Shown here: piece after piece, positions 1-64,000 of the stretch
Numbering within the stretch: position 1 is the stretch's first letter
How the letters are laid out: each line of letters opens with the position of its first letter
Assembly (NCBI RefSeq): GCF_008087345.1
Contig: NZ_VHIB01000015.1
Coordinates: 1-64,000, forward strand
Direction of reading: 5' to 3'
Source: Nocardioides caldifontis
GTDB taxonomy: Bacteria; Actinomycetota; Actinomycetes; Propionibacteriales; Nocardioidaceae
Length of the DNA stretch: 64,000 nucleotides
Notes under the pieces: generated by a model
The model's database searches: none
The model's input: only the letters and a program-made list of their open reading frames with translations
Told to the model about the DNA's origin: nothing
Position numbers and translations under genes: made by a program

Positions 1-999
1 GCCTACGTCGACGCCCACCTCGCCCCCTTCGCGCACCAGCTGTCGATCTGGCGGATCCTCAAGGCCGTCGACACCGCGATCACCCACCACGACCCCGACC
101 GCGCCGCACTGCTCGCCGCCCAAGCCGCCGAAGAACGGGGTGTCTGGGTCGACCACGGCCCCCACGGCCCCGCCGACCTTCCGGTCGCCGACAGCACCAG
201 CCGGATCGAGGCCACCGTCGACACCCCCGACGCACTCGCGTTCGAAGACGCCATCACCGCCCTCGCCGCCGCGCTGGGCGACCTCGGCCACCAAGGATCC
301 CTCGACGCCCGCCGCGCGAAGGCCGTCGGGGTGCTCGCCGACCCGCAGCACGCCCTCGACATCACCGCCGCTGCCGCGGAGAACGCTGAGGCGGGCAGCT
401 CGGGCACGTCCATGCGACCCAAGATGCGGCAACGCAAGCGGCTCGGTGGCACGACCATCCACATCCACCTGCACACCGCGGCCATCGGCAACCTCGAGAG
501 CCCCGGCGGCGTGGGAACGCTGAGCCCGGTCGCCCGGATCGACGGCCTCGGCCCTCGGCCCACCGCCGCGGTGCAGCAGTGGCTGGCCGAGCTCGCCCCC
601 GGAGCGCAGGTCACCGTGACGCCGGTGGTCGACCTCGCCGAACGGATCAGCGTCGACGCTCACGAAGCCCCACCCCGCCTCCGGGCCCAGATCGACCACC
701 TCGACACCGTCTGTGTGTTCCCCTGGTGCGGCAGCCAGGGCAGGTACGACCTCGACCACATCACCGAATACGCAGATCCCGCGGACGGCGGGCCGCCCGG
801 GCAGACGAACAGCCAGAACCTCGGGAAGCTCTGCAGGTACCACCACCGAGTGAAGACCCATACGGCCTGGGCCTACCTACGAGAACCCGACCGGTCACTC
901 ACCTGGACCTCACCACTGGGCAAGCGATACACCGTCGACCACACCGGCACACGACGACTCCCCGACCTGCCAGGCCCAGCCAGCGACCGGCCCGACTGA
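1..999 (+). CDS. HNH endonuclease of the DUF222/13E12 repeat family (5' end outside window)
   Basis: The frame is open from base 1 to the stop at 997-999, so only the last 332 residues are visible and the start lies upstream. The first part is the helical DUF222 region common in actinobacterial 13E12 repeat proteins. The C-terminal third holds an HNH nuclease fold: a zinc-type pair in CVFPWCG, then DLDHITEY and the later KLCRYHHRVKTH with the distal Cys and His residues. These proteins are present in many copies in actinobacterial genomes, are often linked to mobile or repetitive DNA, and mostly lack an experimental function. Nuclease activity is inferred from the intact motif. The gene converges on the P450 pseudogene. 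Confidence 0.9.
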   Translation, partial: AYVDAHLAPFAHQLSIWRILKAVDTAITHHDPDRAALLAAQAAEERGVWVDHGPHGPADLPVADSTSRIEATVDTPDALAFEDAITALAAALGDLGHQGSLDARRAKAVGVLADPQHALDITAAAAENAEAGSSGTSMRPKMRQRKRLGGTTIHIHLHTAAIGNLESPGGVGTLSPVARIDGLGPRPTAAVQQWLAELAPGAQVTVTPVVDLAERISVDAHEAPPRLRAQIDHLDTVCVFPWCGSQGRYDLDHITEYADPADGGPPGQTNSQNLGKLCRYHHRVKTHTAWAYLREPDRSLTWTSPLGKRYTVDHTGTRRLPDLPGPASDRPD

Positions 1000-1027
1000 C
1001 CGCCGGTCCCGGACCAAGCCCGGAGAC

Positions 1028-1050
1028 CCGCACCGCGATCCGCGATGCGG
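1028..1050. terminator. Hairpin between convergent genes
   Basis: The arms CCGCA and TGCGG enclose a second CGCG/CGCG stem with a three-base loop. It lies just after the HNH stop and before the end of the reverse-strand P450 remnant. There is no T-run, so terminator function is inferred from position. Confidence 0.4.
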
Positions 1051-1093
1051 GCTACCGGCACGCCTCGACCCTGACGTAGCGACGGAACCAGGC

Positions 1094-1988
1094 TCAGACC
1101 AGCACGACCGGCGCCCGGGCCCACCCACTGGCGGGCGGCCGCTCCCGCACCGGGGGCTCGTCAGTGGGCAAAAGCTGGTCGGTACGGGACAGCAGTGCGC
1201 TGACGGCCACCCGCAGCTCCATCAGCGTCAGGGCCCGCCCCGGGCAGACGTGCGGGCCGGCACCGAAGACGAGGCTCTGCTCGGCGTTCTCCTCGGGGCG
1301 GAACTCGTCCGGGTCGCCGAAGACGAGCGGGTCGCGGTTGGCTGACGTCCAGCTGAGCAGCACCCGGTCGCCGGCCGGGATGGTCCGCCCGCCGACCTCC
1401 ACCTCGCGCGTGGTGCGCCGGCGGTTGGCGACGAACGGGTCGTCGATCCGGAGCACCTCCTCGATCGCGGCCTCGACCGCGTCGTGCTCGCCCCTCGCCA
1501 CCTGCGCACGGGTGACCTCCTGGCGGTCCGGGTGGGTTGCCAGCCGGTGGACCAGCACGCCGAGCGAGGCGGCGAGCGAGCCGAGGTCGCCGGCGGTCCA
1601 GTTGCGGAGGATCGAGACGACGTCCTCGTCGGACAACGGGTGGCCTCGAAGTTGTCGGCCATCCACGCGACGAGCTCGTCTTTCAGCGACGAGGGCCATC
1701 CCAGCCACGTGCACTGGGTGCGCACGGCGAACGGCGTGCCGAGGTCGGCGATCGCGTCGACCGTGGCCCCGCGCCGTCCAGCGAGTTGGGCACGGCCCGA
1801 TGCGAGCCGGCCGCGCTTGAGAAGGTCCCCGGGTCGAGCGCCGCGGCCAGCACGTCGGCGTGGCGCAGCAGCGCCCAGGTGCCCGCGCCGTCGTGCTCCA
1901 CGGGGCAGCTCTCCCGCCGCCGGTCTAGCTCGGCGCGGAGGTCCGGCAGCCCGCCGGAGGTGGCCTCGGCGTGCGGGTCCGTGGTCAT
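1094..1988 (-). pseudogene. Cytochrome P450 pseudogene with two internal deletion/frameshift junctions
   Basis: Three reading frames each encode a piece of one bacterial P450. The N-terminal piece starts at ATG 1988 (MTTDPHAEAT) and reads well to VPNSLDG near 1773. The second piece, in another frame, runs from TVDAIADLGTPFAVRTQCTW to NFEATR (about 1765-1645). The third frame resumes at PLSDEDVVSILRNWTAG and continues through ERVL-type, PDEFRPEE and the heme loop FGAGPHVCPGRAL to the stop at 1094. Both joins lose sequence: the whole spans about 298 codons against roughly 400 for the family, missing the region after the N-terminal helices and the stretch before helix I. The heme Cys remains, but no single product is possible. 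Confidence 0.88.
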
Positions 1989-2013
1989 CCCGCCAACGTA
2001 GCGGCAGCCCGCA

Positions 2014-3396
2014 TCACCGGCCGCCGGGCAACGGCAGCCGCACGCGTACGACGGTGTCGCCGGGCCGTGAGTCGAGCTCGATCTCCCCACCGTGCCGCTC
2101 GACGACGATCCGCCGCGAGATGTCGAGCCCCAGCCCGGTCCCCTTGCCCACCTCCTTGGTGGTGAAGAACGGCTCGAACGCGTGGGCGGCCACCTCCTCG
2201 GTCAGCCCGTGGCCGGTGTCGCCGATCTCCACGACTACCCCGTGCTCGTCGGCGTACGCGCGTACCCGGAGCGTCCCGGCGTCCCCCATCGCGTCGACGG
2301 CGTTGTCGATGAGGTTCGTCCACACCTGGTTGAGCTCGCCGGGTGACCCCTCGACGACGGGGAGGTCGTCGGCGTAGGAACGTTCGACGGTGATGCCGCC
2401 CAGCCGGTGGCCAAGCATCACCACCGTGCTCTCGAGCCCCTCGGTGACCTGCACCCGCTGGACCGTGGCCCGGTCGAGCTGGGAGTACGACTTCACCGCG
2501 CTGACCAGGTCGGAGATGCGGCGGGTCGAGTCCTGGGCCTCCCCGATCAGCGTGGTCGTGGTCGCGGCGGCGGACACCCAGTCGAACCCGGCCTGCAGCG
2601 CCGGCCCCTCGACGACGGAGGCGACCCGCTCGCACCAGGCCACGTCGGCGCCGGCCGCGGCGAGCACCGGCGCGATCACCCAGTCGCGGTCGACGTCGTG
2701 GTCCGAGAGCCACGTGGCCAGCTCGTCCTCCGCGGACGCCAGCGCGACCCCGGCCGGCGCCGGTGCCTGGCCGAGCTCGCGCCGCAGCCGGTCGAGGGCG
2801 ACGAACTGCTCCGCGGAGATCGACCGGGCGGCGAGCCGGTGCAGCGAGTCGAGCAGGTCGTCGCAGCTCTCCTGCAGGGCACCCACGGCCCGGACCGCTG
2901 CGGAGGCCGGGTTGTTGATCTCGTGGGCGAGCCCGGCCGCGAGGGTGCCGAGCGCGACCAGTGCCTCGCGTTGGCGGGCGTTCGACTCGATCCGGCGGGC
3001 GGTGCCGACGAGCCCGGTGAGGAGGTGGACGGCGAACGGGAACCAGCTCTGGGTGAGGGTGCGCAGCTCCTCGGCCGCGACCCGGAACACCCGGCTCGGC
3101 TGCACCACCCGGCCGCTGCCCATGTAGACGCCGTGCTCGTCCCAGGCCCGGAAACCGCCCGCCCACTGGCCCGGCACCTGCATGGTGGCCTGCACGCTCT
3201 CCTCGTGGCCGATCCGCCGCACGAGGTCGATGCTCCCCTCGAGCAGCAGCCACCAGTGGTCGGCAGGGCGCCCCTCGTCGAAGAGCCGGTCACCCACCTC
3301 GAGGTGGAGCTCCTCCCCGACGGCGACGAGCTCGGCGACCTGCTCGTCGGTGAACCCGTCGAGGAGGACCAGGCCGCGCAGCTCGTCGTACAGCAT
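2014..3396 (-). CDS. Sensor histidine kinase with N-terminal cyclic-nucleotide-binding-like domain
   Basis: A 460-residue soluble protein with no membrane segment. Residues 1 to about 125 resemble a CNB/CRP-type sensory barrel (GDRLFDEGRPADHWWLLLEG). The dimerisation helix carries the phospho-accepting His158 in GLAHEINNP. A long insert precedes the ATPase domain, which has N-box NLIDNAVDAMG, GDTGHGL and GTGLGLDISRRI. The start codon overlaps the preceding stop (TGATG), so it is translationally coupled to the receiver-flavoprotein fusion upstream, its likely phosphotransfer partner. The ligand of the CNB-like domain cannot be read from the sequence. Kinase assignment is strong; the partner is inferred from operon structure. 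Confidence 0.9.
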   Translation of the reverse strand: MLYDELRGLVLLDGFTDEQVAELVAVGEELHLEVGDRLFDEGRPADHWWLLLEGSIDLVRRIGHEESVQATMQVPGQWAGGFRAWDEHGVYMGSGRVVQPSRVFRVAAEELRTLTQSWFPFAVHLLTGLVGTARRIESNARQREALVALGTLAAGLAHEINNPASAAVRAVGALQESCDDLLDSLHRLAARSISAEQFVALDRLRRELGQAPAPAGVALASAEDELATWLSDHDVDRDWVIAPVLAAAGADVAWCERVASVVEGPALQAGFDWVSAAATTTTLIGEAQDSTRRISDLVSAVKSYSQLDRATVQRVQVTEGLESTVVMLGHRLGGITVERSYADDLPVVEGSPGELNQVWTNLIDNAVDAMGDAGTLRVRAYADEHGVVVEIGDTGHGLTEEVAAHAFEPFFTTKEVGKGTGLGLDISRRIVVERHGGEIELDSRPGDTVVRVRLPLPGGR

Positions 3397-5051
3397 CAGA
3401 CCGTGGCCAGGTAGCGGTGGACGAGGTAGACGGCCATGGCGCCTTCGCCCACGGCGGAGGCGACCCGCTTCATGCTGTCGAGCCGGACGTCGCCGGCGGC
3501 GAAGACGCCGGGGACGCTGGTCTCGAGGGCGTAGGGGCTCCGGTCGACCGGCCACCCGATGTCCGGGGCTGGCGGCAGCTCGGGCCCGGTGAGCACGAAC
3601 CCGTGGGCGTCCCGGGCGACCTCGTCGCCCAGCCAGTCGGTGCGCGGCGCAGCGCCGATGAACACGAACAGCCAGTTGGTGGCGACCTCCTCCTCGGTGC
3701 CGGTGGCCGCGTCAGCCAGGGTGATCGACTCGAGGTGCTCCCCACCGTTCGCCGCGACGACCCGCGTGCACAGCCGGACCTCGACGTTCTCGGCGGCGCG
3801 GATCCGGGTGACGAGGTACTGCGACATCGACGCCTCGAGCCGCGTGCCTCGGACGAGGAGCACCACCCGCCTGGCGTACCGGGCGAAGTTGAGCGCGGCC
3901 TGGCCGGCGGAGTTCGCCGCCCCGACGATGTAGACGTCCTCGTCCAGGGTCTGGCTCGCCTCGCTGGCGCTGGCGCCGTAGTAGACGCCGCGGCCGACGA
4001 CACCGTCGAGCCCCGGGGCCTCGAGCCGCCGGTAGGACACTCCCGTCGCGACCAGCACAGCGTGGGCCTCGATGTCGGCCGAGCCGTCCAGCAGGACCGC
4101 GCGCACCGGCCCGCGCGGCTCGAACCCGATGACGTCGCGGGCGAGCACCATCTCGGCGCCGAACCGCGACGCCTGCGCGACGGCGCGGTGGGTGAGGTCG
4201 GCGCCGGAGAGCCCCTTGGGAAACCCCAGGTAGTTCTCGATCGACGCGCTCTGCCCGGCCTGGCCGCCCGGGGCGTCGCGCTCGACGACGACCGTCTGCA
4301 ACCCCTCGGAGGCGGCGTACACCGCGGCGGCGAGCCCCGCCGGGCCGGCGCCGACGATGCACAGGTCGTAGAGCGGCCGCTGCGCCGTCGTACGAAGCCC
4401 CAGCGCGTCGGCGAGCGCGAGCGGCGTCGGCGCCCGCAGCAGGGTGCCGTCGGGGAGCGCCACCACGGGGAGGTCGTCCACGCCTGCCCCGGCGAGGTCG
4501 AGCAGCCGGTCGGCCTCGTCGCCGTGGTCGACCTCGAGCCAGCGGTACGGCACGTGATTGTGGGCGAGGAACGACTTCACGTCGTGGGTCCGCTCCGACC
4601 ACCGGTGGCCGACGACGCGCACCTCGGACTCACGGTCGGGGTGCGCGCGGAGCCAGTCCTCGAGCAGCTCGTCGAGCACCGGGTAGAGCCGCTCCTCCGG
4701 CGGGTCCCACGGCTTCATCAGGTAGTAGTCGAGCGCGATGTCGTTGATCGCCTGGATGGCCACGTCGGTGTCGGCGTACGCCGTGAGCAGCAGCAGCTTG
4801 GACTCCGGCGATTGCCGGCGGACCTCCTGCAGCAGGTCGATGCCGGTCATCCCCGGCATCCGCTGGTCGGTGACAACCGCGGCCACCGGCCGGTCCTTGA
4901 GCACCAGGTCGGCGAGCAGCTCGAGCGCCTCCGGTCCCGACGTTGCCCGCACCACCCGGTAGTCGGCGCCGTACTGCGTCCGCAGGTCGCGCACGACAGC
5001 GGCCGCCACCGCAGCGTCGTCGTCTACCGCGAGGATCACCGGCTTTGCCAT
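3396..5051 (-). CDS. Response regulator receiver / glutaredoxin-like / thioredoxin-reductase-like fusion
   Basis: A 551-residue three-domain protein. Residues 1-130 form a receiver with acidic DDD at 10-12, phospho-acceptor Asp62 (VVTDQRMPG) and Lys113 (MKPW). Residues 145-220 look glutaredoxin-like (HRWSERTHDVKSFLAHNHVPYRW) but have no CxxC. The rest is a class II pyridine-nucleotide-disulphide-reductase fold with FAD motif GAGPAGLAAA, GGQAGQS and IENYLGF, NAD(P) motif VGAANSAGQAA and C-terminal VFAAGDV. The thioredoxin-reductase CxxC is replaced by GVYYGASASEAS. Disulphide exchange is therefore unlikely, and a flavin redox or signalling output is more plausible (inference). The ATG at 5051 has GGAG just upstream and starts directly at the receiver fold; an in-frame GTG at 5060 is an alternative. 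It is transcribed with the kinase downstream. Confidence 0.88.
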   Translation of the reverse strand: MAKPVILAVDDDAAVAAAVVRDLRTQYGADYRVVRATSGPEALELLADLVLKDRPVAAVVTDQRMPGMTGIDLLQEVRRQSPESKLLLLTAYADTDVAIQAINDIALDYYLMKPWDPPEERLYPVLDELLEDWLRAHPDRESEVRVVGHRWSERTHDVKSFLAHNHVPYRWLEVDHGDEADRLLDLAGAGVDDLPVVALPDGTLLRAPTPLALADALGLRTTAQRPLYDLCIVGAGPAGLAAAVYAASEGLQTVVVERDAPGGQAGQSASIENYLGFPKGLSGADLTHRAVAQASRFGAEMVLARDVIGFEPRGPVRAVLLDGSADIEAHAVLVATGVSYRRLEAPGLDGVVGRGVYYGASASEASQTLDEDVYIVGAANSAGQAALNFARYARRVVLLVRGTRLEASMSQYLVTRIRAAENVEVRLCTRVVAANGGEHLESITLADAATGTEEEVATNWLFVFIGAAPRTDWLGDEVARDAHGFVLTGPELPPAPDIGWPVDRSPYALETSVPGVFAAGDVRLDSMKRVASAVGEGAMAVYLVHRYLATV

Positions 5052-5210
5052 CCGCTCCACCCTCTCGCCGGCAGCACTGGCGAACGGACCCTACCGTCGG
5101 CGCCGCCGTGCGGACAGGGTCGAGCGACCCGGTGCGGACGGCGCGCGCGTTGGACGGACCGCACCGGCACAGCCACACTGCGGGGGAGAGCCAGCACCGG
5201 GAGGAGCCCC

Positions 5211-8200
5211 ATGACCCAGACCGTCCCCACCACCGGCCACGGACACGGACACGGCCACGGGCACGGGCACGGGCACCACGTCTGCGGCGGTCCCGACCAC
5301 CACCGCGGCGACTACACCCCGCAGCAGCGGGCGGACCTCGACACGGTGCTGGCGTTCAACCGGCGGATGTCGGACCTGATCAACGAGGGGCGTGACGTCA
5401 GCGCGGTGGAGTCGTTCCTCGACCCCGACCCCCTGCGGTACATGTGGGTCGACGAGGGCCAGGGCAGGCTCGGCGAGATCATGGCCGCCGCCCACGTGGT
5501 GCTGGAGCAGTCGCCCGAGCACGACGGTCACAGCCGCGCCGGCGTGACGCCGGTGGTGGGCTCCGTCAACGCGGCGCGGCCGAGCGTCGCGAGCCGTGGC
5601 GGTACGACGCTCGTCACCTGGGTCGAGTGGGTCCCCGACGAGGGCGACGTCGTACGCGCGGTCCTGACCGGCGACACAGGCAGCGCCGGCGACACCGCCG
5701 GAACAGAGCCGGCGAACGTCTCCGGCGCCACCACCGACGTCTTCCGGCCCACCGCGCTGATCACCACCGAGGGCGTTCCGTGGGTCTTCTTCGGCCGGCG
5801 TACCGAGGCGGGCGTCTCCGTGTGGGCGACGCGGTGGGAGCTCGCGACGGGCTGGAGCGAGCCCGAGCAGGTCTCGGACACCGAGCACCCGTCGTTCAAC
5901 CAGGAGGCGGTCGCACGCCCCGACGGCGGGCTCGAGCTCTGCTGGCAGGGCCGGCAGGGCGGCCGGTTCGCGATCTTCTCCCGTCGCCACGTCGACGGCG
6001 CCTGGGGTCCCACCGCGTCGGTGACCGTCGGCGTCGAGGCCAACGTGTGGGACCCGACGATCGCGGTGTTCGCCGACGGCGGCACGGCGTACGGCTGGTC
6101 GGAGTACCTCGACGGCTCCTACCGCGTCGTCGTGCGGCAGCGCGCGGCTGACGGCACGCTCGGCGAGCCGCGGGACCTCACCTCGGGCAGCGACTACGCC
6201 CTCCACCCGCACCTCGCGGTCACCAAGGACCAGCAGCTCTGGTGCGCCTTCGACCTGATCACCGTCACCGGCCACGCCGGCAGCGGCCCCACGAAGCTCC
6301 GCCCCACCGCCGAGCTGGGCGCGGACCCGGCGGTGGTCGAGGGCGTGCGCCCCGGCGGCGACAGCGTGCCGCCCGAGCTGCTCCCCGACGTCTCCGCGTC
6401 GATCCGGGTCGTCGCGGTCACCGAGACCGGGATCCTGGAGGCCCCGGGCGAGCTGGGCGACCGGCTCGACGTGGTGCCGTCGGGGTTGCCGAAGCTCGTC
6501 GCGACCGAGGACGGTGGGCTCGTGGTCGCCTACCGGATCCACCGGCGGCTGCCGCTGATGACCTACTACTGGGAGGTCGCCACCCAGGTGCTCGCCGAGG
6601 GCGGCTGGCTCCCGCCGACGACGTACAGCGGCACCGACGGCACCCTCGAGGAGGTCGGCGTCGCCGCCTCCGGCAACGAGGTCGTCGTCGCGGCGCAGAC
6701 CGACGCGCGGCTTCAGGTGGCCCTCGACTGGACCGAGGGGTTCGGCGGCCGCGAGTGTCCCTACCTCCACGACCACCACGGGGCGGTCGTGTGGCACGGC
6801 GTCCACGGCGTCGGCTCGGTCGTGCTCGCCCGGGCGGCGAGTGCCGGGCCGGTGGTCGCCTCGGCGTACGTCGGCACCCGGTCGCCCCGCGTGCACACCG
6901 GCGACCGTCCGGGCGCCCGTCGCTGGGTGGACACCGAGCAGCGGCGCGAGGAGCGGTACACGATCCGCCGTGGCGACCAGGAGCTCACGCTCTACTGGGG
7001 CGACCTGCACCGCCACTCGCTGGTGAGCCGCTGCACCTCGGGTGACGAGCCGTCGCTGGAGGACTTCTACCGCTACGCCTGGGACGTGTGCGAGTACGAC
7101 TTCTGGGCGGTCACCGACCACTCCGAGAACTCCTCGGAGCACCAGTGGTGGTCGATCCAGAAAATCGCCGACCTGTTCCACGTCGACGAGCGGTTCGTGC
7201 CGCTCTACGGCTTCGAGTGGACCTCGGCGGACACCGGCCACCAGAACGTCATCTACGGCGACGTCGAGCGCGGGGCCCCGATCTTCTCCGCGTTCGCCGA
7301 GGGGACCACCGACCCCGCCGGGTTGTGGGACCACCTGGCCGAGCACCCGGACTACCCGGCCGTCACGATCCCGCACCACCCCGGCTCGGCGATGGTCTAC
7401 AACGACTGGGACTACCACCACCCGGAGTACAGCCGGCTCGTCGAGATCTTCCAGGCCTGCCGGGGGAACTACGAGGCGCTCGGCGCGTTCCGGCAGTACA
7501 CCGACGCCACCAAGGAGGGCACCTTCGCCCTCGACGGGCTGCTGCGCGGCCACCGGTTCGGCTTCATCGCCTCCTCCGACCACGGCCACGGCGCGAGCTA
7601 CGTCGGGGCGTACGCCGAGTCGCTCGACCGGGCCTCCGTCTTCGACGCCCTGCACCGCCGCCGTACCTTCGCCGCCACCACCCGTGACGTGCTCCTCGAC
7701 GTGCGGCTCGGTGACGTGCTGATGGGGGAGGAGGCCACCCGCGGCGGACCGCTCACCTTCGACGTCCATGCCGAGGGGTACGCCGAGGTGGCGCGCGTCG
7801 ACCTGCTCCGTGACGGTGTCGTCCTCGCCGCGACCGAGCCCGCCCACCCGGTGCCCGACGGCCACGTCTCGGTGGCGCTGCGCGTGGAGTGGGGCGGGGC
7901 CGACGAGGCGACCCGGTGGGACGGGCGGCTCTCGGTCAGCGGAGGAGAGGTCGTGCAGACACCGTTCTGGAGCCCGGCGATCACCTCCGCCGAGCCGGGC
8001 GGGGTCACGTGGGCGAGCACGACGTACAGCTTCGGGGAGCCGTACGGATCGCAGCGCGACGGCGTCGAGCTCACCGTGGTCGGGCCGCCGGACGCCGTCG
8101 TCACCGTGCAGGTCGCCGATGCGTCGTACGACGTGCGGCTGGGCGACCTCACCGGCGGGCAGGCCCGATCGCTGCCGGTGCCGCACGGCCACCTCCGGCT

Positions 8201-8375
8201 GCAGCCCGGCATCGGCGGGCTGACCGGCTTGGGCGCCACGACCGTCGACGTCAGCTGGACCGACTCCGAGCCGCCTTCGGACCGCACCGCCTTCTACTAC
8301 GCCCGGGTCTTCCTGGTCGACGGCGAGATGGCGTGGTCCTCGCCGATCTGGGTCACGCCCGGTCCTCGCGACTGA
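5211..8375 (+). CDS. DUF3604 (PHP-like) protein with His-rich N terminus
   Basis: A protein of 1,054 residues. Residues 9-22 alternate Gly and His and can bind divalent metals. A long beta-rich middle (about 100-580) resembles propeller repeats (AFDL, GYSWSEYL, FNQEA blocks). The DUF3604 domain starts near 590 with YWGDLHRHS, followed by TDHSEN (about 637), PHHPG (about 720) and SSDHGHG (about 788), the His/Asp ligands of a PHP-like metal hydrolase. A beta-sandwich tail follows. No signal peptide is visible, so it is probably cytoplasmic. DUF3604 proteins have no settled substrate. ATG 5211 follows GGAGGAG. It ends tail to tail with the cupin gene, overlapping by 23 bp. Confidence 0.88.
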   Translation: MTQTVPTTGHGHGHGHGHGHGHHVCGGPDHHRGDYTPQQRADLDTVLAFNRRMSDLINEGRDVSAVESFLDPDPLRYMWVDEGQGRLGEIMAAAHVVLEQSPEHDGHSRAGVTPVVGSVNAARPSVASRGGTTLVTWVEWVPDEGDVVRAVLTGDTGSAGDTAGTEPANVSGATTDVFRPTALITTEGVPWVFFGRRTEAGVSVWATRWELATGWSEPEQVSDTEHPSFNQEAVARPDGGLELCWQGRQGGRFAIFSRRHVDGAWGPTASVTVGVEANVWDPTIAVFADGGTAYGWSEYLDGSYRVVVRQRAADGTLGEPRDLTSGSDYALHPHLAVTKDQQLWCAFDLITVTGHAGSGPTKLRPTAELGADPAVVEGVRPGGDSVPPELLPDVSASIRVVAVTETGILEAPGELGDRLDVVPSGLPKLVATEDGGLVVAYRIHRRLPLMTYYWEVATQVLAEGGWLPPTTYSGTDGTLEEVGVAASGNEVVVAAQTDARLQVALDWTEGFGGRECPYLHDHHGAVVWHGVHGVGSVVLARAASAGPVVASAYVGTRSPRVHTGDRPGARRWVDTEQRREERYTIRRGDQELTLYWGDLHRHSLVSRCTSGDEPSLEDFYRYAWDVCEYDFWAVTDHSENSSEHQWWSIQKIADLFHVDERFVPLYGFEWTSADTGHQNVIYGDVERGAPIFSAFAEGTTDPAGLWDHLAEHPDYPAVTIPHHPGSAMVYNDWDYHHPEYSRLVEIFQACRGNYEALGAFRQYTDATKEGTFALDGLLRGHRFGFIASSDHGHGASYVGAYAESLDRASVFDALHRRRTFAATTRDVLLDVRLGDVLMGEEATRGGPLTFDVHAEGYAEVARVDLLRDGVVLAATEPAHPVPDGHVSVALRVEWGGADEATRWDGRLSVSGGEVVQTPFWSPAITSAEPGGVTWASTTYSFGEPYGSQRDGVELTVVGPPDAVVTVQVADASYDVRLGDLTGGQARSLPVPHGHLRLQPGIGGLTGLGATTVDVSWTDSEPPSDRTAFYYARVFLVDGEMAWSSPIWVTPGPRD

Positions 8376-8745
8376 ACTCGTACTCCACCTCGTCGAACGA
8401 CCCGACCGCGAACGCGTAGAAGATGCGCAGGGTGGCCGCTCCGCTGTTGCGGATGCCGTGCTCGGCGCCGCCGGGGATGGAGGCCGCCGTACCGCCGCTG
8501 ACCGGGTGCTCCACGCCGTCGACCACGAGCACCCCCTCGCCGCTCAGCACGAAGTAGAGCTCGGCCGGATCGTGCCGGTGGCGACCGAGCCAACCGCCGG
8601 GCTCGAGCTCCGCCACCCCGGCGGTGAAGTCACCCTTCTTCCCCGCCGCGCCGACGAGGGTGCGGAACGCGACCTCGCCCCGGACCGGGTCTGACCAGCT
8701 CTCAGGGGGAACGTCCGCCTCGTGCACGACATGTGGCTCGCCCAT
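8353..8745 (-). CDS. Single-domain cupin protein
   Basis: A 130-residue small beta-barrel. Cupin motif 1 is seen as GRHRHDPAELYFVLSGEG, giving two His and a Glu for metal binding, and motif 2 includes PGGAEHGIRN. Such proteins are metal-dependent enzymes or small-ligand binders; the substrate cannot be assigned. It is convergent with the DUF3604 gene and divergent from the SRPBCC gene, with about 100 bp shared upstream DNA. It starts at ATG 8745, and its stop codon lies inside the 3' end of the neighbouring gene on the other strand. Confidence 0.85.
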   Translation of the reverse strand: MGEPHVVHEADVPPESWSDPVRGEVAFRTLVGAAGKKGDFTAGVAELEPGGWLGRHRHDPAELYFVLSGEGVLVVDGVEHPVSGGTAASIPGGAEHGIRNSGAATLRIFYAFAVGSFDEVEYEFSREDRA

Positions 8746-8847
8746 GGGCCGGCCGTACCCCGACCGCGCGCGGCCAAGCCCGTTTCGCGGACCCACCGGC
8801 GGGCACCGGGGTGCAGACCACGGATTCGATGCGAGGGAGGGACCCAG

Positions 8848-9546
8848 ATGACGACGAAGGTCGAGAAGACGGTGACGGTGGACGTGCCGATCAGCACCGC
8901 GTACAACCAGTGGACGCAGTTCGAGGAGTTCCCGCAGTTCATGGGCGGGGTGCAGAAGGTCGAGCAGCTCGACGACCAGCGGTTGCACTGGGTCGCCGAG
9001 ATCGCCGGCGTCCGGCGGGAGTGGTACGCCGAGATCCTCGAGCAGCGGCCCGACGAGAAGATCGCGTGGTCCGCCGTCGAAGGGGCCACCAACGCCGGCG
9101 CCGTGTACTTCATCGCCGCCGGACCCGACCGGACGCAGGTCACGCTCGAGCTCGAGTACGACCCGGAAGGGCTCGTCGAGAAGGCCGGCGACGCGCTCGG
9201 CGTCATCGAGCGCCAGGCGCAGGCCGACGTGGAGAAGTTCAAGGAGTTCATCGAGGCCCGGGGCGCCGAGAGCGGAGGTTGGCGCGGCGCGGTCGGCTCG
9301 CCGGCCGTCGGCACTCCCGGCGTCGAGATGGCGGAGTCCCAGGGCGACAGCGGCAAGGCCGGTGTCTCGCCGAAGGCCGCTGCCGCAGGCGCTGCCGCCG
9401 TGGCGGGGGTCGCGGCTGCCGCTGCCGCGGCCGGCAAGGGCGGCTCGGGCTCCGACGAGGGCGAGGACGACGTCGAGGTCAGGGTCGTCGAGGTCGACCC
9501 GGTGCTCGGCGCCCCGACGCCGGAGGAGCGGCGGGACCGGACCTGA
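8848..9546 (+). CDS. SRPBCC (START-like) family protein with Ala-rich and acidic tail
   Basis: A 232-residue protein. Residues 1-145 have the SRPBCC/polyketide-cyclase-like fold (VDVPISTAYNQWTQFEEFPQFM, YDPEGLVEKAGDALG), a family of small-ligand-binding domains. The C terminus has a long Ala-rich stretch (AAAAGAAAVAGVAAAAAAAG) and then an acidic segment. The Ala stretch could be a membrane-associated or flexible linker. ATG 8848 follows GGGAGGGAC. A downstream hairpin marks the end of the unit. Ligand and role are unknown; proteins of this type are often near stress genes in actinobacteria (general knowledge, not shown here). Confidence 0.85.
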   Translation: MTTKVEKTVTVDVPISTAYNQWTQFEEFPQFMGGVQKVEQLDDQRLHWVAEIAGVRREWYAEILEQRPDEKIAWSAVEGATNAGAVYFIAAGPDRTQVTLELEYDPEGLVEKAGDALGVIERQAQADVEKFKEFIEARGAESGGWRGAVGSPAVGTPGVEMAESQGDSGKAGVSPKAAAAGAAAVAGVAAAAAAAGKGGSGSDEGEDDVEVRVVEVDPVLGAPTPEERRDRT

Positions 9547-9553
9547 CGTTCGA

Positions 9554-9579
9554 AGCCCGCCCCGTGCCGGGGCGGGGCT
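9554..9579 (+). terminator. GC-rich hairpin after the SRPBCC gene
   Basis: CGCCCC and GGGGCG pair around a five-base loop, and the stem extends with one bulge through AGCC/GGCT. It begins 8 bp after the stop at 9546. Confidence 0.55.
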
Positions 9580-9586
9580 GAAGGTC

Positions 9587-9604
9587 CTCCTCCTCGAGGA
9601 GGAG
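9587..9604. promoter_or_regulatory. 18-bp perfect dyad, copy 1 (module A operator candidate)
   Basis: CTCCTCCTCGAGGAGGAG is a perfect palindrome (8-bp arms, 2-bp centre). The identical 18 bp recur at 14675-14692 between the two kinase genes of the same neighbourhood. Its position upstream of the ABC exporter suggests binding by the LuxR-HTH regulator encoded at 15956. Confidence 0.72.
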
Positions 9605-9704
9605 ACGGCGGTCGTCCGCAGGGGGAGGTCGCTGCCGTTCCTCGGCGGCTGGTGCCAGCGGGAGAACCGTTCCGTCGGCCGAGGCGGGCGAGCCGCGCTC
9701 TCCC

Positions 9705-9710
9705 TAGCGT
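9705..9710 (+). promoter_or_regulatory. Probable -10 element for the ABC exporter operon
   Basis: TAGCGT in the context CCCTAGCGTC lies 46 bp before the GTG start. The same CTAGCGTC context occurs at 59561 before the MMPL gene and on the reverse strand at 31706-31711, so it looks like a house-keeping -10 of this genome. No clear -35 was seen. Confidence 0.5.
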
Positions 9711-9755
9711 CGTCGGTGCCGCAAGGAGCGGCGCAGACGACGTTGAGGAGGGACC

Positions 9756-10535
9756 GTGACCACGGTCGAGCAGGAGACGCGGGAGGCGACGAGCACGGGG
9801 GCCGTGGCCGCGCGATGCGAGGGGCTCACGAAGGTGTACGGCGACGGAGAGACCCGCGTCGTCGCGCTGGACGGGATCTCGGTGGCGTTCCCGAAGGGGC
9901 GGTTCACCGCCATCATGGGCCCGTCGGGCTCGGGCAAGTCGACGCTGATGCACGTCATGGCAGGGCTGGACACGGCCTCGTCCGGGCGCACCTGGATCGG
10001 CGACACCGAGCTCACGTCGCTGGACGACAAGCGGCTGACCCGGATGCGACGCGACCAGGTCGGCTTCGTCTTCCAGTCGTTCAACCTGGTCCCGACGCTG
10101 ACCGCCGCGGAGAACATCACGCTTCCGATGGACATCGCCGGCCGCAAGCCCGACCAGGAGTGGCTGGACAAGGTCGTCGAGACCGTCGGGCTGCGCGAGC
10201 GCCTCGGACACCGGCCCGCCGAGCTCTCCGGCGGTCAGCAGCAGCGGGTGGCGTGCGCCCGGGCGCTCGCCAGCCGGCCGGAGATCATCTTCGCCGACGA
10301 GCCGACCGGGAACCTCGACTCGCGCACCGGCACCGACGTGCTCGCGTTCCTGCAGATGTCGGTGCGGACCATGGGGCAGACCATCGTGATGGTCACCCAC
10401 GACCCCGTCGCCGCGTCGTACGCCGACCGGGTGCTGTTCCTCGCCGACGGCCGGATCGTCGACGAGATGGAGCAGCCCACCGCCGAGCGCGTCCTCGCCC
10501 GCATGGTGGCCTTCGACCGGAAGCAGGAGGGCTGA
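9756..10535 (+). CDS. ABC transporter ATP-binding protein (MacB/LolD-like)
   Basis: A 259-residue nucleotide-binding subunit of a MacB/FtsX-class exporter, acting on the inner face of the membrane. Visible motifs are Walker A GPSGSGKST (about 55-63), Q-loop FQSFNL, signature LSGGQQQRV, Walker B IIFADEPTG and H-loop VTHD. It starts at GTG 9756 after GGAGGGACC. The permease begins two bases after its stop. The 18-bp dyad upstream and the two-component genes downstream suggest it is switched on by that signalling system to remove an envelope-active compound (inference). Confidence 0.95.
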   Translation: MTTVEQETREATSTGAVAARCEGLTKVYGDGETRVVALDGISVAFPKGRFTAIMGPSGSGKSTLMHVMAGLDTASSGRTWIGDTELTSLDDKRLTRMRRDQVGFVFQSFNLVPTLTAAENITLPMDIAGRKPDQEWLDKVVETVGLRERLGHRPAELSGGQQQRVACARALASRPEIIFADEPTGNLDSRTGTDVLAFLQMSVRTMGQTIVMVTHDPVAASYADRVLFLADGRIVDEMEQPTAERVLARMVAFDRKQEG

Positions 10536-10537
10536 CG

Positions 10538-13072
10538 ATGCTGCGCACCGCGATCCGGAACCTGCTGTCCCACAAGCTCCGGCTGCTCCTCAGCGGCCTG
10601 GCCGTCGTGCTAGGGGTGGCGTTCATCTCCGGCACCATGACCTTCACCGACACGCTGCACCGCACCTTCACCGGCCTCTTCGAGGACGCCGCCGCGGACG
10701 TCAACGTCGAGCCGGCGTCGGCCTTCGGGGCCGGGATGACCGGTACCGGGATCGACTCCGCGCTGTCCTCCGTCCCTGCCGACCTCGTCGAGGAGGTCGG
10801 CGCGGTGGACGGTGTCGCGGCAGCGGAGGGCTACGTCGAGGCCGAGGGGGTCTACGTCCTGGACGCCGGCGGCGACGTGGCGGACACCGGTGGCGCCCCC
10901 GGCATCGGCATCAGCTGGCCCGGCGACGACGCGCTCAGCGCCGTGACCCTGGCCGACGGCCGCGCCCCGGCGTCAGCGGGCGAGGTCGCCCTGGACAGCG
11001 CGACCGCGGAGGAGCTGGGTCACCGCGTCGGTGACAAGATCACCGTGCTCACGACCGGCCCTCGCGTGGAGGCCGAGCTCGTCGGCACCTTCCGCTTCGG
11101 TGAGGACGGCGGCCTGGCCGGTGCCTCGATGACCGCCTTCGACCCGGCCACCGCGCAGTCGCTGCTGCTCGAGGACGGGCGGTTCACCGGCATCAGCGTG
11201 GCCGCCGAGGACGGCGTGACCCACGCGGAGCTCGCCGACCGCATCGAGGCAGTGGTCGGGGACGACTACGACGTCGCCACCAGGGCCGAGCAGGCGGCCG
11301 ACCAGGCCGCGGCCCTCGAGGACCAGCTGTCGTTCATCGACACCTTCCTGCTGGTCTTCGCCGGTGTCGCGCTCTTCGTCGGCAGCTTCATCATCCTGAA
11401 CACCTTCTCGATGCTGGTCGCCCAGCGCACCCGCGAGCTCGCGCTGCTCCGGGCCCTCGGCGCCGGTCGCCGGCAGATCACCGCGTCGGTGCTCGTCGAG
11501 GCGCTGGTGCTCGGGCTGCTCGGGTCCACCGCCGGGCTGGTGACCGGTTTCGGCCTCGCGCAGGGGCTCAAGGCCCTGTTCGGCCAGCTCGGGGTGACCC
11601 TGGACGGCGGGCTCGTGCTGAGCGCCGGCACGGTGACCTGGTCCTACGTCGTCGGCGTGGGGATCACCCTGCTGGCGGCGTACCTCCCGGCGCGTCGGGC
11701 GGCCAAGGTCGCTCCGGTCGCGGCGATGCGGGCCGACCTCGTCAGGACCGCGCGGCCGCTCCTCGTCCGGACGGTGGTGGGCACCGTGCTCGCGGCCACC
11801 GGCCTGGCAGCTCTCGCCGCTGGTTCGCTCGGTGACGGCGTCGGTGGGCTGGTGGGGCTCGGCGCCCTGGCCCTTCTCGTGGGCGTGATCACCCTCAGCC
11901 CGGTGCTCGCCGTGCCGTTCATCCGGCTCGTCGGCGCCGTCCTGCCGCGGCTGGCCGGGAGGACCGGCCACCTCGCCCGGGAGAACGCGCTCCGGAACCC
12001 GCGTCGCACCGCGGCGACGTCGTCGGCCCTGATGGTCGGGCTCGCGCTGGTCACCGGGTTCAGCATCATCGGGGCGTCGGCCCGTGCGTCGATCGACGAG
12101 CTCGTCGACGACGTGCTGGAGGCGGACTACGTGGTCTCGACCTCGGTCGGGCAGCCGTTCACCGCGGCGGTCGCCGAGGAGCTCGCGCAGGTCGACGGCG
12201 TCGCCTCCGTGACCCAGGAGCGGTACGGCACCGCCAGGTTCGACGGCGAGGAGTCGTTCTTCGTCGCCTACGAGCCGGACGCACTCGCCGACGCGCTCGA
12301 GGTGACCTTCGTCGACGGTGCGGTCGAGGGGCTCGCCGGGGAGGGTCTGCTCGTCTCCGACGAGACCGCCGAGACCCAGGGGCTCGCGGTCGGCGACCAG
12401 GTGGAGTTCCTGGTGCAGAACGGCGAGTCGCGCGAGCTGCGGGTCGGCGGGGTCTTCGAGGACAACAGCGCGCTCGGTCCCTACCTCGTCTCGATGGACA
12501 CCTACTCCGCGACCGGCGGGGCCCCGCTCGACCGGTACGTCTACGTGGGCGTGGAGGACGGCGTGGACGCGTCGGCCGTCGAGGCCGGGATCGAGGACGT
12601 CGTCGCGACCTACCCGGTCGTGGAGCTGAAGGACATCGAGGGGTTCAAGGACGAGCAGCGCGGCTCCATCGACCAGATGCTGATGCTGATCAACGCGTTG
12701 CTCGCGCTCTCGGTGCTCATCGCGGTGCTGGGCGTGGTCAACACCCTGGTGCTGTCGGTCATCGAGCGCACCCGGGAGCTCGGGCTGCTGCGGGCGCTCG
12801 GCATGAGCAGGCGGCAGGTCCGCCGGCTGGTCCGGCTGGAGTCCGTGGTGATCTCGGTCTACGGCGCGGCCCTCGGGCTCGGGCTCGGCGGCGTGCTCGG
12901 GCTGGCGTTGACCCGGTTCCTCCGGAGCCAGGGGCTGACCGTCACCGCGGTGCCCGGCGGGCAGCTGGCGCTCTTCCTGGTGCTCGGTGCGGTGATCGGG
13001 GTGGTCGCGGCCGCCTTCCCCGCGCGCCGGGCCGGGCGGCTCAACGTCCTGGACGCGATCGCGACGGACTGA
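10538..13072 (+). CDS. ABC transporter permease, FtsX/MacB type, duplicated
   Basis: An 844-residue membrane protein with an N-terminal transmembrane helix (LLLSGLAVVLGVAFISG) followed by an extracytoplasmic MacB-like domain. It has two FtsX permease cores, each announced by the conserved motif before the last helices (RTRELALLRALGAGRRQI near 300 and RTRELGLLRALGMSRRQV near 755), giving about ten membrane segments. Both core units sit in one chain, the usual form in actinobacteria. It is translated with the ATPase (TGACGATG spacing). Its mRNA probably ends at the strong hairpin 13094-13153. The substrate is unknown. Confidence 0.94.
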   Translation: MLRTAIRNLLSHKLRLLLSGLAVVLGVAFISGTMTFTDTLHRTFTGLFEDAAADVNVEPASAFGAGMTGTGIDSALSSVPADLVEEVGAVDGVAAAEGYVEAEGVYVLDAGGDVADTGGAPGIGISWPGDDALSAVTLADGRAPASAGEVALDSATAEELGHRVGDKITVLTTGPRVEAELVGTFRFGEDGGLAGASMTAFDPATAQSLLLEDGRFTGISVAAEDGVTHAELADRIEAVVGDDYDVATRAEQAADQAAALEDQLSFIDTFLLVFAGVALFVGSFIILNTFSMLVAQRTRELALLRALGAGRRQITASVLVEALVLGLLGSTAGLVTGFGLAQGLKALFGQLGVTLDGGLVLSAGTVTWSYVVGVGITLLAAYLPARRAAKVAPVAAMRADLVRTARPLLVRTVVGTVLAATGLAALAAGSLGDGVGGLVGLGALALLVGVITLSPVLAVPFIRLVGAVLPRLAGRTGHLARENALRNPRRTAATSSALMVGLALVTGFSIIGASARASIDELVDDVLEADYVVSTSVGQPFTAAVAEELAQVDGVASVTQERYGTARFDGEESFFVAYEPDALADALEVTFVDGAVEGLAGEGLLVSDETAETQGLAVGDQVEFLVQNGESRELRVGGVFEDNSALGPYLVSMDTYSATGGAPLDRYVYVGVEDGVDASAVEAGIEDVVATYPVVELKDIEGFKDEQRGSIDQMLMLINALLALSVLIAVLGVVNTLVLSVIERTRELGLLRALGMSRRQVRRLVRLESVVISVYGAALGLGLGGVLGLALTRFLRSQGLTVTAVPGGQLALFLVLGAVIGVVAAAFPARRAGRLNVLDAIATD

Positions 13073-13093
13073 CGCCGGCAGCAGGGCCACTCG

Positions 13094-13153
13094 GACGGGC
13101 AGCTCTCCCGGACCGGGACCACGAAACGGTCCCGGACGGGGGAGCTGCCCGTC
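13094..13153. terminator. Bidirectional terminator hairpin
   Basis: A 12-bp outer stem (GACGGGCAGCTC with GAGCTGCCCGTC) encloses an inner CGGGACC/GGTCCCG stem. It lies between the convergent permease and PAS/GAF kinase genes and can serve both strands. Confidence 0.75.
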
Positions 13154-13164
13154 GGTGCGTCCCC

Positions 13165-14655
13165 TCAGCCGAGCGGCACGTCGAGGGACACGGTCGTCCC
13201 CTCGCCCGGGCGGCTGCGGACCGACAGCGTGCCGCCGCACAGCTCGGCTCGCTCGCGCATGGTGTGCTGCCCGAACCCGTCGGTCGTCCCCGGCTCGAAC
13301 CCGAGGCCGTCGTCGTGGATCCGCACCGACACCCGGTCGCGGTCCGCGGTCACGTGGACCGACGCGTTCGAGGCCCGGGCGTGCTTCACCGTGTTGTGCA
13401 GCGCCTCGCGGACGATGCGGGGGACGTGCTCCCCGAGCGGTGCCGGCAGGAGCGGGAGGTTGGCCGGCGAGAACGACACCTCGACCGGCAGCCCCTCCAG
13501 GCGGGTGATCTCGGCCGCCAGCGCGCGCAGCGACTCGCCCACGTCGCTCCCGACGTCCTGCGACCGGCGCAGCTCACCCACGAGCTCGCGCAGCTCGGAG
13601 GTCGCCTGCCGGGAGAGCAGCTCGAGGTCCTCGGCCGCCTCGAGGGCCAGGTCGCGGTCGTCGGCGCCCAGCGCCCTGCGGATCACCTGGGCCCGCGCGT
13701 GCACGGAGAACAGCGCCTGGCTGACCGAGTCGTGCAGGTCCCGGGCGATGCGGTTGCGCTCGACCAGCGCCGAGTGCTGGGAGACCTGCTCGCGGACCAG
13801 CTCCGCGCCGATCACCACCCCAACCTGGTCGGCCACCGACGACCAGTGCGCCACCTCCGACTCCGACGGGGAGGTGAGGGCCGGTGGCAGGGCCACGACC
13901 AGGCACCCGGCGGTGCGGTCGTCGCAGCGCACGCCGAACAGCACCGCACCGCTCCACGCGTCCGCCAGGAGCGGCGCCCACCCCGCGGTGCGAGGACCGG
14001 CGGCGAAGCGGTCGGCGGCGTCCGAGAGGTAGACGCTGCGTCCGCGGGCCAGGTCGCCGGTCCCGGGGAGGTCCGACAGCAGGGCGCCGCTCGCGGCGAC
14101 CGCGTCGGCCAACCCCGCCTCGCACCTCGCGGCCGCGGCGACCTGCAGCTCGCCGGTGGGTCCCTCGAGCAGGAGCGCGGCCGCCGTGGCGCGGGTGCCC
14201 GCGACGGCGTCCCCGAGCAGCGACGCGAGCGGGACGGCGCGGTCCCCGGTCGACGGGGCCGGGCGTCGGGGCAGCGGGAGCGGCGTCGTCTCGTGGAAAA
14301 TCGCCGGCGCCAGCTCGACGCCGTCCACCTCGACCGCGGTGCCCGACCAGGTCATCCGCCGCTCGGTGCCGTCGGGCCGGAGGACCGTGTTGGTGTAGAA
14401 CTCCGTGTCGCCCTCGCGCTGCTCGTCCTCGAGCCGGAGGAGCACCTCGCGTTCGTGGTCGGGGAAGTGCTGGAGGTAGTCGCGGCCGCGGAGCTCGTCG
14501 AACCTCCGCCCGAAGAGCCGCTCCCCGGCGGGGTTGAGGTAGACCCAGCTGTGGTTGGGCCCGGTCACCGCCACGCCGTACGACGTGGTCTCCAGGATGT
14601 CGAGGAGCGCCTCGATGCCGAGGGAGCGGAGCACCTCCCGACCGCTGTCCGTCAC
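13165..14655 (-). CDS. PAS/GAF sensor histidine kinase, HisKA_3 type
   Basis: A 496-residue soluble sensor. A PAS domain (about 15-125; NHSWVYLNPAGERLFGRRFDELRG) and a GAF-like domain (about 150-285) precede the HisKA_3 dimerisation domain with phospho-His308 in ARDLHDSVSQ. The ATPase domain has HNTVKHA, DDGLGF and TMRERAELCGG. All catalytic boxes look intact. It starts with GTG at 14655, only 19 bp from the module A dyad, and is divergent from the degenerate kinase and LuxR-HTH regulator. Because the kinase beside that regulator lacks the phosphorylated His, this protein is the best candidate to phosphorylate it (inference). Confidence 0.92.
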   Translation of the reverse strand: MTDSGREVLRSLGIEALLDILETTSYGVAVTGPNHSWVYLNPAGERLFGRRFDELRGRDYLQHFPDHEREVLLRLEDEQREGDTEFYTNTVLRPDGTERRMTWSGTAVEVDGVELAPAIFHETTPLPLPRRPAPSTGDRAVPLASLLGDAVAGTRATAAALLLEGPTGELQVAAAARCEAGLADAVAASGALLSDLPGTGDLARGRSVYLSDAADRFAAGPRTAGWAPLLADAWSGAVLFGVRCDDRTAGCLVVALPPALTSPSESEVAHWSSVADQVGVVIGAELVREQVSQHSALVERNRIARDLHDSVSQALFSVHARAQVIRRALGADDRDLALEAAEDLELLSRQATSELRELVGELRRSQDVGSDVGESLRALAAEITRLEGLPVEVSFSPANLPLLPAPLGEHVPRIVREALHNTVKHARASNASVHVTADRDRVSVRIHDDGLGFEPGTTDGFGQHTMRERAELCGGTLSVRSRPGEGTTVSLDVPLG

Positions 14656-14673
14656 CGGCGTAGTGTCCCAACC

Positions 14674-14693
14674 CCTCCTCCTCGAGGAGGAGG
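14674..14693. promoter_or_regulatory. 20-bp perfect dyad, copy 2 (module A operator candidate)
   Basis: CCTCCTCCTCGAGGAGGAGG contains the same 18 bp as 9587-9604. It sits in the divergent promoter region, 19 bp from the reverse-strand kinase start and 63 bp from the forward kinase start. Its centre is about 73 bp before the presumed leaderless start at 14757. Confidence 0.75.
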
Positions 14694-14742
14694 CGGCTCC
14701 GGAAGTTCCGCCCGGCGGCCGAGGTGTGGCGGCAGCCCCACG

Positions 14743-14748
14743 CCTACC
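14743..14748 (+). promoter_or_regulatory. Likely -10 for a leaderless transcript
   Basis: TACCGT ends 8 bp before GTG 14757, which has no Shine-Dalgarno sequence. That is the spacing expected for a leaderless mRNA in actinobacteria. Confidence 0.45.
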
Positions 14749-14756
14749 GTGGGCGC

Positions 14757-15959
14757 GTGATCAAGGCCGAGCTCCCGCTGTGGCGCGCCCTGCGCCGCCC
14801 CGAGGTGCTCGACCCCCTCATCGCCGCGGTGCTGACCTTCTCGGCGGTCCACGCGCTCTGGAACCCGTCGCCGATCGTCGACTACGACTTCCGGGACCCC
14901 GACCTGCTCGGGGTGCTCCTGGCGGTCGTGCCGACCCTGGCCGTGGCGTTCCGCGGGCGGTGGCCGCTGGCGGTGCTGGTGGTCTCGGCCGTCACGTCGT
15001 TGCTCCACGCCCAGCTCGGCTACAGCCAGGGGCTCGGCAGCTTCGCGCCGCTGCTCCCGCTCTACACGGTGGCCGCGCACCGGTCGTTCCGGGTCAGCGG
15101 CGCGGCGGCGCTGGCGACCATGGCCCTCGTCTCGGTGTTCCTGGCGACGGGGCCGCTCGAGCCAGGGCTCGGTGACTGGTCCTCGAACCTCTTCGTGGTG
15201 GCCACGACCTGGGCGATCGGCCGGTCGGTGCGGAGCCGACGGACCAGCCAGCACCACCTCGAGCAGCGCAACCTCGCGCTGCTCGAGGCGCGCGACGCCG
15301 AGACCCAGCGGCTGGTCGTCGAGGAGCGCGCTCGCATCGCCCGGGAGCTGCAGGACCTGGTGGCGCACCACCTGACCGAGGTGGGTGTGCAGGTCGCCGC
15401 GGCCCGGCGGATGGTGCGGCGGGACCCGGCCACCGCGGAGGAGCTGCTGCTCGGCGCGGAGAGCACCGGGCGCGCGGCCCTCGAGGAGATGCGGCGGGCC
15501 GGGGGAGTGCTGGACACCCCGGGCGCGGGCGCCGACCTGCGTCCGCAACCAGGCCTCGACGAGCTCGACCGGCTCGTCGAACGGGAGCGCGCCGCGGGCA
15601 CGGAGGTCGTGCTCCGCACCGAGGGGCACCCCGTGCACGCCCCGGCCGGTGTCGGGCTCACGGCGTACCGCTTCGTCGAGGAGGCCCTCCGGCACCTGCG
15701 CGACGACGGTGCCTCACGCGGCGAGGTCCGCGTGAGGTGGGAAGAGTCGCGGCTCGGGCTCGTCGTCGCGGGCCGCGAACGGAGCCGGGTGCGGTGGCAC
15801 GACGGCGCGGGCGACGACGCGAACGAGCTGGACGAGCTGGACGGCCTGCGGTCGCGGATCGCGTTGTACGGCGGGGAGCTGCACGTGTCCTGGCACCCGG
15901 ACGGCGGGCTCCGGCTGGAGGCGTCCTTCCCCCTCACCACGAAGGAGATCAACGCATGA
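14757..15959 (+). CDS. Degenerate membrane histidine kinase (phospho-His replaced by Gln)
   Basis: A 400-residue protein with an N-terminal four-to-five-helix membrane domain (LIAAVLTFSAVHALW, LLGVLLAVVPTLAVAF, LLPLYTVAAH, AALATMALVSVFLATG) and a coiled linker. The HisKA_3-like helix reads ARELQDLVAHHLTEVGVQV: the phospho-accepting His of the ELHD motif is Gln199. The ATPase region keeps AYRFVEEAL but has lost the N-box Asn (EALRHLRDDGA) and the G-boxes. It therefore cannot autophosphorylate in the normal way and may act as a scaffold, inhibitor or sensor for the neighbouring system. Its stop overlaps the regulator start (ATGA). GTG 14757 is chosen for the leaderless promoter spacing; GTG 14724 is an alternative. 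Confidence 0.85.
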   Translation: MIKAELPLWRALRRPEVLDPLIAAVLTFSAVHALWNPSPIVDYDFRDPDLLGVLLAVVPTLAVAFRGRWPLAVLVVSAVTSLLHAQLGYSQGLGSFAPLLPLYTVAAHRSFRVSGAAALATMALVSVFLATGPLEPGLGDWSSNLFVVATTWAIGRSVRSRRTSQHHLEQRNLALLEARDAETQRLVVEERARIARELQDLVAHHLTEVGVQVAAARRMVRRDPATAEELLLGAESTGRAALEEMRRAGGVLDTPGAGADLRPQPGLDELDRLVERERAAGTEVVLRTEGHPVHAPAGVGLTAYRFVEEALRHLRDDGASRGEVRVRWEESRLGLVVAGRERSRVRWHDGAGDDANELDELDGLRSRIALYGGELHVSWHPDGGLRLEASFPLTTKEINA

Positions 15960-16624
15960 CCGTCCGTGTGCTGCTGGTCGACGACCAGCCCCTGCTCCGG
16001 ACCGGGTTCCGGCTGATCCTGGCCTCGGAGCCCGACATCGAGGTGGTGGGCGAGGCCGCCGACGGCGAGACGGCGCTGACCCAGGTCAAGGCGCTGCAGC
16101 CCGACGTGGTGCTCATGGACATCCGCATGCCTCGGCTCGACGGGGTCGAGGCGACGCGGCGCATCGTCGAGGCGCGAGGCGGCGAGGGTCCGCCGCGCGT
16201 CCTGGTCCTGACGACGTACGACCTCGACGAGTACGTGGTCGAGGCGCTGCGCGCCGGCGCCTCCGGGTTCCTGCTGAAGGACACCCCCGCCGAGAACCTC
16301 GTGGACGCCGTCCGCCTCGTCCACGAGGGCGACGCCGTGGTCGCGCCAGGGGTCACGAAGCGGCTGCTCGACCGGTTCGCCAAGCTGCTGCCGACCACCC
16401 GGCTCCCCGCGGCCGTGGTCGCCGAGGAGCTGACCGAGCGGGAGCGCGACGTCCTGCTGCTCGTCGCCCGAGGCATGTCGAACGCCGAGATCGCGAAGGC
16501 CCTCGTCGTCAGCGAGACCACGGTGAAGACCCACGTGAGCAGCGTGCTGGCCAAGCTGGGGCTGCGTGACCGGGTGCAGGCGGTCGTCTACGCCTACGAG
16601 TCCGGCCTCGTGACGCCGGGATGA
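15956..16624 (+). CDS. NarL/LuxR-family response regulator (module A)
   Basis: A 222-residue receiver plus LuxR-type HTH. The receiver has LLVDDQ, phospho-Asp55 in VVLMDIRMP and Lys in FLLKD. The DNA-binding part is LTERERDVLLLVARGMSNAEIAKAL followed by SETTVKTHVSSVLAKLGLRDR. It overlaps the degenerate kinase by ATGA, and the GNAT gene overlaps its own stop by ATGA. It is the best candidate to bind the paired CTCCTCCT-CG-AGGAGGAG dyads and control the ABC exporter and kinases (inference from position). Confidence 0.95.
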   Translation: MTVRVLLVDDQPLLRTGFRLILASEPDIEVVGEAADGETALTQVKALQPDVVLMDIRMPRLDGVEATRRIVEARGGEGPPRVLVLTTYDLDEYVVEALRAGASGFLLKDTPAENLVDAVRLVHEGDAVVAPGVTKRLLDRFAKLLPTTRLPAAVVAEELTERERDVLLLVARGMSNAEIAKALVVSETTVKTHVSSVLAKLGLRDRVQAVVYAYESGLVTPG

Positions 16625-17247
16625 GCACGCGCGTGGTCCAGGTCCGTACGGCGGTCGAGGCGGACGTCGAGGCTGCGGCCGAGGTGTTGACGGCGGGGTT
16701 CCTGGACTATCCCTGGACCGCGTGGACGGTGGACCGCGAGGACCGCGAGCAGCGGCTCAGGGCGCTGCACCGGCTCTACCTCTCGCGGGTCGGTGTGCCG
16801 TTCGGCCACGTGGACCTCGGGGTCGTGGACTCCGAGGTCGCGGCCGTCGCGGTCTGGCTGCGGGCGTCGGACGTGCCCGCCGAGGTGTGGGCCGACATCG
16901 CCCCGGCCGCCGTCGAGCTCGCCGGCGCCCGTGCTGCGGCCGCTGCCGCTGCCGATGCGGCACTGGCACCGTACCGCCCCTCCGACGAGCACCTCCTCCT
17001 GGCGAGCGTCGCGGTCGCGCCGGAACGCCAGGGCACGGGGCTCGGCACCCGGGCGCTGGCCCCCGGTCTGGAGCGCGCGGACCTCGAGCAGCTTCCGGTG
17101 CACCTGGAGACCAGCTCGGAGCGCAACGTGCGCTTCTACGGACGGCTCGGGTTCGGGGTCGTCGAGGCCGTCGAGCTCCCCGGAGGTGGACCGCGCACGT
17201 GGCTGATGCGCCGTGAGCCAGGGACATCAGGGAGGGACGACCGGTGA
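16621..17247 (+). CDS. GNAT-family N-acetyltransferase
   Basis: A 208-residue GNAT. The acetyl-CoA pyrophosphate loop is visible as VAVAPERQGTGLG (about 125-137), followed by ETSSERNVRFYGRLGF, typical of the fold's last strands. The N-terminal half (DYPWTAW) is that of GNATs acting on small molecules or peptides; the acceptor is unknown. It is translationally coupled at both ends (ATGA), so it belongs to the two-component operon. A role in modifying the compound sensed or exported is possible but not shown. Confidence 0.88.
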   Translation: MSTRVVQVRTAVEADVEAAAEVLTAGFLDYPWTAWTVDREDREQRLRALHRLYLSRVGVPFGHVDLGVVDSEVAAVAVWLRASDVPAEVWADIAPAAVELAGARAAAAAAADAALAPYRPSDEHLLLASVAVAPERQGTGLGTRALAPGLERADLEQLPVHLETSSERNVRFYGRLGFGVVEAVELPGGGPRTWLMRREPGTSGRDDR

Positions 17248-17819
17248 ACGACAGCGCGCTCGCCAGCGGCCGGGAGCCGGGGCTGCTGCCGCCCGCAGTG
17301 ACGTGGGGGCTCTTCGCCGCCTGGGCGGTGCACGACCTCGAGGAGCTGTGCACCATGGCGGGGTGGGGCGACCGGGCCCGTCCCCGGTTGGAGCGCAACG
17401 TGGCCTGGGTGCCTCCGGCCGTCTGGCGCCGGATGTCGGTGACCCAGGAGCACGCCACCTTGGCGATCGCGGTGATGGGCGGTGTGATGGCGTCGGCATC
17501 GGCGAGTGGCGCGAGGACGGGAGGCCGCAGTCCCTGGTTCCAGGCGGTGCTCGCCGGCTTCGGGCTGCACGCCGTCCCGCACGTGGCGTCGGCGGCGCTC
17601 ACCCGCGGCTACACCCCTGGGGTGGTGACCGCGCCGACAGTGGTGGGGCCATTCGCCCTATGGGCTTGGCGGGAGCTGCGAAGGGCCGGTGTGCCGATCG
17701 CGACGATCCCGCCGGCCGCGGTGGTGCTCGGCCCGGCGGTGGTCCTCGGCGCCCACGTCGCGGCGTCCGGGCTCCTCGGTGTGAGGAACCGCTGGAGGCA
17801 GCGCCGCGGCCGCGGTTGA
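17244..17819 (+). CDS. HXXEE-domain membrane protein
   Basis: A 191-residue protein with about five membrane segments. It carries the signature of the HXXEE family: HDLEEL near 33, QEHATLAIAV near 75 and HAVPHVASA near 112. The conserved His and Glu residues lie at helix ends and suggest metal binding or catalysis in the membrane, but no function has been settled for the family. It is the last gene of the kinase-regulator-GNAT operon (ATGA overlap) and overlaps the end of the reverse-strand remnant at 17599-18066. Confidence 0.85.
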   Translation: MNDSALASGREPGLLPPAVTWGLFAAWAVHDLEELCTMAGWGDRARPRLERNVAWVPPAVWRRMSVTQEHATLAIAVMGGVMASASASGARTGGRSPWFQAVLAGFGLHAVPHVASAALTRGYTPGVVTAPTVVGPFALWAWRELRRAGVPIATIPPAAVVLGPAVVLGAHVAASGLLGVRNRWRQRRGRG

Positions 17820-18066
17820 CCGCAGCCATCAGCCCTTCGTGCCCCCCAGCGGCATCCAGCAGGACACCCGCGGTGACACCGAGCCCCGCGCCCAGCAACA
17901 ACCCTGCAGCGAGGGCCTCGCCGACGAACAAGGCGATGAGCATGCTGATCGCCGGACCGAAGACCAGTCCGTACGTCAGCAAGGACATGCGGACCCGGCG
18001 GAGATGTGCTCAGCGGCGGCCCCTGCGGTCAGGATCCTGGCGCCTGTGCGTCGTCGATGTTGCCAT
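17599..18066 (-). pseudogene. Small membrane protein interrupted by an in-frame TGA at codon 19
   Basis: ATG 18066 has a strong ribosome site (GGAGG, 8 bp away). The frame reads MATSTTHRRQDPDRRGRR, then TGA at 18010-18012, then without any shift AHLRRVRMSLLTYGLVFG and a hydrophobic hairpin (SMLIALFVGEALAAGLLLG, GVTAGVLLDAAGG). The continuation is plainly protein-like, so one gene appears to be cut by a nonsense codon. Reinitiation at ATG 17988 could still give the membrane part. The last 220 bp of the frame run antisense to the HXXEE gene and are probably not original. Family unknown. Confidence 0.6.
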
Positions 18067-18146
18067 CGCAGTCGCCTCCTTCTCCTCCGGGGATGGACGC
18101 GGACAAGGTGTCGAGCCGGTTAGTGCCTCACGGGAGACTCTCACCG

Positions 18147-18184
18147 GCCGCGCCCTGCTCCGGGCAGCAGGAGAAGGGCGCGGC
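18147..18184 (-). terminator. Terminator of the LLM/FAD/Fe-S operon
   Basis: GCCGCGCCCT pairs with AGGGCGCGGC around an 18-base loop. It begins 19 bp beyond the stop of the reverse-strand LLM gene. Confidence 0.65.
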
Positions 18185-18202
18185 TTGCGATGAGTTGTGA
18201 CC

Positions 18203-19249
18203 TCAGGCGAAGGCGGGCATCACCTTGTCGTGGATCAGCTGCAGCTGGGTGTTGACGTCCGGGACGCCCTCCAGCTCACGGCCCATCAGCGCCTTGACCA
18301 GCGAGGCGTCGGTGATCGCGAGGATCATGTGGTTGACCCCGGCTCCCGCGATCTCCTGCAGCTTCTCGACGCACTCCTCGGGCGTGCCGGCGACCGACAG
18401 CCGGTCGGCGAGCTCCGGCGAGGTCAGCTCGATCCCCTTCGCCATGTCGCCGGCCCCGATCGCCTCGATGATCGGCTGCAGCTGCTCGGGGTCGACGCCG
18501 TTGCGCTGGAGCTGCTCGTGCGGCATCGACGAGGCGTAGAGGCCGACCATGCTGCGCGCGGCGTCCTTCGCGATCGCGGAGTCCTCGGCCACCGAGAACA
18601 CCACCCAGGCGCCGAGGTCGAGGTCCTGCACGTTCTTCCCGGCGCGCTCCGCGCCGACCGTGCAGTGCTCGATCATGTAGTCGTACGCCTCGCGCGTGTA
18701 GCTGAGCGCGTGGTGGCAACCGTCGGAGAACTCCGCGGCCACCTCGAACGACTTCGGCCCGCGCATCGAGCCCATCTTCACCGGCAGCCGCTCCTGGACC
18801 GGGCGGGCGAAGGTGAAGAGCCCGTTGTAGTTGAAGAACTCGCCGTCGAAGGTGATCACGCCGTCGTCGAGCAGCGTCCGGATCACCTGCACGCCCTCCT
18901 TGACCCGGGAGAGCGGCTTGGTCTTCGCCCAGTCGATGCCGTACTGCGCGAGGAGCCCGAAGTTGCCGCTGGAGAGGACGACCTCGGCGCGCCCGCCGGT
19001 CAGCTCGTCGAGGGTCGCCGCCGCCTGCGCGATCAGCGTGGGCTCGCGCAGCACGACGCCCGAGACGCTCGGCCCCATCCGGATCTGGGAGGTCTCCGCG
19101 GCGGCGGCGGCGAAGAGCAGCCAGAGGTCCTTGTGCCAGGTCTCGTCGGCTGCGTACACCGCGTGGAAGCCGAGCTCGTCGGCCTTCTTGATCGAGGCCA
19201 GGGACTCCGAGAGGGGGTAGTCCGGGAGCATCACGTAGCTGAACTTCAT
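18203..19249 (-). CDS. LLM-class oxidoreductase (probably F420-dependent)
   Basis: A 348-residue TIM-barrel of the luciferase-like monooxygenase class, in the F420-dependent branch common in actinobacteria. It has MKFSYVMLPDYPL at the start, ADELGFHAVYAADETWHKD, GPSVSGVVLREPTLIAQAAATLDELTGGR (quoted in part) and a C-terminal AGTPEECVEKLQEIA that matches the family's cofactor-side helix. It is the last gene of the reverse operon that begins with the Fe-S protein, 37 bp after the 110-aa gene. F420 use is inferred from the family; substrate unknown. Confidence 0.88.
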   Translation of the reverse strand: MKFSYVMLPDYPLSESLASIKKADELGFHAVYAADETWHKDLWLLFAAAAAETSQIRMGPSVSGVVLREPTLIAQAAATLDELTGGRAEVVLSSGNFGLLAQYGIDWAKTKPLSRVKEGVQVIRTLLDDGVITFDGEFFNYNGLFTFARPVQERLPVKMGSMRGPKSFEVAAEFSDGCHHALSYTREAYDYMIEHCTVGAERAGKNVQDLDLGAWVVFSVAEDSAIAKDAARSMVGLYASSMPHEQLQRNGVDPEQLQPIIEAIGAGDMAKGIELTSPELADRLSVAGTPEECVEKLQEIAGAGVNHMILAITDASLVKALMGRELEGVPDVNTQLQLIHDKVMPAFA

Positions 19250-19286
19250 TCATTCCTCCTCGAACGGGCCGGAGCCCGGTTGGTGG

Positions 19287-19619
19287 TCAAACTCCGGTGG
19301 GACCCTCGCCGCCCGGTCCCGACGATGACTCCGCCTCGACCTCGGCCAGCAGCTCGGAGCCGGTGACGACGGAGTAGGCGAAGTGCCGGTGCATCCACGC
19401 GAGGTGGTCGGCGCGGCTGTTCATGATCCGCAGGCTGTCCCAGTTGGGGAACTGCTGCTGCAGTACCCACCGCTCCATGAGGCGGGGGTCCACCTCGAAG
19501 ACGTGGGGGTGCGTGGTGATCGCGACGTCGGTGACCCGCTCGGGCTCGGGCGGGGTCATCTGCTCGGCGTAGCGGTACCCGATGCGTCCGTTCGTGGCGC
19601 TGTTCGGCGAGTCGCTCAT
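19287..19619 (-). CDS. 110-residue protein of unknown family in a redox operon
   Basis: ATG 19619 overlaps the stop of the FAD oxidase gene (ATGA), so it is certainly expressed with it. The protein is soluble and acidic at the C terminus. A central segment rich in aromatic residues and His (ERWVLQQQFPNWDSLRIMN, HLAWMHRHFAY) could contact a flavin or partner protein. I do not recognise the family. Position between the FAD oxidase and the LLM oxidoreductase suggests a small subunit or assembly factor of the oxidase (inference). Confidence 0.75.
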   Translation of the reverse strand: MSDSPNSATNGRIGYRYAEQMTPPEPERVTDVAITTHPHVFEVDPRLMERWVLQQQFPNWDSLRIMNSRADHLAWMHRHFAYSVVTGSELLAEVEAESSSGPGGEGPTGV

Positions 19620-21124
19620 CGCTGGCTCCCGTCGTAGGCCTGGTCGAGGAGGTACTTGCCCGGGTTCATGATGTTGTTCGGGTCGAGGGTGCGCTTGAGG
19701 TCGAGCATCACGCCGTAGCCGCGCCCGAGCTCCTCGGGCACCAGGTCGACCTCGCCCTCGCGGCAGGAGCCGTGGCAGGCGCTGATCGAGCCCTGGTGGG
19801 CGATCGCGACCGCGGCGATGTCCCGCTTCGCCTTCACCCACATCTCCCAGGCGCGGTCGTCGAGCTGCTGCTCCCAGATGCCGACGTCGATCTCGGTGAG
19901 GTAGTCGACGCCGGTGTCGGCCGAGGTGTAGGCGAACATCCCCCAGTCGTCGAAGACGTCCGTGCGTCGCCGGAGGTCCGCGACGATCTCGTGCCAGGCC
20001 TTCGACACCGCGGGGAGGTTCGTGTAGTTGACCGCGGCGTCCTCGCAGTGCCAGCTCATCGGCACCACCTGGCCGGCCTTGGTGCGGCCGTGCAGCGGGG
20101 TCGCGTAGCGGTCGTGCCGTGCCGCCCAGTCGCCCTCAGAGATCTCGTCGCCGAGGTAGCGGGCGCCGTGCTCCTTGGCGATCCGGAACAGCCGCTTGCC
20201 GCCGACCCGGACCTCGTCCTCGTAGCCGTACAGCACCGCGCACACGAGCGCGCGCACATCTGCCGGCTGGGGGATGTAGGCCTCGTCGTCACGGCGGAGG
20301 TAGGCGACCTTCCACTCGTCGAAGAGCACCGCGCCCGCGAACGTCGCGACCCCCGCGCGCGCGAGCGCACCCACGCAGCGGTAGGCGTCGTCGTAATTGT
20401 CGAACGCCCAGAAAGGTGACAGCTCTGCCTCGGGCTTCGGGTAGAGCTTGAGCGTCGCCTCCGTCGCGACCCCGAGCGTCCCCTGGTGACCCATGAACAG
20501 GTGCTTGAGCTGGTAGCCGCTCGACGACTTGCTGATCTTGCGGCCGATGCCGTCGCCGACGTGCATGACCTCCCCGGTGGGGAGGACGTGGTCGAAGCTG
20601 AGCACCAGGTCGCGGGTGTGGCCGTAGCGCGCCCCGATCAGCGACCAGCCGCTGGTGCCGATGCGGCCGCCCACCAACGAGCACGGGTACGACGCGGGGT
20701 CGTCGGGGTAGAAGAGCCCGTGGCGGGCGAGCTCCTCGTTGAGCTTGAGCATGTTGATGCCGGTGCCGACCGTGACGGTGCGGTTCTCGAGGTCGAGCTC
20801 CTTGATCTGGTTCATCCGCTTGACGTCGAGGACGATCCCGCCGTGCAGCGGCACGGCACCGTCGGTGAGCCCGGTGCCGCCGTCACTTGGGACGACCGGG
20901 ACCCGGAGCTCGTTGGCGATCCGCACGACCCCGGCGACCTCCTCGGTGCTGGTCGGCAGCACGGCGAGGTCGGGGAGCCGCTCGGACCAGCGGTGCACGG
21001 GGAACGGCGCGGGGACCCGTGCCCGGTTGTAGCGGTCGGGCTTCGAGGTGAGGATCTGCTCGTCACGGAGCACCGTGCGCAGCGCGGTGACGAGCTCGTC
21101 GAGCCGCTCGGCGACCAGGGTCAT
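19616..21124 (-). CDS. FAD-linked oxidase (GlcD / PCMH-type flavoprotein)
   Basis: A 502-residue flavoprotein. The N-terminal PCMH-type FAD domain shows LPTSTEEVAGVVRIANEL, VVPSDGGTGLTDGAVPLHGG, the GGRIGTSGWSLIGARYGHT loop (quoted in part) and GHQGTLGVATEATLKLYP. The C-terminal FAD-oxidase domain ends with LDPNNIMNPGKYL, as in glycolate or D-lactate dehydrogenase large subunits. It starts 3 bp after the stop of the Fe-S gene, so the two likely form one enzyme that passes electrons from a hydroxy-acid or phenolic substrate to the Fe-S protein. The substrate cannot be read from sequence. Confidence 0.92.
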   Translation of the reverse strand: MTLVAERLDELVTALRTVLRDEQILTSKPDRYNRARVPAPFPVHRWSERLPDLAVLPTSTEEVAGVVRIANELRVPVVPSDGGTGLTDGAVPLHGGIVLDVKRMNQIKELDLENRTVTVGTGINMLKLNEELARHGLFYPDDPASYPCSLVGGRIGTSGWSLIGARYGHTRDLVLSFDHVLPTGEVMHVGDGIGRKISKSSSGYQLKHLFMGHQGTLGVATEATLKLYPKPEAELSPFWAFDNYDDAYRCVGALARAGVATFAGAVLFDEWKVAYLRRDDEAYIPQPADVRALVCAVLYGYEDEVRVGGKRLFRIAKEHGARYLGDEISEGDWAARHDRYATPLHGRTKAGQVVPMSWHCEDAAVNYTNLPAVSKAWHEIVADLRRRTDVFDDWGMFAYTSADTGVDYLTEIDVGIWEQQLDDRAWEMWVKAKRDIAAVAIAHQGSISACHGSCREGEVDLVPEELGRGYGVMLDLKRTLDPNNIMNPGKYLLDQAYDGSQR

Positions 21125-21127
21125 CGT

Positions 21128-22537
21128 TCACTCACCCCGCTTGCCGACCGGCTCGTCGTTCGCGGTCTCGACCCGTGACGGGTCCGCCCCGTCGGCCCCA
21201 CCACGCGAGCCGCCGACGACGATCCCGAGGGACTCGGCGAGCAGCTCGTGGATGTCGACCACGTCGATGCTCTCGCTGCGGCCCGCCTCGCCGAGGGGGC
21301 GCTCGGACCACGGGCAGGCGCTGACCAGCGTGTCCACCTCGAGGGCCGAGGCCTTCTGGATCCGGTTCGCCGAGATCGCCGCCGTGAGGTCGGGCTTCTC
21401 GACGGGGAGCCCGCCGCCACCACCGGAGCAGTAGGACCACTGGGTGACCCGGTCGACGTCCTTGAAGTCGAGCCCCGGGATCGCGCGGAGGATCTCGCGC
21501 GGCTCCTTCCAGATCCCCTTGCGCTTGTTGAGCCGGCAAGGGTCGTGGTAGGTGATCGACCGCTCGATCGGGACCGACGGCGTCAGCCGCCCCTCGCGGA
21601 TCAGCTGCGCGAAGAGCTCGACGACGAGGACGACCTCGATGTCGTAGTCGTCGCCGAAGTACTTCGGGTAGTCCTCGGTGAACGAGATGTAGTCGTGCGG
21701 GTCGAGGACGAGCACCCTCCTGGTGCCGGTCGAACGCCAGTTGTCCAGGTTGTGCTGGGCGAACCGCTTCGCCTGGTCGACGTACCCCATCTCGGCGGCG
21801 GGGCCGCCGCAGCACCACTGCTCGCCCATCAGCCCGAACTCGTAGCCGGCCAGCTGCAGGACCTGCGCTACCGCCCGCGGGACCGAGGTGCGGTAGAACG
21901 CGGCCTCGCAGTCGACGAACAGGACCGTCTCGCCGCCGATCGGGATGTCGAGCCCCTCGGACCAGTCGCGGACGTGGTCCTGGCTGACCGGGGTGTCGCC
22001 GAGCACCGGCTCGTGCGTGCGCTCGTCGGTGCGGGCGTTCCAGGTCCGCCACTGCGGCTGGTGGACCCCGCTGTCGACGGCGAAGGCGCGCACCGCCTTG
22101 ACCACGTCGACCGTGCGGGTGCGGAACCGGTAGAAGTCGCCGGTGAACAGCGAGTTGGGGCAGCGCAGCTCGCAGGCCCCGCACTGGGTGCAGTTGACGT
22201 AGTCGGCGGCGACGTCCTCGATGGTCAGCTCGCCCTTGTCCATCGCGACCACGTTGGCGTGGAACGCGGTGGGCGTCCACGACTCGTTGCGCGTCACCTG
22301 GGTGACCGGGCAGACCTCGCGGCAGAACTTGTGGCCGGAGGAGAAGCAGTTGTACGACGCGTTGCGCCACTGCTCGGTGAACTGCTCGGTCGGGGTCGGG
22401 TCGTCGCTCGGTGGTACGACGTGCTCGCGGGCGATCTCGTCGGGGATGAGCGCGAGCTCCTCCGGGTTGTCGCGCATGCCCGGTGTGAACGGGACCGCGA
22501 CCGGGTCCGACGTGCCCTGCCGATCCAGCTGCGTCAT
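21128..22537 (-). CDS. (Fe-S)-binding heterodisulphide-reductase-like subunit (GlcF type)
   Basis: A 469-residue cytoplasmic protein with two ferredoxin-type clusters: an unusual first set (CFSSGHKFCREVCPV) and the canonical CTQCGACELRCPN. Two CCG-type cysteine motifs follow (EQWCCGGPAAEMGY and WSYCSGGGGG), as in GlcF and HdrD-like proteins. ATG 22537 is preceded by GAAGGGCGAGAG. It is first in the four-gene operon and presumably accepts electrons from the FAD oxidase encoded next and delivers them to the quinone pool or to a partner. Role inferred from family and operon. Confidence 0.9.
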   Translation of the reverse strand: MTQLDRQGTSDPVAVPFTPGMRDNPEELALIPDEIAREHVVPPSDDPTPTEQFTEQWRNASYNCFSSGHKFCREVCPVTQVTRNESWTPTAFHANVVAMDKGELTIEDVAADYVNCTQCGACELRCPNSLFTGDFYRFRTRTVDVVKAVRAFAVDSGVHQPQWRTWNARTDERTHEPVLGDTPVSQDHVRDWSEGLDIPIGGETVLFVDCEAAFYRTSVPRAVAQVLQLAGYEFGLMGEQWCCGGPAAEMGYVDQAKRFAQHNLDNWRSTGTRRVLVLDPHDYISFTEDYPKYFGDDYDIEVVLVVELFAQLIREGRLTPSVPIERSITYHDPCRLNKRKGIWKEPREILRAIPGLDFKDVDRVTQWSYCSGGGGGLPVEKPDLTAAISANRIQKASALEVDTLVSACPWSERPLGEAGRSESIDVVDIHELLAESLGIVVGGSRGGADGADPSRVETANDEPVGKRGE

Positions 22538-22563
22538 CTCTCGCCCTTCGCTAGAACGTGATC

Positions 22564-22606
22564 TGGCCCACAGGGTTCGCAACCTATTGGTCCGCGTCGT
22601 GGGCCA
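22564..22606. promoter_or_regulatory. Inverted repeat upstream of the Fe-S/FAD operon
   Basis: TGGCCCAC at 22564-22571 and GTGGGCCA at 22599-22606 are perfect inverted copies 27 bp apart, 27 bp upstream of ATG 22537. They could be two half-sites for a regulator not encoded nearby. Confidence 0.35.
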
Positions 22607-22657
22607 CAAGGGGTGCAGGACCCCATGGACACGGGCACGTCGTCCCAGGTCAGCGCG

Positions 22658-24835
22658 TTACCGACTCGTGAGGGCGTACGCCGGCTCGGGCTCGGCCACC
22701 ACCTCGCCCCTGGAGGCCTGCGGGCGCGCCGGCCACCAGGACCGCTCGCCGAGCAGGACCAGCAGCGCCGGCAGCAGGACCAGCCGGATCAGCGTGGCGT
22801 CGAGGAGGATGGCCGCCGAGAGGCCGACGCCCATCGTCTTCATCTCGAGCATGCTCAGCGTCGCGAAGATGGCGAAGACCGAGACCATCACCGCGGCCGC
22901 GCTGGTGACCACCCCGGCGGTGTCCGCGATCCCCTTCTCGACGGCGAGCCGGGTCGGCAGCCCGCGGGCGACGTGCTCGCGGACGCGGCTGAGCACGAAG
23001 ACGTGGTAGTCCATCGACAGCCCGACGAGCACCACGAGCACGAACAGCGGCAGCCAGTCGATCACGAACCCGGGGCTGGTGAAGTCGAGGAGGTCGCTGC
23101 CCCAGCCCTCCTGGAAGACCAGGGTGAGCACCCCGAAGGCGACGCCGACGGAGGCGAGGTTCAGTGCACCGGAGACGACCGCGAGGACCACGCTGCGGAA
23201 CGTCACGACCATGATGAGCATCGTGAGCAGAAGCACGAACCCGACCACCAGCAGGAGCCGGCCGTCCTGGTTGTCTGCGAAGTCGAGGTTCGCGGCAGGA
23301 CCGCCACCGACGGCGTGCTCGGCGACGGCGTCCACACCGCCGAGGGTCGCCGGGACCACGTCCTGGCGGAGGGTCCGGATCGCGTCGTCGACCCGCTCGT
23401 CGGACTCCTCGAACGGCATCCCGAGGGTCAGCACGGAGGTCAGCCCGTCGTCCGACGTACGGACCGGGTCGTCGCCGACGACGAACTCGCCGGTGGCGCT
23501 CGCCTGACGGGCGACGTCGGCGAGCGCGGCGTCGACGGCGTCGCGGTCGGCCCCCGAGCGGGCCCGGACGACGACCTCGGCGGCGGCGCCGGCGTCCCCG
23601 GGGAAGTGCTCCTCGACCGCTCGCAGGGTCTGGACCTCCTCGATCGACGCGGGCAGCGTCTCGAGGGTCGCGGAGTGGGTGCGCATCGCGAACGCCGGCG
23701 CCGCGAGGAGCGCGACGACCACCGCCGAGAGCACCAGTGCCACGCGCGGGTGACGGACCACCGGGCCGAGGACGCGCGAGCTGATCCCGCCGCGGCCGAT
23801 CCGTCGGTTCAGCCGCCACAGCCCGGGGACGCGGGGGCGGTCGACCCACCGGCCGAGCTTGACCAGCAGTGCGGGGAGCACCGTGATCGACCCGAGCACC
23901 GCGACGGCGACGACGAGGATCGAGCCGACCGCCAGCGAGTCGAACGTGGCGTCGTCGACGACGAAGAGGCCGGCCATCGCGGCGATCACCGCGCCGCCCG
24001 AGACCAGGATCGAGTGGCCCGAGGTCTGGGCGGCGATCTCGACAGCGTCGCGGGTGCTGCGGCCGGCGGCCCGCTCCTCGCGCTCGCGCTTGAGGTAGAA
24101 CAGCGAGTAGTCGACGCCGACCGCCATCCCGATCAGCACGATCATGCTGCTGACCGTCCCCTCGGCGTGGACCAGGTGCGACAGCGGCGCCATCACGCCG
24201 ATCGTGGCGGCGACGCTGGTGGCGGCGAGCAGCACCGGGAGCCCCGCGGCGACCAGCGCCCCGAAGGCGAGCAGCATGAGGACGAGCGTGACCGGCAGGC
24301 TGATCCCCTCGGCCGCGCGGAGGTCCTGCTCGACCTGCTCGTCGATCCCCGCGTCGACCGTCACGCTCCCGGCCTGCCGGACCTCGAGCCCGGGGTGGTC
24401 GGCCTGCGCCTGGCGGGTCACCTCGCTCAGGCCGTCGGCGTCCTCGTCGGCCAGCTCGACCTGCACGAGCAGGGCCGACCGGTCCTGGTTCCACACAGGG
24501 TCGCCCACCCGGGCAACCCCGTCGGCGTCCGCGGCGGCCGCGGCCACCTGCTCCGCGGCCTCCTCGGCCTCGGCCCGGTCCGGCACGCCGGAGCGACCGG
24601 TCACCAGGACGTTCTCGGTCTCGGGGTCCTCGAGCCCACCCGCCTCGACCATCTCGTCGGCCCGCCCGGACTCGCCGAGCCGGTAGTCCGCGTCGGTCGT
24701 CTGCACGGTCGGGATCGAGACCGCCAGCCCGACCGCCACCGCGACCAGGGCGACCCACCCGAGGATCGCCCGCCACGGATGGCGTGCCGACCAGGTCGCT
24801 GCTCGCATCGGGATCGCTGTCAACGGGTTGCCCAC
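22658..24835 (-). CDS. MMPL/RND-family exporter (module B)
   Basis: A 725-residue membrane protein with the duplicated RND plan: helix 1 (ILGWVALVAVAVGLAVSI), an extracytoplasmic loop, helices 2-6 with GMAVGVDYSLFYLKREREE, a second loop, and helices 8-12 with VGLSMDYHVFVLSRVREH. Both proton-relay-type Asp-Tyr motifs are present. GTG 24835 has GAGGAG six bases upstream, so it is preferred to the internal ATG 24808. It is divergent from the kinase/regulator pair, sharing 147 bp that contain the GGTGGTGC-CA-GCACCACC dyad. Likely substrates are lipids or lipophilic drugs (family knowledge). Confidence 0.93.
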   Translation of the reverse strand: MGNPLTAIPMRAATWSARHPWRAILGWVALVAVAVGLAVSIPTVQTTDADYRLGESGRADEMVEAGGLEDPETENVLVTGRSGVPDRAEAEEAAEQVAAAAADADGVARVGDPVWNQDRSALLVQVELADEDADGLSEVTRQAQADHPGLEVRQAGSVTVDAGIDEQVEQDLRAAEGISLPVTLVLMLLAFGALVAAGLPVLLAATSVAATIGVMAPLSHLVHAEGTVSSMIVLIGMAVGVDYSLFYLKREREERAAGRSTRDAVEIAAQTSGHSILVSGGAVIAAMAGLFVVDDATFDSLAVGSILVVAVAVLGSITVLPALLVKLGRWVDRPRVPGLWRLNRRIGRGGISSRVLGPVVRHPRVALVLSAVVVALLAAPAFAMRTHSATLETLPASIEEVQTLRAVEEHFPGDAGAAAEVVVRARSGADRDAVDAALADVARQASATGEFVVGDDPVRTSDDGLTSVLTLGMPFEESDERVDDAIRTLRQDVVPATLGGVDAVAEHAVGGGPAANLDFADNQDGRLLLVVGFVLLLTMLIMVVTFRSVVLAVVSGALNLASVGVAFGVLTLVFQEGWGSDLLDFTSPGFVIDWLPLFVLVVLVGLSMDYHVFVLSRVREHVARGLPTRLAVEKGIADTAGVVTSAAAVMVSVFAIFATLSMLEMKTMGVGLSAAILLDATLIRLVLLPALLVLLGERSWWPARPQASRGEVVAEPEPAYALTSR

Positions 24836-24930
24836 GGCTCGCTCCTCACCTCCGGGCCGGCCCCGGTGGCCGGCCCGTCCAGCGTCGAGCCGCGTGGCCG
24901 GCCGGTCAGGGGGGCGGCCACCCGGCCGGT

Positions 24931-24948
24931 GGTGGTGCCAGCACCACC
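24931..24948. promoter_or_regulatory. 18-bp perfect dyad (module B operator candidate)
   Basis: GGTGGTGCCAGCACCACC has 8-bp arms and a 2-bp centre, the same layout as the module A and C dyads but with a different sequence. It lies between the divergent MMPL and kinase genes and could control both. Confidence 0.65.
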
Positions 24949-24982
24949 CCGCGACGGCGTCCGGCCAGGGAGGATGGACGCC

Positions 24983-26152
24983 GTGACCACCGAGACGAGC
25001 ACACCGGCCCAGCGCCGCCCGGGGCCCTGGCGGCTGACCGGGTACGCCGCCGTGCAGGTGCTGTCCGTGGTGCCGCTGATCGTGCTGCTCGTGCTCTGGA
25101 TCCTGGGGGCGGCGCTGGTCCTCGTCTGGGCGGGGCTCGCGATCCTCGCCGTCGCGGTGCCGGCGACCCGCTGGCTGGTCGGGGTGCACCGGCGGATGGC
25201 GGGCCGGGTGCTCGGGACGCCGCTGCCGGAGCCCTACGCCCCGGTGCCCCCGGGGCCCCTGGCATGGGTCCGGCCGGTGGTCTCGGACCCGATGACCTGG
25301 CGGGACCTCGGGTGGATCCTGGTCGCCACCACGCTCGGGTTCGCCGTCTCGCTGCTCGTGATCCTGCTCCTCCTCGTCGTCGTCACCGCGCCCGTCTGGT
25401 GGTTCGCCGCGCCCCCGCTGATGCGGCTGCGGTCGCAGGTCGACCGGTTCTTCCTGGCCTACAGCCGCACCGAGCGGCTCGAGCAGCGGGTGCAGGCGCT
25501 GACCGAGTCGCGCGCCGAGGTCGTCGACCACTCGGCCGCGGAGCTCCGCCGGCTCGAGCGCGACCTCCACGACGGCGCCCAGGCCCGGCTGGTCGCGCTC
25601 TCGATGAGCCTGGGGATGGCGGACGCGACGTTCGACCAGGACCCCGAGGCGGCGCGGAGGCTCGTGCGCGACGCCCGCGAGACCACCGCGGCCGCGATCG
25701 GCGACCTCCGGTCGGTGGTCCGCGGCATCCACCCACCGGTGCTCGCCGACCGCGGGCTCGGCGGGGCGGTGCAGGCGGTGGCGCTCGACATGCCGATCCC
25801 GGTCGAGGTGCAGGTCCGGCTGCCCGGGCGGCCGCCCGCCCCGGTCGAGTCGGCGCTCTACTTCGCGGTCGCCGAGTGCCTGGCCAACGTCGGCAAGCAC
25901 GCCGGTGCCCGCCACGCCTGGGTGGGGCTGCGCCACGAGCGCGGGGTGCTCGTCGCGACCGTCGGCGACGACGGGAAGGGCGGCGCGGACCCGGCCGCCG
26001 GGACCGGGATGCTGGGGGTGAGGAGACGGCTCGCGGCCTTCGACGGCACGATGCGGGTGTCGAGCCCGGTCGGCGGGCCGACCCTGGTCACCCTGGAGGT
26101 CCCGTGCGCCTTGTCCTCGCCGAAGACCACGCCCTCCTCCGCGCCGGGCTGA
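24983..26152 (+). CDS. Membrane histidine kinase, HisKA_3 type (module B)
   Basis: A 389-residue kinase. Four membrane helices in two pairs (about 20-60 and 105-140) are followed by the dimerisation helix with phospho-His196 in ERDLHDGAQARLVALSM and an ATPase domain with ECLANVGKHA, GDDGKGG and GMLGVRRRL. GTG 24983 is chosen because GGGAGG lies nine bases upstream; the upstream in-frame ATG 24974 abuts that site and is less likely. Its 3' end overlaps the regulator gene by 49 bp. It is divergent from the MMPL exporter, which it presumably controls through the regulator. Confidence 0.9.
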   Translation: MTTETSTPAQRRPGPWRLTGYAAVQVLSVVPLIVLLVLWILGAALVLVWAGLAILAVAVPATRWLVGVHRRMAGRVLGTPLPEPYAPVPPGPLAWVRPVVSDPMTWRDLGWILVATTLGFAVSLLVILLLLVVVTAPVWWFAAPPLMRLRSQVDRFFLAYSRTERLEQRVQALTESRAEVVDHSAAELRRLERDLHDGAQARLVALSMSLGMADATFDQDPEAARRLVRDARETTAAAIGDLRSVVRGIHPPVLADRGLGGAVQAVALDMPIPVEVQVRLPGRPPAPVESALYFAVAECLANVGKHAGARHAWVGLRHERGVLVATVGDDGKGGADPAAGTGMLGVRRRLAAFDGTMRVSSPVGGPTLVTLEVPCALSSPKTTPSSAPG

Positions 26153-26745
26153 CCCAGGTGCTGGAGGGCGCCGGCTTCACGGTGCTGCACGCCGTCGACA
26201 ACGAGCCCGAGCTCCAGCGTGCCCTCCGGGATCCTTCGGCGGACGCCGCCGTGCTCGACGTACGCCTCCCGCCGACGCACACCGACGAAGGGCTCCGCGC
26301 GGCGATCGCGGTCCGCCAGGAGCGGCCGGGGTTCCCGGTGATGGTGCTGTCGCAGTACGTCGAGCAGCTCTACGCCCGCGAGCTGCTCGCCAGCGGCGAC
26401 GGCGCCGTGGGCTACCTCCTCAAGGACCGGGTCTCCGACGTCACCGAATTCGTCGAGGGGGTCCGCCGGGTCGCCGCGGGCGGGACCGTCCTCGACCCGC
26501 AGGTCGTCTCGACCGTGATGGCGCGCCGGCGGGAGGAGCCGCTGGACCGGCTGACCCCCCGCGAGCGCGAGGTGCTCGCGCTGATGGCGGAAGGCCGCTC
26601 GAACGCCGCCGTCGCGGCGCGGCTCGGCGTCACCGAGAAGGCGGTGCTCAAGCACGTCAGCAGCATCTTCGCCAAGCTCGACCTGCCGGTCGACGAGGAC
26701 GACCACCGAAGGGTGCGTGCGGTGCTGGCATGGCTGCACGTCTGA
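26104..26745 (+). CDS. NarL/LuxR-family response regulator (module B)
   Basis: A 213-residue regulator: receiver with LAEDHALLRAG, phospho-Asp52 in AAVLDVRLPP and Lys in GYLLKDR, then a LuxR HTH with LTPREREVLALMAEGRSNAAVA and EKAVLKHVSSIFAKL. GTG 26104 follows GGAGG and lies inside the end of the kinase gene, so the two are coupled. It is the natural candidate to bind the 24931-24948 dyad. Confidence 0.94.
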   Translation: MRLVLAEDHALLRAGLTQVLEGAGFTVLHAVDNEPELQRALRDPSADAAVLDVRLPPTHTDEGLRAAIAVRQERPGFPVMVLSQYVEQLYARELLASGDGAVGYLLKDRVSDVTEFVEGVRRVAAGGTVLDPQVVSTVMARRREEPLDRLTPREREVLALMAEGRSNAAVAARLGVTEKAVLKHVSSIFAKLDLPVDEDDHRRVRAVLAWLHV

Positions 26746-26806
26746 CTCCGGGGCCGCCGGTGACGGTGGCCACCGCTGCTTTCGCGGCCCGGCCTGCGAC
26801 GCCGTG

Positions 26807-29596
26807 TCACACGGACGGAGGCTCGGTCGCCTCGTCGAGCACCTCCAGGACGTGCCGGTACGCGCGCCCCGTCGCCTTGGTCATCCCGATCTCGCAGGTC
26901 CGGTTGCTGGAGACGTACGCCGTGGAGCCGCCGTCGACGGAGACGACCTCCGCCGCCTCCTTCGCCGTCGCCGCCGCGGTGAGCTCCGGGTGGAGGAGCC
27001 CCCGGTCGCCGGCGAACGCGCAGCACCCCCAGTCCACGGGGACGACCACGTCGTCGGCGACCTTGCCCGCGAGCGCGACGAGGGCCGCGGTCGCGCCGGT
27101 GGCGGTCGTGGAGCAGGTGGGGTGGACGACGACCCGGTCGAGCCGGCGGGCGGGAGGGAGCCGCTCGGCGACGTGGCCGACGGTGAAGTCCAGCGCGTCG
27201 AGCACCCGCACGTCGGCCTCGGCGAGCAGCAGCGCGAGCCCCTCGGCGCAGCTGCTCGCGTCGACGACCACGGGGAGCCGGCCGCCCTCCGTGGCGACGT
27301 CGACCGCCTCCCGCACCCGGTCACGCATCCGCTCGTAGCCGGTCAGCTGCCCCTTCGACTTCCACGGCGTCCCGCAGCAGAGCCCGTCCAGCCCCGGCGG
27401 GGTCCGCAGCCCGACGCCGGCCCGCTCGCAGAGCCGGACGAACGCCGCGGTCGCGCCGCCGCCAAACAGCGTGCCGGTGCAGGAGGCGAGCAGCACCGCC
27501 TGCGGGTCGGGGTCGTCGAGCGCCGGGCGCTTCCGGCCGCCCGAGGTGAGCACGGGGTCGTACGCCGGCACGTGCTCGGTGCCGGCGACCCGACGGGCCA
27601 CCCCGGCGAGCCGCCGGGGGACCGAGGACGGCAGCCGGTCCGCGGCGGTGAGCGCCGCCGAGCCGAGCCGGGTGGCCGTGCTCCACCGGTCGGCGGCGAG
27701 CGCCCAACCCCGGTCGGCGGCCCGGGACGTCGCGTCGGCACGCAGCCTCCGGGTCAGGTCGCCGGTGTCGATCAGCACCGGGCAGGCGGTCGCGCACATC
27801 CCGTCGGCGGCACAGGTCTGCACCGCGTCGTACTCGTAGTCGCGCTCGAGCGACTCCAGCAGCGCCGTGTCGCCGCGCTCGGCGGCGGCGACCATCTCAC
27901 GCCGCAGCACGATCCGCTGCCGTGGTGTCGTGGTGAGCGTGCGGGACGGGCAGACCGGCTCGCAGAAACCGCACTCGACGCACCGGTCGACCTCGGGCTC
28001 GACCTTTGGCGCGGTCTTCAGGTCGCGGAGCCAGACACCCGGGTCGTCGGTCAGGACCGAGTCGGGGTTGAGGATCCCGGCCGGGTCGAGGAGCTGCTTC
28101 ACCTCGCGCATCGCTCCGGTCAGCGTGGCGCCGTACTGCCGCTCGACGAACGGCGCCATGATCCGGCCGGTGCCGTGCTCGGCCTTGAGGGTGCCGCCGA
28201 GGTCGAGCACCAGGTCGACCATGTCGTGGGTGAACGCCTCGTAGCGGCCTAGATGGTGCTGTGACGAGAAGTCCTCGGTGAGCATGAAGTGCAGGTTGCC
28301 GTCGCGGGCGTGGCCGAAGACGACGGGCTCGTCGTAGGCGTGCGTGGCGAAGAGCTCGGCGAGCCCGGTGGAGAGGTCGCCGAGCCGGTCGACCGGCACC
28401 GCGACGTCCTCGAGCAGCGCGTTGCTCCCGGTCGGCTTCGCACCGGCGACCGCGCTGTAGAGCCCCTTCCGGGTCCGCCACAGCAGCGCGCGCTCGGTGG
28501 GGTCGGTGGTCAGGTCGGCGGCGGTCGCGAGGGGCAGCTCCGCGAACCGCGGTGCCGCGTCGTCCTGCAGCCCCCGCAGCTCGTCGGGTGTGGTCGCCTG
28601 GAGCTCGACGAGGAGCGCCGCGTGGCGGTCGACCTCGAGCCGGCGCAGCTGCTCGGCGACGACCGGGTCGGCCTGGGCGACGCGCAGCGAGGCGGCGTCG
28701 AGCAGCTCGGCGGTGGCGACGCCGACGTCCTCGAGGGCGGGGACGCTCGCGGAGGCGACGTGCACGTCGTCGAAGACCAGCAGCCCGGTGGCGGTGCTCG
28801 GCAGCACCTCGACGGTCCGGAACACCGCCGAGGCGACGAAGCCGAGGGTGCCTTCGCTGCCGACCATCAGCCGGACCAGCAGCTCCACCGGGGCGTCGTG
28901 GTCGAGGAACGCGTTGAGCCCGTAGCCCATCGTGTTCTTGATGGAGAAGAGCCGGCGCAGGGTGGCGACCGACTCGGCGTCACCGCGGAGCCGGTCCCGC
29001 AGCGCGAGCAGCCCCGCGTGCAGCGCGGGCTCGCGCTCGGCGAGCAGCCGGTCGGCGTCGGGGCGTGACGAGTCGACCACGGTGCCCGACGGCAGCACGA
29101 CCACCATCGACTCGATCGTGCGGTAGGCGTTGAGCTCGGTGCCGCACTGCATCCCCGAGGAGTTGTTCGCGATCACGCCGCCGAGCGTGCAGGCCCCCTC
29201 GCTCGCCGGGTCGGGCCCGAGCCTGCGGCGGTACGGCGCCAGCCGGGCGTTGACCGCACGGACCGTGACGCCCGGCTGCACGCGAACCCGGCGGCCCTCG
29301 TCGAGCACCTCCACGCCGCTGAACGCCGTGCGGGTGTCGACGAGGACCGAGTCGGTGAGCGCCTGCCCGGACAGCGACGTGCCGCCGCCCCGGAACGTCA
29401 GCGGCACCCCGAGCCGGGTGCACGCCCGCATCACCTCGGCCACCTCGCCGGCGTCGCGAGGGACCGCGACCGCCTTCGGGTGGAGCAGGTAGTGCGAGGC
29501 GTCGTGAGCGCGGGCGAGCAGGTCGATCGGGCGCTCGAGGACCCCGCAACCGGAGTCCCCGAGCGCCCGTGCGAGCCTCGTGGCGAGGTCGTTCAG
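26807..29596 (-). CDS. FAD-binding and (Fe-S)-binding fusion protein (GlcD-GlcF type)
   Basis: A 929-residue fusion. The N-terminal half is an FAD-linked oxidase (TFRGGGTSLSGQAL, GGVIANNSSGMQCG, GSEGTLGFVASAVF, HGTGRI, LDPAGILNPDSVL). The C-terminal half has two Fe-S motifs (CVECGFCEPVCPSR and CAADGMCATACPV) and CCG-type pairs (GLCCGTPWKSKGQ, DWGCCAFAGDRG). This is the plan of D-lactate or 2-hydroxyacid dehydrogenases of the Dld-II/GlcDF type. No ATG or GTG fits; the best start is CTG 29596, which overlaps the GMC stop as CTGA with GGAAGGG upstream and matches the usual N terminus. It is the third gene of the GMC operon. Confidence 0.88.
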   Translation of the reverse strand: MNDLATRLARALGDSGCGVLERPIDLLARAHDASHYLLHPKAVAVPRDAGEVAEVMRACTRLGVPLTFRGGGTSLSGQALTDSVLVDTRTAFSGVEVLDEGRRVRVQPGVTVRAVNARLAPYRRRLGPDPASEGACTLGGVIANNSSGMQCGTELNAYRTIESMVVVLPSGTVVDSSRPDADRLLAEREPALHAGLLALRDRLRGDAESVATLRRLFSIKNTMGYGLNAFLDHDAPVELLVRLMVGSEGTLGFVASAVFRTVEVLPSTATGLLVFDDVHVASASVPALEDVGVATAELLDAASLRVAQADPVVAEQLRRLEVDRHAALLVELQATTPDELRGLQDDAAPRFAELPLATAADLTTDPTERALLWRTRKGLYSAVAGAKPTGSNALLEDVAVPVDRLGDLSTGLAELFATHAYDEPVVFGHARDGNLHFMLTEDFSSQHHLGRYEAFTHDMVDLVLDLGGTLKAEHGTGRIMAPFVERQYGATLTGAMREVKQLLDPAGILNPDSVLTDDPGVWLRDLKTAPKVEPEVDRCVECGFCEPVCPSRTLTTTPRQRIVLRREMVAAAERGDTALLESLERDYEYDAVQTCAADGMCATACPVLIDTGDLTRRLRADATSRAADRGWALAADRWSTATRLGSAALTAADRLPSSVPRRLAGVARRVAGTEHVPAYDPVLTSGGRKRPALDDPDPQAVLLASCTGTLFGGGATAAFVRLCERAGVGLRTPPGLDGLCCGTPWKSKGQLTGYERMRDRVREAVDVATEGGRLPVVVDASSCAEGLALLLAEADVRVLDALDFTVGHVAERLPPARRLDRVVVHPTCSTTATGATAALVALAGKVADDVVVPVDWGCCAFAGDRGLLHPELTAAATAKEAAEVVSVDGGSTAYVSSNRTCEIGMTKATGRAYRHVLEVLDEATEPPSV

Positions 29597-31176
29597 AGCT
29601 CGCCCTTCCCCAGCTGGTCGGCGATCCGCTCGGCCTGGCGGATCGCCAGCGCGACGATCGTCAGGGTCGGGTTCGCCGCGGCACCGGTCGTCATCACCGA
29701 GCCGTCGCTGACGAAGAGCCCCGGCACGTCGTGCGCCTGGCCCCACTTGTCGACGACCCCGTCCTCGGGACGCGCGCTCATCCGGCAGGTGCCGAGGTTG
29801 TGCGTCGCCGGGTAGGGCGGCGTGTGGTGGGTGCCGACCGCGCCGACCGCCTCGTACATGAGGTCCGCGCGGCTGTAGCCGTGCTCGCGCATCGCGACGT
29901 CGTTCGGGTGGTCGTCGAAGTGGACATCGGGAGCGGGGAGCCCCCACTGGTCCTTCAGTGCGGTGTTCAGCGTGACCCGGTTGGTCTCCTGAGGCATGTC
30001 CTCGCCGACGATCCACAGCCCTGCGGTGTTCTCGTAGGCGTCGAGGACCTCGGTGTAGCCGGGACCCCAGCTGCCCGGGTCGACGAATGCGGCGAGGAAC
30101 GCCGGGCCGAGGGAGAGCGTCTCCATGTAGTAGCCGCCGGCGAACCCACGGGAGGTGTCCTGCCGCGCCTCGTCGGCGACGATCCCGGCCATCGTCTCGC
30201 CGCGGTACATCCGCACGGGCCGGTCGAAGCGGGCGTAGACCGAGCCGGTGGTGTGCCGCATGTAGTTGCGGCCCAGCTGGCCCGAGGAGTTCGCGAGGCC
30301 GTCGGGATGGAGGGCGCTGGCGCTCATGAGCAGCAGCCGCGGCGACTCGATCGAGTTGCCGGCGACGCAGACGATCCTCGCGGCCTGACGGTGCAGGTTG
30401 CCGTCCTTGTCGAGGTAGAGCACGGCGTTGGCCCGGCCCTGGGCGTCATGGGTGACCTGCACGGCCTGGCTCTCCGGCCGGAGGTCGAGCTTGCCGGTCT
30501 CCAGCGCCCGCGGGATCTCCCGGACGGCGGTGCTCCACTTGGCGGTGCTCTTGTCGCCCTGGAAGTTGAAGCCGTCCTGGACCGAGGCGGGGCGACCGTC
30601 GTACGGCTCGGCGTTGGTGCCGTAGGGGCCGGTGGCGTAGAAGCGGTAGCCGATCTTCTCCGCGCCGTTGGCGAACACCTTGTAGTTGTTGTTCGCCGGG
30701 AGCGCGGGCCGACCGTGGCGGTGGGTGGAGCCGATCGCGATCTCGGCGCGGTCGTAGTACGGCGCGAGGTCGTCGAGGGTGATCGGCCAGTCGAGGAGGT
30801 TGGCACCCTCGATCTCGCCGTAGTAGGTGCGGGTCTGGAACTCGTACGCCCGGAACCGCGGCGTCGCACCGGACCAGTGGGTCGTCGAGCCTCCCACGGC
30901 CTTGACGATCCACGCAGGCAGGTTCGGGAAGTCGCGCGCCACGCGGAAGGAACCGGAGGCGGTGCGGTTGTCGAGCCACGCCATCTGGTTGAACGCGGCC
31001 CACTCGTCGTTCTCGTAGTCCTCGGGCTTGAGGTACGGGCCGGCCTCGAGGACCACGCACGGGATCCCCTTCGCGGTGAGCTCGTAGGCGAGCGTCCCGC
31101 CACCGGCGCCGGAGCCGACGATGACCACGGCCTCCTCGTCGTGGGGGATCGGCTGTCCCAGGCTGTTCTCGCTCAT
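29593..31176 (-). CDS. GMC-family oxidoreductase
   Basis: A 527-residue flavoprotein of the glucose-methanol-choline class. The FAD-binding motif is VVIVGSGAGGGTLAYELTAKG (quoted in part), with the GMC signature GGSTTHWSGATPRF, and the C-terminal domain has THNLGTCRM and ANPTLTIVALA, bearing the His and Asn of the active site. ATG 31176 overlaps the stop of the subunit-3-like gene (ATGA), and its own stop overlaps the GlcD-GlcF start. With the subunit-3-like partner it resembles membrane-associated alcohol or sugar dehydrogenases. The substrate is probably an alcohol or polyol (family inference). Confidence 0.93.
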   Translation of the reverse strand: MSENSLGQPIPHDEEAVVIVGSGAGGGTLAYELTAKGIPCVVLEAGPYLKPEDYENDEWAAFNQMAWLDNRTASGSFRVARDFPNLPAWIVKAVGGSTTHWSGATPRFRAYEFQTRTYYGEIEGANLLDWPITLDDLAPYYDRAEIAIGSTHRHGRPALPANNNYKVFANGAEKIGYRFYATGPYGTNAEPYDGRPASVQDGFNFQGDKSTAKWSTAVREIPRALETGKLDLRPESQAVQVTHDAQGRANAVLYLDKDGNLHRQAARIVCVAGNSIESPRLLLMSASALHPDGLANSSGQLGRNYMRHTTGSVYARFDRPVRMYRGETMAGIVADEARQDTSRGFAGGYYMETLSLGPAFLAAFVDPGSWGPGYTEVLDAYENTAGLWIVGEDMPQETNRVTLNTALKDQWGLPAPDVHFDDHPNDVAMREHGYSRADLMYEAVGAVGTHHTPPYPATHNLGTCRMSARPEDGVVDKWGQAHDVPGLFVSDGSVMTTGAAANPTLTIVALAIRQAERIADQLGKGEL

Positions 31177-31670
31177 CGCTGGTCTCCTGCCGTCGCTGCG
31201 GGCATGTCGTCGGGGGCCACCTCGACCAGCTGCTCGGGGCCGTCGTACTCCTCGATGCGGGGGCTGGGCAGCCAGTCGAGGTCGTCGAAGCCGCGGTGCA
31301 GGTAGCCGCCCTTGTCGAACGACGGGCCTTCGTAGCCGAGCAGCTCCCAGGTCTCGTGGTCGTTGTAGAGGGTCACCACCGCGACGCCGCGGATGAAGAC
31401 GAAGAACTCCGCGTCCTCGATCTCCTTGAGCAGCGCCAGGGCGGCCTCGTCGTCGAGGTCGGCGAAGGAGCCGCCGGCGCGGGCGTCGAGGGCGTCGAGC
31501 CCGTTGGTCAGGGCGAGCTGGTGCCACAGCGTCGCCTGGCTCTGGGAGAGGATCTCGTCGGCGGTCCGCTCGTAGGGGCCGTCGGGGAACTTGGGGTGCG
31601 GGTAGGCGGCACGGAGCAGCCGCACGAGCGAGGCCCGCCGGTCCGCGTCGGTGGTGGGGTTGTCGGGCAC
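31173..31670 (-). CDS. Gluconate 2-dehydrogenase subunit 3 family protein
   Basis: A 165-residue small subunit of the type paired with GMC dehydrogenases. It shows LVRLLRAAYPHPKFPDGPYERT (quoted in part) and the family-typical later block LLGYEGPSFDKGGYLHRG. It has no twin-arginine signal, so the complex probably stays cytoplasmic, unlike the periplasmic enzymes of proteobacteria. GTG 31670 is preceded by GGAGGGACC. It is the first gene of the IclR-linked operon and likely required for folding or export of electrons from the GMC protein. Confidence 0.87.
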   Translation of the reverse strand: MPDNPTTDADRRASLVRLLRAAYPHPKFPDGPYERTADEILSQSQATLWHQLALTNGLDALDARAGGSFADLDDEAALALLKEIEDAEFFVFIRGVAVVTLYNDHETWELLGYEGPSFDKGGYLHRGFDDLDWLPSPRIEEYDGPEQLVEVAPDDMPAATAGDQR

Positions 31671-31705
31671 GGTCCCTCCAGGGTCGAGGCGTTGTGAGGG
31701 CCGTC

Positions 31706-31711
31706 ACGCTA
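31706..31711 (-). promoter_or_regulatory. -10 element of the GMC operon
   Basis: TAGCGT on the reverse strand, with TTCCTC 18 bp upstream as a possible -35. The IclR-type dyad at 31742-31758 lies just upstream of that -35, a position typical of activation. Confidence 0.5.
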
Positions 31712-31741
31712 GGCAGCGCGGAGTCGGACGAGGAAGGCTCC

Positions 31742-31758
31742 TTCTCGTCCGGTGAGAA
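31742..31758. promoter_or_regulatory. IclR operator candidate, copy 1
   Basis: Read on the reverse strand this is TTCTCACCGGACGAGAA, matching 16 of 17 bases with 32572-32588 upstream of iclR. The arms TTCTC and GAGAA are separated by 7 bp. Confidence 0.75.
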
Positions 31759-31779
31759 TGCGCGCAGGCAGGGTCGCCG

Positions 31780-32550
31780 TCACGCCGGGAGGAGCCGGCC
31801 GATCCGCGACGCGGTGGCCCGGAGCGCGGTCTCCACCTCACCCCGCCCGGCGCGGAACCGGGCGTCCGGTCCGGACACCGCGACCGACCCGAGCAGGGCG
31901 CCGCGGGCGCTGCGGACGGCGGCCGCCGCGCAGGTCGCCCCGGCCTGGAACTCGCCGAACTCCCAGGCGATCCCGCGGTCGGCGACCCGCCTGAGCTGCT
32001 CCTCGAGCTCGGCGTGGGAGGTGATCGTTCCGGGGCCGTACTGCGGCATCGGCTCCGGGTCGAGGTGCTGGGCGCGGTGGTCGGCGTCCATGTTCGCGAG
32101 CAGGATCTTGCCGAAGGCGGTCGCGTGGGCGGCCTCGTGGAACCCGAAGTCGATCGGGGGCAGCCGCGGGTGCTCGGGGGAGTCGGCGGTGAAGACCACC
32201 ACGATCTGCGACCCCCGGTGCAGCGCCAGGTAGGCCGCGACCTTGAGCTCCTGGTGGAGCGCGGTCACCGCGGTCCGCACCTCTCGCGGCACCCCGATCT
32301 GCTGGTGCAGCGAGACGCCGAGCCGGTGCAGCTTGTAGCCGAGCTCGAACCGCTTCTCCTGCCGGATGTGGACGAGGTAGTCGCTGTCGAGCAGCTCGCG
32401 CACCAGTCGGTAGACCGTCGGCACCGGGAGCCCGGTCGCGTCGGAGATCTCCTTCGCGGTCGCCCCGCCGCGGGAGGCGACCACCTCGAGGATCTCGAGG
32501 GTGCGCTGCACCGAACCGGCGCGGGCGGCCCCCACCTCGGCGTGCGTCAT
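31780..32550 (-). CDS. IclR-family transcriptional regulator
   Basis: A 256-residue regulator. The N-terminal winged HTH shows SVQRTLEILEVVASRGGATAKEIS and LPVPTVYRLVRELL (first quoted in part); the effector domain has GRGEVETALRATASRI at the end and FGKILLANMDADH. It is upstream of the subunit-3/GMC/GlcDF operon on the same strand. A leaderless promoter (TACAGT six bases before ATG 32550) with the dyad over its -35 region suggests autorepression, and the second dyad suggests activation of the redox operon. The effector is probably a substrate of those enzymes (inference). Confidence 0.93.
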   Translation of the reverse strand: MTHAEVGAARAGSVQRTLEILEVVASRGGATAKEISDATGLPVPTVYRLVRELLDSDYLVHIRQEKRFELGYKLHRLGVSLHQQIGVPREVRTAVTALHQELKVAAYLALHRGSQIVVVFTADSPEHPRLPPIDFGFHEAAHATAFGKILLANMDADHRAQHLDPEPMPQYGPGTITSHAELEEQLRRVADRGIAWEFGEFQAGATCAAAAVRSARGALLGSVAVSGPDARFRAGRGEVETALRATASRIGRLLPA

Positions 32551-32556
32551 GCGGCG

Positions 32557-32562
32557 ACTGTA
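32557..32562 (-). promoter_or_regulatory. -10 of a leaderless iclR transcript
   Basis: TACAGT on the reverse strand is followed by six bases and then ATG 32550, with no Shine-Dalgarno sequence. It sits inside a GGCGAC-N5-GTCGCC inverted repeat (32553-32569). Confidence 0.55.
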
Positions 32563-32571
32563 TGTCGCCGT

Positions 32572-32588
32572 TTCTCACCGGGCGAGAA
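32572..32588. promoter_or_regulatory. IclR operator candidate, copy 2
   Basis: TTCTCACCGGGCGAGAA, 16 of 17 identical to the copy at 31742-31758 in reverse orientation. It overlaps the expected -35 of iclR and lies 77 bp before the monooxygenase gene on the other strand. Confidence 0.75.
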
Positions 32589-32664
32589 GCGGCCCTTGGG
32601 GAGCCCGGTGGGCCCGTGACAGCATCGCGGCCGTCCGTCCTGCGCCTACCGAGGGAGCCGCGCC

Positions 32665-32985
32665 ATGATCTTCATCTGCGTCAAGTGGAAGGTGAAGCCC
32701 GAGCACGCCGACAACTGGATCGAGCTGACCCGGGAGTTCACCGAGGCCACCCGTGCGGAGCCGGGCAACCTGTTCTTCGACTGGTCGCGCAGCGTGGAGG
32801 ACCCGAACGAGTACGTCCTCATCGAGGCGTTCAAGGACGACGCCGCCGAGCCGCACGTGACCTCCGACCACTTCAAGAAGGCGCAGGCCGAGCTCCCGCA
32901 GTACGTCCAGGAGACCCCCAAGATCCGCAACGTGCAGATGGAGGGCGACCACTGGGACCGCCTCGGCGAGTTCGAGGTCTCCTGA
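32665..32985 (+). CDS. Antibiotic-biosynthesis-monooxygenase (ABM) family protein, YgiN-like
   Basis: A 106-residue ferredoxin-like alpha/beta barrel protein. MIFICVKWKVKPEHADNW and EPGNLFFDWSRS and YVLIEAFKDDAA are typical ABM/quinol monooxygenase blocks, and such proteins form dimers that oxidise quinols or similar aromatics without cofactor, or detoxify. It is divergent from iclR across the operator, so it may belong to the same regulon. Its 3' end is followed by the tandem repeats and long palindrome. Confidence 0.88.
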   Translation: MIFICVKWKVKPEHADNWIELTREFTEATRAEPGNLFFDWSRSVEDPNEYVLIEAFKDDAAEPHVTSDHFKKAQAELPQYVQETPKIRNVQMEGDHWDRLGEFEVS

Positions 32986-32991
32986 CCTCTT

Positions 32992-33055
32992 GTCGAACCG
33001 CCCTTCGTGGCGGGCGTGAGGGCGTTGAGCCGCCCCTCGTGGTGCGCGTGAGGGT
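32992..33055. repeat. Two imperfect 32-bp tandem repeats leading into a palindrome
   Basis: Units at 32992-33023 and 33024-33055 both read like GTTGAGCCGCCCCTCGTGG followed by GCGTGAGGG, with a few differences. A third, truncated copy is the left arm of the palindrome at 33056. Confidence 0.7.
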
Positions 33056-33097
33056 GTTGAGCCGCCCCTCGTGGCGCGCCACGAGGGGCGGCTCAAC
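33056..33097. terminator. 42-bp perfect palindrome between convergent genes
   Basis: Two 21-bp arms (GTTGAGCCGCCCCTCGTGGCG and its exact complement) abut with no loop. It sits between the ABM gene and the azoreductase gene and can end transcription on both strands. Its relation to the tandem units suggests a mobile or amplifiable repeat. Confidence 0.7.
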
Positions 33098-33103
33098 GCG
33101 TTC

Positions 33104-33745
33104 TCAGGCGGCGTAGCGCGCGGCCAGCGCGGTGCCGACCTCGGCCGCCGACTCCTCGGCGGTCTTCCGCATCAACGTCGCGAGCTCGGTGAACTCGTCG
33201 AGCGCCGGGTTGACGCCGACGAGGGTGAACTCCCGCTCGACGACGGTCAGCTCCGCGCCCCAGATGTCGACGAGGATCCGCCGCAGGTAGTCGGTGTTGT
33301 GGTCCCACCCCTCGCGTGGGGTGCCCGGGCCGTACGCGCCGCCGCGTGTCGTGACCAGGACCGTCGGAGTTCCCTCGAGCAGCCGGGTGCCCTGCGGCGC
33401 GCCGGCGAGCGCGAGGTCGATCCAGGTCTTCACGTGCTGCGAGACACCGAAGTTGTAGAGGGGGAGCGCGAGCACCGCGCTGCTCGCCTGCTGCAGCTCG
33501 CCGGCGACGGTCTGCGCGATCCCGAGGGACTCGCGCTGCCGGTCGGTGCGCTCCTCCTCCGGGACGAAGCCGCAGGTCACGGCCGACTGCCAGGCGTCCG
33601 CAGGGAGCGGCTGCTCGCCGAGGTGGCGGCGTACGACGGGCACGTGCGGGCAGGTGGCGACGAGCTCCTCGAGCACGAGGTCGGCGAGGGCGCTGCTCGC
33701 GGAGCGGTCGCCCTGGATCGAGGCGTCGATGCGGAGAACGGTCAT
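33104..33745 (-). CDS. FMN-dependent NADH-azoreductase-like NAD(P)H oxidoreductase
   Basis: A 213-residue flavodoxin-fold enzyme. Motifs: LRIDASIQGDRSASSALADL near the start (phosphate loop for FMN), LPLYNFGVSQHVKTWIDL, and TTRGGAYGPG. It reduces quinones or azo/nitro compounds as the family does. It is divergent from a MarR regulator, and two TTGAATGTTCAA operators lie between them, so it is presumably derepressed by a phenolic or electrophilic inducer. Confidence 0.92.
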   Translation of the reverse strand: MTVLRIDASIQGDRSASSALADLVLEELVATCPHVPVVRRHLGEQPLPADAWQSAVTCGFVPEEERTDRQRESLGIAQTVAGELQQASSAVLALPLYNFGVSQHVKTWIDLALAGAPQGTRLLEGTPTVLVTTRGGAYGPGTPREGWDHNTDYLRRILVDIWGAELTVVEREFTLVGVNPALDEFTELATLMRKTAEESAAEVGTALAARYAA

Positions 33746-33766
33746 GAGAACCCCTTCAGGGCGCGA

Positions 33767-33780
33767 CTTGAATGTTCAAG
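33767..33780. promoter_or_regulatory. MarR operator candidate 1
   Basis: CTTGAATGTTCAAG is palindromic apart from its central two bases, 22 bp upstream of the azoreductase start. A near-identical site lies 33 bp away, centre to centre. Confidence 0.82.
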
Positions 33781-33799
33781 AAGACCGTACGCCGACTCA

Positions 33800-33813
33800 T
33801 TTGAATGTTCAAG
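33800..33813. promoter_or_regulatory. MarR operator candidate 2
   Basis: TTTGAATGTTCAAG matches 13 of 14 bases with site 1. It is 21 bp upstream of the marR-type start, so it fits autorepression. Confidence 0.82.
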
Positions 33814-33833
33814 TCGGTGGTTAGGCTGGATCC

Positions 33834-34352
33834 ATGAGCACTGAGGTCGAGGTGGAGGGCGAGGTCCCCTGGCTGTCCGCCGGCGAGCAGGCGGAGTGGC
33901 GGGCCCTGATGGCCCTGCTGATGACGCTGATGCCTGCCCTCGACGCGCAGCTCAAGCGGGACGCCGGCGTGAACGTGTTCGAGTACCAGGTCCTCGCCGG
34001 GATCTCCGAGGCTCACGACTGCGCGATGGGGCTCAGCGAGCTCGCCGCCCTCTCGCGGGGATCGCTCTCCCGGCTCTCCCACGCCGTCACGCGGCTCGAG
34101 AAGGCCGGCTGGGTGGAGCGTCGTACCTTCGTCGACCGGGGTGGCCGCCGGACCGAGGCGCGGCTGACCGAGGCCGGGATGGCGAAGATCGAGGAGATCG
34201 CGCCCGGCCACGTCCGTGAGGCGCGCCGGCTGGTCCTCGACGTGCTGACCCCCGAGGAGCTCGCGACCCTCGGGACGGCCGCCCGCAAGATCACCGCCGC
34301 GATCGGCGCCGCTGCCGCGGAGTCCTGCACCGAGCCGCCGCCGAGCTGCTGA
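33834..34352 (+). CDS. MarR-family transcriptional regulator
   Basis: A 172-residue winged-helix regulator: FEYQVLAGISEAHDCAMGLSELA, SRGSLSRLSHAVTRLEKAGWVERR (recognition helix, quoted in part) and the wing with DRGGRRTEARLTEAG. It is divergent from the azoreductase gene, with the paired operators in the 88-bp gap. The usual mode is repression of both promoters relieved by a small phenolic or oxidant; no redox Cys is visible in the N-terminal half. Confidence 0.94.
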   Translation: MSTEVEVEGEVPWLSAGEQAEWRALMALLMTLMPALDAQLKRDAGVNVFEYQVLAGISEAHDCAMGLSELAALSRGSLSRLSHAVTRLEKAGWVERRTFVDRGGRRTEARLTEAGMAKIEEIAPGHVREARRLVLDVLTPEELATLGTAARKITAAIGAAAAESCTEPPPSC

Positions 34353-34440
34353 TCCCGGCCCTGTGCGGCGCGGGCTCCCTGCGCCAGACTGGTCGCCCGC
34401 CGCCCCGCTCCGGGTGGCGCTGCGACGTCAGGAGTCCCCC

Positions 34441-35376
34441 ATGAGCTGGTCACGTCGCAGGGGACCCGCGGTCCTCGGAGCGGTGCTCGCCCTCGCCGCG
34501 ACGCCGGCCGCGTCGCATCCGGTGACGTCGGAGGCGCCGCCGCCCGCCGCGGTCGAGAGGCCGAAGCGGCCCGAGGTCGTGCGCGTCGTCGCGGTCGGGG
34601 ACATCGCCTGCGCGCCGGGGTCGACGGTCACCGAGACCCGGTGCCGCCACGAGGAGACCTCCGACCTGGCTCGGCGGCTGCAGCCGCACCGGGTGCTCGC
34701 CCTCGGCGACCTGCAGTACCCGATCGGCTCGCTGACCGCGTTCCAGAAGTCCTACGGCCCGACGTGGGGCCGGCTCCGCAGCATCACCCACCCGGTGCTC
34801 GGCAACCACGAGTACCAGACGACCGACGCGCTCGGCTACTACCGGTACTTCCGGAACCGCCAACCCGGTCCGCCCGGCTACTACACCCGGAAGTACGGCA
34901 CCTGGCGGGTCTTCGTGCTGAACAGCAACTGCGGCTACATCGACTGCGCGCGGCAGCGGCAGTGGTTCAAGCAGGGGCTGAAGAAGCACCGTTCGCGCTG
35001 CACGCTGGTGGCGATGCACCACCCCCGCTACACCTCGAGCCTCGGCGCCACCCTGGGGAAGGGCGTCGCGAAGCTCGCCGGGGTGGCGTACCGGCGGGGC
35101 GTCGACCTGGTGCTCTCCGGTCACGAGCACAGCTACGAACGGTTCCGCAAGCTGGACGCCCGTGGCCGGCGGGCGAAGGACGGGTTCGTGCAGCTGGTCG
35201 TCGGCTCGGGCGGCGCGTCGCACCGCGAGCTGGTGGGGCCGGCCACCGGGTCGGAGTACCAGGACGACGAGAACTTCGGCGTGCTGCGGCTGAGCCTGCG
35301 CGACGGTGGTTACGGGTTCGCGTTCGTGACCCTCGACGGGGAGCGGCCCGACCGGGGCAAGGGGCGCTGCGTCTGA
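34441..35376 (+). CDS. Secreted metallophosphoesterase
   Basis: A 311-residue protein with an N-terminal signal peptide (RRRGPAVLGAVLALAATPAASH). The calcineurin-like core has VGDIACAPG, ALGDLQYP, LGNHEYQ, MHHPRY and SGHEHSYERF, all metal ligands present, similar to purple-acid-type phosphatases. It acts outside the cytoplasm, likely on phosphate esters. ATG 34441 is the first codon that gives a proper signal. Its neighbours do not suggest a specific substrate. Confidence 0.9.
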   Translation: MSWSRRRGPAVLGAVLALAATPAASHPVTSEAPPPAAVERPKRPEVVRVVAVGDIACAPGSTVTETRCRHEETSDLARRLQPHRVLALGDLQYPIGSLTAFQKSYGPTWGRLRSITHPVLGNHEYQTTDALGYYRYFRNRQPGPPGYYTRKYGTWRVFVLNSNCGYIDCARQRQWFKQGLKKHRSRCTLVAMHHPRYTSSLGATLGKGVAKLAGVAYRRGVDLVLSGHEHSYERFRKLDARGRRAKDGFVQLVVGSGGASHRELVGPATGSEYQDDENFGVLRLSLRDGGYGFAFVTLDGERPDRGKGRCV

Positions 35377-35483
35377 GCCGCGTCTCTCTCAGGTTGCCGC
35401 CGGAGCTGCCGAAAGGAGCTCTCGGGCGGACGTCTCGGGCCGCGCCGCGGCACAGTCCGCCTCCTCGCACCCAAGGAGGAGCA

Positions 35484-35885
35484 TTGAGAAGACTCATCAT
35501 CGGGCTCGTCGTCGCGGTCATGGTGGCGTTGTCCGCCGGGCCCGCCACCGCCGCGCCCCGCGACCACCGGTACTACGGCGACACCGCGCGCCAGGTCGCC
35601 CAGCAGATCGGCTGCAAGAAGTTCAAGGCGCAGCGCGTGGGCAAGGACCTGAAGCCCTACGTCAAGAGCGTGGGAGTCTGCGTCAAGAACGGCCGTCCGC
35701 TCGGCATCTTCACGTTCAGCGGACCCAAGAAGCAGAAGACACTCGAGATGTTCTTCTACATCGGGGCGAAGCCCCGCGAGCACTGGGCGAGCGGTCGCGG
35801 TGCCCTCATCGCAGGTCGCAACTTCAACAAGCCGGCGGCGAAGCTGGGCGCGAAGCTCCTGCGCGGCCAGGTCCACCACGGCTGA
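35484..35885 (+). CDS. Small secreted protein of unknown family
   Basis: A 133-residue protein. TTG 35484 is preceded by AAGGAGGA at good spacing, so it is the likely start and gives a clean signal peptide (RRLIIGLVVAVMVALSAGPATAA). The mature part is basic, with two Cys (IGCKKF and VGVCVK) that can form a disulphide, and GIFTFSGPKKQKTLEMFFY, resembling a small extracellular folded domain. I do not recognise the family. Confidence 0.78.
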   Translation: MRRLIIGLVVAVMVALSAGPATAAPRDHRYYGDTARQVAQQIGCKKFKAQRVGKDLKPYVKSVGVCVKNGRPLGIFTFSGPKKQKTLEMFFYIGAKPREHWASGRGALIAGRNFNKPAAKLGAKLLRGQVHHG

Positions 35886-36576
35886 CTGAGGGCCTAGACG
35901 ACAGGCGTGCGCCGGGCGGCGTCCGTAGCCGACCCGGGTCCTGCTCCTCGGTGCTGCGGTCACGGTCGACCCGGAAGAGCGACGCGTAGTCGCCGAACCG
36001 GAACGGCGGTTTCGCGGTGGCGCTCGAGCAACGCCGGCTCACGGGTGCCCTCCTTCTCCTGGTGGGTCCCGGCGCGCCTGTCGTCGCGGTTGAGGAACAG
36101 CCGGCCGTCCTCCTTGGTCGTCCACGACTCGTTGACGACCCACTGGTCATCGCCACCGTCGTGCTCGACGACGCGGACGTGGTCGAGCCAGAGCCGTCCG
36201 TCGCAGCAGCACGCCGTACGGCCGTGCTCGTGCTTCCGGCGAACCTCGTCGACCGAGCTCCACCCGTTGCCTCGACAGGAGGGCGGCGGTGCCGCCCCCC
36301 TGTCGGCGACGATGTCCCCCGCATCGTCGATCCGGTGACCACCGCGTTCGCCGACGCAGTCCCCTCCCCGCGCCGAGGTGGTCCGTCGGCACGGCTCACC
36401 GCCGCTGGGTCGGCGAGGTGCGAGCCAGTGCCGGGCCACTCCGCTGTGGGTGGTCGACGAGGTGCAAGCCTGGCGTCCGCATGTGACGACCAGGCGTCGA
36501 CGAGGATTGCAATCCCGTGACAATATCGTCGCGGAGAGCAGGTGATCGCGGTCGGTTGCTTGCTGCGCGGGACATC
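35886..36576. other. Long gap with a possible decayed reverse-strand gene
   Basis: No intact gene fits. The reverse strand between about 36260 and 35930 reads protein-like in two frames: CDGRLWLDHVRVVEHDGG and DDQWVVNESWTT in one, then PPFRFGDYASLFRVDRDR in another, as after a frameshift. This may be a gene remnant. A promoter region for the response regulator occupies the right end. Confidence 0.35.
36504..36515. promoter_or_regulatory. 12-bp palindrome upstream of the OmpR-type regulator
   Basis: GGATTGCAATCC lies in an unusually AT-richer stretch about 70 bp before the regulator start. It could be an operator for the regulator itself. Confidence 0.4.
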
Positions 36577-36585
36577 ATGGCGGGG

Positions 36586-37326
36586 ATGACTACCCGGGTG
36601 CTGGTGCTCGAGGACGACGACGGACTCCGTACGTCGCTCCGGCTGGTGCTCGAGGACGACGGCTTCTCCGTCGTGGAGGCCGGCGACGCGGAAGCCGCAC
36701 TGCATGTCGTGAGCGACGACCGTGTCGACCTCATGCTGGTCGACCTGATGCTCGGGGGCATGGACGGGTTCACCTTCATCCGGCGCGCGCGAGCCCACGC
36801 GGAGGCACCGATCGTGGTGATCAGTGCCCGCGAAGGGGTCGAGGACATCGTCTCCGCGCTGGAAGCCGGGGCCGACGACTACGTCACCAAGCCCTTCGAC
36901 GTGGAGGAGGTCCTAGCTCGACTCCGTGCCCTTCTGCGGCGACCGACGCTGTCCGCTGCCCACCCCGGCCCGGCGGACGACGAGAAGCGCGACCACGGCA
37001 CCACACGTCGCGACGTCTTCGTGCTCGACCAGGCCAACGGCCCGCTGGTCTTCGACCGCGGCGGTGCGCAGCTGACCCGCGGGGACGAGCCGATCCACCT
37101 GACCGTGACCGAGTTCCGGTTGTTGTCGGTGCTGACCGAACACTCCGGACGGGTGCTGAGCCGCGCCTCCCTCCTGGAGCACGTGTGGGAGGGCGGGTTC
37201 TTCGGCGACGAACGCATCGTCGACGTGCACGTGCGCCGGCTGCGCAAGAAGCTCGAGCAGGATCCGAGCGATCCCTCGACCCTGGTCACGGTGCGGGGGC
37301 TCGGCTACCGCCTCGACGTTCGATGA
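36586..37326 (+). CDS. OmpR/PhoB-family response regulator (MtrA-like operon position)
   Basis: A 246-residue regulator. Receiver: VLEDDDGL, phospho-Asp53 in MLVDLMLGGMD, Lys in YVTKPFD. The winged-helix domain has VTEFRLLSVLTEHSGRVLSRA and VDVHVRRLRKKLEQDP. ATG 36586 puts the fold at the N terminus; ATG 36577, three codons upstream, is also possible. It overlaps the kinase start (ATGA) and is first of a regulator-kinase-lipoprotein operon like mtrA-mtrB-lpqB. Confidence 0.94.
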   Translation: MTTRVLVLEDDDGLRTSLRLVLEDDGFSVVEAGDAEAALHVVSDDRVDLMLVDLMLGGMDGFTFIRRARAHAEAPIVVISAREGVEDIVSALEAGADDYVTKPFDVEEVLARLRALLRRPTLSAAHPGPADDEKRDHGTTRRDVFVLDQANGPLVFDRGGAQLTRGDEPIHLTVTEFRLLSVLTEHSGRVLSRASLLEHVWEGGFFGDERIVDVHVRRLRKKLEQDPSDPSTLVTVRGLGYRLDVR

Positions 37327-38708
37327 CCCGGTGGTGGGGGCCCCGCGGAGTGCGGGCTTCCGTGACGATGGCGTTCGCCGTGCTGGCGCTCGTCCTCTCC
37401 GCAGCCTTGGCGTCGGGCACCTACTTCTCGGCGCGTCACCTGTTGGTGGAGCAGAGGGAACGCACCGCCCTCAGGCAAGCGTTCGCGGACGCCGCCCTGG
37501 TCCGGGACAGCCTCCGGACGCCGGAGAACCAGGTCAGTGACGTGCTCGGATCGATCGCCCCGCCGGCGGGCGCCACCATGTACGTGCACCGCGCGGGTTC
37601 CTGGTACTCCTCGTCGTTGGACCGGCCGGGGGAGAGGCTGACCGCCCCGGTCAGGGCGACCGTCGCGGACGGCTCCGTCGGACTCGCGTGGAGCTCCCTC
37701 ACCGAGCCGAGCTCCCTCGTGGTCGGCATCCCGCTGCCCGCCGTCGAAGCCGAGTACTACGAGGTCTCGGTGGCCGAGGAGCTCGACGGCACCTTGCGCA
37801 CGCTGGCGCTGGCCCTGGGCGTCGGCGCGGCCCTCACCACACTGGCGGGCGGGCTGCTCGGAAGGGCCTTGAGCCGTCGTGCCCTGGCTCCCCTCCTGGA
37901 CGTGACGGGCGCCGCCGTCCGGGTGTCCGTGGGCGACCTCGACACACGGCTCCGGGAGACCGACGACCCGGACCTCTCCGTCCTGGTCGGTGCCTTCAAC
38001 CACATGGTGGACGCGCTCGACGAACGCATCCGGCGAGACGCGCGTTTCGCCGCAGACGTCAGCCACGAGCTCAGGACGCCGGTCACGACGCTGAGCACCA
38101 GCCTCACGCTCCTGCAGAGGTCGCCCGGGCTCGGACCGCAAGCCCAGAGCGCCGTACGGCTCATGGCGGACGAGCTGGCCAGGTTCCGGCGGGCGCTCGA
38201 GGACCTGCTGACCCTGGGCCGCCTGGACGCTTCGGTCAACGAGGCCGAGCTGCTCGTCACGGATGCCCGAGAGCTCGCAAGGCAGGCGCTGGCGGTGAGC
38301 GGCCGGCCGGCTCACCTGCTCACGACGGAGTGCCACCCCGGACGGGCTCCGCTGGTGAGCGTCGACAGGTCCCAGATGCTGCGCGTCCTGACCAACCTCT
38401 TCGACAACGCCGACGTCCACGGTGGTGGGCTCGCACGAGTGACGGTCGTCGACCAGGGCCACCACGTCGAGCTGCGGGTCGCGGACGAGGGGCCCGGAGT
38501 GCCTGTCGCCGACCGCGAACGCATCTTCGAGCGTTTCGCCAGGTCCGGCCGTGCGAGGGCGGGAACCGGGAGCGGTCTCGGGCTGAGCATCGTCGCGCAG
38601 ACGGTGAGGAACCACGGTGGAGGGGTGTGGTGCGCCGACCACGTCACGCGAGGCGCGGAGTTCGTCGTCCGGCTGCCGCGCGCGGACCCTGGGGCGGCGA
38701 CCCGGTGA
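37323..38708 (+). CDS. HAMP-type sensor histidine kinase (MtrB-like)
   Basis: A 461-residue sensor. N-terminal membrane helix (ASVTMAFAVLALVLSAALASG), extracytoplasmic region of about 140 residues, second helix (LALALGVGAALTTLAGGLLG), HAMP, then phospho-His248 in FAADVSHELRTPVTTL and an ATPase domain with NLFDNADVHGGG and GSGLGLSIVAQTV. Catalytic boxes are present. ATG 37323 overlaps the regulator stop and its own stop overlaps the lipoprotein start (GTGA). Confidence 0.94.
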   Translation: MTRWWGPRGVRASVTMAFAVLALVLSAALASGTYFSARHLLVEQRERTALRQAFADAALVRDSLRTPENQVSDVLGSIAPPAGATMYVHRAGSWYSSSLDRPGERLTAPVRATVADGSVGLAWSSLTEPSSLVVGIPLPAVEAEYYEVSVAEELDGTLRTLALALGVGAALTTLAGGLLGRALSRRALAPLLDVTGAAVRVSVGDLDTRLRETDDPDLSVLVGAFNHMVDALDERIRRDARFAADVSHELRTPVTTLSTSLTLLQRSPGLGPQAQSAVRLMADELARFRRALEDLLTLGRLDASVNEAELLVTDARELARQALAVSGRPAHLLTTECHPGRAPLVSVDRSQMLRVLTNLFDNADVHGGGLARVTVVDQGHHVELRVADEGPGVPVADRERIFERFARSGRARAGTGSGLGLSIVAQTVRNHGGGVWCADHVTRGAEFVVRLPRADPGAATR

Positions 38709-39394
38709 CCCCGGGGTCGCGGCGAGCGGGCGGCCGGTGTGCGCCGGCCGTGCTCGTGGCCTTGGTGCTCGCCGGGTGCGGCCTTCCCGGTGACGGGGAC
38801 GTGCGCACGGTGGACGACGAGGCGGTGCCGTACCACCTCCTCGAGGGGGAATCGCCCTCCGGCAGCGAACCCTCCGACGCGACCTCGGAGCGTGGCGCTC
38901 CCGTGGTGTTCTGGTTGCGCAGTGACGACGACGTCCTCGCTCCCGAACCCGTCGACGCGCCGTGCTCCGAGTCGGACGACGACCTGGTCGCACGGCTGCT
39001 GGCCGTGCTGCTGGCGGCTCCGGGGGACAGGGCCCGCTCGGCCGGCTGGTCGACCGCGATACCGCCGGCGTCCGAGCTCTCCCTGCTGGACATCGACGCC
39101 GGGACGGCCACCGTGGAGTTGGACGCCGCGGTGCCCATCGGCGCCGAACGACTGCCTCTCGCGATCGGACAGGTGGTGCTGTCGGTCACGTCTGCGCCCG
39201 GGGTCGACCGCGTGCGCATCCTCAGCGCCGGAGAGGTCGTCCAGGCCCCGTTGCCCGGCGGGGAGCTCACGTCCCGACCGGTATCGGCAGAGGACTACAC
39301 CGACTACCTGCCCGAGCGGCTCCAACGGGTACGGCGGCAGCCCCGAGGTGATTTCCCCGCGATCGGATGCCCGCCACGTCCGTCAACGTCCTGA
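38705..39394 (+). CDS. GerMN-domain lipoprotein (short LpqB-like)
   Basis: A 229-residue lipoprotein with lipobox LVLAGC (Cys near 25). A GerMN domain (about 55-200) shows SELSLLDIDAGTATVELDAA and an end that resembles the sporulation/germination GerM unit. LpqB, which follows mtrAB in many actinobacteria, has two GerMN domains plus a propeller; this protein has only one, so it is a reduced version. The GTG start overlaps the kinase stop. Its 3' end overlaps the reverse-strand ATPase-like gene by 12 bp. It probably modulates the kinase at the membrane. Confidence 0.85.
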   Translation: MTPGSRRAGGRCAPAVLVALVLAGCGLPGDGDVRTVDDEAVPYHLLEGESPSGSEPSDATSERGAPVVFWLRSDDDVLAPEPVDAPCSESDDDLVARLLAVLLAAPGDRARSAGWSTAIPPASELSLLDIDAGTATVELDAAVPIGAERLPLAIGQVVLSVTSAPGVDRVRILSAGEVVQAPLPGGELTSRPVSAEDYTDYLPERLQRVRRQPRGDFPAIGCPPRPSTS

Positions 39395-39829
39395 GGTGCC
39401 GACGCGAGCGCGTCGCGACGTGTCGACCACCACCCACTGGGCCGACGCGTCGGTGGCGGCACCCCAGCTCTCCGCGACCTCGTCCAGGACCGGGGCCGTG
39501 GCCGTCCCGGCCTCGGGGGCCGAACCGGCGAGCGCGCCTGGAGGGCCGTGCCACCTGAGGTCGACGCGGACCCGGTCGAGGTCGACCCAGCGCAGGGAGA
39601 GCGTGAGGTGGTGCGCCCCTTCGGGGAGGTCCGGAACCAGCGCCTCACGGGCCACCCGGCACAGGTCGTCCACCGCAGGTGCCGGCAAGGCACGGTCCCG
39701 CCCCCACCGGCGTACGAGCGCTTCCGTCGCTTCAGGCGGGCGACGATCGCACGGCACCTCGACATGGGTCACCCCGGGGCCGTCGTCCACCGTGGCCGGC
39801 TGCGCGCCGACCGCGGGCCGACGGATCAT
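39383..39829 (-). CDS. Anti-sigma-type ATPase-like protein, degenerate
   Basis: A 148-residue protein that resembles HATPase_c_2 anti-sigma/serine-kinase proteins by context and layout. The N-box region (DDLCRVAREALVPDLPEGAHH) lacks the catalytic Asn expected in ELVTNAVRH-type motifs. It overlaps the STAS gene by ATGA, which is the usual pairing of antagonist and kinase. Loss of the N-box suggests a non-catalytic binding partner. Family assignment is tentative. Confidence 0.6.
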   Translation of the reverse strand: MIRRPAVGAQPATVDDGPGVTHVEVPCDRRPPEATEALVRRWGRDRALPAPAVDDLCRVAREALVPDLPEGAHHLTLSLRWVDLDRVRVDLRWHGPPGALAGSAPEAGTATAPVLDEVAESWGAATDASAQWVVVDTSRRARVGTSGR

Positions 39830-40287
39830 CGGATGTGCCTTCCCGGCACCTCCACACGGCGAGCGGGAGACGACCCGTGGTCCGGGCGCTCGACCGGGAG
39901 GATGCCCAGCAACCCCGCGCGGCGGAGAGTGGACCTGCTGTGGGACGACGGTCCTCGCAGCCTCATCCGCATGCCGCGGGCCCGGCAGTGCTGGGTCAGC
40001 CACAGAAGCGTCGTCACGGTGCTCGAGGACATCCTGGTCAGCCCCGACAGGTCGACCACCAACGCCGTCGGTCCCTCGTCCAGGATCGGCGGGAACCACG
40101 TCGCGAGCGGGCGACGGGCCGGTCCGGGGCCGGCGTGGCTGAGGTGCAGCACCACCTCGTGACCTCCGCCGGACGCGCACGACGGCTCGACAACGTGCAT
40201 CGACGATCCGTCCACGACCGCGTCCTCACCAGTGCTCACGGGCACCACGCTGCCATCCGCGCATGACCGGTCACCGGTCACGGTCAT
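39826..40287 (-). CDS. STAS-domain anti-sigma-factor antagonist-like protein
   Basis: A 153-residue protein. The STAS domain is seen as ALVVDLSGLTRMSSSTVTTLLWLTQHCRAR (quoted in part), with the conserved Ser after DLSGLTRM that is phosphorylated in SpoIIAA-type proteins. It pairs with the overlapping ATPase-like gene. ATG 40287 is the longest sensible start; ATG 40200 is an alternative. A role in partner-switching control of a sigma factor or other target is inferred. Confidence 0.72.
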   Translation of the reverse strand: MTVTGDRSCADGSVVPVSTGEDAVVDGSSMHVVEPSCASGGGHEVVLHLSHAGPGPARRPLATWFPPILDEGPTALVVDLSGLTRMSSSTVTTLLWLTQHCRARGMRMRLRGPSSHSRSTLRRAGLLGILPVERPDHGSSPARRVEVPGRHIR

Positions 40288-40341
40288 TGCAGTCTCGTGA
40301 CCCTCGTGTGCCGGCCCGACCGGTACATGACCGAGGGATGA

Positions 40342-40568
40342 CCGTCGGGCGACGGTCCGCGCACGAACGTCAGCCAGCTCGTCGAGCGCGACGGGGCCCG
40401 GATCTTCCTCGGGCGCGAGGTCGTTCCGTGCGTGCAGGACCGCCTGCTCGACGCCGTCACCGAGAGGACCGGGCGGGTCCACCTCGTCCTCAAGGCGGAG
40501 CAGGGCGGACCCTCGGCTCCACAGGGCCTGACGTTCCGGCACAGGCCGCTAGGTCCTCGCTCGGGCGG
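40342..40568 (+). other. Gap with a possible broken forward reading frame
   Basis: From about 40363 the forward frame reads TNVSQLVERDGARIFLGREV and then VQDRLLDAVTERTGRVHLVL, which looks protein-like, but the frame has no start codon before GTG 40432 and runs into the HAD gene on the other strand. An ATG at 40327 in the same frame is followed by TGA four codons on. It may be a remnant or chance. Confidence 0.25.
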
Positions 40569-41225
40569 TCAGGCAACGGTGACCAGCTCGGTGAGCGAGG
40601 GCACCTCGTGGTCGGGACGACGGAAGCTGTCGGGCCATGCACTGCCGTGGCGGTTGATCCAGACGGTGCGGTAACCGGCGCGGCCGGCGCCGTCCAGGTC
40701 CCACGGGTGGACCGCGACCATGGTGAGCTGCTCGGGTGACGCCTGCAGCGCGACCGCCGCGGCGGCGTAGGAGTCGGGGTGCGGTTTCCAGACGTCTCCG
40801 TCCTCCACGCTGAGGACCGGCGACACGAGGTCGAGGAGTCCAGCGCGTTCCAGGAGGCCACGGGTGGCGGCCGTCGACCCGTTGGAGAAGGGGGACACCC
40901 GGTGTCCGGCGTCGACCACCGACCGCAGCCCTGGACCGACGTCGGGGTGGACGGGCAGGTCGCCCAGCACGGTCATGACTTCGTCGACCACGTCGTCGAC
41001 CGGTGCGTCCAGGGACGCGCCGGCGAGGCAGGCTCGCAGCTCCTCGGCCGCCAGGTCGAGGAAGGCGGGGGCGCGGGACTGCAGGGACAGCGCGAAGCCG
41101 TCACGGAGCACCGAGGCGAACCAGGTGTGAGCCAGCTCGGCGGGCGGGCCGTGGCCACTGATGGCCCTGCCGAGCGGAGCCATGTCGGAGAGGGTCTCGT
41201 TGACGTCGAGGACGAAGTGCGCCAC
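40569..41225 (-). CDS. HAD-superfamily hydrolase, haloacid-dehalogenase type II
   Basis: A 218-residue HAD enzyme. Motif I is FVLDVNETLSD (nucleophilic Asp), motif II SPFSNGSTAA, motif III with GDVWKPHPDSY (Lys) and motif IV VAVHPWDLDGAGRAGY. This matches type II 2-haloacid dehalogenases and relatives, though true dehalogenase activity is not assured. Start is GTG 41225. Its upstream flank is the alcohol dehydrogenase remnant. Confidence 0.88.
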   Translation of the reverse strand: MAHFVLDVNETLSDMAPLGRAISGHGPPAELAHTWFASVLRDGFALSLQSRAPAFLDLAAEELRACLAGASLDAPVDDVVDEVMTVLGDLPVHPDVGPGLRSVVDAGHRVSPFSNGSTAATRGLLERAGLLDLVSPVLSVEDGDVWKPHPDSYAAAAVALQASPEQLTMVAVHPWDLDGAGRAGYRTVWINRHGSAWPDSFRRPDHEVPSLTELVTVA

Positions 41226-41242
41226 GAGGGCGGCATACCCGG

Positions 41243-41350
41243 CGCCTCGACCGCGGACACCAGCTGCCTTTCCTCAGTGAGGACGGTGGCGGGATCGACC
41301 GCTCCGGTGCGGACCAGGTCGACCAGGTGGGGGATGTAGCGGCGGTGGAC
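41243..41350 (-). pseudogene. C-terminal fragment of a zinc-type alcohol dehydrogenase
   Basis: Thirty-six codons read VHRRYIPHLVDLVRTGAV followed by DPATVLTEERQLVSAVEA, the classic C-terminal helix and strand of medium-chain zinc alcohol dehydrogenases. Nothing of the rest of the enzyme is present; the fragment begins right after the copper-protein stop and runs almost to the HAD start. Confidence 0.72.
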
Positions 41351-41353
41351 GGG

Positions 41354-41761
41354 TCAGCCGACGAGCTCGAGGAGCCTGTTGCAGGCCTGCTCGCAGCGGC
41401 GGCAGGCCTCGGCGCAGACCCGGCAGTGCTCGTGCATCTCGGCGTGGGACTCGCACTCGTCCCCGCAGGTACGACACGCCTGGGCACAGGCCCGCAGGAC
41501 CGACCGGACGAGAGCGGCGTCGTGGCTGGTCCGCCGGGACAGCACCCGCCCCGTGGCCCCGCAGACGTCGGCGCAGTCGAGGTCGGTGCGGATGCACCGG
41601 CGGAGCTCGGCGACCATCTCCTCGGACAGGCACGCGTCGGCGCACGCCGTACAGGCCTGGGCGCACTCGATGCAGGCCGTGATGCACTCGACGAGCGCGT
41701 CCCGGTCGAGGACGGTCGGTGCAGGGTGGCTGTCGAGCATCCCGGTCACGGTCTTGGTCAC
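41354..41761 (-). CDS. Four-helix-bundle copper-binding protein (DUF326 / Csp-like)
   Basis: A 135-residue protein with many Cys at helix spacing: CITACIECAQACTACADAC, CIRTDLDCADVCG, CAQACRTCGDEC and CRVCAEACRRCEQAC. This pattern fits Csp-type copper storage proteins, where inward-facing Cys bind many Cu(I) ions. There is no export signal, so it is cytoplasmic. GTG 41761 has AGGAGGG eight bases upstream, and that ribosome site lies in one arm of a 9-bp inverted repeat. It is divergent from the molybdopterin oxidoreductase. Confidence 0.9.
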   Translation of the reverse strand: MTKTVTGMLDSHPAPTVLDRDALVECITACIECAQACTACADACLSEEMVAELRRCIRTDLDCADVCGATGRVLSRRTSHDAALVRSVLRACAQACRTCGDECESHAEMHEHCRVCAEACRRCEQACNRLLELVG

Positions 41762-41770
41762 GGCGTGGTC

Positions 41771-41819
41771 CCTCCTGTGGTGGTCGGCCTCCGTGCCTCG
41801 GCGTACCCCGCACAGGAGG
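41771..41819 (-). promoter_or_regulatory. Hairpin that can sequester the ribosome site of the copper protein gene
   Basis: CCTCCTGTG at 41771-41779 and CACAGGAGG at 41811-41819 are perfect inverted copies. In the reverse-strand mRNA the second-transcribed arm contains the AGGAGG ribosome site, so a 9-bp stem with a 31-base loop would hide it. Confidence 0.5.
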
Positions 41820-41873
41820 CCGGCACACGGCACGCTCGTGTTTGCCGCCGCGGTGCACGGTTACGGCTCCACC

Positions 41874-44237
41874 ATGGCAACGTCACCGGATGCAGTCGAC
41901 CGGATCGCCGAGCCGTGGGGGACGCGGACGCCGTACGACGCGGGGGAGCGGTGGCCCGCCCGGGTCGACCAGCACCTGCAGGACGGGGTGGCTCCCGGTG
42001 ACGTCGACCGGTGGGTGCAGACGGCGAGCATCCTGCACTCCAACGGCGACGGCATCGACATCGCCGTCAAGGACGGGCGGATCGTCGGCGTCCGCGGTCG
42101 CGAGGTGGACCGGGTCAACCACGGGCGGCTCGACCCGAAGGACCTCTACGGGTGGCAGGCCAACCACTCCGCAGACCGGCTCACCCGCCCGCTGGTCCGC
42201 CGCGACGGCGAGCTGGTCGAGACGGACTGGGACACCGCGATGGACGCTGTCGCCGGCCGCACCCGTGAGCTCCTCGACGAGCACGGCCCGAGCTCGATCG
42301 GCTTCTACACCAGCGGTCAGCTGTTCCTCGAGGAGTACTACACGCTCGGGCTGATCGGCCACGGCGGCATCGGCACCAACCACATGGACGGCAACACCAG
42401 GTTGTGCACCGCCACCGCCGCGGAGGCGCTCAAGGAGTCGTTCGGGTGCGACGGCCAGCCGGGCTCGTACACCGACATCGACCACGCCGACGTGATCGCC
42501 CTCTACGGCCACAACATGGCCGAGACCCAGGTCGTGCTGTGGACCCGGATCCTGGACCGGCTCGAGGGGTCCGACCCGCCGGCGCTCGTCTGCGTCGACC
42601 CGCGGCTCACGCCGGTCGCACGCGCCGCGCGGGAGCACGGCGTGCACCTCGCGCCGCGGCCCGGGACCAACGTGATGCTGATGAACGCCTTGCTGCGCGA
42701 GCTCTTCGACAACGGCTGGGTCGACCAGGAGTACGTCGACGCGCACGCCGTCGGCTTCGACGAGCTCGAGAAGCAGCTGGCCGACTACACCGTCGAACGG
42801 GCGGCGGAGGTCTGCGACGTCCCCGCGGACGACCTGCGGCGGGCGGCCCGGCTGATCGGCACCGCCGAACGGCTGCTCTCCACGGTGCTGCAGGGGTTCT
42901 ACCAGTCCCACCAGGCCACCGCGGCCGCCGTGCAGGTCAACAACATCCACATCGTCCGTGGCATGCTCGGCAGGCCCGGGTGCGGGCTCCTGCAGATGAA
43001 CGGCCAGCCCACCGCCGAGAACACCCGCGAGTGCGGCGCCGACGGGGACCTGCCGGCGTTCCGCAACTGGTCCAACGACGATCACGTGAACGACCTCGCA
43101 CGGGTCTGGAACATCGACCCGATGCAGATCCCGCACTACACCGCGCCTACCCACCTGATGCAGATGATGCGGTACGTCGAGGACGGCTCGATCCGGTTCC
43201 TCTACGTCTCCTGCACCAACCCGGCGGTGTCGCTCCCCGAGCTCCGGCGGATCCGGTCGATCCTCTCCCAGGAGCGGCTCTTCCTCGTCGTGCAGGACAT
43301 CTTCCTCTCCGAGACCGCGCAGCTCGCCGACGTCGTCCTCCCGGCCGCCACGTGGGGCGAGAAGACCGGGACCTTCACCAACGCCGACCGGACGGTGCAC
43401 CTGTCGGAGAAGGCGGTCGAGCCACCCGGCGAGGCGCGGTCGGACCTTGACATCTTCATCGACTACGCGCACCGGCTGGGGCTGAAGGACAAGGACGGTG
43501 CCCCGCTGGTGAAGTGGTCGACGCCGGAGGAGGCGTTCGAGGCGTGGAAGGAGTGCACCCGTGGCCGGCCCTGCGACTACACGGGGCTGAGCTACGACAA
43601 GCTGCGAGGCGGCAGCGGTGTCCAGTGGCCGTGCAACGACGAGAACCCTGACGGCATCGAGCGGCTCTACGCCGACGGGCGGTTCTGGGCCGCGCCCGAC
43701 TACTGCGAGTCGTACGGCCGCGACCTGGTGACCGGTGCCCCCGTGGAGCCGCAGGAGTACAAGGCGCTCAACCCGGACGGCAAGGCAGTCATCAAGGCAG
43801 CGGAATACCTCCCACCGCACGAGCTCGTCTCGGAGGAGCACCCGTTCCAGCTGATCACCGGTCGCACGATCTACCACTTCCACACCCGCACCAAGACCGG
43901 CCGCGCCCCGGAGCTGCGCGCGGCAGCACCCGAGGTCTGGGTGGAGGTGTCGGAGTCCGACGCCGCCGACCGTGGCTGGCAGGAGGGCGACGAGCTGCGG
44001 ATCACCACCTCGCGCGGCGAGGTGGCCGCACGGCTGCGGATCACCGGGGTACGGCGCGGGGTGCTGTTCCTGCCGTTCCACTACGGCTACTGGGACGAGC
44101 CTGGCGGCCACGAACCGGCCGAGCACGGTAGGGCGGCCAACGAGCTGACGATGACCGACTGGGACCCGGCGTCGAAGCAGCCGCTCTTCAAGACCGCGGC
44201 CGCACACGCGGTGCTCGCCGAGGGAGGTGCGCGATGA
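41874..44237 (+). CDS. Molybdopterin oxidoreductase (FdhF/NapA-like) without N-terminal Fe-S ligands
   Basis: A 787-residue member of the DMSO-reductase superfamily. The N-terminal segment where these enzymes carry the CxxCxxxC cluster motif reads WVQTASILHSNGDGIDIAVK, with no Cys. The probable Mo-ligating Cys178 is in NTRLCTATAAEAL. Later family motifs are present (ALYGHNMAETQ, VCVDPRLTPVA, PAATWGEKTGTFTNADR, ITGRTIYHFHTRTKTGR, and LPFHYGYWDEPGG). No twin-arginine signal, so cytoplasmic. It is translated with the helical gene downstream (ATGA). Substrate unknown. Confidence 0.92.
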   Translation: MATSPDAVDRIAEPWGTRTPYDAGERWPARVDQHLQDGVAPGDVDRWVQTASILHSNGDGIDIAVKDGRIVGVRGREVDRVNHGRLDPKDLYGWQANHSADRLTRPLVRRDGELVETDWDTAMDAVAGRTRELLDEHGPSSIGFYTSGQLFLEEYYTLGLIGHGGIGTNHMDGNTRLCTATAAEALKESFGCDGQPGSYTDIDHADVIALYGHNMAETQVVLWTRILDRLEGSDPPALVCVDPRLTPVARAAREHGVHLAPRPGTNVMLMNALLRELFDNGWVDQEYVDAHAVGFDELEKQLADYTVERAAEVCDVPADDLRRAARLIGTAERLLSTVLQGFYQSHQATAAAVQVNNIHIVRGMLGRPGCGLLQMNGQPTAENTRECGADGDLPAFRNWSNDDHVNDLARVWNIDPMQIPHYTAPTHLMQMMRYVEDGSIRFLYVSCTNPAVSLPELRRIRSILSQERLFLVVQDIFLSETAQLADVVLPAATWGEKTGTFTNADRTVHLSEKAVEPPGEARSDLDIFIDYAHRLGLKDKDGAPLVKWSTPEEAFEAWKECTRGRPCDYTGLSYDKLRGGSGVQWPCNDENPDGIERLYADGRFWAAPDYCESYGRDLVTGAPVEPQEYKALNPDGKAVIKAAEYLPPHELVSEEHPFQLITGRTIYHFHTRTKTGRAPELRAAAPEVWVEVSESDAADRGWQEGDELRITTSRGEVAARLRITGVRRGVLFLPFHYGYWDEPGGHEPAEHGRAANELTMTDWDPASKQPLFKTAAAHAVLAEGGAR

Positions 44238-44722
44238 GCAAGGTGCCCATGGCGCTGGAGGAGCTGCACCGCTCCGAGAACCAGCTCGCCGCGGAGCTGC
44301 TGCGGATCTCCGACCGGCACAAGGCCGACCACGAGGTCCACCACGTCGCCCGTGACATCGCCCGGTGGTCGCAGGAGCACGTCCGCGAGCTCGCCAGGAT
44401 CGCCCGGGACCACGACCTGACGCTCGACCCGGAGCCGGCGCACGACCCCAGCCTGCTGGCCAAGGTCCGCCAGAAGGGCGACGAGCTGCTCGGCCGCCAC
44501 CACGAGACGTCGCTGCTCCTCCTCGCCGACCTGCGCCAGGTCCACAAGGAGGCTGCCGGGGTCTCGCTCGACTGGGAGGTGCTCGCGCAGACCGCGCAGG
44601 CGCTGAAGGACACCGAGCTGCTCGAGCTCGCCGAGCGGTGCCACCCCGAGACGCTGCGCCAGATGCGGTGGGCCAATGCCAAGGTGAAGGAGTCCTCGGC
44701 GCAGGTGATGGTCACGCCCTGA
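44234..44722 (+). CDS. All-helical protein paired with the molybdopterin oxidoreductase
   Basis: A 162-residue protein, almost wholly helical, with many His, Glu and Arg (ISDRHKADHEVHHVARDIA, DELLGRHHETSLLLLADLRQ), suggesting a ferritin-like or hemerythrin-like bundle. No Cys is present. The ATGA overlap with the oxidoreductase shows coexpression, so it may be a small subunit or electron-transfer partner that replaces the missing Fe-S cluster (inference). I do not recognise a named family. Confidence 0.7.
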   Translation: MSKVPMALEELHRSENQLAAELLRISDRHKADHEVHHVARDIARWSQEHVRELARIARDHDLTLDPEPAHDPSLLAKVRQKGDELLGRHHETSLLLLADLRQVHKEAAGVSLDWEVLAQTAQALKDTELLELAERCHPETLRQMRWANAKVKESSAQVMVTP

Positions 44723-44730
44723 GCCGCTGG

Positions 44731-44913
44731 TTAGTGCCCCGTCTCGCCGTCGATGCACTCGCGCAGCAGGTCCGCGTGGCCGCAGTGTCGCGCGTACTCC
44801 TCGACGAGGCGGACGGAAACGTCGCGCACCTCGATCAGCTCGCCGTCGACCTCGACCAGCCGCCCGAAGGTGTCGGTGCCGATCCACCGGCGTGCGTCGG
44901 CGACCACCGTCGA
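44731..44913 (-). pseudogene. C-terminal remnant of a DinB/DUF664 protein
   Basis: The last 60 codons read VADARRWIGTDTFGRLVEVD, then VRLVEEYARHCGHADLLREC and a stop, the typical end of DUF664 (DinB-like) proteins. The upstream part of the fold is absent. Confidence 0.7.
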
Positions 44914-44927
44914 CTGGGTCGAGCAGG

Positions 44928-45153
44928 AACTGGCTCGCCTTTGACGACCACGCCGTCCGGGTGTGGCGCGTCCGACCCAACGGGGAGCAGCCGGCCGGCG
45001 TCGTGGAGGACCCCAGGTGGGGCATGTCGAAGGAACGGTTCCGCGAGCCGGTGTGGTCCCCGGACGGAAGGTCGCTCCTCGTGTTCTCCGAGCAACCCGG
45101 TGCGCGTCCATGGATCGTCGATCCAGCGATCGGCACCCCGACCGTGAGGCCGC
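44928..45153 (+). pseudogene. Fragment of a PD40/TolB-like beta-propeller protein
   Basis: The forward strand reads NWLAFDDHAVRVWRVRPNG, then REPVWSPDGRSLLVFSEQPG, a clear PD40-type blade. No start, and the frame is lost before the next blade. It abuts the DUF664 remnant, so two unrelated decaying genes are joined here. The rest of 44723-45345 shows no intact gene. Confidence 0.65.
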
Positions 45154-45345
45154 CCAGACCTCGAATCTGGCGCCGTTGCCCGACACGCCGGTCGCGCACG
45201 GGCACTGGTACAGCTCCTGGTCCTGGAGGTAGCCGGGAGCGTGGCCACCGCGTTGCCGGAGGTCGCCCGCGGCACCGGCGGCCGCTCCGGCTACCCTCGC
45301 CCTGACGTGGGCGGGCGCTCCTCCGGGCCCGGGCTCCCGCGTCCC

Positions 45346-45417
45346 GGGCCTCTAGCTCAATGGCAGAGCAGCGGACTTTTAATCCGCGGGTTGTGGGTTC
45401 GACCCCCACGGGGCCCA
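45346..45417 (+). tRNA. tRNA-Lys(TTT)
   Basis: A 72-base cloverleaf: acceptor GGGCCTC with GGGGCCC, D-arm TAGCTCAATGGCAGAGCA, anticodon stem GCGGA/TCCGC with loop CTTTTAA (anticodon TTT), T-arm GTGGGTTCGACCCCCAC. CCA is not encoded. Confidence 0.97.
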
Positions 45418-45533
45418 CCCCGTGCCGGTCCCTGACTGGCCCATACCGGGGGATCGGATCCGGGATCAGGCGGGAACTCCGGACCACTTCTTGTCAGGGC
45501 AGGGCAAATCACCCCGCCAACCTGCCCCGAGTG

Positions 45534-45577
45534 TCGGCAAACCTAGGACTTCGGGACGACGGTCCCGGTATAGCCGA
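45534..45577 (+). other. Nested hairpins in the leader before the Thr-rich protein gene
   Basis: TCGGC at 45534-45538 pairs with GCCGA at 45573-45577, enclosing a second stem CGGGAC/GTCCCG with a four-base loop. It lies in a 250-bp gap between the tRNA and the next gene. It may be part of a structured 5' leader; no known riboswitch consensus is fully met. Confidence 0.35.
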
Positions 45578-45670
45578 GAGGCGCTTCTCGTTGTCACATC
45601 CCTTGACCACACAGGGCTCCGGTGGGATCAAGGTTCAACGGCTGATCCTCTCTTCCAGGGTGTGGTGCAC

Positions 45671-46015
45671 ATGCAGACACGGAAGCTCAAGAACGGACGG
45701 CGGCTGGCTCCGGCGGTGACCGCGCTGGCCATGGTGGGTGCGATGGGGGTCGGCTTCACCCAGCTCGGCGGGGCGTCGGCGCTCACGCCCAACGGTGGCG
45801 GCAAGTGCGGCGGCGGCCCGACCCAGACCCTCACGCTCGAGCAGGCGGCCCGCGCCGGCGTGTACCTCGGCAAGCCGAAGCACAAGACGAAGACCGTCAC
45901 GGTGACCCGCACCAAGACCGTCACGAAGACCGTGACCAGGTGGAAGACCGTCCACAAGTGCCACACGGTGACGGTGACGGACACCTACACCACCTCGACA
46001 CTGGCCCCACTCTGA
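45671..46015 (+). CDS. Thr-rich small secreted protein
   Basis: A 114-residue protein with a signal peptide (MQTRKLKNGRRLAPAVTALA followed by MVGAMGVGFTQLGGASA). The mature part has a Gly-rich turn with Cys, then about 46 residues with 17 Thr, mostly in alternating KTVTVT patterns, and one more Cys (KCH). Only 28 bp separate it from the protein O-mannosyltransferase gene, so it may be a natural substrate of that enzyme (inference). No known family. Confidence 0.72.
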   Translation: MQTRKLKNGRRLAPAVTALAMVGAMGVGFTQLGGASALTPNGGGKCGGGPTQTLTLEQAARAGVYLGKPKHKTKTVTVTRTKTVTKTVTRWKTVHKCHTVTVTDTYTTSTLAPL

Positions 46016-46043
46016 CCGTCGGCGAGTTCTGGGGGGTTCGCGA

Positions 46044-47417
46044 ATGGGGGTCGCGCCGGCGGGTGATGCGGTCGGCCGTTCCGCGCTCGGCGAGCTCACG
46101 GAACGGCCGGCCGGCCCCACCTCCGGGGCCGACCGACCGGCCACCCAGGCCGACCCTCCTCCCGACGTCACGGACCCGGCACCGCACCGCTGGTCCAGGC
46201 TCGGTGAGCTGCTCCCCGGACCTCGGCTGACCCTCCTCCTGGTCCTGCTCGCGACCCTGCTGACCCGGGTCTTCAAGCTCGGCGAGCCGGACCGCTCGCT
46301 CGTCTTCGACGAGGCGTACTACGTCAACGCCGCGCGCCGGATCCTCGGCTGGGCGGTGCCCGAGGACGAGCCGTACGCCGAGTCTCCGGCCGGGCTCGAC
46401 CCGAACACCGAGCACCCGCCGCTCGGGAAGCTCCTCCTCGCCGGCTCGATGCGGCTGTTCGGGGACGACCCCCTGGGATGGCGGCTGCCGAGCATCGTCG
46501 CCGGGCTCGTGGTCGTGGTCGCGGTGTACCTCCTCGCCGCGTCGCTGACCCGCGACCCGTGGTTGCCCGTCTACGCTGCCACCGTCGTCGCCCTCGACAA
46601 CCTGCTCCTCGTCCACAGCCGGATCGCCACCCTCGACGTGCTCTTCCTGGCGCCGCTGCTGGTGGGCGCCGTCCTGGTGGTGCGGAGACACTGGGGCTGG
46701 GCGGGCGTGGCGTGCGGCGTCGCCCTGGTGGTGAAGACGCCGGCCGCGTTCGGCGTCCTCGCCCTGCTCGCCGTCGTCCTGCTGGTGCCCGGGTCCGACA
46801 CCCTCCGGGCACGGCTCCGCCAGGCGCTGCTGCTCGGCACCTCGACGGCGGTCGTCGCGCTCGCGCTGATGTGGCCGCTGGACCTGCGGTACACGACCTT
46901 CGACGACCCGGTCTCGCACGCCCGCCACATCACGTCGTACGGCCTCGACGTGTCCCGCACCGGCGGGCCGGTCGACAGCGAGAGCACCCCGTGGCAGTGG
47001 CTGAGCGGCGAGACCGAGCTGACCTACCTGCGCGTCGACACCAACGAGATGGCCGGCGAGGAGGTGCTCACGACGCGGCCGGAGGTCTGGTTCCGCGGCG
47101 CGCTGAGCCCGGCGCTGGTCGGGGTGGCGCTGATGGCGATCTCGTACGCCGGGTGGCGATGGGTGCGCCGGCGGGACCCGCTGGCGCTGTGGAGCGTGGC
47201 CTGGGCGGTCGGCATCTTCGCGCCCTACTTCGTGCTGGCCACGGTGTCGCACCGGATCAGCTACCTGTTCTACGCGCTCCCGCTCGTCCCCGCGTACGGC
47301 GTCGCGGTCACGCTGCTGCTCTGGCACGAGGGGCTTCCCAGGGCGCCGCGGTGGGGGTTCCTCGCCGCGATGGTCCTCGGGTTCGCGGCGTACTTCCCGT
47401 TCCGGGGGCTGGGGTGA
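46044..47417 (+). CDS. Protein O-mannosyltransferase (PMT/GT39 family)
   Basis: A 457-residue membrane glycosyltransferase with about ten helices. The catalytic acidic pair Asp89-Glu90 is in SLVFDEAYYVNAARR and the second motif is NTEHPPLGKLLL, typical of PMT enzymes that transfer mannose from polyprenyl-phosphate-mannose to Thr/Ser of secreted proteins. The helices LLLVLLATLL, IVAGLVVVVAVYLLAA and ALVGVALMAISYAGW are visible. The N-terminal 45 residues are Pro/Ala-rich and cytoplasmic. It follows the Thr-rich secreted protein gene. Confidence 0.92.
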   Translation: MGVAPAGDAVGRSALGELTERPAGPTSGADRPATQADPPPDVTDPAPHRWSRLGELLPGPRLTLLLVLLATLLTRVFKLGEPDRSLVFDEAYYVNAARRILGWAVPEDEPYAESPAGLDPNTEHPPLGKLLLAGSMRLFGDDPLGWRLPSIVAGLVVVVAVYLLAASLTRDPWLPVYAATVVALDNLLLVHSRIATLDVLFLAPLLVGAVLVVRRHWGWAGVACGVALVVKTPAAFGVLALLAVVLLVPGSDTLRARLRQALLLGTSTAVVALALMWPLDLRYTTFDDPVSHARHITSYGLDVSRTGGPVDSESTPWQWLSGETELTYLRVDTNEMAGEEVLTTRPEVWFRGALSPALVGVALMAISYAGWRWVRRRDPLALWSVAWAVGIFAPYFVLATVSHRISYLFYALPLVPAYGVAVTLLLWHEGLPRAPRWGFLAAMVLGFAAYFPFRGLG

Positions 47418-47452
47418 CCTGGCGCAAGGTAAAGAAGGCGCCTCGGCTCTCG

Positions 47453-47473
47453 CCCCGGAGCACGGTTCCGGGG
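47453..47473 (+). terminator. Hairpin after the mannosyltransferase gene
   Basis: CCCCGGA and TCCGGGG pair around a seven-base loop, 35 bp after the stop. A T-run is absent. Confidence 0.45.
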
Positions 47474-47488
47474 TAGACCGGGGGCCAC

Positions 47489-47962
47489 ATGACCACCGAG
47501 CCGACCACCCGCGCCGGTGCCGCTCCGTTCCCGACGCAGCGCGCGCCGGTCGAGCCGCGCACGGGGTCTCGACATGCTGCCGAGCCGGACGGGCTCGGCC
47601 AGCTCGTCGCGCTGGTCAAGGACGGTGTCGCCGGGCTCCCGCACACCCTAGACTCCCCACGGCGTACGGCGATCTGGTGCCTGTGGCTCCTCGGGATCGC
47701 CGGCGACGCCTGGACGACCGGGTTCATGCTCCGCGACGACCGGTTCGAGGAGGGCAACCCGGGGGCGGCCCTCGGGATGGACGCCCTCGGCACGACCGGC
47801 TACACGGTGCTGGCGTCGGTGGTCTGCCTGCTGATGGCGGTGGTCAGCACCGGGCGCCCGGCCGGCAGGGTGGCCCGTGGCTTCGTCTGGTTCTTCCTCC
47901 TCGTCGCGCTCGGCAAGGTGGCGATGACGGTGAACAACCTGGTGCTCTGGCACACTGCCTGA
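47489..47962 (+). CDS. Small membrane protein of unknown family
   Basis: A 157-residue protein. A Pro/Thr-rich cytoplasmic N terminus (about 1-60) is followed by three membrane helices (TAIWCLWLLGIAGDAW, TVLASVVCLLMAVV, GFVWFFLLVALGKVAM). There is no motif I recognise. It is 21 bp before the GNAT gene and may be cotranscribed. Confidence 0.75.
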   Translation: MTTEPTTRAGAAPFPTQRAPVEPRTGSRHAAEPDGLGQLVALVKDGVAGLPHTLDSPRRTAIWCLWLLGIAGDAWTTGFMLRDDRFEEGNPGAALGMDALGTTGYTVLASVVCLLMAVVSTGRPAGRVARGFVWFFLLVALGKVAMTVNNLVLWHTA

Positions 47963-47983
47963 CTCCGACGACGAGGAGGCGCC

Positions 47984-48484
47984 ATGGGCTGGCTGCCGGA
48001 CGACTTCGAACACCCGCGGGTGGTCCTGCTGCCGACCGGGCACCACCTGCGTCCGATCCGCGCCGACGACGTCGACCTCGACATGCCGGCGGTGATGGGG
48101 TCGCAGGAGCGGCTCTGGTCGATCTACGGCGAGGCGTGGGGGTGGCCTCCGGCGACGATGACCGCCGAGCAGGACCGCGAGGACCTGGCCCGCCACGAGG
48201 CGGAGGCGGAGGCTCACCAGTCGTTCAACTACGCGCTCTTCGACGAGGGCGAGACCGAGCTCATCGGCTGCGTCTACATCGACCCGCCGGAGAAGCCGGG
48301 CGCGGACGCGGAGCTCTCCTGGTGGGTCCGCGACGAGCACGCCGGGTCACCGCTGGAGGCCGAGCTCGACCGGTTCGTGCCGCGGTGGATCGAGGAGGTG
48401 TGGCCGTTCCGGGCTCCGCGGTACATCGGCCGTGACCTGTCCTGGGACGAGTGGCTCGCCCTCCCCGACCTCGACGCGGAGTGA
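47984..48484 (+). CDS. GNAT-like N-acetyltransferase, degenerate CoA loop
   Basis: A 166-residue protein with a GNAT-like start (LLPTGHHLRPIRADDVDLDM) and strand ELIGCVYIDPP, then SWWVRDEHAGS where the pyrophosphate-binding Q/RxxGxG loop should be. That loop is missing, so acetyl-CoA binding may be impaired or use another contact. Related proteins are annotated as GNAT in actinobacteria. Substrate unknown. Confidence 0.78.
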   Translation: MGWLPDDFEHPRVVLLPTGHHLRPIRADDVDLDMPAVMGSQERLWSIYGEAWGWPPATMTAEQDREDLARHEAEAEAHQSFNYALFDEGETELIGCVYIDPPEKPGADAELSWWVRDEHAGSPLEAELDRFVPRWIEEVWPFRAPRYIGRDLSWDEWLALPDLDAE

Positions 48485-48521
48485 CGACCGCAGTCGTTTG
48501 CAGCTACTCGTGCGTCACCCC

Positions 48522-48550
48522 TTGGCCGGGACCTTTGATCGATCTAACAT
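48522..48550 (+). promoter_or_regulatory. Promoter of the DUF5999 gene
   Basis: TTGGCC (-35) and TAACAT (-10) are 17 bp apart, giving a leader of about 75 bases to ATG 48631. It is one of the clearest sigma-70-type promoters in the window. Confidence 0.6.
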
Positions 48551-48630
48551 TGCCGGGCGGTGCGCCGGACTCGCCACAAGGAGGCTGGCCCGGAGCAACC
48601 ACCGCCTGACGACCGACCTGGGAGAGCACG

Positions 48631-48816
48631 ATGAAGTGTGAGCACACCCCGCGGTGTCCGGATGCGTCCGACGCCAACTGCTGCAGCGCGCACATCGCTG
48701 CGGACCACTTCGAGCAGGGCTGGTGCCGGCTCTGCAACGGGGTGATCCTCTTCGACGACGGGCTCTACCTGGCCCCGGACGGCCACATCGAGCCGGTCCC
48801 GCTGCAGCCCGCCTGA
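48631..48816 (+). CDS. DUF5999 small protein
   Basis: A 61-residue protein: CEHTPRCPDASDANCC, then VADH-type IAADHFEQGWCRLCNGVILF and PDGHIEP, matching the conserved actinobacterial DUF5999 family. Its Cys and His residues suggest zinc binding. The family has no assigned function. Confidence 0.87.
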   Translation: MKCEHTPRCPDASDANCCSAHIAADHFEQGWCRLCNGVILFDDGLYLAPDGHIEPVPLQPA

Positions 48817-48827
48817 CGGCAGGCTGA

Positions 48828-50309
48828 CTAGCGCCGGGCCGGAGCCCCGGCCTCCAGCCTCCGGCTGCGGTTCCTCGCGCCGTAGCCGAAGTAGATCGCG
48901 AACCCGATCGCCAGCCACGCCACGAAGCGCAGCCACGTCTCGATCGACAGGTTGGCCATCAACGCCACGCAGAGCAGCGCCGAGACCAGCGGGAGCACCG
49001 GTGAGAACGGCGTCCGGAACGGCCGCGGCAGCTCCGGACGCGTGCGCCGCAGCACCGGGACGGCCAGCGAGACGATCGTGAACGCGAACAGCGTCCCGAT
49101 GCTCACCATCTCCGCGAGCGCCGCGAGCGGGACGAACGTCGCCAGCACCGCGACCAGCGCCACCGTGCCGAGGGTGATCGTGCTCGGCGTGCCGAACCTC
49201 GGGTGCACCTCGGCGAGGCGGCCGGGGAGCAACCCGTCGCGAGCCATCGCGAAGCCGATCCGCCCCATCGCGACGATGTCGACGAGGATCACCGAGCTCA
49301 GCCCCGCGACCGCCGCGGTGCCGACGAGGATCGCGGCCCACCCGAGCCCGACGGTGTCGAACGCCTCGGAGATCGGGGCGCCCTGGTCGATCTCGCGGTA
49401 GTCGACCATCCCGGTGAGCACGCCGGCCACCCCGACGTACAGCAGGGTGCAGACGAGCAGGGTGCCGAGCAGCCCGAGCGGCAGGTCGCGCCGCGGGTTG
49501 CGGGTCTCCTCGCCGAGGTTGGCCACCGCCTCGAAGCCGGTGTAGGAGAAGAAGACGATCGCGGCCGCCGAGAGGACCCCGGCCATCCCGTAGATCGAGG
49601 GCTCGACCCCGACCAGCGCCTGCCACAGCGGCTGGGTCAGCCCGCTCGTGGTGTCCTCCGGCGGCTCGCTGCCCGGCACGAACGGCGACCAGTTCGAGGC
49701 CTTGACGAAGAACGCGCCGACCAGGATCACGAAGAGGCAGACCAGTACCTTGACCACCACGAGGGTGTTGGTGACCCACTTGGCCTCGCGGATCCCGACG
49801 TAGGCGACCGCGCCGAGGACCAGCGTGATCAGCAGGGCCCCGACGTTGACCGGCGCGTCCTCGCCGAAGAGCGAGGTGGGGACCGCGTCGGAGAGCCCGG
49901 CGAGGTAGCCCGACCACCCGCGGGCGACCACGGCGGCGCCGAGCGCGAACTCGAGGATCAGGTCCCACCCGATGATCCAGGCGAAGACCTCGCCGATGGT
50001 CGCGTAGGCGTAGGTGTACGCCGATCCGGCCGTCGGCACCGCCGACGAGAGCTCGGCGTAGCAGAACGCGGCGAGCAGGCTGACCAGGCCGGCGAGCGCG
50101 AAGGAGACCACCACGCCGGGGCCGGCGAGCTCGGTGGCCGCCACCCCCGTGAGGGTGAAGATCCCGGTGCCCACCACGATGCCGATGCCGAACCCCATGA
50201 GGTCCAGCGCGCCGAGCCGTCGGCGGAGCCGCCCGGTCCCCTCGTGGCCGGGCTCGGCGGCGGAATGCGCGAGGATCTCCTCGACGGACTTGCGACGGGT
50301 CAGCTCCAC
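48828..50309 (-). CDS. APC-family amino acid permease
   Basis: A 493-residue transporter with twelve membrane helices. The family signature GFGIGIVVGTGIFTLTG is in helix 1, and EETRNPRRDLPLGLLG follows helix 6, as in cationic-amino-acid-type (YfnA/CAT-like) APC carriers. GTG 50309 (VELTRRKSVEEI) gives the usual start; a longer frame to GTG 50390 would place its ribosome site inside the terminator hairpin of the upstream gene and is rejected. The substrate is an amino acid or polyamine; which one is not clear. Confidence 0.91.
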   Translation of the reverse strand: MELTRRKSVEEILAHSAAEPGHEGTGRLRRRLGALDLMGFGIGIVVGTGIFTLTGVAATELAGPGVVVSFALAGLVSLLAAFCYAELSSAVPTAGSAYTYAYATIGEVFAWIIGWDLILEFALGAAVVARGWSGYLAGLSDAVPTSLFGEDAPVNVGALLITLVLGAVAYVGIREAKWVTNTLVVVKVLVCLFVILVGAFFVKASNWSPFVPGSEPPEDTTSGLTQPLWQALVGVEPSIYGMAGVLSAAAIVFFSYTGFEAVANLGEETRNPRRDLPLGLLGTLLVCTLLYVGVAGVLTGMVDYREIDQGAPISEAFDTVGLGWAAILVGTAAVAGLSSVILVDIVAMGRIGFAMARDGLLPGRLAEVHPRFGTPSTITLGTVALVAVLATFVPLAALAEMVSIGTLFAFTIVSLAVPVLRRTRPELPRPFRTPFSPVLPLVSALLCVALMANLSIETWLRFVAWLAIGFAIYFGYGARNRSRRLEAGAPARR

Positions 50310-50392
50310 CGGGTCGCCGTACCCGCGCCGGGTCGGAGGCAACCCAGGCCGCGGCCGCCCGGAGGTGTGCTGCTCGACACCCGCGGACACGC

Positions 50393-50427
50393 AGCAGCGC
50401 CCCGGTCGGGGAGTCCGGGGCGCTGCT
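50393..50427 (-). terminator. Terminator of the GH16-like gene
   Basis: AGCAGCGCCCC pairs with GGGGCGCTGCT (11 bp) around a 13-base loop, 35 bp beyond the reverse-strand stop at 50462. Confidence 0.7.
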
Positions 50428-50461
50428 TGCGGGGCTCGGGCCGAGGTTCAGCCGAGGTGGG

Positions 50462-51298
50462 TCAGCACTTCGAGGCCTGCGTGTAGGACTGCTCCATCGG
50501 CGGGGCCGCGATCGACTTCGCATTGGGCCGCTTCAGGTTGTAGAAGCGGATCCAGTCCATCTGCATCCAGGTCTCGTCCATGTGCTTCCCGGCCTGGGCC
50601 TGGAGCCGGAACCGCGGCCGGTAGTAGTAGCCGAGGTTCAGGGCTTCCTTGCGCCGCTCAGTGGCCACCGGCACCTTGTCGACGAACCAGGTGACGTGGT
50701 CCCGGGCGATCTCGACCGCGAAGGTGTGGAACTCCTCCGTGGTGCCCTGCGGGTCGCGCTGGAAGTTGAACTGCTGGCCGCCGGCGTCACGGCGGACCGA
50801 GCCGCGGACGACCTGGTCCACACGCGGGGTGTACGACGCGATGGTCAGGTTTCGCCGGCCGCACCGGTAGTCACCGGAGGGGATCAGCTCGAAGAACGCC
50901 TTGTGCATCGCGTAGCGGGTGCGCGGGCTGGGGTCCTTGACCCGGACGCGCGCCTCCCAGCGACCGTAGCGGCGCTTGATGTCGGTCGGCATCGTCCAGA
51001 GGGTGTCGGTGCCCGGGCCGGCCTTGAGGGTCAGCATCCCGACCTGCGAGCCGACCTGGCTCGGGGAGCTGCTCTTCCAGCGGGGGTGGAGGCGGTCGGG
51101 GATGAACTCGTCCTCCCACTTCGAGAGCCCCCAGCGGAAGATCTTCGCCGCGTTGGTGGGCTTGCCCTCGAGGACCATGCGGTACTCCGCGTCGACGGGA
51201 GCGTCCGCGTTGGTCGTGGTCGTGGTCGTGAACAGGGGGGCCGCGATCGCGGTGGAGGCCAGGAAGGCGAACCCGATTCGGTTTCCGAGACGTCGCAT
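50462..51298 (-). CDS. Secreted GH16-like concanavalin-fold protein lacking the catalytic acids
   Basis: A 278-residue protein with a signal peptide (MRRLGNRIGFAFLASTAIAA). The mature part resembles family 16 glycoside hydrolases: RRYGRWEARVRVKD, EFHTFAVEIARDHVTWFVD and MQMDWIRFYN. The catalytic EXDXXE strand is absent; the equivalent place reads RCGRRNLTIASYTPRV. It may be a binding protein or have a different active site. ATG 51298 gives the signal; frames further upstream do not. It is monocistronic. Confidence 0.8.
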   Translation of the reverse strand: MRRLGNRIGFAFLASTAIAAPLFTTTTTTNADAPVDAEYRMVLEGKPTNAAKIFRWGLSKWEDEFIPDRLHPRWKSSSPSQVGSQVGMLTLKAGPGTDTLWTMPTDIKRRYGRWEARVRVKDPSPRTRYAMHKAFFELIPSGDYRCGRRNLTIASYTPRVDQVVRGSVRRDAGGQQFNFQRDPQGTTEEFHTFAVEIARDHVTWFVDKVPVATERRKEALNLGYYYRPRFRLQAQAGKHMDETWMQMDWIRFYNLKRPNAKSIAAPPMEQSYTQASKC

Positions 51299-51542
51299 GT
51301 GTCTAGGAAAGCGAAGGTTCGGGACCTTCGGGCCACTTTCTCGGGAAATGGTCCCGACTGGACTAAACCAGCGGCTCTCGGTCATGTGGGTCGAACGTCG
51401 CGATTCTTCCATGCCTCAGGTCTCGGCGCCGCAGAACTCAGGTACCACCCCCCGTCGGGTGGCCGTCGTCACAGCCAGGCTCAGCCGCGAGCCTGAGGGT
51501 GCGGACCTGTCCCCGGTCCGCGGAGCGGAGGGAGGGGAGAGC

Positions 51543-51971
51543 ATGGACAGGACGGAGCCCGTGCGTACGGTCGTGGTGGTCGAGGACGACCCCGACCTGC
51601 AGCTGCTGACCACGCTGATGCTGACCCGGGCCGGCTACGCCGTCCGGTCGTACGGCGACGCGCGCGAGGCGCTCCCGGCCTGCACCGCCACCCCGCCCGA
51701 CGTCGTGGTCCTCGACTGGATGCTGCCGGGGATGAGCGGCATCGAGGCGCTCGCGGCGCTCCGCGCCCACCCCGCCACCGCCGACGTCCCGGTCGTGATG
51801 GCCACCGCCCTCGGGCTCGGCGAGAACGTCGAGCAGGCCGTGCGCGGCGGTGCCCAGGGTTACCTGGTCAAGCCCTTCGCCCAGGCCGAGCTGGTCCGCA
51901 CCCTCGACGAGGTCCTCGCCGACCACGCCCGGCAGCGCCGGCAGCTCCGGGTGCCCGCCGAGGTCGCCTGA
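51543..51971 (+). CDS. Single-domain response regulator (CheY-like)
   Basis: A 142-residue receiver: VVVEDDPDLQLL, phospho-Asp58 in VVLDWMLPGMSG, MATALG and YLVKPFAQAE. There is no output domain and no kinase next to it, so it acts by phosphotransfer or protein contacts. ATG 51543 has GGAGGGGAG upstream. Confidence 0.9.
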   Translation: MDRTEPVRTVVVVEDDPDLQLLTTLMLTRAGYAVRSYGDAREALPACTATPPDVVVLDWMLPGMSGIEALAALRAHPATADVPVVMATALGLGENVEQAVRGGAQGYLVKPFAQAELVRTLDEVLADHARQRRQLRVPAEVA

Positions 51972-51983
51972 CCCGCTCCGGCG

Positions 51984-51999
51984 TGGAGCGATCGCTCCA
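51984..51999. promoter_or_regulatory. 16-bp perfect dyad near the LAL regulator
   Basis: TGGAGCGATCGCTCCA (7-bp arms, 2-bp centre). A half-site TTGGAGCATCG follows at about 52016. It lies 111 bp upstream of the YdhR-like gene, whose neighbour is the LuxR/LAL regulator. Confidence 0.5.
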
Positions 52000-52109
52000 T
52001 GCCGCCCGCCCTCGGTTTGGAGCATCGTGCCGATGAGCGGCAGGTACCCGCGCTCTTAGCGTCGTCGACGACCGCAGTCGACATCGACGACACGACAAGG
52101 AGAGCTGCG

Positions 52110-52466
52110 ATGCACCTCAGGATCGTCACCTTCCGGACCGACCTTCCCGCCCCCGCCTACGAGGAGCACGCGATGCAGGTCGCGCCGCTGTTCCGCGAGT
52201 GGCCGGGGCTCGACGCCAAGCTCTGGCTCGCCGACGCCGGCCGGGGCCGCTTCGGCGGGGTCTACCTCTTCGGCTCCCGGGCCGACGCGGACGCGAGCCG
52301 CGAGACCGCGCTGTTCCGCGAGATGGCCTCGAACCCGCACCTCGCGGAGCTCGAGATCAGCGAGTACGACGTGCTCGCCGGCCCCACCGCGGTGACCGCC
52401 CCGCACGCCTCGCCGGCGAGACCCGGTGGGCCGCACCCGCTGGCCCGCATCGCCGGGGTCACCTGA
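52110..52466 (+). CDS. YdhR-like monooxygenase-fold protein
   Basis: A 118-residue protein with the ferredoxin-like fold of YdhR/ABM proteins (MHLRIVTFRTDLPAPAYEEH, GGVYLFGSRADADASRETA). It may oxidise small aromatics; substrate not known. ATG 52110 follows AAGGAGAG. It converges with the LAL regulator gene, overlapping 8 bp. Confidence 0.78.
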   Translation: MHLRIVTFRTDLPAPAYEEHAMQVAPLFREWPGLDAKLWLADAGRGRFGGVYLFGSRADADASRETALFREMASNPHLAELEISEYDVLAGPTAVTAPHASPARPGGPHPLARIAGVT

Positions 52467-54383
52467 CGAGGCCGGCCGCCACCGCCGCCCGCGCCGCCGC
52501 GGTCCGGTTCCGCACCCCGAGCTTCTGGAAGATGTTGCTCACGTGCCGGTTCGCGGTCCGCTCGCTGATGAAGAGGGCGTCCGCGAGCTCGCGGTTGGTG
52601 CGCCCCTCGGCGAGCTGGAGGAGCACCTCGAGCTCCCGGGGGCTCAGCCGGGCCACGGGCCCGGGCGGCGGTGCGGGCGGGGCGTCCCGCGCTGCGGCCG
52701 GTCCGGCTCCCCGTGGGCGGCCCGCACCGGACTCCGCCAGCACGTGCCGGGCGAGCCACCCCTCCACCCCGCCCGAGCCGAACTCGAGGACCGCCAACGT
52801 GGAGCTCCGCCCGCCGAGCCGGACGGGGCCGACGGGCTCGAACCCCATCGTGCGCAGGGCGTCGGCCTGCTCGTCCCAGGTGCCGACGTCGGTGAGCACC
52901 CGGCCGAGCTCGTGGCGGTGCTCGAAGTAGTGCCGCTTCAGCTCCACGACCATCGTCGCGAGCTCGACGCCCGGCTGCTCGCCGCGCTCCCGGCCCAGCG
53001 CGGTGCGGAACAGCAGCGTGCGCGTCCCCGCCGCCGGCGGCCGCCGACGCGCGTACGCGTGGCACGCGACCACGACCGGGTCGCCCGAGGCCAGCTCGGA
53101 GGGCACCTCGTCGAGCATCGCCGTGATGCTCAGCGCGCGCACCTGCGCCGACTCGCCGCGTGCGACGGCGAAGGCCCACGGCGCTGCCGCCCACCACTGC
53201 TCGACGACCCGCCGGGCGGCCGGGCCCTGGTGCTCGGCGACGATCCCGAGCAGCTCGTCGGAGTCGGCCGGGGTCGCCCGTTCGACGGGGTGCTGCACGC
53301 CGGCGGCCGGCTCGTAGGCGTGGCGGATGACGGGGTTCTGCACGAGGTGCAGCAGGTCGGCCGTCGTACCCCAGTCGAGCGGGCCGGGCTCCTGCACCAG
53401 CCGCCGGGCCACCCGCCCACGCGTCGCCCGCACGGCGCGCGGGTCGCGCAGCTCCACGGCGTCGGCGACGACCGCGCGGGCGACCGGCTCGAGCACGAGC
53501 CCGCCCGGGACCCGCCGGGTGAACGGCAGCCCCTGGAGCAGCTGCCAGGCGCCCTCGGCGTCGAGCGCCGGGTCGTCCTCGACGACGGCGGCGAGCGCCG
53601 GGAGGGTGAGCCGCCGCAGCACCGACGCCCGCTCGACGAGGACCGTTCGACCGGCGCGAGGTCGTCGAGGAGCACGGAGTAGAGCTCCTCCACGACGTCC
53701 GGCGCGCCCTGACCGTCCACGGAGATCCCGGGGTGCCGCCGCTCGGCCGCCGCGGCGAGCTCCAACGCCAGCGGGTGGCCTCCGGCGAAGGCGGCGATCC
53801 GGCGGGCGGCCCCGGGGTCGACGCCGCGGCGGCGCAGCAGCTCCTGCGCCTCCTCGTCCGCGAGAGGTCCCACCGGGAGCTCGGCGAGCAACGGGCGCCA
53901 CCCTGGCGCCGAGCGCCACGCGACGTTGGGTCCCTGACGGGTCACCAGCACCAGGGTCACGCCGTCCGGGAGCGCCAGGGCGAGCTCGTTGCGGAGCCAG
54001 CCGTCGAGGAGGTGGAGCCGCTCGAAGCCGTCGACGACGAGCGCGGTCGCGCCGTGGGCGAGCAGGGCCGCGCCGGCCTCGTCGGCGTTCCCGAGCGTCG
54101 TGTCGGCGCCCAGGGCGGCACCGAGGGCGGTGAGGAAGCCGCTCGCCGTCGGTGCCACGTCACGGCCGGGCAGCACCACCGCGCGGCGGCCGGGCTCGTC
54201 GAGCACCGCCGACACCAGCGCGCTCTTGCCGATGCCGCCGGCGCCGTGCACGAAGACGGCGACGACCTCGGGGTCGTCGAGGAGGGCAGCCAGCCGGCGG
54301 CGCTCCGCCTCCCGGCCGACCAGCGCCGTCGCCGCCGCCCGGGCGAGCCGGTCGGCCACCCTCGGGGCAGGGGCCGGTGCCAC
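52459..54383 (-). pseudogene. LuxR/LAL (MalT-like) ATP-binding regulator with a one-base frameshift
   Basis: The first frame starts at 54383 (MAPAPAPRVADRLARA), shows Walker A FVHGAGGIGKSAL near 46 and LVVDGFERLH, and runs to LLDDLAPVER near 53650. The protein then continues in another frame as TVLVERASVLRRLTLPAL to the C-terminal LuxR HTH (LSPRELEVLLQLAEGRTNREL, SERTANRHVSNIFQKLG) and the stop at 52459. One added base near 53645-53655 would restore a protein of about 641 residues. It may be a real mutation or a sequencing error. Confidence 0.82.
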
Positions 54384-54431
54384 GGACCGATGCTAGTGAC
54401 TGCCGGCCGTCGCTGGTCCGGACCAGCGGGC

Positions 54432-56921
54432 TCAGCGCCGGTTGCTGCGGCTGCGGTCGGCCTCGCCCGAACGCTGGGCCGGCACCCGCAGCGACGTGGC
54501 GCCGTGGGAGACGAACCAGTCGAGGAGGAGCCGGTCCTCGTCGGGCTCGGTGGCGTACCACAGCCCGCGGCGGTGGCCGGCGTCCTTCACCGCCTCGGCC
54601 AGGACGGTCGGGGAGAGGGCGCGCAGGTCGTCGGTGGAGCGCACCCCGCACTCCCACAGGGCGTCGAAGACCTCGTAGCGGTGGGCCACCAGGTGCTCCG
54701 GGACGTCGGCGGCCAGCGCCGCGGCCTCGCCCAGCTGCCGCACCGTCGAGGGCAGCACCCGAAGGTGGTCGGCGAGCGCGGCTGCGGTGGCCGGGTCCTC
54801 GGTGGCCTCCCACAGCGCGGACGGGGTGTCGAGACCGAGCCGGAGCAGCTCCTCGGCGTGGCGGGAGAACGGCGCGAGCTCGACCATCTCGCTCCGCGGG
54901 GCGGCGGGGTGGCGCTTGCGGAACCGGCCGGAGGCGGCCAGCGGCCCCAGGACGGGGTCCCGGGTGATCCGCTCGCGACCGCCGGGGCGCTGCACCTCGT
55001 CGGCGAGCAGCTCCAGGGCCCTGGTGACCAGCCGCCGGTCGCTGCCGGGTCGGGCGAGCTCGACGAGCCGGCACGCCTCGACGAACCGGGCGTCCGGGTC
55101 CCGGTCGACCCCGGCGTGCCAGCGGCGGGCCAGCTCGAGGACCCGCTGCTGCAGCCGGTCGAGGCCTAGGTGGTCGGGGAACACGTCGAGGTCCAGCAAG
55201 GGTTGGGCGCTCGGCGCGGTCCGTGCGGCCGCGCCGAAGGCGGCCAGGGTCAGGACCGCGGCCACGGGACGGAGCCGCGCGGCGAAGCCGTGGTCGAGGT
55301 CGCGCTCGTTGAGGGCCCGGACCAGCTCGACGGCGAGCCGCTGGGCGACCTCTCGTTCACCTCCAGGCGCGGGAGCGGTCCGGGCGTCGCCCTCGGAGGC
55401 CGCGCCCCGGGCCCGCTTCGCGGGCGGGTGGAGGAGCACCTGCCGGTCGAGCTCCACGGCGGTCGCGGTGAGCAGCAACCGGGCCCGCAGCGGCTCCAGG
55501 CTCCGGCCCCCGCGGCCCAGCGCCCGGGCGCGCTCGCCCAGCCAGTGCACGTAGCCCTCGAGCCGGCGGAGGTCGGTGGTGTGCCGGTCGCGCTCGTGGC
55601 GGAGCGCCACCTGGGCGAGCAGGTTCCCGGGGTCGCGATCGACGGCGGCGCCGAGCAGCGACCGCCGCGCCGCGGGGTCGTCGAGGTCGGCGGCGGCGAC
55701 GGTCCAGCCGAGGCTCAGCCAGTCGGTGACGGGTGCGACCGGCTCGAACCCGGAGGAGTAGCCGCGCGAGACGACGTGGAGCACGAAGGCCGCGGCCAGG
55801 GTGCGCGCGTCGAGCGTGGGGCCGGTGGGGCCGAGCGGCGCGGGGGAGACCACGGTCGCGCCCACGGCCCGGCCGTGGCGGGTGACCACCACGCGGAGCC
55901 CGTCGCCCTCCTCGGGGTCGTGGGCGTGCACGGTGACCTGCCACGGGGTGAGCCCGAGCAGGGTGCGCAGGGAGGCCAGCCAACGGGGGCGTGCCGTGCC
56001 GACGGTGATGCCGGCGGCGGCGAGCGCCCGCACGTCGGTGCCACCCGGGAGCTCGGTCCCGCGCGGCGGTTCGGCGCCCAGCTCGCGCAGCGCGGCGACG
56101 ACGGCGGCGGCAGCGGCCTCGTCGGGCACCCCGTCCGCCCGGCTCGCCTCGACCGCGAGCCGGAGCCGCGTGGCCGCGAGCAGTGCGACGCACCCGGCGG
56201 TCAGCAGGAACACGGAGCCGGTCACGACCAGCCCGGTCGTCGAGGCGGTCGCCAGCCAGAGCGGTGAGGCGACGGAGGTCGCGAGGCCGACCGCGGCCAG
56301 GCTTCCCGCAGCGACCCGCGCCGCACGCGAGGTGCGCGGGACCGGGGCCGGCCAGAGCAGCACCAGGAGCCGGGCGAGGAGGAGCAGCACCGCCGCGATC
56401 GCCAGCCCCGAGAGCAGCAGCCGGCCGAGCGGCTCGAGCGTGTCGTCGCGGAACTCCGCCCAACCGCTCTCCTCACGCCCCGCGTCGTCCAGCGGGGTGT
56501 CGTCGTCGAGGTGGCGGGCGGCCCGCTCGAGCAGCGCCTGGGCTTCCTCGGTGTCCGCGTCCGCGGCGAGCGCGGCCTCGGCGTTGCGCCGGACGAACTC
56601 CCAGTCCGCGAGGTGCTCGTCGGCCTCCAGCGAGGCCCGGGCCAGCGCGTTGGACGCGATGCGCATCGCCAGCCCGGCGTCGGCGCCCTCGTCGTAGCAG
56701 AGCTGCGGCTGGCCTGTGGCCCTCCGAGCGGCGACGACGAGGTCGAGCGCGCGTTGCGGTCGGTCGTCGAGGAGCTGGGTGCGCGCCGCCTCGCACAACG
56801 CGTCGGTCGGTGTCGTCGACGCCGCGACCGGAGAGCTCCCGGCGAGCGCGAGCACGCCGACGGTAGCCAGTGCCGCGCCCCCGCGCAGCACGGACGGCAC
56901 AGCAGATGACGCTGATGACAT
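54432..56921 (-). CDS. Large membrane-anchored protein of unknown family
   Basis: An 829-residue protein. Signal-like N terminus (VLRGGAALATVGVLALAGSS), a helical TPR-like region (about 30-135), membrane helices near 140-165 and 175-225, then a long soluble part. The C terminus is helical with HRYEVFDALWECGVRSTDDL, recalling a helix-hairpin-helix-like unit, and a basic end. I do not recognise a family. Monocistronic; ATG 56921. It could be an envelope scaffold (guess). Confidence 0.78.
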   Translation of the reverse strand: MSSASSAVPSVLRGGAALATVGVLALAGSSPVAASTTPTDALCEAARTQLLDDRPQRALDLVVAARRATGQPQLCYDEGADAGLAMRIASNALARASLEADEHLADWEFVRRNAEAALAADADTEEAQALLERAARHLDDDTPLDDAGREESGWAEFRDDTLEPLGRLLLSGLAIAAVLLLLARLLVLLWPAPVPRTSRAARVAAGSLAAVGLATSVASPLWLATASTTGLVVTGSVFLLTAGCVALLAATRLRLAVEASRADGVPDEAAAAAVVAALRELGAEPPRGTELPGGTDVRALAAAGITVGTARPRWLASLRTLLGLTPWQVTVHAHDPEEGDGLRVVVTRHGRAVGATVVSPAPLGPTGPTLDARTLAAAFVLHVVSRGYSSGFEPVAPVTDWLSLGWTVAAADLDDPAARRSLLGAAVDRDPGNLLAQVALRHERDRHTTDLRRLEGYVHWLGERARALGRGGRSLEPLRARLLLTATAVELDRQVLLHPPAKRARGAASEGDARTAPAPGGEREVAQRLAVELVRALNERDLDHGFAARLRPVAAVLTLAAFGAAARTAPSAQPLLDLDVFPDHLGLDRLQQRVLELARRWHAGVDRDPDARFVEACRLVELARPGSDRRLVTRALELLADEVQRPGGRERITRDPVLGPLAASGRFRKRHPAAPRSEMVELAPFSRHAEELLRLGLDTPSALWEATEDPATAAALADHLRVLPSTVRQLGEAAALAADVPEHLVAHRYEVFDALWECGVRSTDDLRALSPTVLAEAVKDAGHRRGLWYATEPDEDRLLLDWFVSHGATSLRVPAQRSGEADRSRSNRR

Positions 56922-57083
56922 GACCCCGCACCCCTCGCGTGCCGCCCCGCCCCACCCCCACGATGGGAGCCGGCACGCTCCGTGGCGCATTCTCCACGGG
57001 ACCGTTCCGGTCCGGCAAGTCCGGGTACGAGGGGTGGACACTGATCTGCACCGATCTGGTGCGGACGAGCGCAGGGGGGGTCG

Positions 57084-57620
57084 ATGGTGCGGTTGGTGCT
57101 CGTCGCCGATACCCACGTGCCCAAACGGGCACGCGACCTGCCGGACGAGCTGTGGGCTGCCGTCGAACAGGCCGACGTCGTCCTCCATGCCGGCGACTGG
57201 GTCGAACCCGCGCTGCTCGACGAGCTCGAGCGCCGCTCGCGCCGGCTCGTCGCCGTCCACGGCAACAACGACGGGGCCGAGCTGCGGCGCCGGCTGCCGC
57301 TGGTGGCCCGGGCCGAGCTCGGCGGGGTGCGGTTCGCGGTGGTCCACGAGACCGGGGACGCCAAGGGCCGGGAGCGCCGCTGCGAGGAGGAGTACGACGA
57401 CGTCGACGTGCTCGTCTTCGGGCACAGCCACATCCCGTGGGACACCACGACCCCGCGCGGGCTGCGGCTGCTGAACCCCGGGTCGCCGACGGACCGGAGA
57501 CGCCAGCCGCACTGCACCTACATGACGGCCACCGCCGCGGACGGTCGGCTGTCCGACGTACGGTTGCACCGGCTGCCGCCGCGGACCGCCGCGCCGCGCC
57601 GATCTCGTCCTCTCGGGTGA
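57084..57620 (+). CDS. YfcE/MJ0936-type metallophosphoesterase
   Basis: A 178-residue phosphodiesterase-type protein: LVADTHVPK, VLHAGDWVEP, VHGNNDGAE, VVHETGD and FGHSHIPWD carry all metal ligands. It is cytoplasmic, acting on small phosphodiesters or nucleotides (family knowledge). The stop lies inside an operator-like dyad that precedes the kinase gene. Confidence 0.9.
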   Translation: MVRLVLVADTHVPKRARDLPDELWAAVEQADVVLHAGDWVEPALLDELERRSRRLVAVHGNNDGAELRRRLPLVARAELGGVRFAVVHETGDAKGRERRCEEEYDDVDVLVFGHSHIPWDTTTPRGLRLLNPGSPTDRRRQPHCTYMTATAADGRLSDVRLHRLPPRTAAPRRSRPLG

Positions 57621-57624
57621 GGCG
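57607..57624. promoter_or_regulatory. Degenerate copy of the module C dyad
   Basis: GTCCTCTC-GG-GTGAGGCG matches the perfect dyad at 59494-59511 at 13 of 16 arm positions with the same spacing. It is 30 bp upstream of the kinase start and covers the stop of the phosphoesterase gene, a position for autoregulation. Confidence 0.5.
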
Positions 57625-57654
57625 GCCGCCGAGCCGGCTTGCGACGATGCAGCC

Positions 57655-58815
57655 GTGAGGACGACTGCGCCGCCGGGCACCCCCGAGGGGCGGCTGCTCG
57701 ACGCCGCCGTGGCGCTCGTGGTCCTCGCCCTCTGCTGCCAGCCGCTGGTGCTGGAGGGGGACGCGCCGTGGTGGGGGTACGCCCTCGTGGCCGCGCAGAG
57801 CGTGCTGCTGCTCGGCCGGCGGGAGCTCCCGGTCGTCGCCAACCTGCTGGTCGCGGCACCCTCCGCGGCGTACGGCCTGACCGACCTGCCCGACCCCGCG
57901 GTCCCGTTCGGCGCGCTCGTCGCGGTCTACAGCACGGCCGCCTGGGCGGGGCGAAGGGCGGTGCACGTGACCGCCGTGCTGGTCGTCCTGGTGCTCACCG
58001 TGGTGCTCTTCGTCGACCGCGGCAACGACGTCGGCGACGACGTGCTGGTCCTCTACCTGACGTTCGCGACCGCCTGGCTCCTCGGCTACAGCGCTCGCAC
58101 CCGGCGTGAGCGGATCGCCGAGTCCGAGGAGCGGGCCCGCGAGCTGGAGCGCACCCTGGAGGCCGAGTCGCGGCGGCAGGCGCTCGAGGAGCGGCAGCGG
58201 ATCGCGCGCGAGATGCACGACGTGCTGACCCACTCGGTGAGCATGATCGCGGTGCAGGCCGAGGCCGGCCCGCTGGTCGCGCGGAAGGACCCGGAGGCGG
58301 CCGCGGCGATGTTCGAGACCATCAGCGGCAGCGCCCGGCAGACGATGACCGAGCTCCGCGGGCTGCTCGGGGTGCTGCGCGGCGACGACGGCGAGCCGGC
58401 CGCGCGGCTGGCCCCGCAGCCGACGCTCGAGCAGGTGCCGGCCCTCGTCGAGGAGGTACGCGCGGCCGGGCTCCCGGTCTCTCTGCAGGTCGAGGGCGAT
58501 CTCGCCGGCGCGGCGCCCTCGACGGGGGTGGCGGCGTACCGCATCGTGCAGGAGGCGCTGACCAACGCGCTGCGCCACGGGGACGGCTCCGGTGCGTCGG
58601 TGGCTCTCCGGCTCGACGGCGACGGGCTGGAGGTCGAGCTGGAGGTCGAGGTGGTGAGCGCCGGAGCGCCGCGGCCTGGGAGCGTGGAGGGACGAGGGGT
58701 GACGGGGATGCGCGAGCGGGCGGCCGCGGTCGGCGGCACGCTCGAGGCCGGGCCCGCGCCCCCGGGCTGGGCGGTCCGCGCCCGGCTGCCGCACGGCCGG
58801 CAGGAGCACCGGTGA
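57655..58815 (+). CDS. Membrane histidine kinase, HisKA_3 type (module C)
   Basis: A 386-residue kinase with four to five N-terminal helices (LLDAAVALVVLALCC, YALVAAQSVLLLG, VTAVLVVLVLTVVLFVD), a coiled linker, phospho-His188 in RIAREMHDVLTHSVSM and an ATPase domain with EALTNALRHG and GVTGMRERAAAVGG. Start is GTG 57655 and the stop overlaps the regulator start (GTGA). It is the first gene of the kinase-regulator pair followed by the MMPL exporter. Confidence 0.93.
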   Translation: MRTTAPPGTPEGRLLDAAVALVVLALCCQPLVLEGDAPWWGYALVAAQSVLLLGRRELPVVANLLVAAPSAAYGLTDLPDPAVPFGALVAVYSTAAWAGRRAVHVTAVLVVLVLTVVLFVDRGNDVGDDVLVLYLTFATAWLLGYSARTRRERIAESEERARELERTLEAESRRQALEERQRIAREMHDVLTHSVSMIAVQAEAGPLVARKDPEAAAAMFETISGSARQTMTELRGLLGVLRGDDGEPAARLAPQPTLEQVPALVEEVRAAGLPVSLQVEGDLAGAAPSTGVAAYRIVQEALTNALRHGDGSGASVALRLDGDGLEVELEVEVVSAGAPRPGSVEGRGVTGMRERAAAVGGTLEAGPAPPGWAVRARLPHGRQEHR

Positions 58816-59477
58816 CCCGGGTGCTGCTGGTCGACGACCAGGCGTTGGTACGCGCGGGGTTCCGGCTGATCCTCGAGGCGCAGGACGACCTCGAGGTGGT
58901 CGCGGAGGCGGCCGACGGGGCGCAGGCCCTGGCCCTGGCCGAGGAGCACGGTCCCGACGTCGTGCTGATGGACATCCGGATGCCGGTGCTCGACGGGATC
59001 GAGGCGACCCGGCGGCTCGTCGCGTCGCAGCCGGGGAGCCGGGTGCTGGTGCTGACGACGTTCGACCTCGACGAGTACGTCTACGACGCCCTGCTCGCCG
59101 GTGCCAGCGGGTTCCTCCTCAAGGACGTGAGCCGCGACGAGCTGGTCAGCGCGGTGCGGGTGGTCGCCGCGGGCGAGGCGCTCCTCGCGCCGACGGTGAC
59201 CCGGCGGCTGCTGGCCGACTTCGTGCGGAGCCGGCCACCCGCCGCGCCGACGCCCTCCCCCGGCGTGGCCGGGCTGACCGCGCGCGAGCAGGAGACGCTC
59301 GAGCTGCTGGCGCGCGGGATGTCGAACGCAGAGATCGCCGCCCGCTTCGTGGTCAGCGAGAACACGGTGAAGACCCACGTCGGCAACGTGCTGATGAAGC
59401 TCGGGCTGCGCGACCGCGTCCACGCGGTCGTCTACGCCTACGAGCACGGGCTGGTCCGCCCCGGCACCTCCTCCTGA
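58812..59477 (+). CDS. NarL/LuxR-family response regulator (module C)
   Basis: A 221-residue regulator with LLVDDQALVRAGF, phospho-Asp54 in VLMDIRMPVLDG, FLLKD and the LuxR HTH LTAREQETLELLARGMSNAEIA with SENTVKTHVGNVLMKLGL. It starts with GTG at the kinase stop. It closely resembles the module A regulator and presumably binds the GTCCTCAC-CC-GTGAGGAC dyad just downstream to control the MMPL exporter. Confidence 0.95.
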   Translation: MTRVLLVDDQALVRAGFRLILEAQDDLEVVAEAADGAQALALAEEHGPDVVLMDIRMPVLDGIEATRRLVASQPGSRVLVLTTFDLDEYVYDALLAGASGFLLKDVSRDELVSAVRVVAAGEALLAPTVTRRLLADFVRSRPPAAPTPSPGVAGLTAREQETLELLARGMSNAEIAARFVVSENTVKTHVGNVLMKLGLRDRVHAVVYAYEHGLVRPGTSS

Positions 59478-59493
59478 GGGGCGAGCGCTCGGC

Positions 59494-59511
59494 GTCCTCA
59501 CCCGTGAGGAC
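59494..59511. promoter_or_regulatory. 18-bp perfect dyad (module C operator candidate)
   Basis: GTCCTCACCCGTGAGGAC has 8-bp arms and a 2-bp centre. It lies between the regulator stop and the MMPL start, centred about 71 bp before the predicted transcription start. Confidence 0.75.
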
Positions 59512-59561
59512 GAGGCCGGAGACCGTCACCGCGGGGGAGTCGCCGGGGTGCGCCGCGCACC

Positions 59562-59567
59562 TAGCGT
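59562..59567 (+). promoter_or_regulatory. Probable -10 of the module C MMPL gene
   Basis: TAGCGT in CCTAGCGTCGG, 31 bp before ATG 59599, the same context as before the ABC exporter operon. Confidence 0.5.
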
Positions 59568-59598
59568 CGGGCCGTCCGTCCGATCCAAGGAGCCCGCC

Positions 59599-61683
59599 AT
59601 GGTCCTCTCCCGCCTGTCCCGCTGGTGCCACCGGCACCCGGTCGTCGTGGTCGCCTGCTGGGTGGCGGTGCTCGTCGGCGGGGTGCTGTCCGCGCCCGCC
59701 CTCTTCGAGCGGCTCTCCTCCGACGCCGGCGACCTGCCGGGGAGCGAGGCCACCGGCGCCGAGGAGCTCGTCGACGCCGCCTCGCCCTCCGGCGACACGA
59801 TCAGCGCGGTGCTCGTCGACGACGACCCCGCCGAGCTCCGCGGCGAGGTGCAGCGGGTCGCGGCCGAGGTCGCCGGGCTGCCGGGCGTGGCCGGGGTCGC
59901 CCACCCGTGGAGCGCCGACCGGCTCCCGGCCGCCGAGGACGGCACCGCAGCCCTGGTCTCGGTCGAGCTCGGCGGCGCCGAGGTCGAGGAGGTCGCCGAG
60001 GAGGCGGCCGGGCTGCTGCGTGGTGCCGACGTCGGCTCCGTCGAGGTCGGCGGCGGGCCGCTGCTCGACCTGGAGATGGAGGAACAGGCCGCGAAGGACC
60101 TCGCCACCGCCGAGGCGGTCTCGCTCCCGGTCGCGCTGCTGATCCTGGTCGTGCTGTTCGGCGGCATCGCCGGCGCCTCGGTGCCGGTGCTCGCGTCGCT
60201 GACCGCGATCGGTGGCACGTTGCTGACGCTCCTGGCGGTGAGCGCGCTGACCGACGTCTCGGTCTACGCGGTCAACGTGGTCACGATGCTGGGGCTCGGG
60301 CTCGCGATCGACTACGCGCTGCTCGTGGTCTCGCGCTACCGGCGCGAGCTGGGGCTCGGCTCGTCGCCGGCCGACGCGGTGGGCACGACGTTCGCGACGG
60401 CCGGCCGCACCGTGGTCTTCTCCGGGCTCACCGTGGCGGTCTCGCTGGCCGGGCTGCTGGTCTTCGCCGACCCGTTCCTCAGCTCGATGGGCGCGGCCAG
60501 CCTGGCGGTGGTGCTCCTCGACGTGGCCGCGGCGACGACGCTCGTCCCCGCGCTGCTACGGGTCTTCGGCCGCCGGATCAAGGCCGCCCCGGCCCCGCGC
60601 GGTGCGGGCCGCTGGGCGGGGTGGGCGCGCCGGGTCCGGCGTACCCCGGTGGTGGCGGCACTCGCCGCGGCCGCCGTGCTCGGGCTGACCGCCGTGCCCT
60701 TCCTCGGCGCGACGTTCGAGGACCCCGACGCCCGGTCCCTGCCGGAGTCCTCCGACTCGCGCCAGCTGGTGGAGACCGCCGAGCGGCACCTGCCCGGCGT
60801 CACCACCGAGCCGGTCACGGTCGTGGTCCGGGAGGAGCTCGGCCGGCAGGAGGCCACGGCGTACGCCGACCGGCTGGCCCACGTCGACGGGGTGGCCTCG
60901 GCACGGCTGCGCGAGGGCACTCCGGGGCTCACCGTCGTCGACCTCCTGCCGTCCGGCCCTACCCAGGGAGCCGTCGCCCGTCAGGTCGTGGAGGAGGTCC
61001 GGTCGCTGCCCTCGCCCGGGACGACGCTGGTCGCCGGCCCCGCCGCGGAGCTCGTGGACTACGGGGCGATGGTCCGCGACCGGCTGCCGCTGATGCTCGT
61101 CGTGCTCGGGGCCGGCACGTTCGTCCTGCTCTTCCTCTTCACCGGCTCCGTGCTGCTGCCGGTCAAGGCGCTGCTGATGAACACCCTGAGCCTGGCGGCC
61201 GCCTTCGGCGCGCTGGTCTGGGTCTTCCAGGACGGCCACCTGGCCGGGCTGCTCGGCACCGAGGCGGTGGGCAGCCTCAGCATCACCACCCCGGTGCTCG
61301 TCCTCGGGATCGCCTTCGGGCTCTCGATGGACTACGAGGTGTTCCTGCTCGGGGCGATCGGCGAGGCCCACCGGCAGACCGGCGACACCGACCTGGCCGT
61401 CGAGCAGGGGCTGCAGCGCACCGCCGGCATCATCACCGCCGCCGCGCTGCTGATGGTGGTCGTCTACGGCGCCTTCCTGCTCGGCGGGTTCGCCCCGGTC
61501 CAGCAGGTCGGCCTGGGGCTCGCGGTCGCCGTGGCGGTCGACGCGACCCTGGTCAGGCTGGTGCTGGTGCCGGCGGTGATGACGATGGCGGGGCGCTGGA
61601 ATTGGTGGGCCCCCCGGCCGCTGCGGTGGCTGCACGACCGGGTCGGGCTGGTCGAGGGGTCACCCACCCTCGACGCGCGGTGA
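59599..61683 (+). CDS. MMPL/RND-family exporter (module C)
   Basis: A 694-residue RND-type protein: helix 1 (HPVVVVACWVAVLVGGVLS), loop, helices 2-6 with LGLGLAIDYALLVVSRYRRE, a second loop, and helices 8-12 with IAFGLSMDYEVFLLGAIGEA. Both conserved Asp-Tyr motifs are present. ATG 59599 follows AAGGAG. Export of a lipid or lipophilic toxic compound is the family role. It has its own promoter with the dyad 88 bp upstream. The 3' end overlaps DUF3072 by 24 bp. Confidence 0.93.
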   Translation: MVLSRLSRWCHRHPVVVVACWVAVLVGGVLSAPALFERLSSDAGDLPGSEATGAEELVDAASPSGDTISAVLVDDDPAELRGEVQRVAAEVAGLPGVAGVAHPWSADRLPAAEDGTAALVSVELGGAEVEEVAEEAAGLLRGADVGSVEVGGGPLLDLEMEEQAAKDLATAEAVSLPVALLILVVLFGGIAGASVPVLASLTAIGGTLLTLLAVSALTDVSVYAVNVVTMLGLGLAIDYALLVVSRYRRELGLGSSPADAVGTTFATAGRTVVFSGLTVAVSLAGLLVFADPFLSSMGAASLAVVLLDVAAATTLVPALLRVFGRRIKAAPAPRGAGRWAGWARRVRRTPVVAALAAAAVLGLTAVPFLGATFEDPDARSLPESSDSRQLVETAERHLPGVTTEPVTVVVREELGRQEATAYADRLAHVDGVASARLREGTPGLTVVDLLPSGPTQGAVARQVVEEVRSLPSPGTTLVAGPAAELVDYGAMVRDRLPLMLVVLGAGTFVLLFLFTGSVLLPVKALLMNTLSLAAAFGALVWVFQDGHLAGLLGTEAVGSLSITTPVLVLGIAFGLSMDYEVFLLGAIGEAHRQTGDTDLAVEQGLQRTAGIITAAALLMVVVYGAFLLGGFAPVQQVGLGLAVAVAVDATLVRLVLVPAVMTMAGRWNWWAPRPLRWLHDRVGLVEGSPTLDAR

Positions 61684-61881
61684 GGCGTCCTGGAGCTCGT
61701 CGATGAGCCGTGACGCGTCGGCCTTGCTGAGCCGCTCGGGCACCTCGGTGCCGCTGTCGGTGGCCAGCGTCTGCAGGTAGGACAGCTGGCTCGCGGTGGC
61801 CGGCTCGTCGCCGGTCACCCACTGGTCGGGGTCTTTCGCGGCCGCACCGGAGGTCTTCGGGTTCTCGTTCGCTTCGCTCAT
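61660..61881 (-). CDS. DUF3072 protein
   Basis: A 73-residue protein: DPDQWVTGDEPATASQLSYL, then KADASRLIDELQ, matching the actinobacterial DUF3072 family (a small helical domain also found attached to other proteins). Function unknown. It converges with the MMPL gene. Confidence 0.88.
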   Translation of the reverse strand: MSEANENPKTSGAAAKDPDQWVTGDEPATASQLSYLQTLATDSGTEVPERLSKADASRLIDELQDASPRVEGG

Positions 61882-62015
61882 GTGTTCGAAGCTACCCAGG
61901 GACGTGGCGGACAACCTCGCGGTGCCGGATCAGTTCGAACGGCACCCTCGCGGCGCCGCCGAGGTGCAGCTCGAGCTGATCGATGATTCCGCGGCGGCCG
62001 GCACGTCCACAGCGC

Positions 62016-62765
62016 ATGAGGACCTTCGTGCTCGTCCCCGGCGCCGGCGGGGACCAGTGGTACTGGAGCCGCGTCGTACCCCTGCTCGAGCGGCGCGGCC
62101 ACCGCGCGGTCGCGGTGACGCTGCCCACAGGTGACGAGGGCGCCGGGCTCGAGGAGTACGCCGCAGCGGTGGTCGACGCGGCGCCTGACGGACCGGTGAC
62201 CCTGGTCGCCCAGTCGATGGGCGCCTACGCCGCGAGCATGGCCGCGACACGGCTCGACGTAGTCGACCTCGTGCTCGTGAACGCCATGGTCCCGGCGCCG
62301 GGCGAGACGCCGGGGGAGTGGTGGGACGCCGTCGGGCAGGAGGATGCCGCGGCCCGGCATGCGGCGGCGGAGGGGCGCCCGCCGGAGTTCGACCCGATGG
62401 GCGACTTCTTCCACGACGTGCCCGCCGAGGTCGTGGAGGAGGCGATGCGGCGGGGCGAGCCGCGGCAGGCCGAGCGCCCCTTCGGCGACCCCTGGCCGCT
62501 GGAGCGCTGGCCGGAGGTGCCGACCCGGGGCCTCGCCGGCGCGGACGACCGGCTCTTCCCCGCGGAGCTCCAGCAGCGCGTGGCCCGGGAGCGGCTGGGG
62601 CTCGCGCTCACCGTCGTGCCCGGCGGCCACCTGCTCGCGCTCGCGCAGCCGGAGGCGGTCGCCGACTTCCTCCAGGGATCAGGCGGTCCGGCCGCCCAGC
62701 CGCGGGAACTGGCTCAGCGAGAAGACCACCTCGACGGGGACCTCGAAGAACTCCGCGATCCGTAG
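62016..62765 (+). CDS. Alpha/beta hydrolase
   Basis: A 249-residue hydrolase: VLVPGAGGDQWYW (oxyanion region), nucleophile Ser in LVAQSMGAYAAS, LAGADDRLFP (acid) and VPGGHLLAL (His). It is like esterases of the MhpC or AB-hydrolase-6 group. The last part runs antisense over the XRE gene for 87 bp, so its true C terminus may be shorter in evolution. Substrate unknown. Confidence 0.88.
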   Translation: MRTFVLVPGAGGDQWYWSRVVPLLERRGHRAVAVTLPTGDEGAGLEEYAAAVVDAAPDGPVTLVAQSMGAYAASMAATRLDVVDLVLVNAMVPAPGETPGEWWDAVGQEDAAARHAAAEGRPPEFDPMGDFFHDVPAEVVEEAMRRGEPRQAERPFGDPWPLERWPEVPTRGLAGADDRLFPAELQQRVARERLGLALTVVPGGHLLALAQPEAVADFLQGSGGPAAQPRELAQREDHLDGDLEELRDP

Positions 62766-62921
62766 GGCGAGGTGCAGGCTCGGGCTGTACTCGCCGCGCT
62801 CGAGGTAGCCGATCGTCTGGTAGTGCACGTCGAGCGCGTCGGCCAGCTGGCGACGGGAGATCCCGCGCTCCGCCCGCAGCATGGCGATGCGGTTGTAGAC
62901 GGTGTCGTTGCCCAGGGCCAC
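62679..62921 (-). CDS. XRE-family transcriptional regulator
   Basis: An 80-residue single HTH: MLRAERGISRRQLADALDVH, then YQTIGYLERGEYSPSLHLAL (Cro/CI-type). GTG 62921 has GGAGC six bases upstream. It follows the ABC permease by 3 bp and is the last gene of the ABC operon, as often seen for small regulators of ABC-2 exporters. Confidence 0.9.
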   Translation of the reverse strand: MALGNDTVYNRIAMLRAERGISRRQLADALDVHYQTIGYLERGEYSPSLHLALRIAEFFEVPVEVVFSLSQFPRLGGRTA

Positions 62922-62924
62922 CGG

Positions 62925-63794
62925 TCAGCTCCACGCCTGCAGGGCGGCCTGCTTGCGGCTCTCGACGGCCGAGCCGGACTCCTTGCGCGCCATCGCCAGC
63001 AGGATCCGTGGGGCGAGCGCGAGGCCGACGACGCCCCACAGCCCGAGGACGGCGAACGTCTCCCAGGTGTGGAACTCGCCGCCGAGCTCGGCCGCAGCGG
63101 CGGACTCGGGCAGGATCGCGTCGCGCATCCCCGCGCCCAACCAGTAGACGGGAAAGACCAGCGCGATCGGCTGGACCCAGTCGGGCATCCCGGTGATCGG
63201 GTAGAAGATGCCGGAGATCGCGACGAGCACGACCATCGGCAGGAAGCTGAGGCCGAACCCCGCGCCCGACGACTTCACCAGGGCGCCGACGATCGCGCCC
63301 CACGGCATCGTGGCCGCCATCCCCAGCAGGAAGACCGCGAGCAGCATCAGCCAGCCGCGCAGCGGGACGTCGGCGACCCCGGGCACCAGGAACAGCCCCG
63401 CGACGACGAAGATGACCAGCCCCAGCAGCGTGCCGAGGATCGCGAGGACCACCCGGGCGACGAGGTAGCCGACCATCCCGTTGGGCGTCGACTTCGCCCG
63501 GAGCAGCGTCCCGTCCTCCCGCTCCACGGCGAGCGTCTGGGCGGTGGCCATCCAGCCGCCCATCGCGACGTTCATGCCGATCAGCCCGGGGACGGTGGCG
63601 AGCGCCAGCGAGAACCCGGTGCCTGACAGGTCGGAGTCGCGCTGGAACCACAGGACCGCGACGAACGCCGCGTTGACGGTGACGATCCAGACCTGGTCGG
63701 CGCGGTTGGTGAGGCTCTGGGCCATCTCGATGAAGCCGCGGCGCACCCCGAGCCGGGCGGCCACGACGACCGGGTCGGCGGTCGGGCTCCTCAT
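62925..63794 (-). CDS. ABC-2-type transporter permease
   Basis: A 289-residue membrane protein with six helices (VWIVTVNAAFVAVLWF, LALATVPGLIGMNVAMGG, LVARVVLAILGTLLGLVI, GWLMLLAVFLLGMAATM, SFLPMVVLVAISGIFYP, FAVLGLWGVVGLALAPR), typical of DrrB-like exporters. It overlaps the ATPase stop by ATGA and has a GGAGG ribosome site. It works with the ATPase encoded upstream. Confidence 0.91.
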   Translation of the reverse strand: MRSPTADPVVVAARLGVRRGFIEMAQSLTNRADQVWIVTVNAAFVAVLWFQRDSDLSGTGFSLALATVPGLIGMNVAMGGWMATAQTLAVEREDGTLLRAKSTPNGMVGYLVARVVLAILGTLLGLVIFVVAGLFLVPGVADVPLRGWLMLLAVFLLGMAATMPWGAIVGALVKSSGAGFGLSFLPMVVLVAISGIFYPITGMPDWVQPIALVFPVYWLGAGMRDAILPESAAAAELGGEFHTWETFAVLGLWGVVGLALAPRILLAMARKESGSAVESRKQAALQAWS

Positions 63795-64000
63795 CGGACC
63801 ACCTCCAAGCCCTGGGCGGTCGCATCGCGCTCGCCGGACTCGAACCTCTGCACCAGGGCCATGTAGCTGTCCTCCAAGGTCGCCCGTCTCACCTCGAGGT
63901 CGGCGACCTCCTCGCCGTACTGGGCGAAGAGCTCGCGGACGAACGCGGTGGCCGCGTCGGTCGCGTGCACGAAGAACTCGCCGTTGCGGCTCCACCGGAC
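63791..64000 (-). CDS. ABC transporter ATP-binding protein, C-terminal part (start beyond window)
   Basis: The last 69 residues are open to the right edge of the window: VRWSRNGEFFVHATDAATAF, then LFAQYGEEVADLEVRRATLE and a DSYMALV end, matching the C-terminal regulatory part of DrrA-type ATPases. Its stop overlaps the permease start (ATGA). The Walker motifs lie outside. Confidence 0.85.
   Translation of the reverse strand, partial: VRWSRNGEFFVHATDAATAFVRELFAQYGEEVADLEVRRATLEDSYMALVQRFESGERDATAQGLEVVR

What the first reader, a model, noticed from the sequence alone, without database searches (positions are those of the whole stretch)
9587..59511. Three parallel kinase-regulator-exporter modules, each with its own 18-bp dyad of 8-2-8 design
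Three HisKA_3 kinase / LuxR-HTH regulator pairs occur with exporters: module A (ABC, 9756-13072), B (MMPL, 22658-24835) and C (MMPL, 59599-61683). In each, an 18-bp dyad of 8-bp arms and 2-bp centre lies in an exporter or kinase promoter region, with a different sequence per module: CTCCTCCT-CG-AGGAGGAG, GGTGGTGC-CA-GCACCACC, GTCCTCAC-CC-GTGAGGAC. Sites in A and C recur once more near the kinase gene. The layout suggests paralogous circuits that diverged in operator code to avoid cross-talk. The dyads are read directly; regulator binding is inferred from position.
Basis: partly seen in the sequence, partly recalled or inferred. Interest (0 to 1): 0.85.

Follow-up and report, generated by a model that had tools for sequence, protein, structure and literature searches.

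The report
Shared operator frame of exporter-linked two-component systems
Three sensor-regulator gene pairs beside membrane exporters in this actinobacterium carry short mirror-image DNA sites that look like the landing pads of their own regulators; the sites follow a layout known from E. coli NarL, recur in relatives, and change in step with the part of the regulator that touches DNA.

Summary
The dyads are real and at the stated coordinates. The A site occurs exactly twice in the 4.8 Mb genome, both in module A; the B site is unique. They are best read as NarL-type (7-2-7) operators, not 8-2-8.

B is conserved in orthologues with a divergent MMPL gene, at a nearly fixed distance from the kinase start codon. 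A is conserved in one close orthologue and, as a class, before kinases beside A-regulator homologues of other families (25 of 30 examined; 11 of 16 not seen beforehand).

A and C fit one operator class, learned blind from 127 related kinase promoters. Its sites tend to start 39-40 bp before the -10 box, centred near -43 on apparently leaderless genes. Operator differences follow recognition-helix differences (Mantel r=0.33, p=2e-4; flanking spacer not significant).

'Paralogous circuits with diverged operators' is partly supported. 'Diverged to avoid cross-talk' is not: A and C differ at only 3 of 14 positions.

Module A's membrane kinase has lost its phospho-histidine (Gln199); a canonical PAS kinase lies across the dyad. 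No binding was measured.

The parts
9587..9604 (.). A operator (exporter side), CTCCTCCTCGAGGAGGAG; 118 bp before a TAGCGT -10 candidate at 9705
9756..10535 (+). Module A ABC-exporter ATPase (MacB/LolD type)
10532..13072 (+). Module A FtsX/MacB-type permease
   Evidence: PF02687, PF12704
13165..14655 (-). Divergent PAS + HisKA_3 + HATPase_c sensor kinase with canonical His
   Evidence: 50% identical syntenic orthologue in G059
14675..14692 (.). A operator between the two divergent kinase genes; centre -73.5 from the 14757 start codon
14706..14723 (+). Weak proximal class operator TTCCGCCCGGCGGCCGAG (6.1 bits), 39 bp before the -10 TACCGT (14745-14750), centre -42.5
14757..15959 (+). Module A membrane sensor, degenerate histidine kinase (Gln199 at phospho-His, His313 at N-box Asn); apparently leaderless
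15956..16624 (+). Module A NarL-type response regulator
22658..24835 (-). Module B MMPL exporter, divergent from the kinase
24931..24948 (.). B operator GGTGGTGCCAGCACCACC (core GTGGTGC-NN-GCACCAC), centre -43.5 from GTG 24983
24983..26152 (+). Module B HisKA_3 sensor kinase (GTG 24983 preferred for the conserved spacing; ATG 24974 possible)
26104..26745 (+). Module B response regulator (different NarL/MadR-like subfamily)
57604..57621 (+). C operator at the kinase promoter, CTCGTCCTCTCGGGTGAG, -51 from the start codon, 12.8 bits; hexamer GACGAT at +39
57655..58815 (+). Module C HisKA_3 sensor kinase
58812..59477 (+). Module C NarL-type response regulator
59468..59485 (+). Possible second, tandem class operator upstream of MMPL (12.5 bits), overlapping the regulator's stop
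59497..59514 (+).
59599..61683 (+). Module C MMPL exporter

Best explanation
Each dyad is a NarL-type 7-2-7 operator bound by a dimer of the module's own phosphorylated LuxR-HTH regulator. At the kinase-regulator operons the operator replaces the -35 region (centre near -43, 39-40 bp from operator start to the -10 hexamer) of an apparently leaderless promoter, so the regulator activates its own operon from a class II position. Some promoters add a stronger operator about 30 bp further upstream (A: -73.5 plus a weak -42.5). The same operator near the exporter (A exact copy, C 14 of 14 outer positions, B one site between divergent genes) ties exporter expression to the same regulator. A and C are members of one operator class (nTCnnCCn-NN-nGGnnGAn) whose middle bases vary with the recognition helix; B is from another subfamily. 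In module A the membrane sensor is a pseudokinase; phosphate probably comes from the divergent PAS kinase, with the pseudokinase as sensor, partner or phosphatase. Shown by computation: conservation, spacing, covariation, degenerate catalytic residues. Inferred: binding, activation, leaderless transcription, phosphate source, exported substrate.
For: B: of 20 orthologues with a divergent MMPL gene, 9 match the B site at >=16 of 18 and 11 at >=15, against 6 of 329 control promoters at >=15, mostly at the same distance to an AGGATG-like box and the start codon. A: same place in the syntenic G059 orthologue; class operators of >=9 bits in 25 of 30 kinase promoters of A_reg homologues outside the training family, vs 94 of 329 control promoters; counting only the 16 that I had not seen or picked beforehand, 11 of 16 (p=0.0014). 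C: MMPL and kinase sites identical at 14 outer positions; the G012 orthologue has class sites in both promoters, the kinase one at -52, the MMPL one 64 bp before TANNNT against 65 in the window. Class motif learned without position or -10 information: held-out AUC 0.64-0.76, p 2.6e-5 to 0.013. -10 hexamer at +39/+40 for 31 of 88 sites, no other offset above 3; controls 4 of 126. Operator vs recognition helix: Mantel r=0.33, p=2e-4, spacer r=0.07, p=0.13, holds without the largest clade. HTH index 29 vs half-site base 5: none of 40,000 permutations reached it, p=2.5e-5, 0.005 after Bonferroni for 210 pairs. Own operator recurs nearby in 7 of 38 loci vs 1 of 90 swapped. E. coli ogt has NarL 7-2-7 sites at -44.5 and -77.5 (passages of PMC7419079).
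Against: No binding or expression data. Bare perfect 8-2-8 dyads show no excess across the A/C-type paralogues. 74 of 127 A/C-type kinase promoters lack a class operator with a well-placed TANNNT under the rule, and the window's own A and C are among these 74: A because its strong distal site outscores the proximal one, C because its hexamer is GACGAT. B_kin also has no TANNNT within +18 to +139. The exact A motif shows no clear excess over its reversed control across the class (by eye, columns not summed). A_reg homologues in named Streptomyces-type loci mostly show no readable kinase upstream (73 of 78), and only 3 of 78 an operator plus -10; L343, which has an adjacent kinase, scores only 7.8 bits and was not in the 30. 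Of the 16 unseen loci 5 had no site of 9 bits. The A site near the ABC genes is 118 bp from its -10 candidate, outside the usual spacings. In 2 of 20 B orthologues with divergent MMPL nothing better than 12 of 18 was found. Motif scores are not held out; only the -10 offset and the start-codon position are independent of training.
Confidence: 0.78

Rival explanations
1. The dyads are chance palindromes of GC-rich DNA picked out by a reader looking for symmetry.
Against: Conservation at fixed positions, genome rarity, fixed -10 spacing, covariation with the recognition helix. B-type upstream regions do show an excess of perfect 7-2-7 (10 of 25).
Confidence: 0.05
2. The sites are operators but act by repression or are read by another regulator common to these promoters, not the cognate one.
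For: Position near -43 could also block polymerase; in the window the A dyad would cover the -35 region of the divergent PAS kinase gene (start 14655), consistent with repression there (sequence, inference).
Against: Covariation with the adjacent regulator's own recognition helix but not with the spacer; NarL activates from -44.5 and -77.5 at ogt; the operator takes the place of a -35 element in the aligned promoters.
Confidence: 0.17
3. Operators diverged specifically to insulate the circuits from cross-talk.
For: The operators read for 7 of the 19 own-genome A/C-type regulators all differ, and B is far from all; helix and operator change together.
Against: A, C and the C5:323925 paralogue differ at only 2-3 of 14 outer positions; drift after duplication would give the same covariation.
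Confidence: 0.3

Closest known systems
E. coli NarL 7-2-7 operators, ogt promoter
   Same: Inverted 7-mers with 2-bp centre; sites at -44.5 and -77.5, close to A's -42.5 and -73.5 (PMC7419079, passages); NarL is the top NCBIfam hit of A_reg and C_reg, below its cutoff
   Different: Different half-site sequence; kinase operons appear leaderless; sites sit beside exporter genes, many paralogues with varying half-sites
ChrSA-HrtBA and HrrSA of Corynebacterium glutamicum
   Same: Paralogous kinase-regulator pairs with an ABC (HrtBA) exporter and kinase cross-talk; a ChrS pseudokinase raised exporter expression through the partner kinase HrrS (PMC9491836, abstract and passages)
   Different: There the pseudokinase arose by a frameshift in the ATPase domain in laboratory evolution and kept its His; here Gln replaces His in two genera and the presumed partner is a divergent PAS kinase; substrate unknown here
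MacRS of Streptomyces coelicolor
   Same: NarL-family regulator with membrane-protein targets and an established binding consensus (review PMC9739842, passages); that the consensus is a 7-2-7 repeat is recalled, the original paper was not held
   Different: Different sequence (recalled); no exporter pairing recalled
M. tuberculosis DevR/DosR primary and secondary boxes
   Same: Strong distal plus weaker proximal site over the -35 region (recalled, not looked up)
   Different: Different palindrome and regulon (recalled)

Membership tests
NarL/FixJ-type response regulator | Receiver domain plus LuxR/GerE HTH | tested here: met
   PF00072 and PF00196 above gathering score in A_reg and C_reg and B_reg
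NarL-type 7-2-7 operator | Two inverted 7-mers with 2-bp centre | tested here: met
   B orthologues keep GTGGTGC-NN-GCACCAC while the outer base varies; class motif
NarL-type 7-2-7 operator | NarL consensus heptamer TACYYMT (letters recalled; the paper's legend gives only the base codes) | tested here: not met
   A and C half-sites TCCTCCT, TCACCCG, TCGTCCT carry C, not A, at the second position; B differs wholly. Some relatives read TACTCC
Class II activator site | Operator abutting or replacing the -35, fixed to the -10 | tested here: met
   Class: +39/+40 offset in 31 of 88 sites. In the window: A proximal site TACCGT at +39, weak site; C_kin only GACGAT at +39; B_kin no TANNNT, AGGATG-like box conserved
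Class II activator site | Activation by regulator binding | not testable with these tools
   needs reporter or in vitro transcription
Cognate autoregulated two-component operon | Regulator specificity tracks operator | tested here: met
   Mantel tests on 31 paralogue representatives; A and C of the window are not among the 31
Active HisKA_3 histidine kinase (module A membrane sensor) | Phospho-His, N-box Asn, G-boxes | tested here: not met
   Gln199, His313, Leu358 and Glu360 in A_kin; of 113 other kinases compared, 113 have His, 113 Asn, 112 and 112 Gly there (recount)

The most novel reading that the evidence does not exclude
A lineage-wide expansion of exporter-linked two-component systems uses one fixed promoter frame (7-2-7 operator centred near -43 on a leaderless kinase gene) in which the middle bases of the half-site are re-coded by the recognition helix, for example the residue after SE in SETTVK setting base 5, giving a natural, readable protein-DNA code; module A adds a naturally fixed pseudo-histidine-kinase that works through a divergent PAS kinase across the shared operator.
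Probability: 0.45. Interest if true: 0.75.

Novelty: new variant of a known kind. Interest (0 to 1): 0.56.

Why it matters
To my knowledge the operators of most NarL-type regulators in actinobacteria are unknown. A fixed promoter frame lets one read the operator of many paralogues straight from sequence, and the paired change of helix and half-site gives a set of natural variants for testing a recognition code and the cost of cross-talk between duplicated circuits. Module A offers a naturally occurring pseudo-histidine-kinase case.

Tried and rejected
Bare geometry test: perfect 8-c-8 dyads, centres 0 to 14, within 2.6 kb of 133 non-redundant A/C-type regulators: 22 non-coding hits at centre 2 against 11-26 at other centres, no excess. 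Upstream windows alone: 9 of 133 at centre 2 against 1-8 at the other centres from 0 to 12, and 15 of 329 in controls, no clear excess; the 25 B-type regions do show one (7-arm, centre 2: 10 of 25, others 0-6). So 'every paralogue has a perfect 8-2-8 dyad' was rejected and replaced by a motif model.

Genome-wide C-type hits with up to one mismatch: 7 places besides C; no A-, B- or C-type regulator beside them by comparison with the window's proteins, several inside genes; one lies between an MMPL-like and a HisKA_3 kinase gene and was not followed further.

So most are not orthologous modules.

Exact A motif across 394 genomes of the class: 61 genomes match, and the reversed control also matches many (columns not summed); only the places near A_reg homologues in G325 and G466 were followed.

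Rows dropped or chosen before counts: 133 A/C-type upstream regions cut to 127 with at least 200 nt; 207 regulators cut to 197 with a called gene and to 158 at 92% identity; 53 operators cut to 31 representatives below 80% identity for the Mantel test; recurrence test on 38 of the 53, those on loci of at least 6 kb. One search looked at 33 loci, 30 with an adjacent kinase: 10 loci already scanned, 3 of the 5 named loci looked at (L343 with a kinase and L345 left out), and 20 chosen by me from the 94 places, two of them known. Without those seen or known beforehand the count is 11 of 16; with L343 added to the 30 it is 25 of 31. One search counted the window's own kinases among the others; one search recounts without them. 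In one search the residue table was sorted wrongly because of undefined values; one search replaces it. One search stopped with an error after its C-orthologue part and the first B rows; one search repeats the B part and runs the rest.

Structure prediction was not run; it would not decide binding.
Full report
OBSERVATION. The A dyad occurs only at 9587 and 14675 in the 4.8 Mb genome and B only at 24931. The case therefore rests on conservation, position and covariation.

MODULES. A: ABC ATPase 9756-10535, FtsX/MacB permease 10532-13072, a PAS/HisKA_3 kinase on the minus strand 13165-14655, and a membrane HisKA_3 sensor plus regulator 14757-16624. B: MMPL 22658-24835 divergent from kinase 24983-26152 and regulator 26104-26745. 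C: kinase 57655-58815, regulator 58812-59477, MMPL 59599-61683. The genome has many paralogues: 19 A/C-type regulators at E<=1e-40 (only the 20 best of 93 candidates were scored) and 3 B-type at 1e-45 (20 of 89 scored).

MODULE B. The regulator has clear orthologues: 80 of 149 genomes of the family match at E<=1e-45. I examined the 29 best orthologue loci besides the window (L087-L115). Of these, 20 have a divergent MMPL gene in the fetched flank; 9 of the 20 carry the B site at 16 or more of 18 positions and 11 at 15 or more; 2 of 20 (L098, L104) show nothing better than 12. The 9 loci without an MMPL gene in the flank reach at most 13. Control promoters reach 15 or more in 6 of 329. In most of the matching loci the site keeps its distance to an AGGATG/AGAATG box and to the start codon (about 33-36 bases after the site, read). 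The outermost base often changes (GGTGGTGC..GCACCACT), so the core is 7-2-7. An exact 18 of 18 site also stands before a homologous kinase in another family (L259); of 18 class-wide loci shown there besides three known ones, L250 (the window's family) has 17 and the other 16 have 11-15.

MODULES A AND C: A SHARED CLASS. I collected regulators of the A/C type from the family (158 non-redundant regulators, 133 of A/C type). A palindromic motif search on 127 upstream regions, given no position or -10 information, found nTC[CG]nCCn-NN-nGGn[CG]GAn; trained on half of 44 clusters it separated the held-out half (22 clusters) from 329 control promoters with AUC 0.757, 0.672, 0.712 and 0.642 (p 2.6e-5, 0.0035, 0.00043, 0.013). 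Two facts that the training did not use support it. First, of 63 best sites of at least 10 bits, 20 lie at -54 to -49 from the start codon, against 3 of 83 in controls. Second, of 88 sites of at least 8 bits, 31 have TANNNT starting at +39 or +40 and no other offset exceeds 3; controls give 4 of 126. Together 53 of 127 kinase promoters have operator plus well-placed -10 against 12 of 329 controls, though here the operator score is not held out. The other 74 do not, and under that automatic rule the window's A and C are among the 74: in A the strong distal site outscores the proximal one (which does have TACCGT at +39), in C the hexamer is GACGAT. With the -10 directly before the start codon the transcripts look leaderless, and the operator centre lies near -43.

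In that register the kinase-promoter site 57604-57621 (12.8 bits, -51) equals it at all 14 outer positions in opposite orientation. The distance to the MMPL -10 (TAGCGT) is 65; in the G012 orthologue it is 64 and its kinase site is at -52 (10.3 bits). A second class site, 59468-59485, lies 29 bp upstream. C was tested on this one orthologue; a second near relative (G019, L132) gave a 13.8-bit site outside the usual spacing.

MODULE A ELSEWHERE. In G059 (regulator 80% identical) the syntenic divergent PAS kinase and sensor flank CTCCTCCTTTCGGAGGAG; the exporter promoter is off the contig. In other families of the class, A_reg homologues of 63-74% identity that keep an adjacent kinase have class operators of at least 9 bits in 25 of 30 promoters, against 94 of 329 controls. 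This set was partly chosen after sites had been seen; of 16 loci not seen beforehand 11 have one (p=0.0014), and L343, left out, has 7.8 bits. The nearest TANNNT is 61-65 bp from the top site in 17 of the 25 and 40 in 5; near relatives are among them and the controls come from the window's own family. One Streptomyces locus (S. spinosisporus, L344) has a single CTCCTC-type site between divergent kinase and ABC genes. Against this: 73 of 78 named Streptomyces-type homologues examined show no readable kinase H-box upstream and only 3 of 78 an operator plus -10, and the exact motif shows no clear excess class-wide (by eye). In the window the A kinase promoter has a strong site centred at -73.5 and a weak one at -42.5 whose -10 is at +39, much like the NarL sites at -44.5 and -77.5 of E. 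coli ogt (passages of PMC7419079).

OPERATOR CODE. Among 31 representative regulators with a -10-anchored operator, operator distance follows recognition-helix distance (Mantel r=0.33, p=2e-4), while the adjacent 18-nt spacer does not (r=0.07, p=0.13); correcting for whole-protein distance leaves r=0.29, p=4e-4. Leaving out the largest clade gives r=0.37, p=2e-4 for operator and r=-0.02 for spacer. The strongest of 210 residue-base pairs is HTH index 29, the first T of SETTVK in A, with half-site base 5 (none of 40,000 permutations reached it, 0.005 after Bonferroni): Thr goes with T (19 of 22 half-sites), Ala mostly with G (15 of 26). In the 25 class-wide operators 42 of 50 half-sites have T at base 5; the helices printed for 11 such homologues all read SETTVK. 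The motif itself favours T there, so this is only mild support. Regulators with TTKTHV have TCnGTC- or TCATTC-type half-sites.

CROSS-TALK. Operators were read for 7 of the 19 own-genome A/C-type regulators. Over 14 outer positions A differs from C at 3, the C5:323925 paralogue differs from A and from C at 2 each, the C8:128719 paralogue from A at 8, and B from all class sites at 8-14. Divergence among A/C-type operators is graded, so insulation is not shown. The operator near the regulator also recurs in the neighbourhood more than swapped operators do: 7 of 38 loci at 4 or fewer mismatches against 1 of 90.

PSEUDOKINASE. Of 113 other kinases compared all have the phospho-His and the N-box Asn; A_kin has Gln199 and His313 there, and Leu358 and Glu360 where 112 of 113 have Gly. 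Pfam finds no HATPase_c in it. The G059 orthologue also has Gln at the His position but keeps the N-box Asn. In the class-wide homologues 25 of 30 read His and 5 were unreadable. The divergent PAS kinase is canonical. By analogy with ChrS/HrrS (PMC9491836, abstract and passages), the pseudokinase may act with or on the second kinase; this is inference.

LITERATURE. In the rows listed by the searches (several lists were cut) I saw no paper whose title or shown abstract describes this operator class or a helix-operator covariation in these paralogues; only the passages cited were read. Subscription papers are largely not held.

VERDICT.

Noticed in passing
window 14757-15959: Degenerate histidine kinase: Gln at the phospho-His site, also in the G059 orthologue, beside an intact divergent PAS kinase (13165-14655).
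   Followed up: partly
window 14655-14692: The A dyad would cover the -35 region of the divergent PAS kinase gene, suggesting repression there while activating the other side; the spacing is not clearly kept in G059.
   Followed up: partly
L127 1440-6399 (G000 C1): An MMPL-like gene and a HisKA_3 kinase gene flank an enoyl-CoA hydratase gene that holds a near-copy of the C dyad (position 3979); no regulator of the A, B or C type beside them.
   Followed up: partly
L036, L041, L050 upstream of the kinase: A perfect ATCAGACC-NN-GGTCTGAT dyad in kinase promoters of another regulator clade.
   Followed up: no
L133 7509-7526 and 7561-7578: Two perfect GTCGTCCA..TGGACGAC dyads 52 bp apart before another gene, not at the kinase promoter.
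   Followed up: no
window 33068-33085: Perfect 8-2-8 dyad between convergent genes, terminator-like by eye.
   Followed up: partly
L127 650-671: Run of G followed by a run of C upstream of a TetR-like (by eye) and an MMPL-like gene.
   Followed up: no
L259: Exact B operator in another family with no MMPL gene found within the fetched flanks.
   Followed up: no
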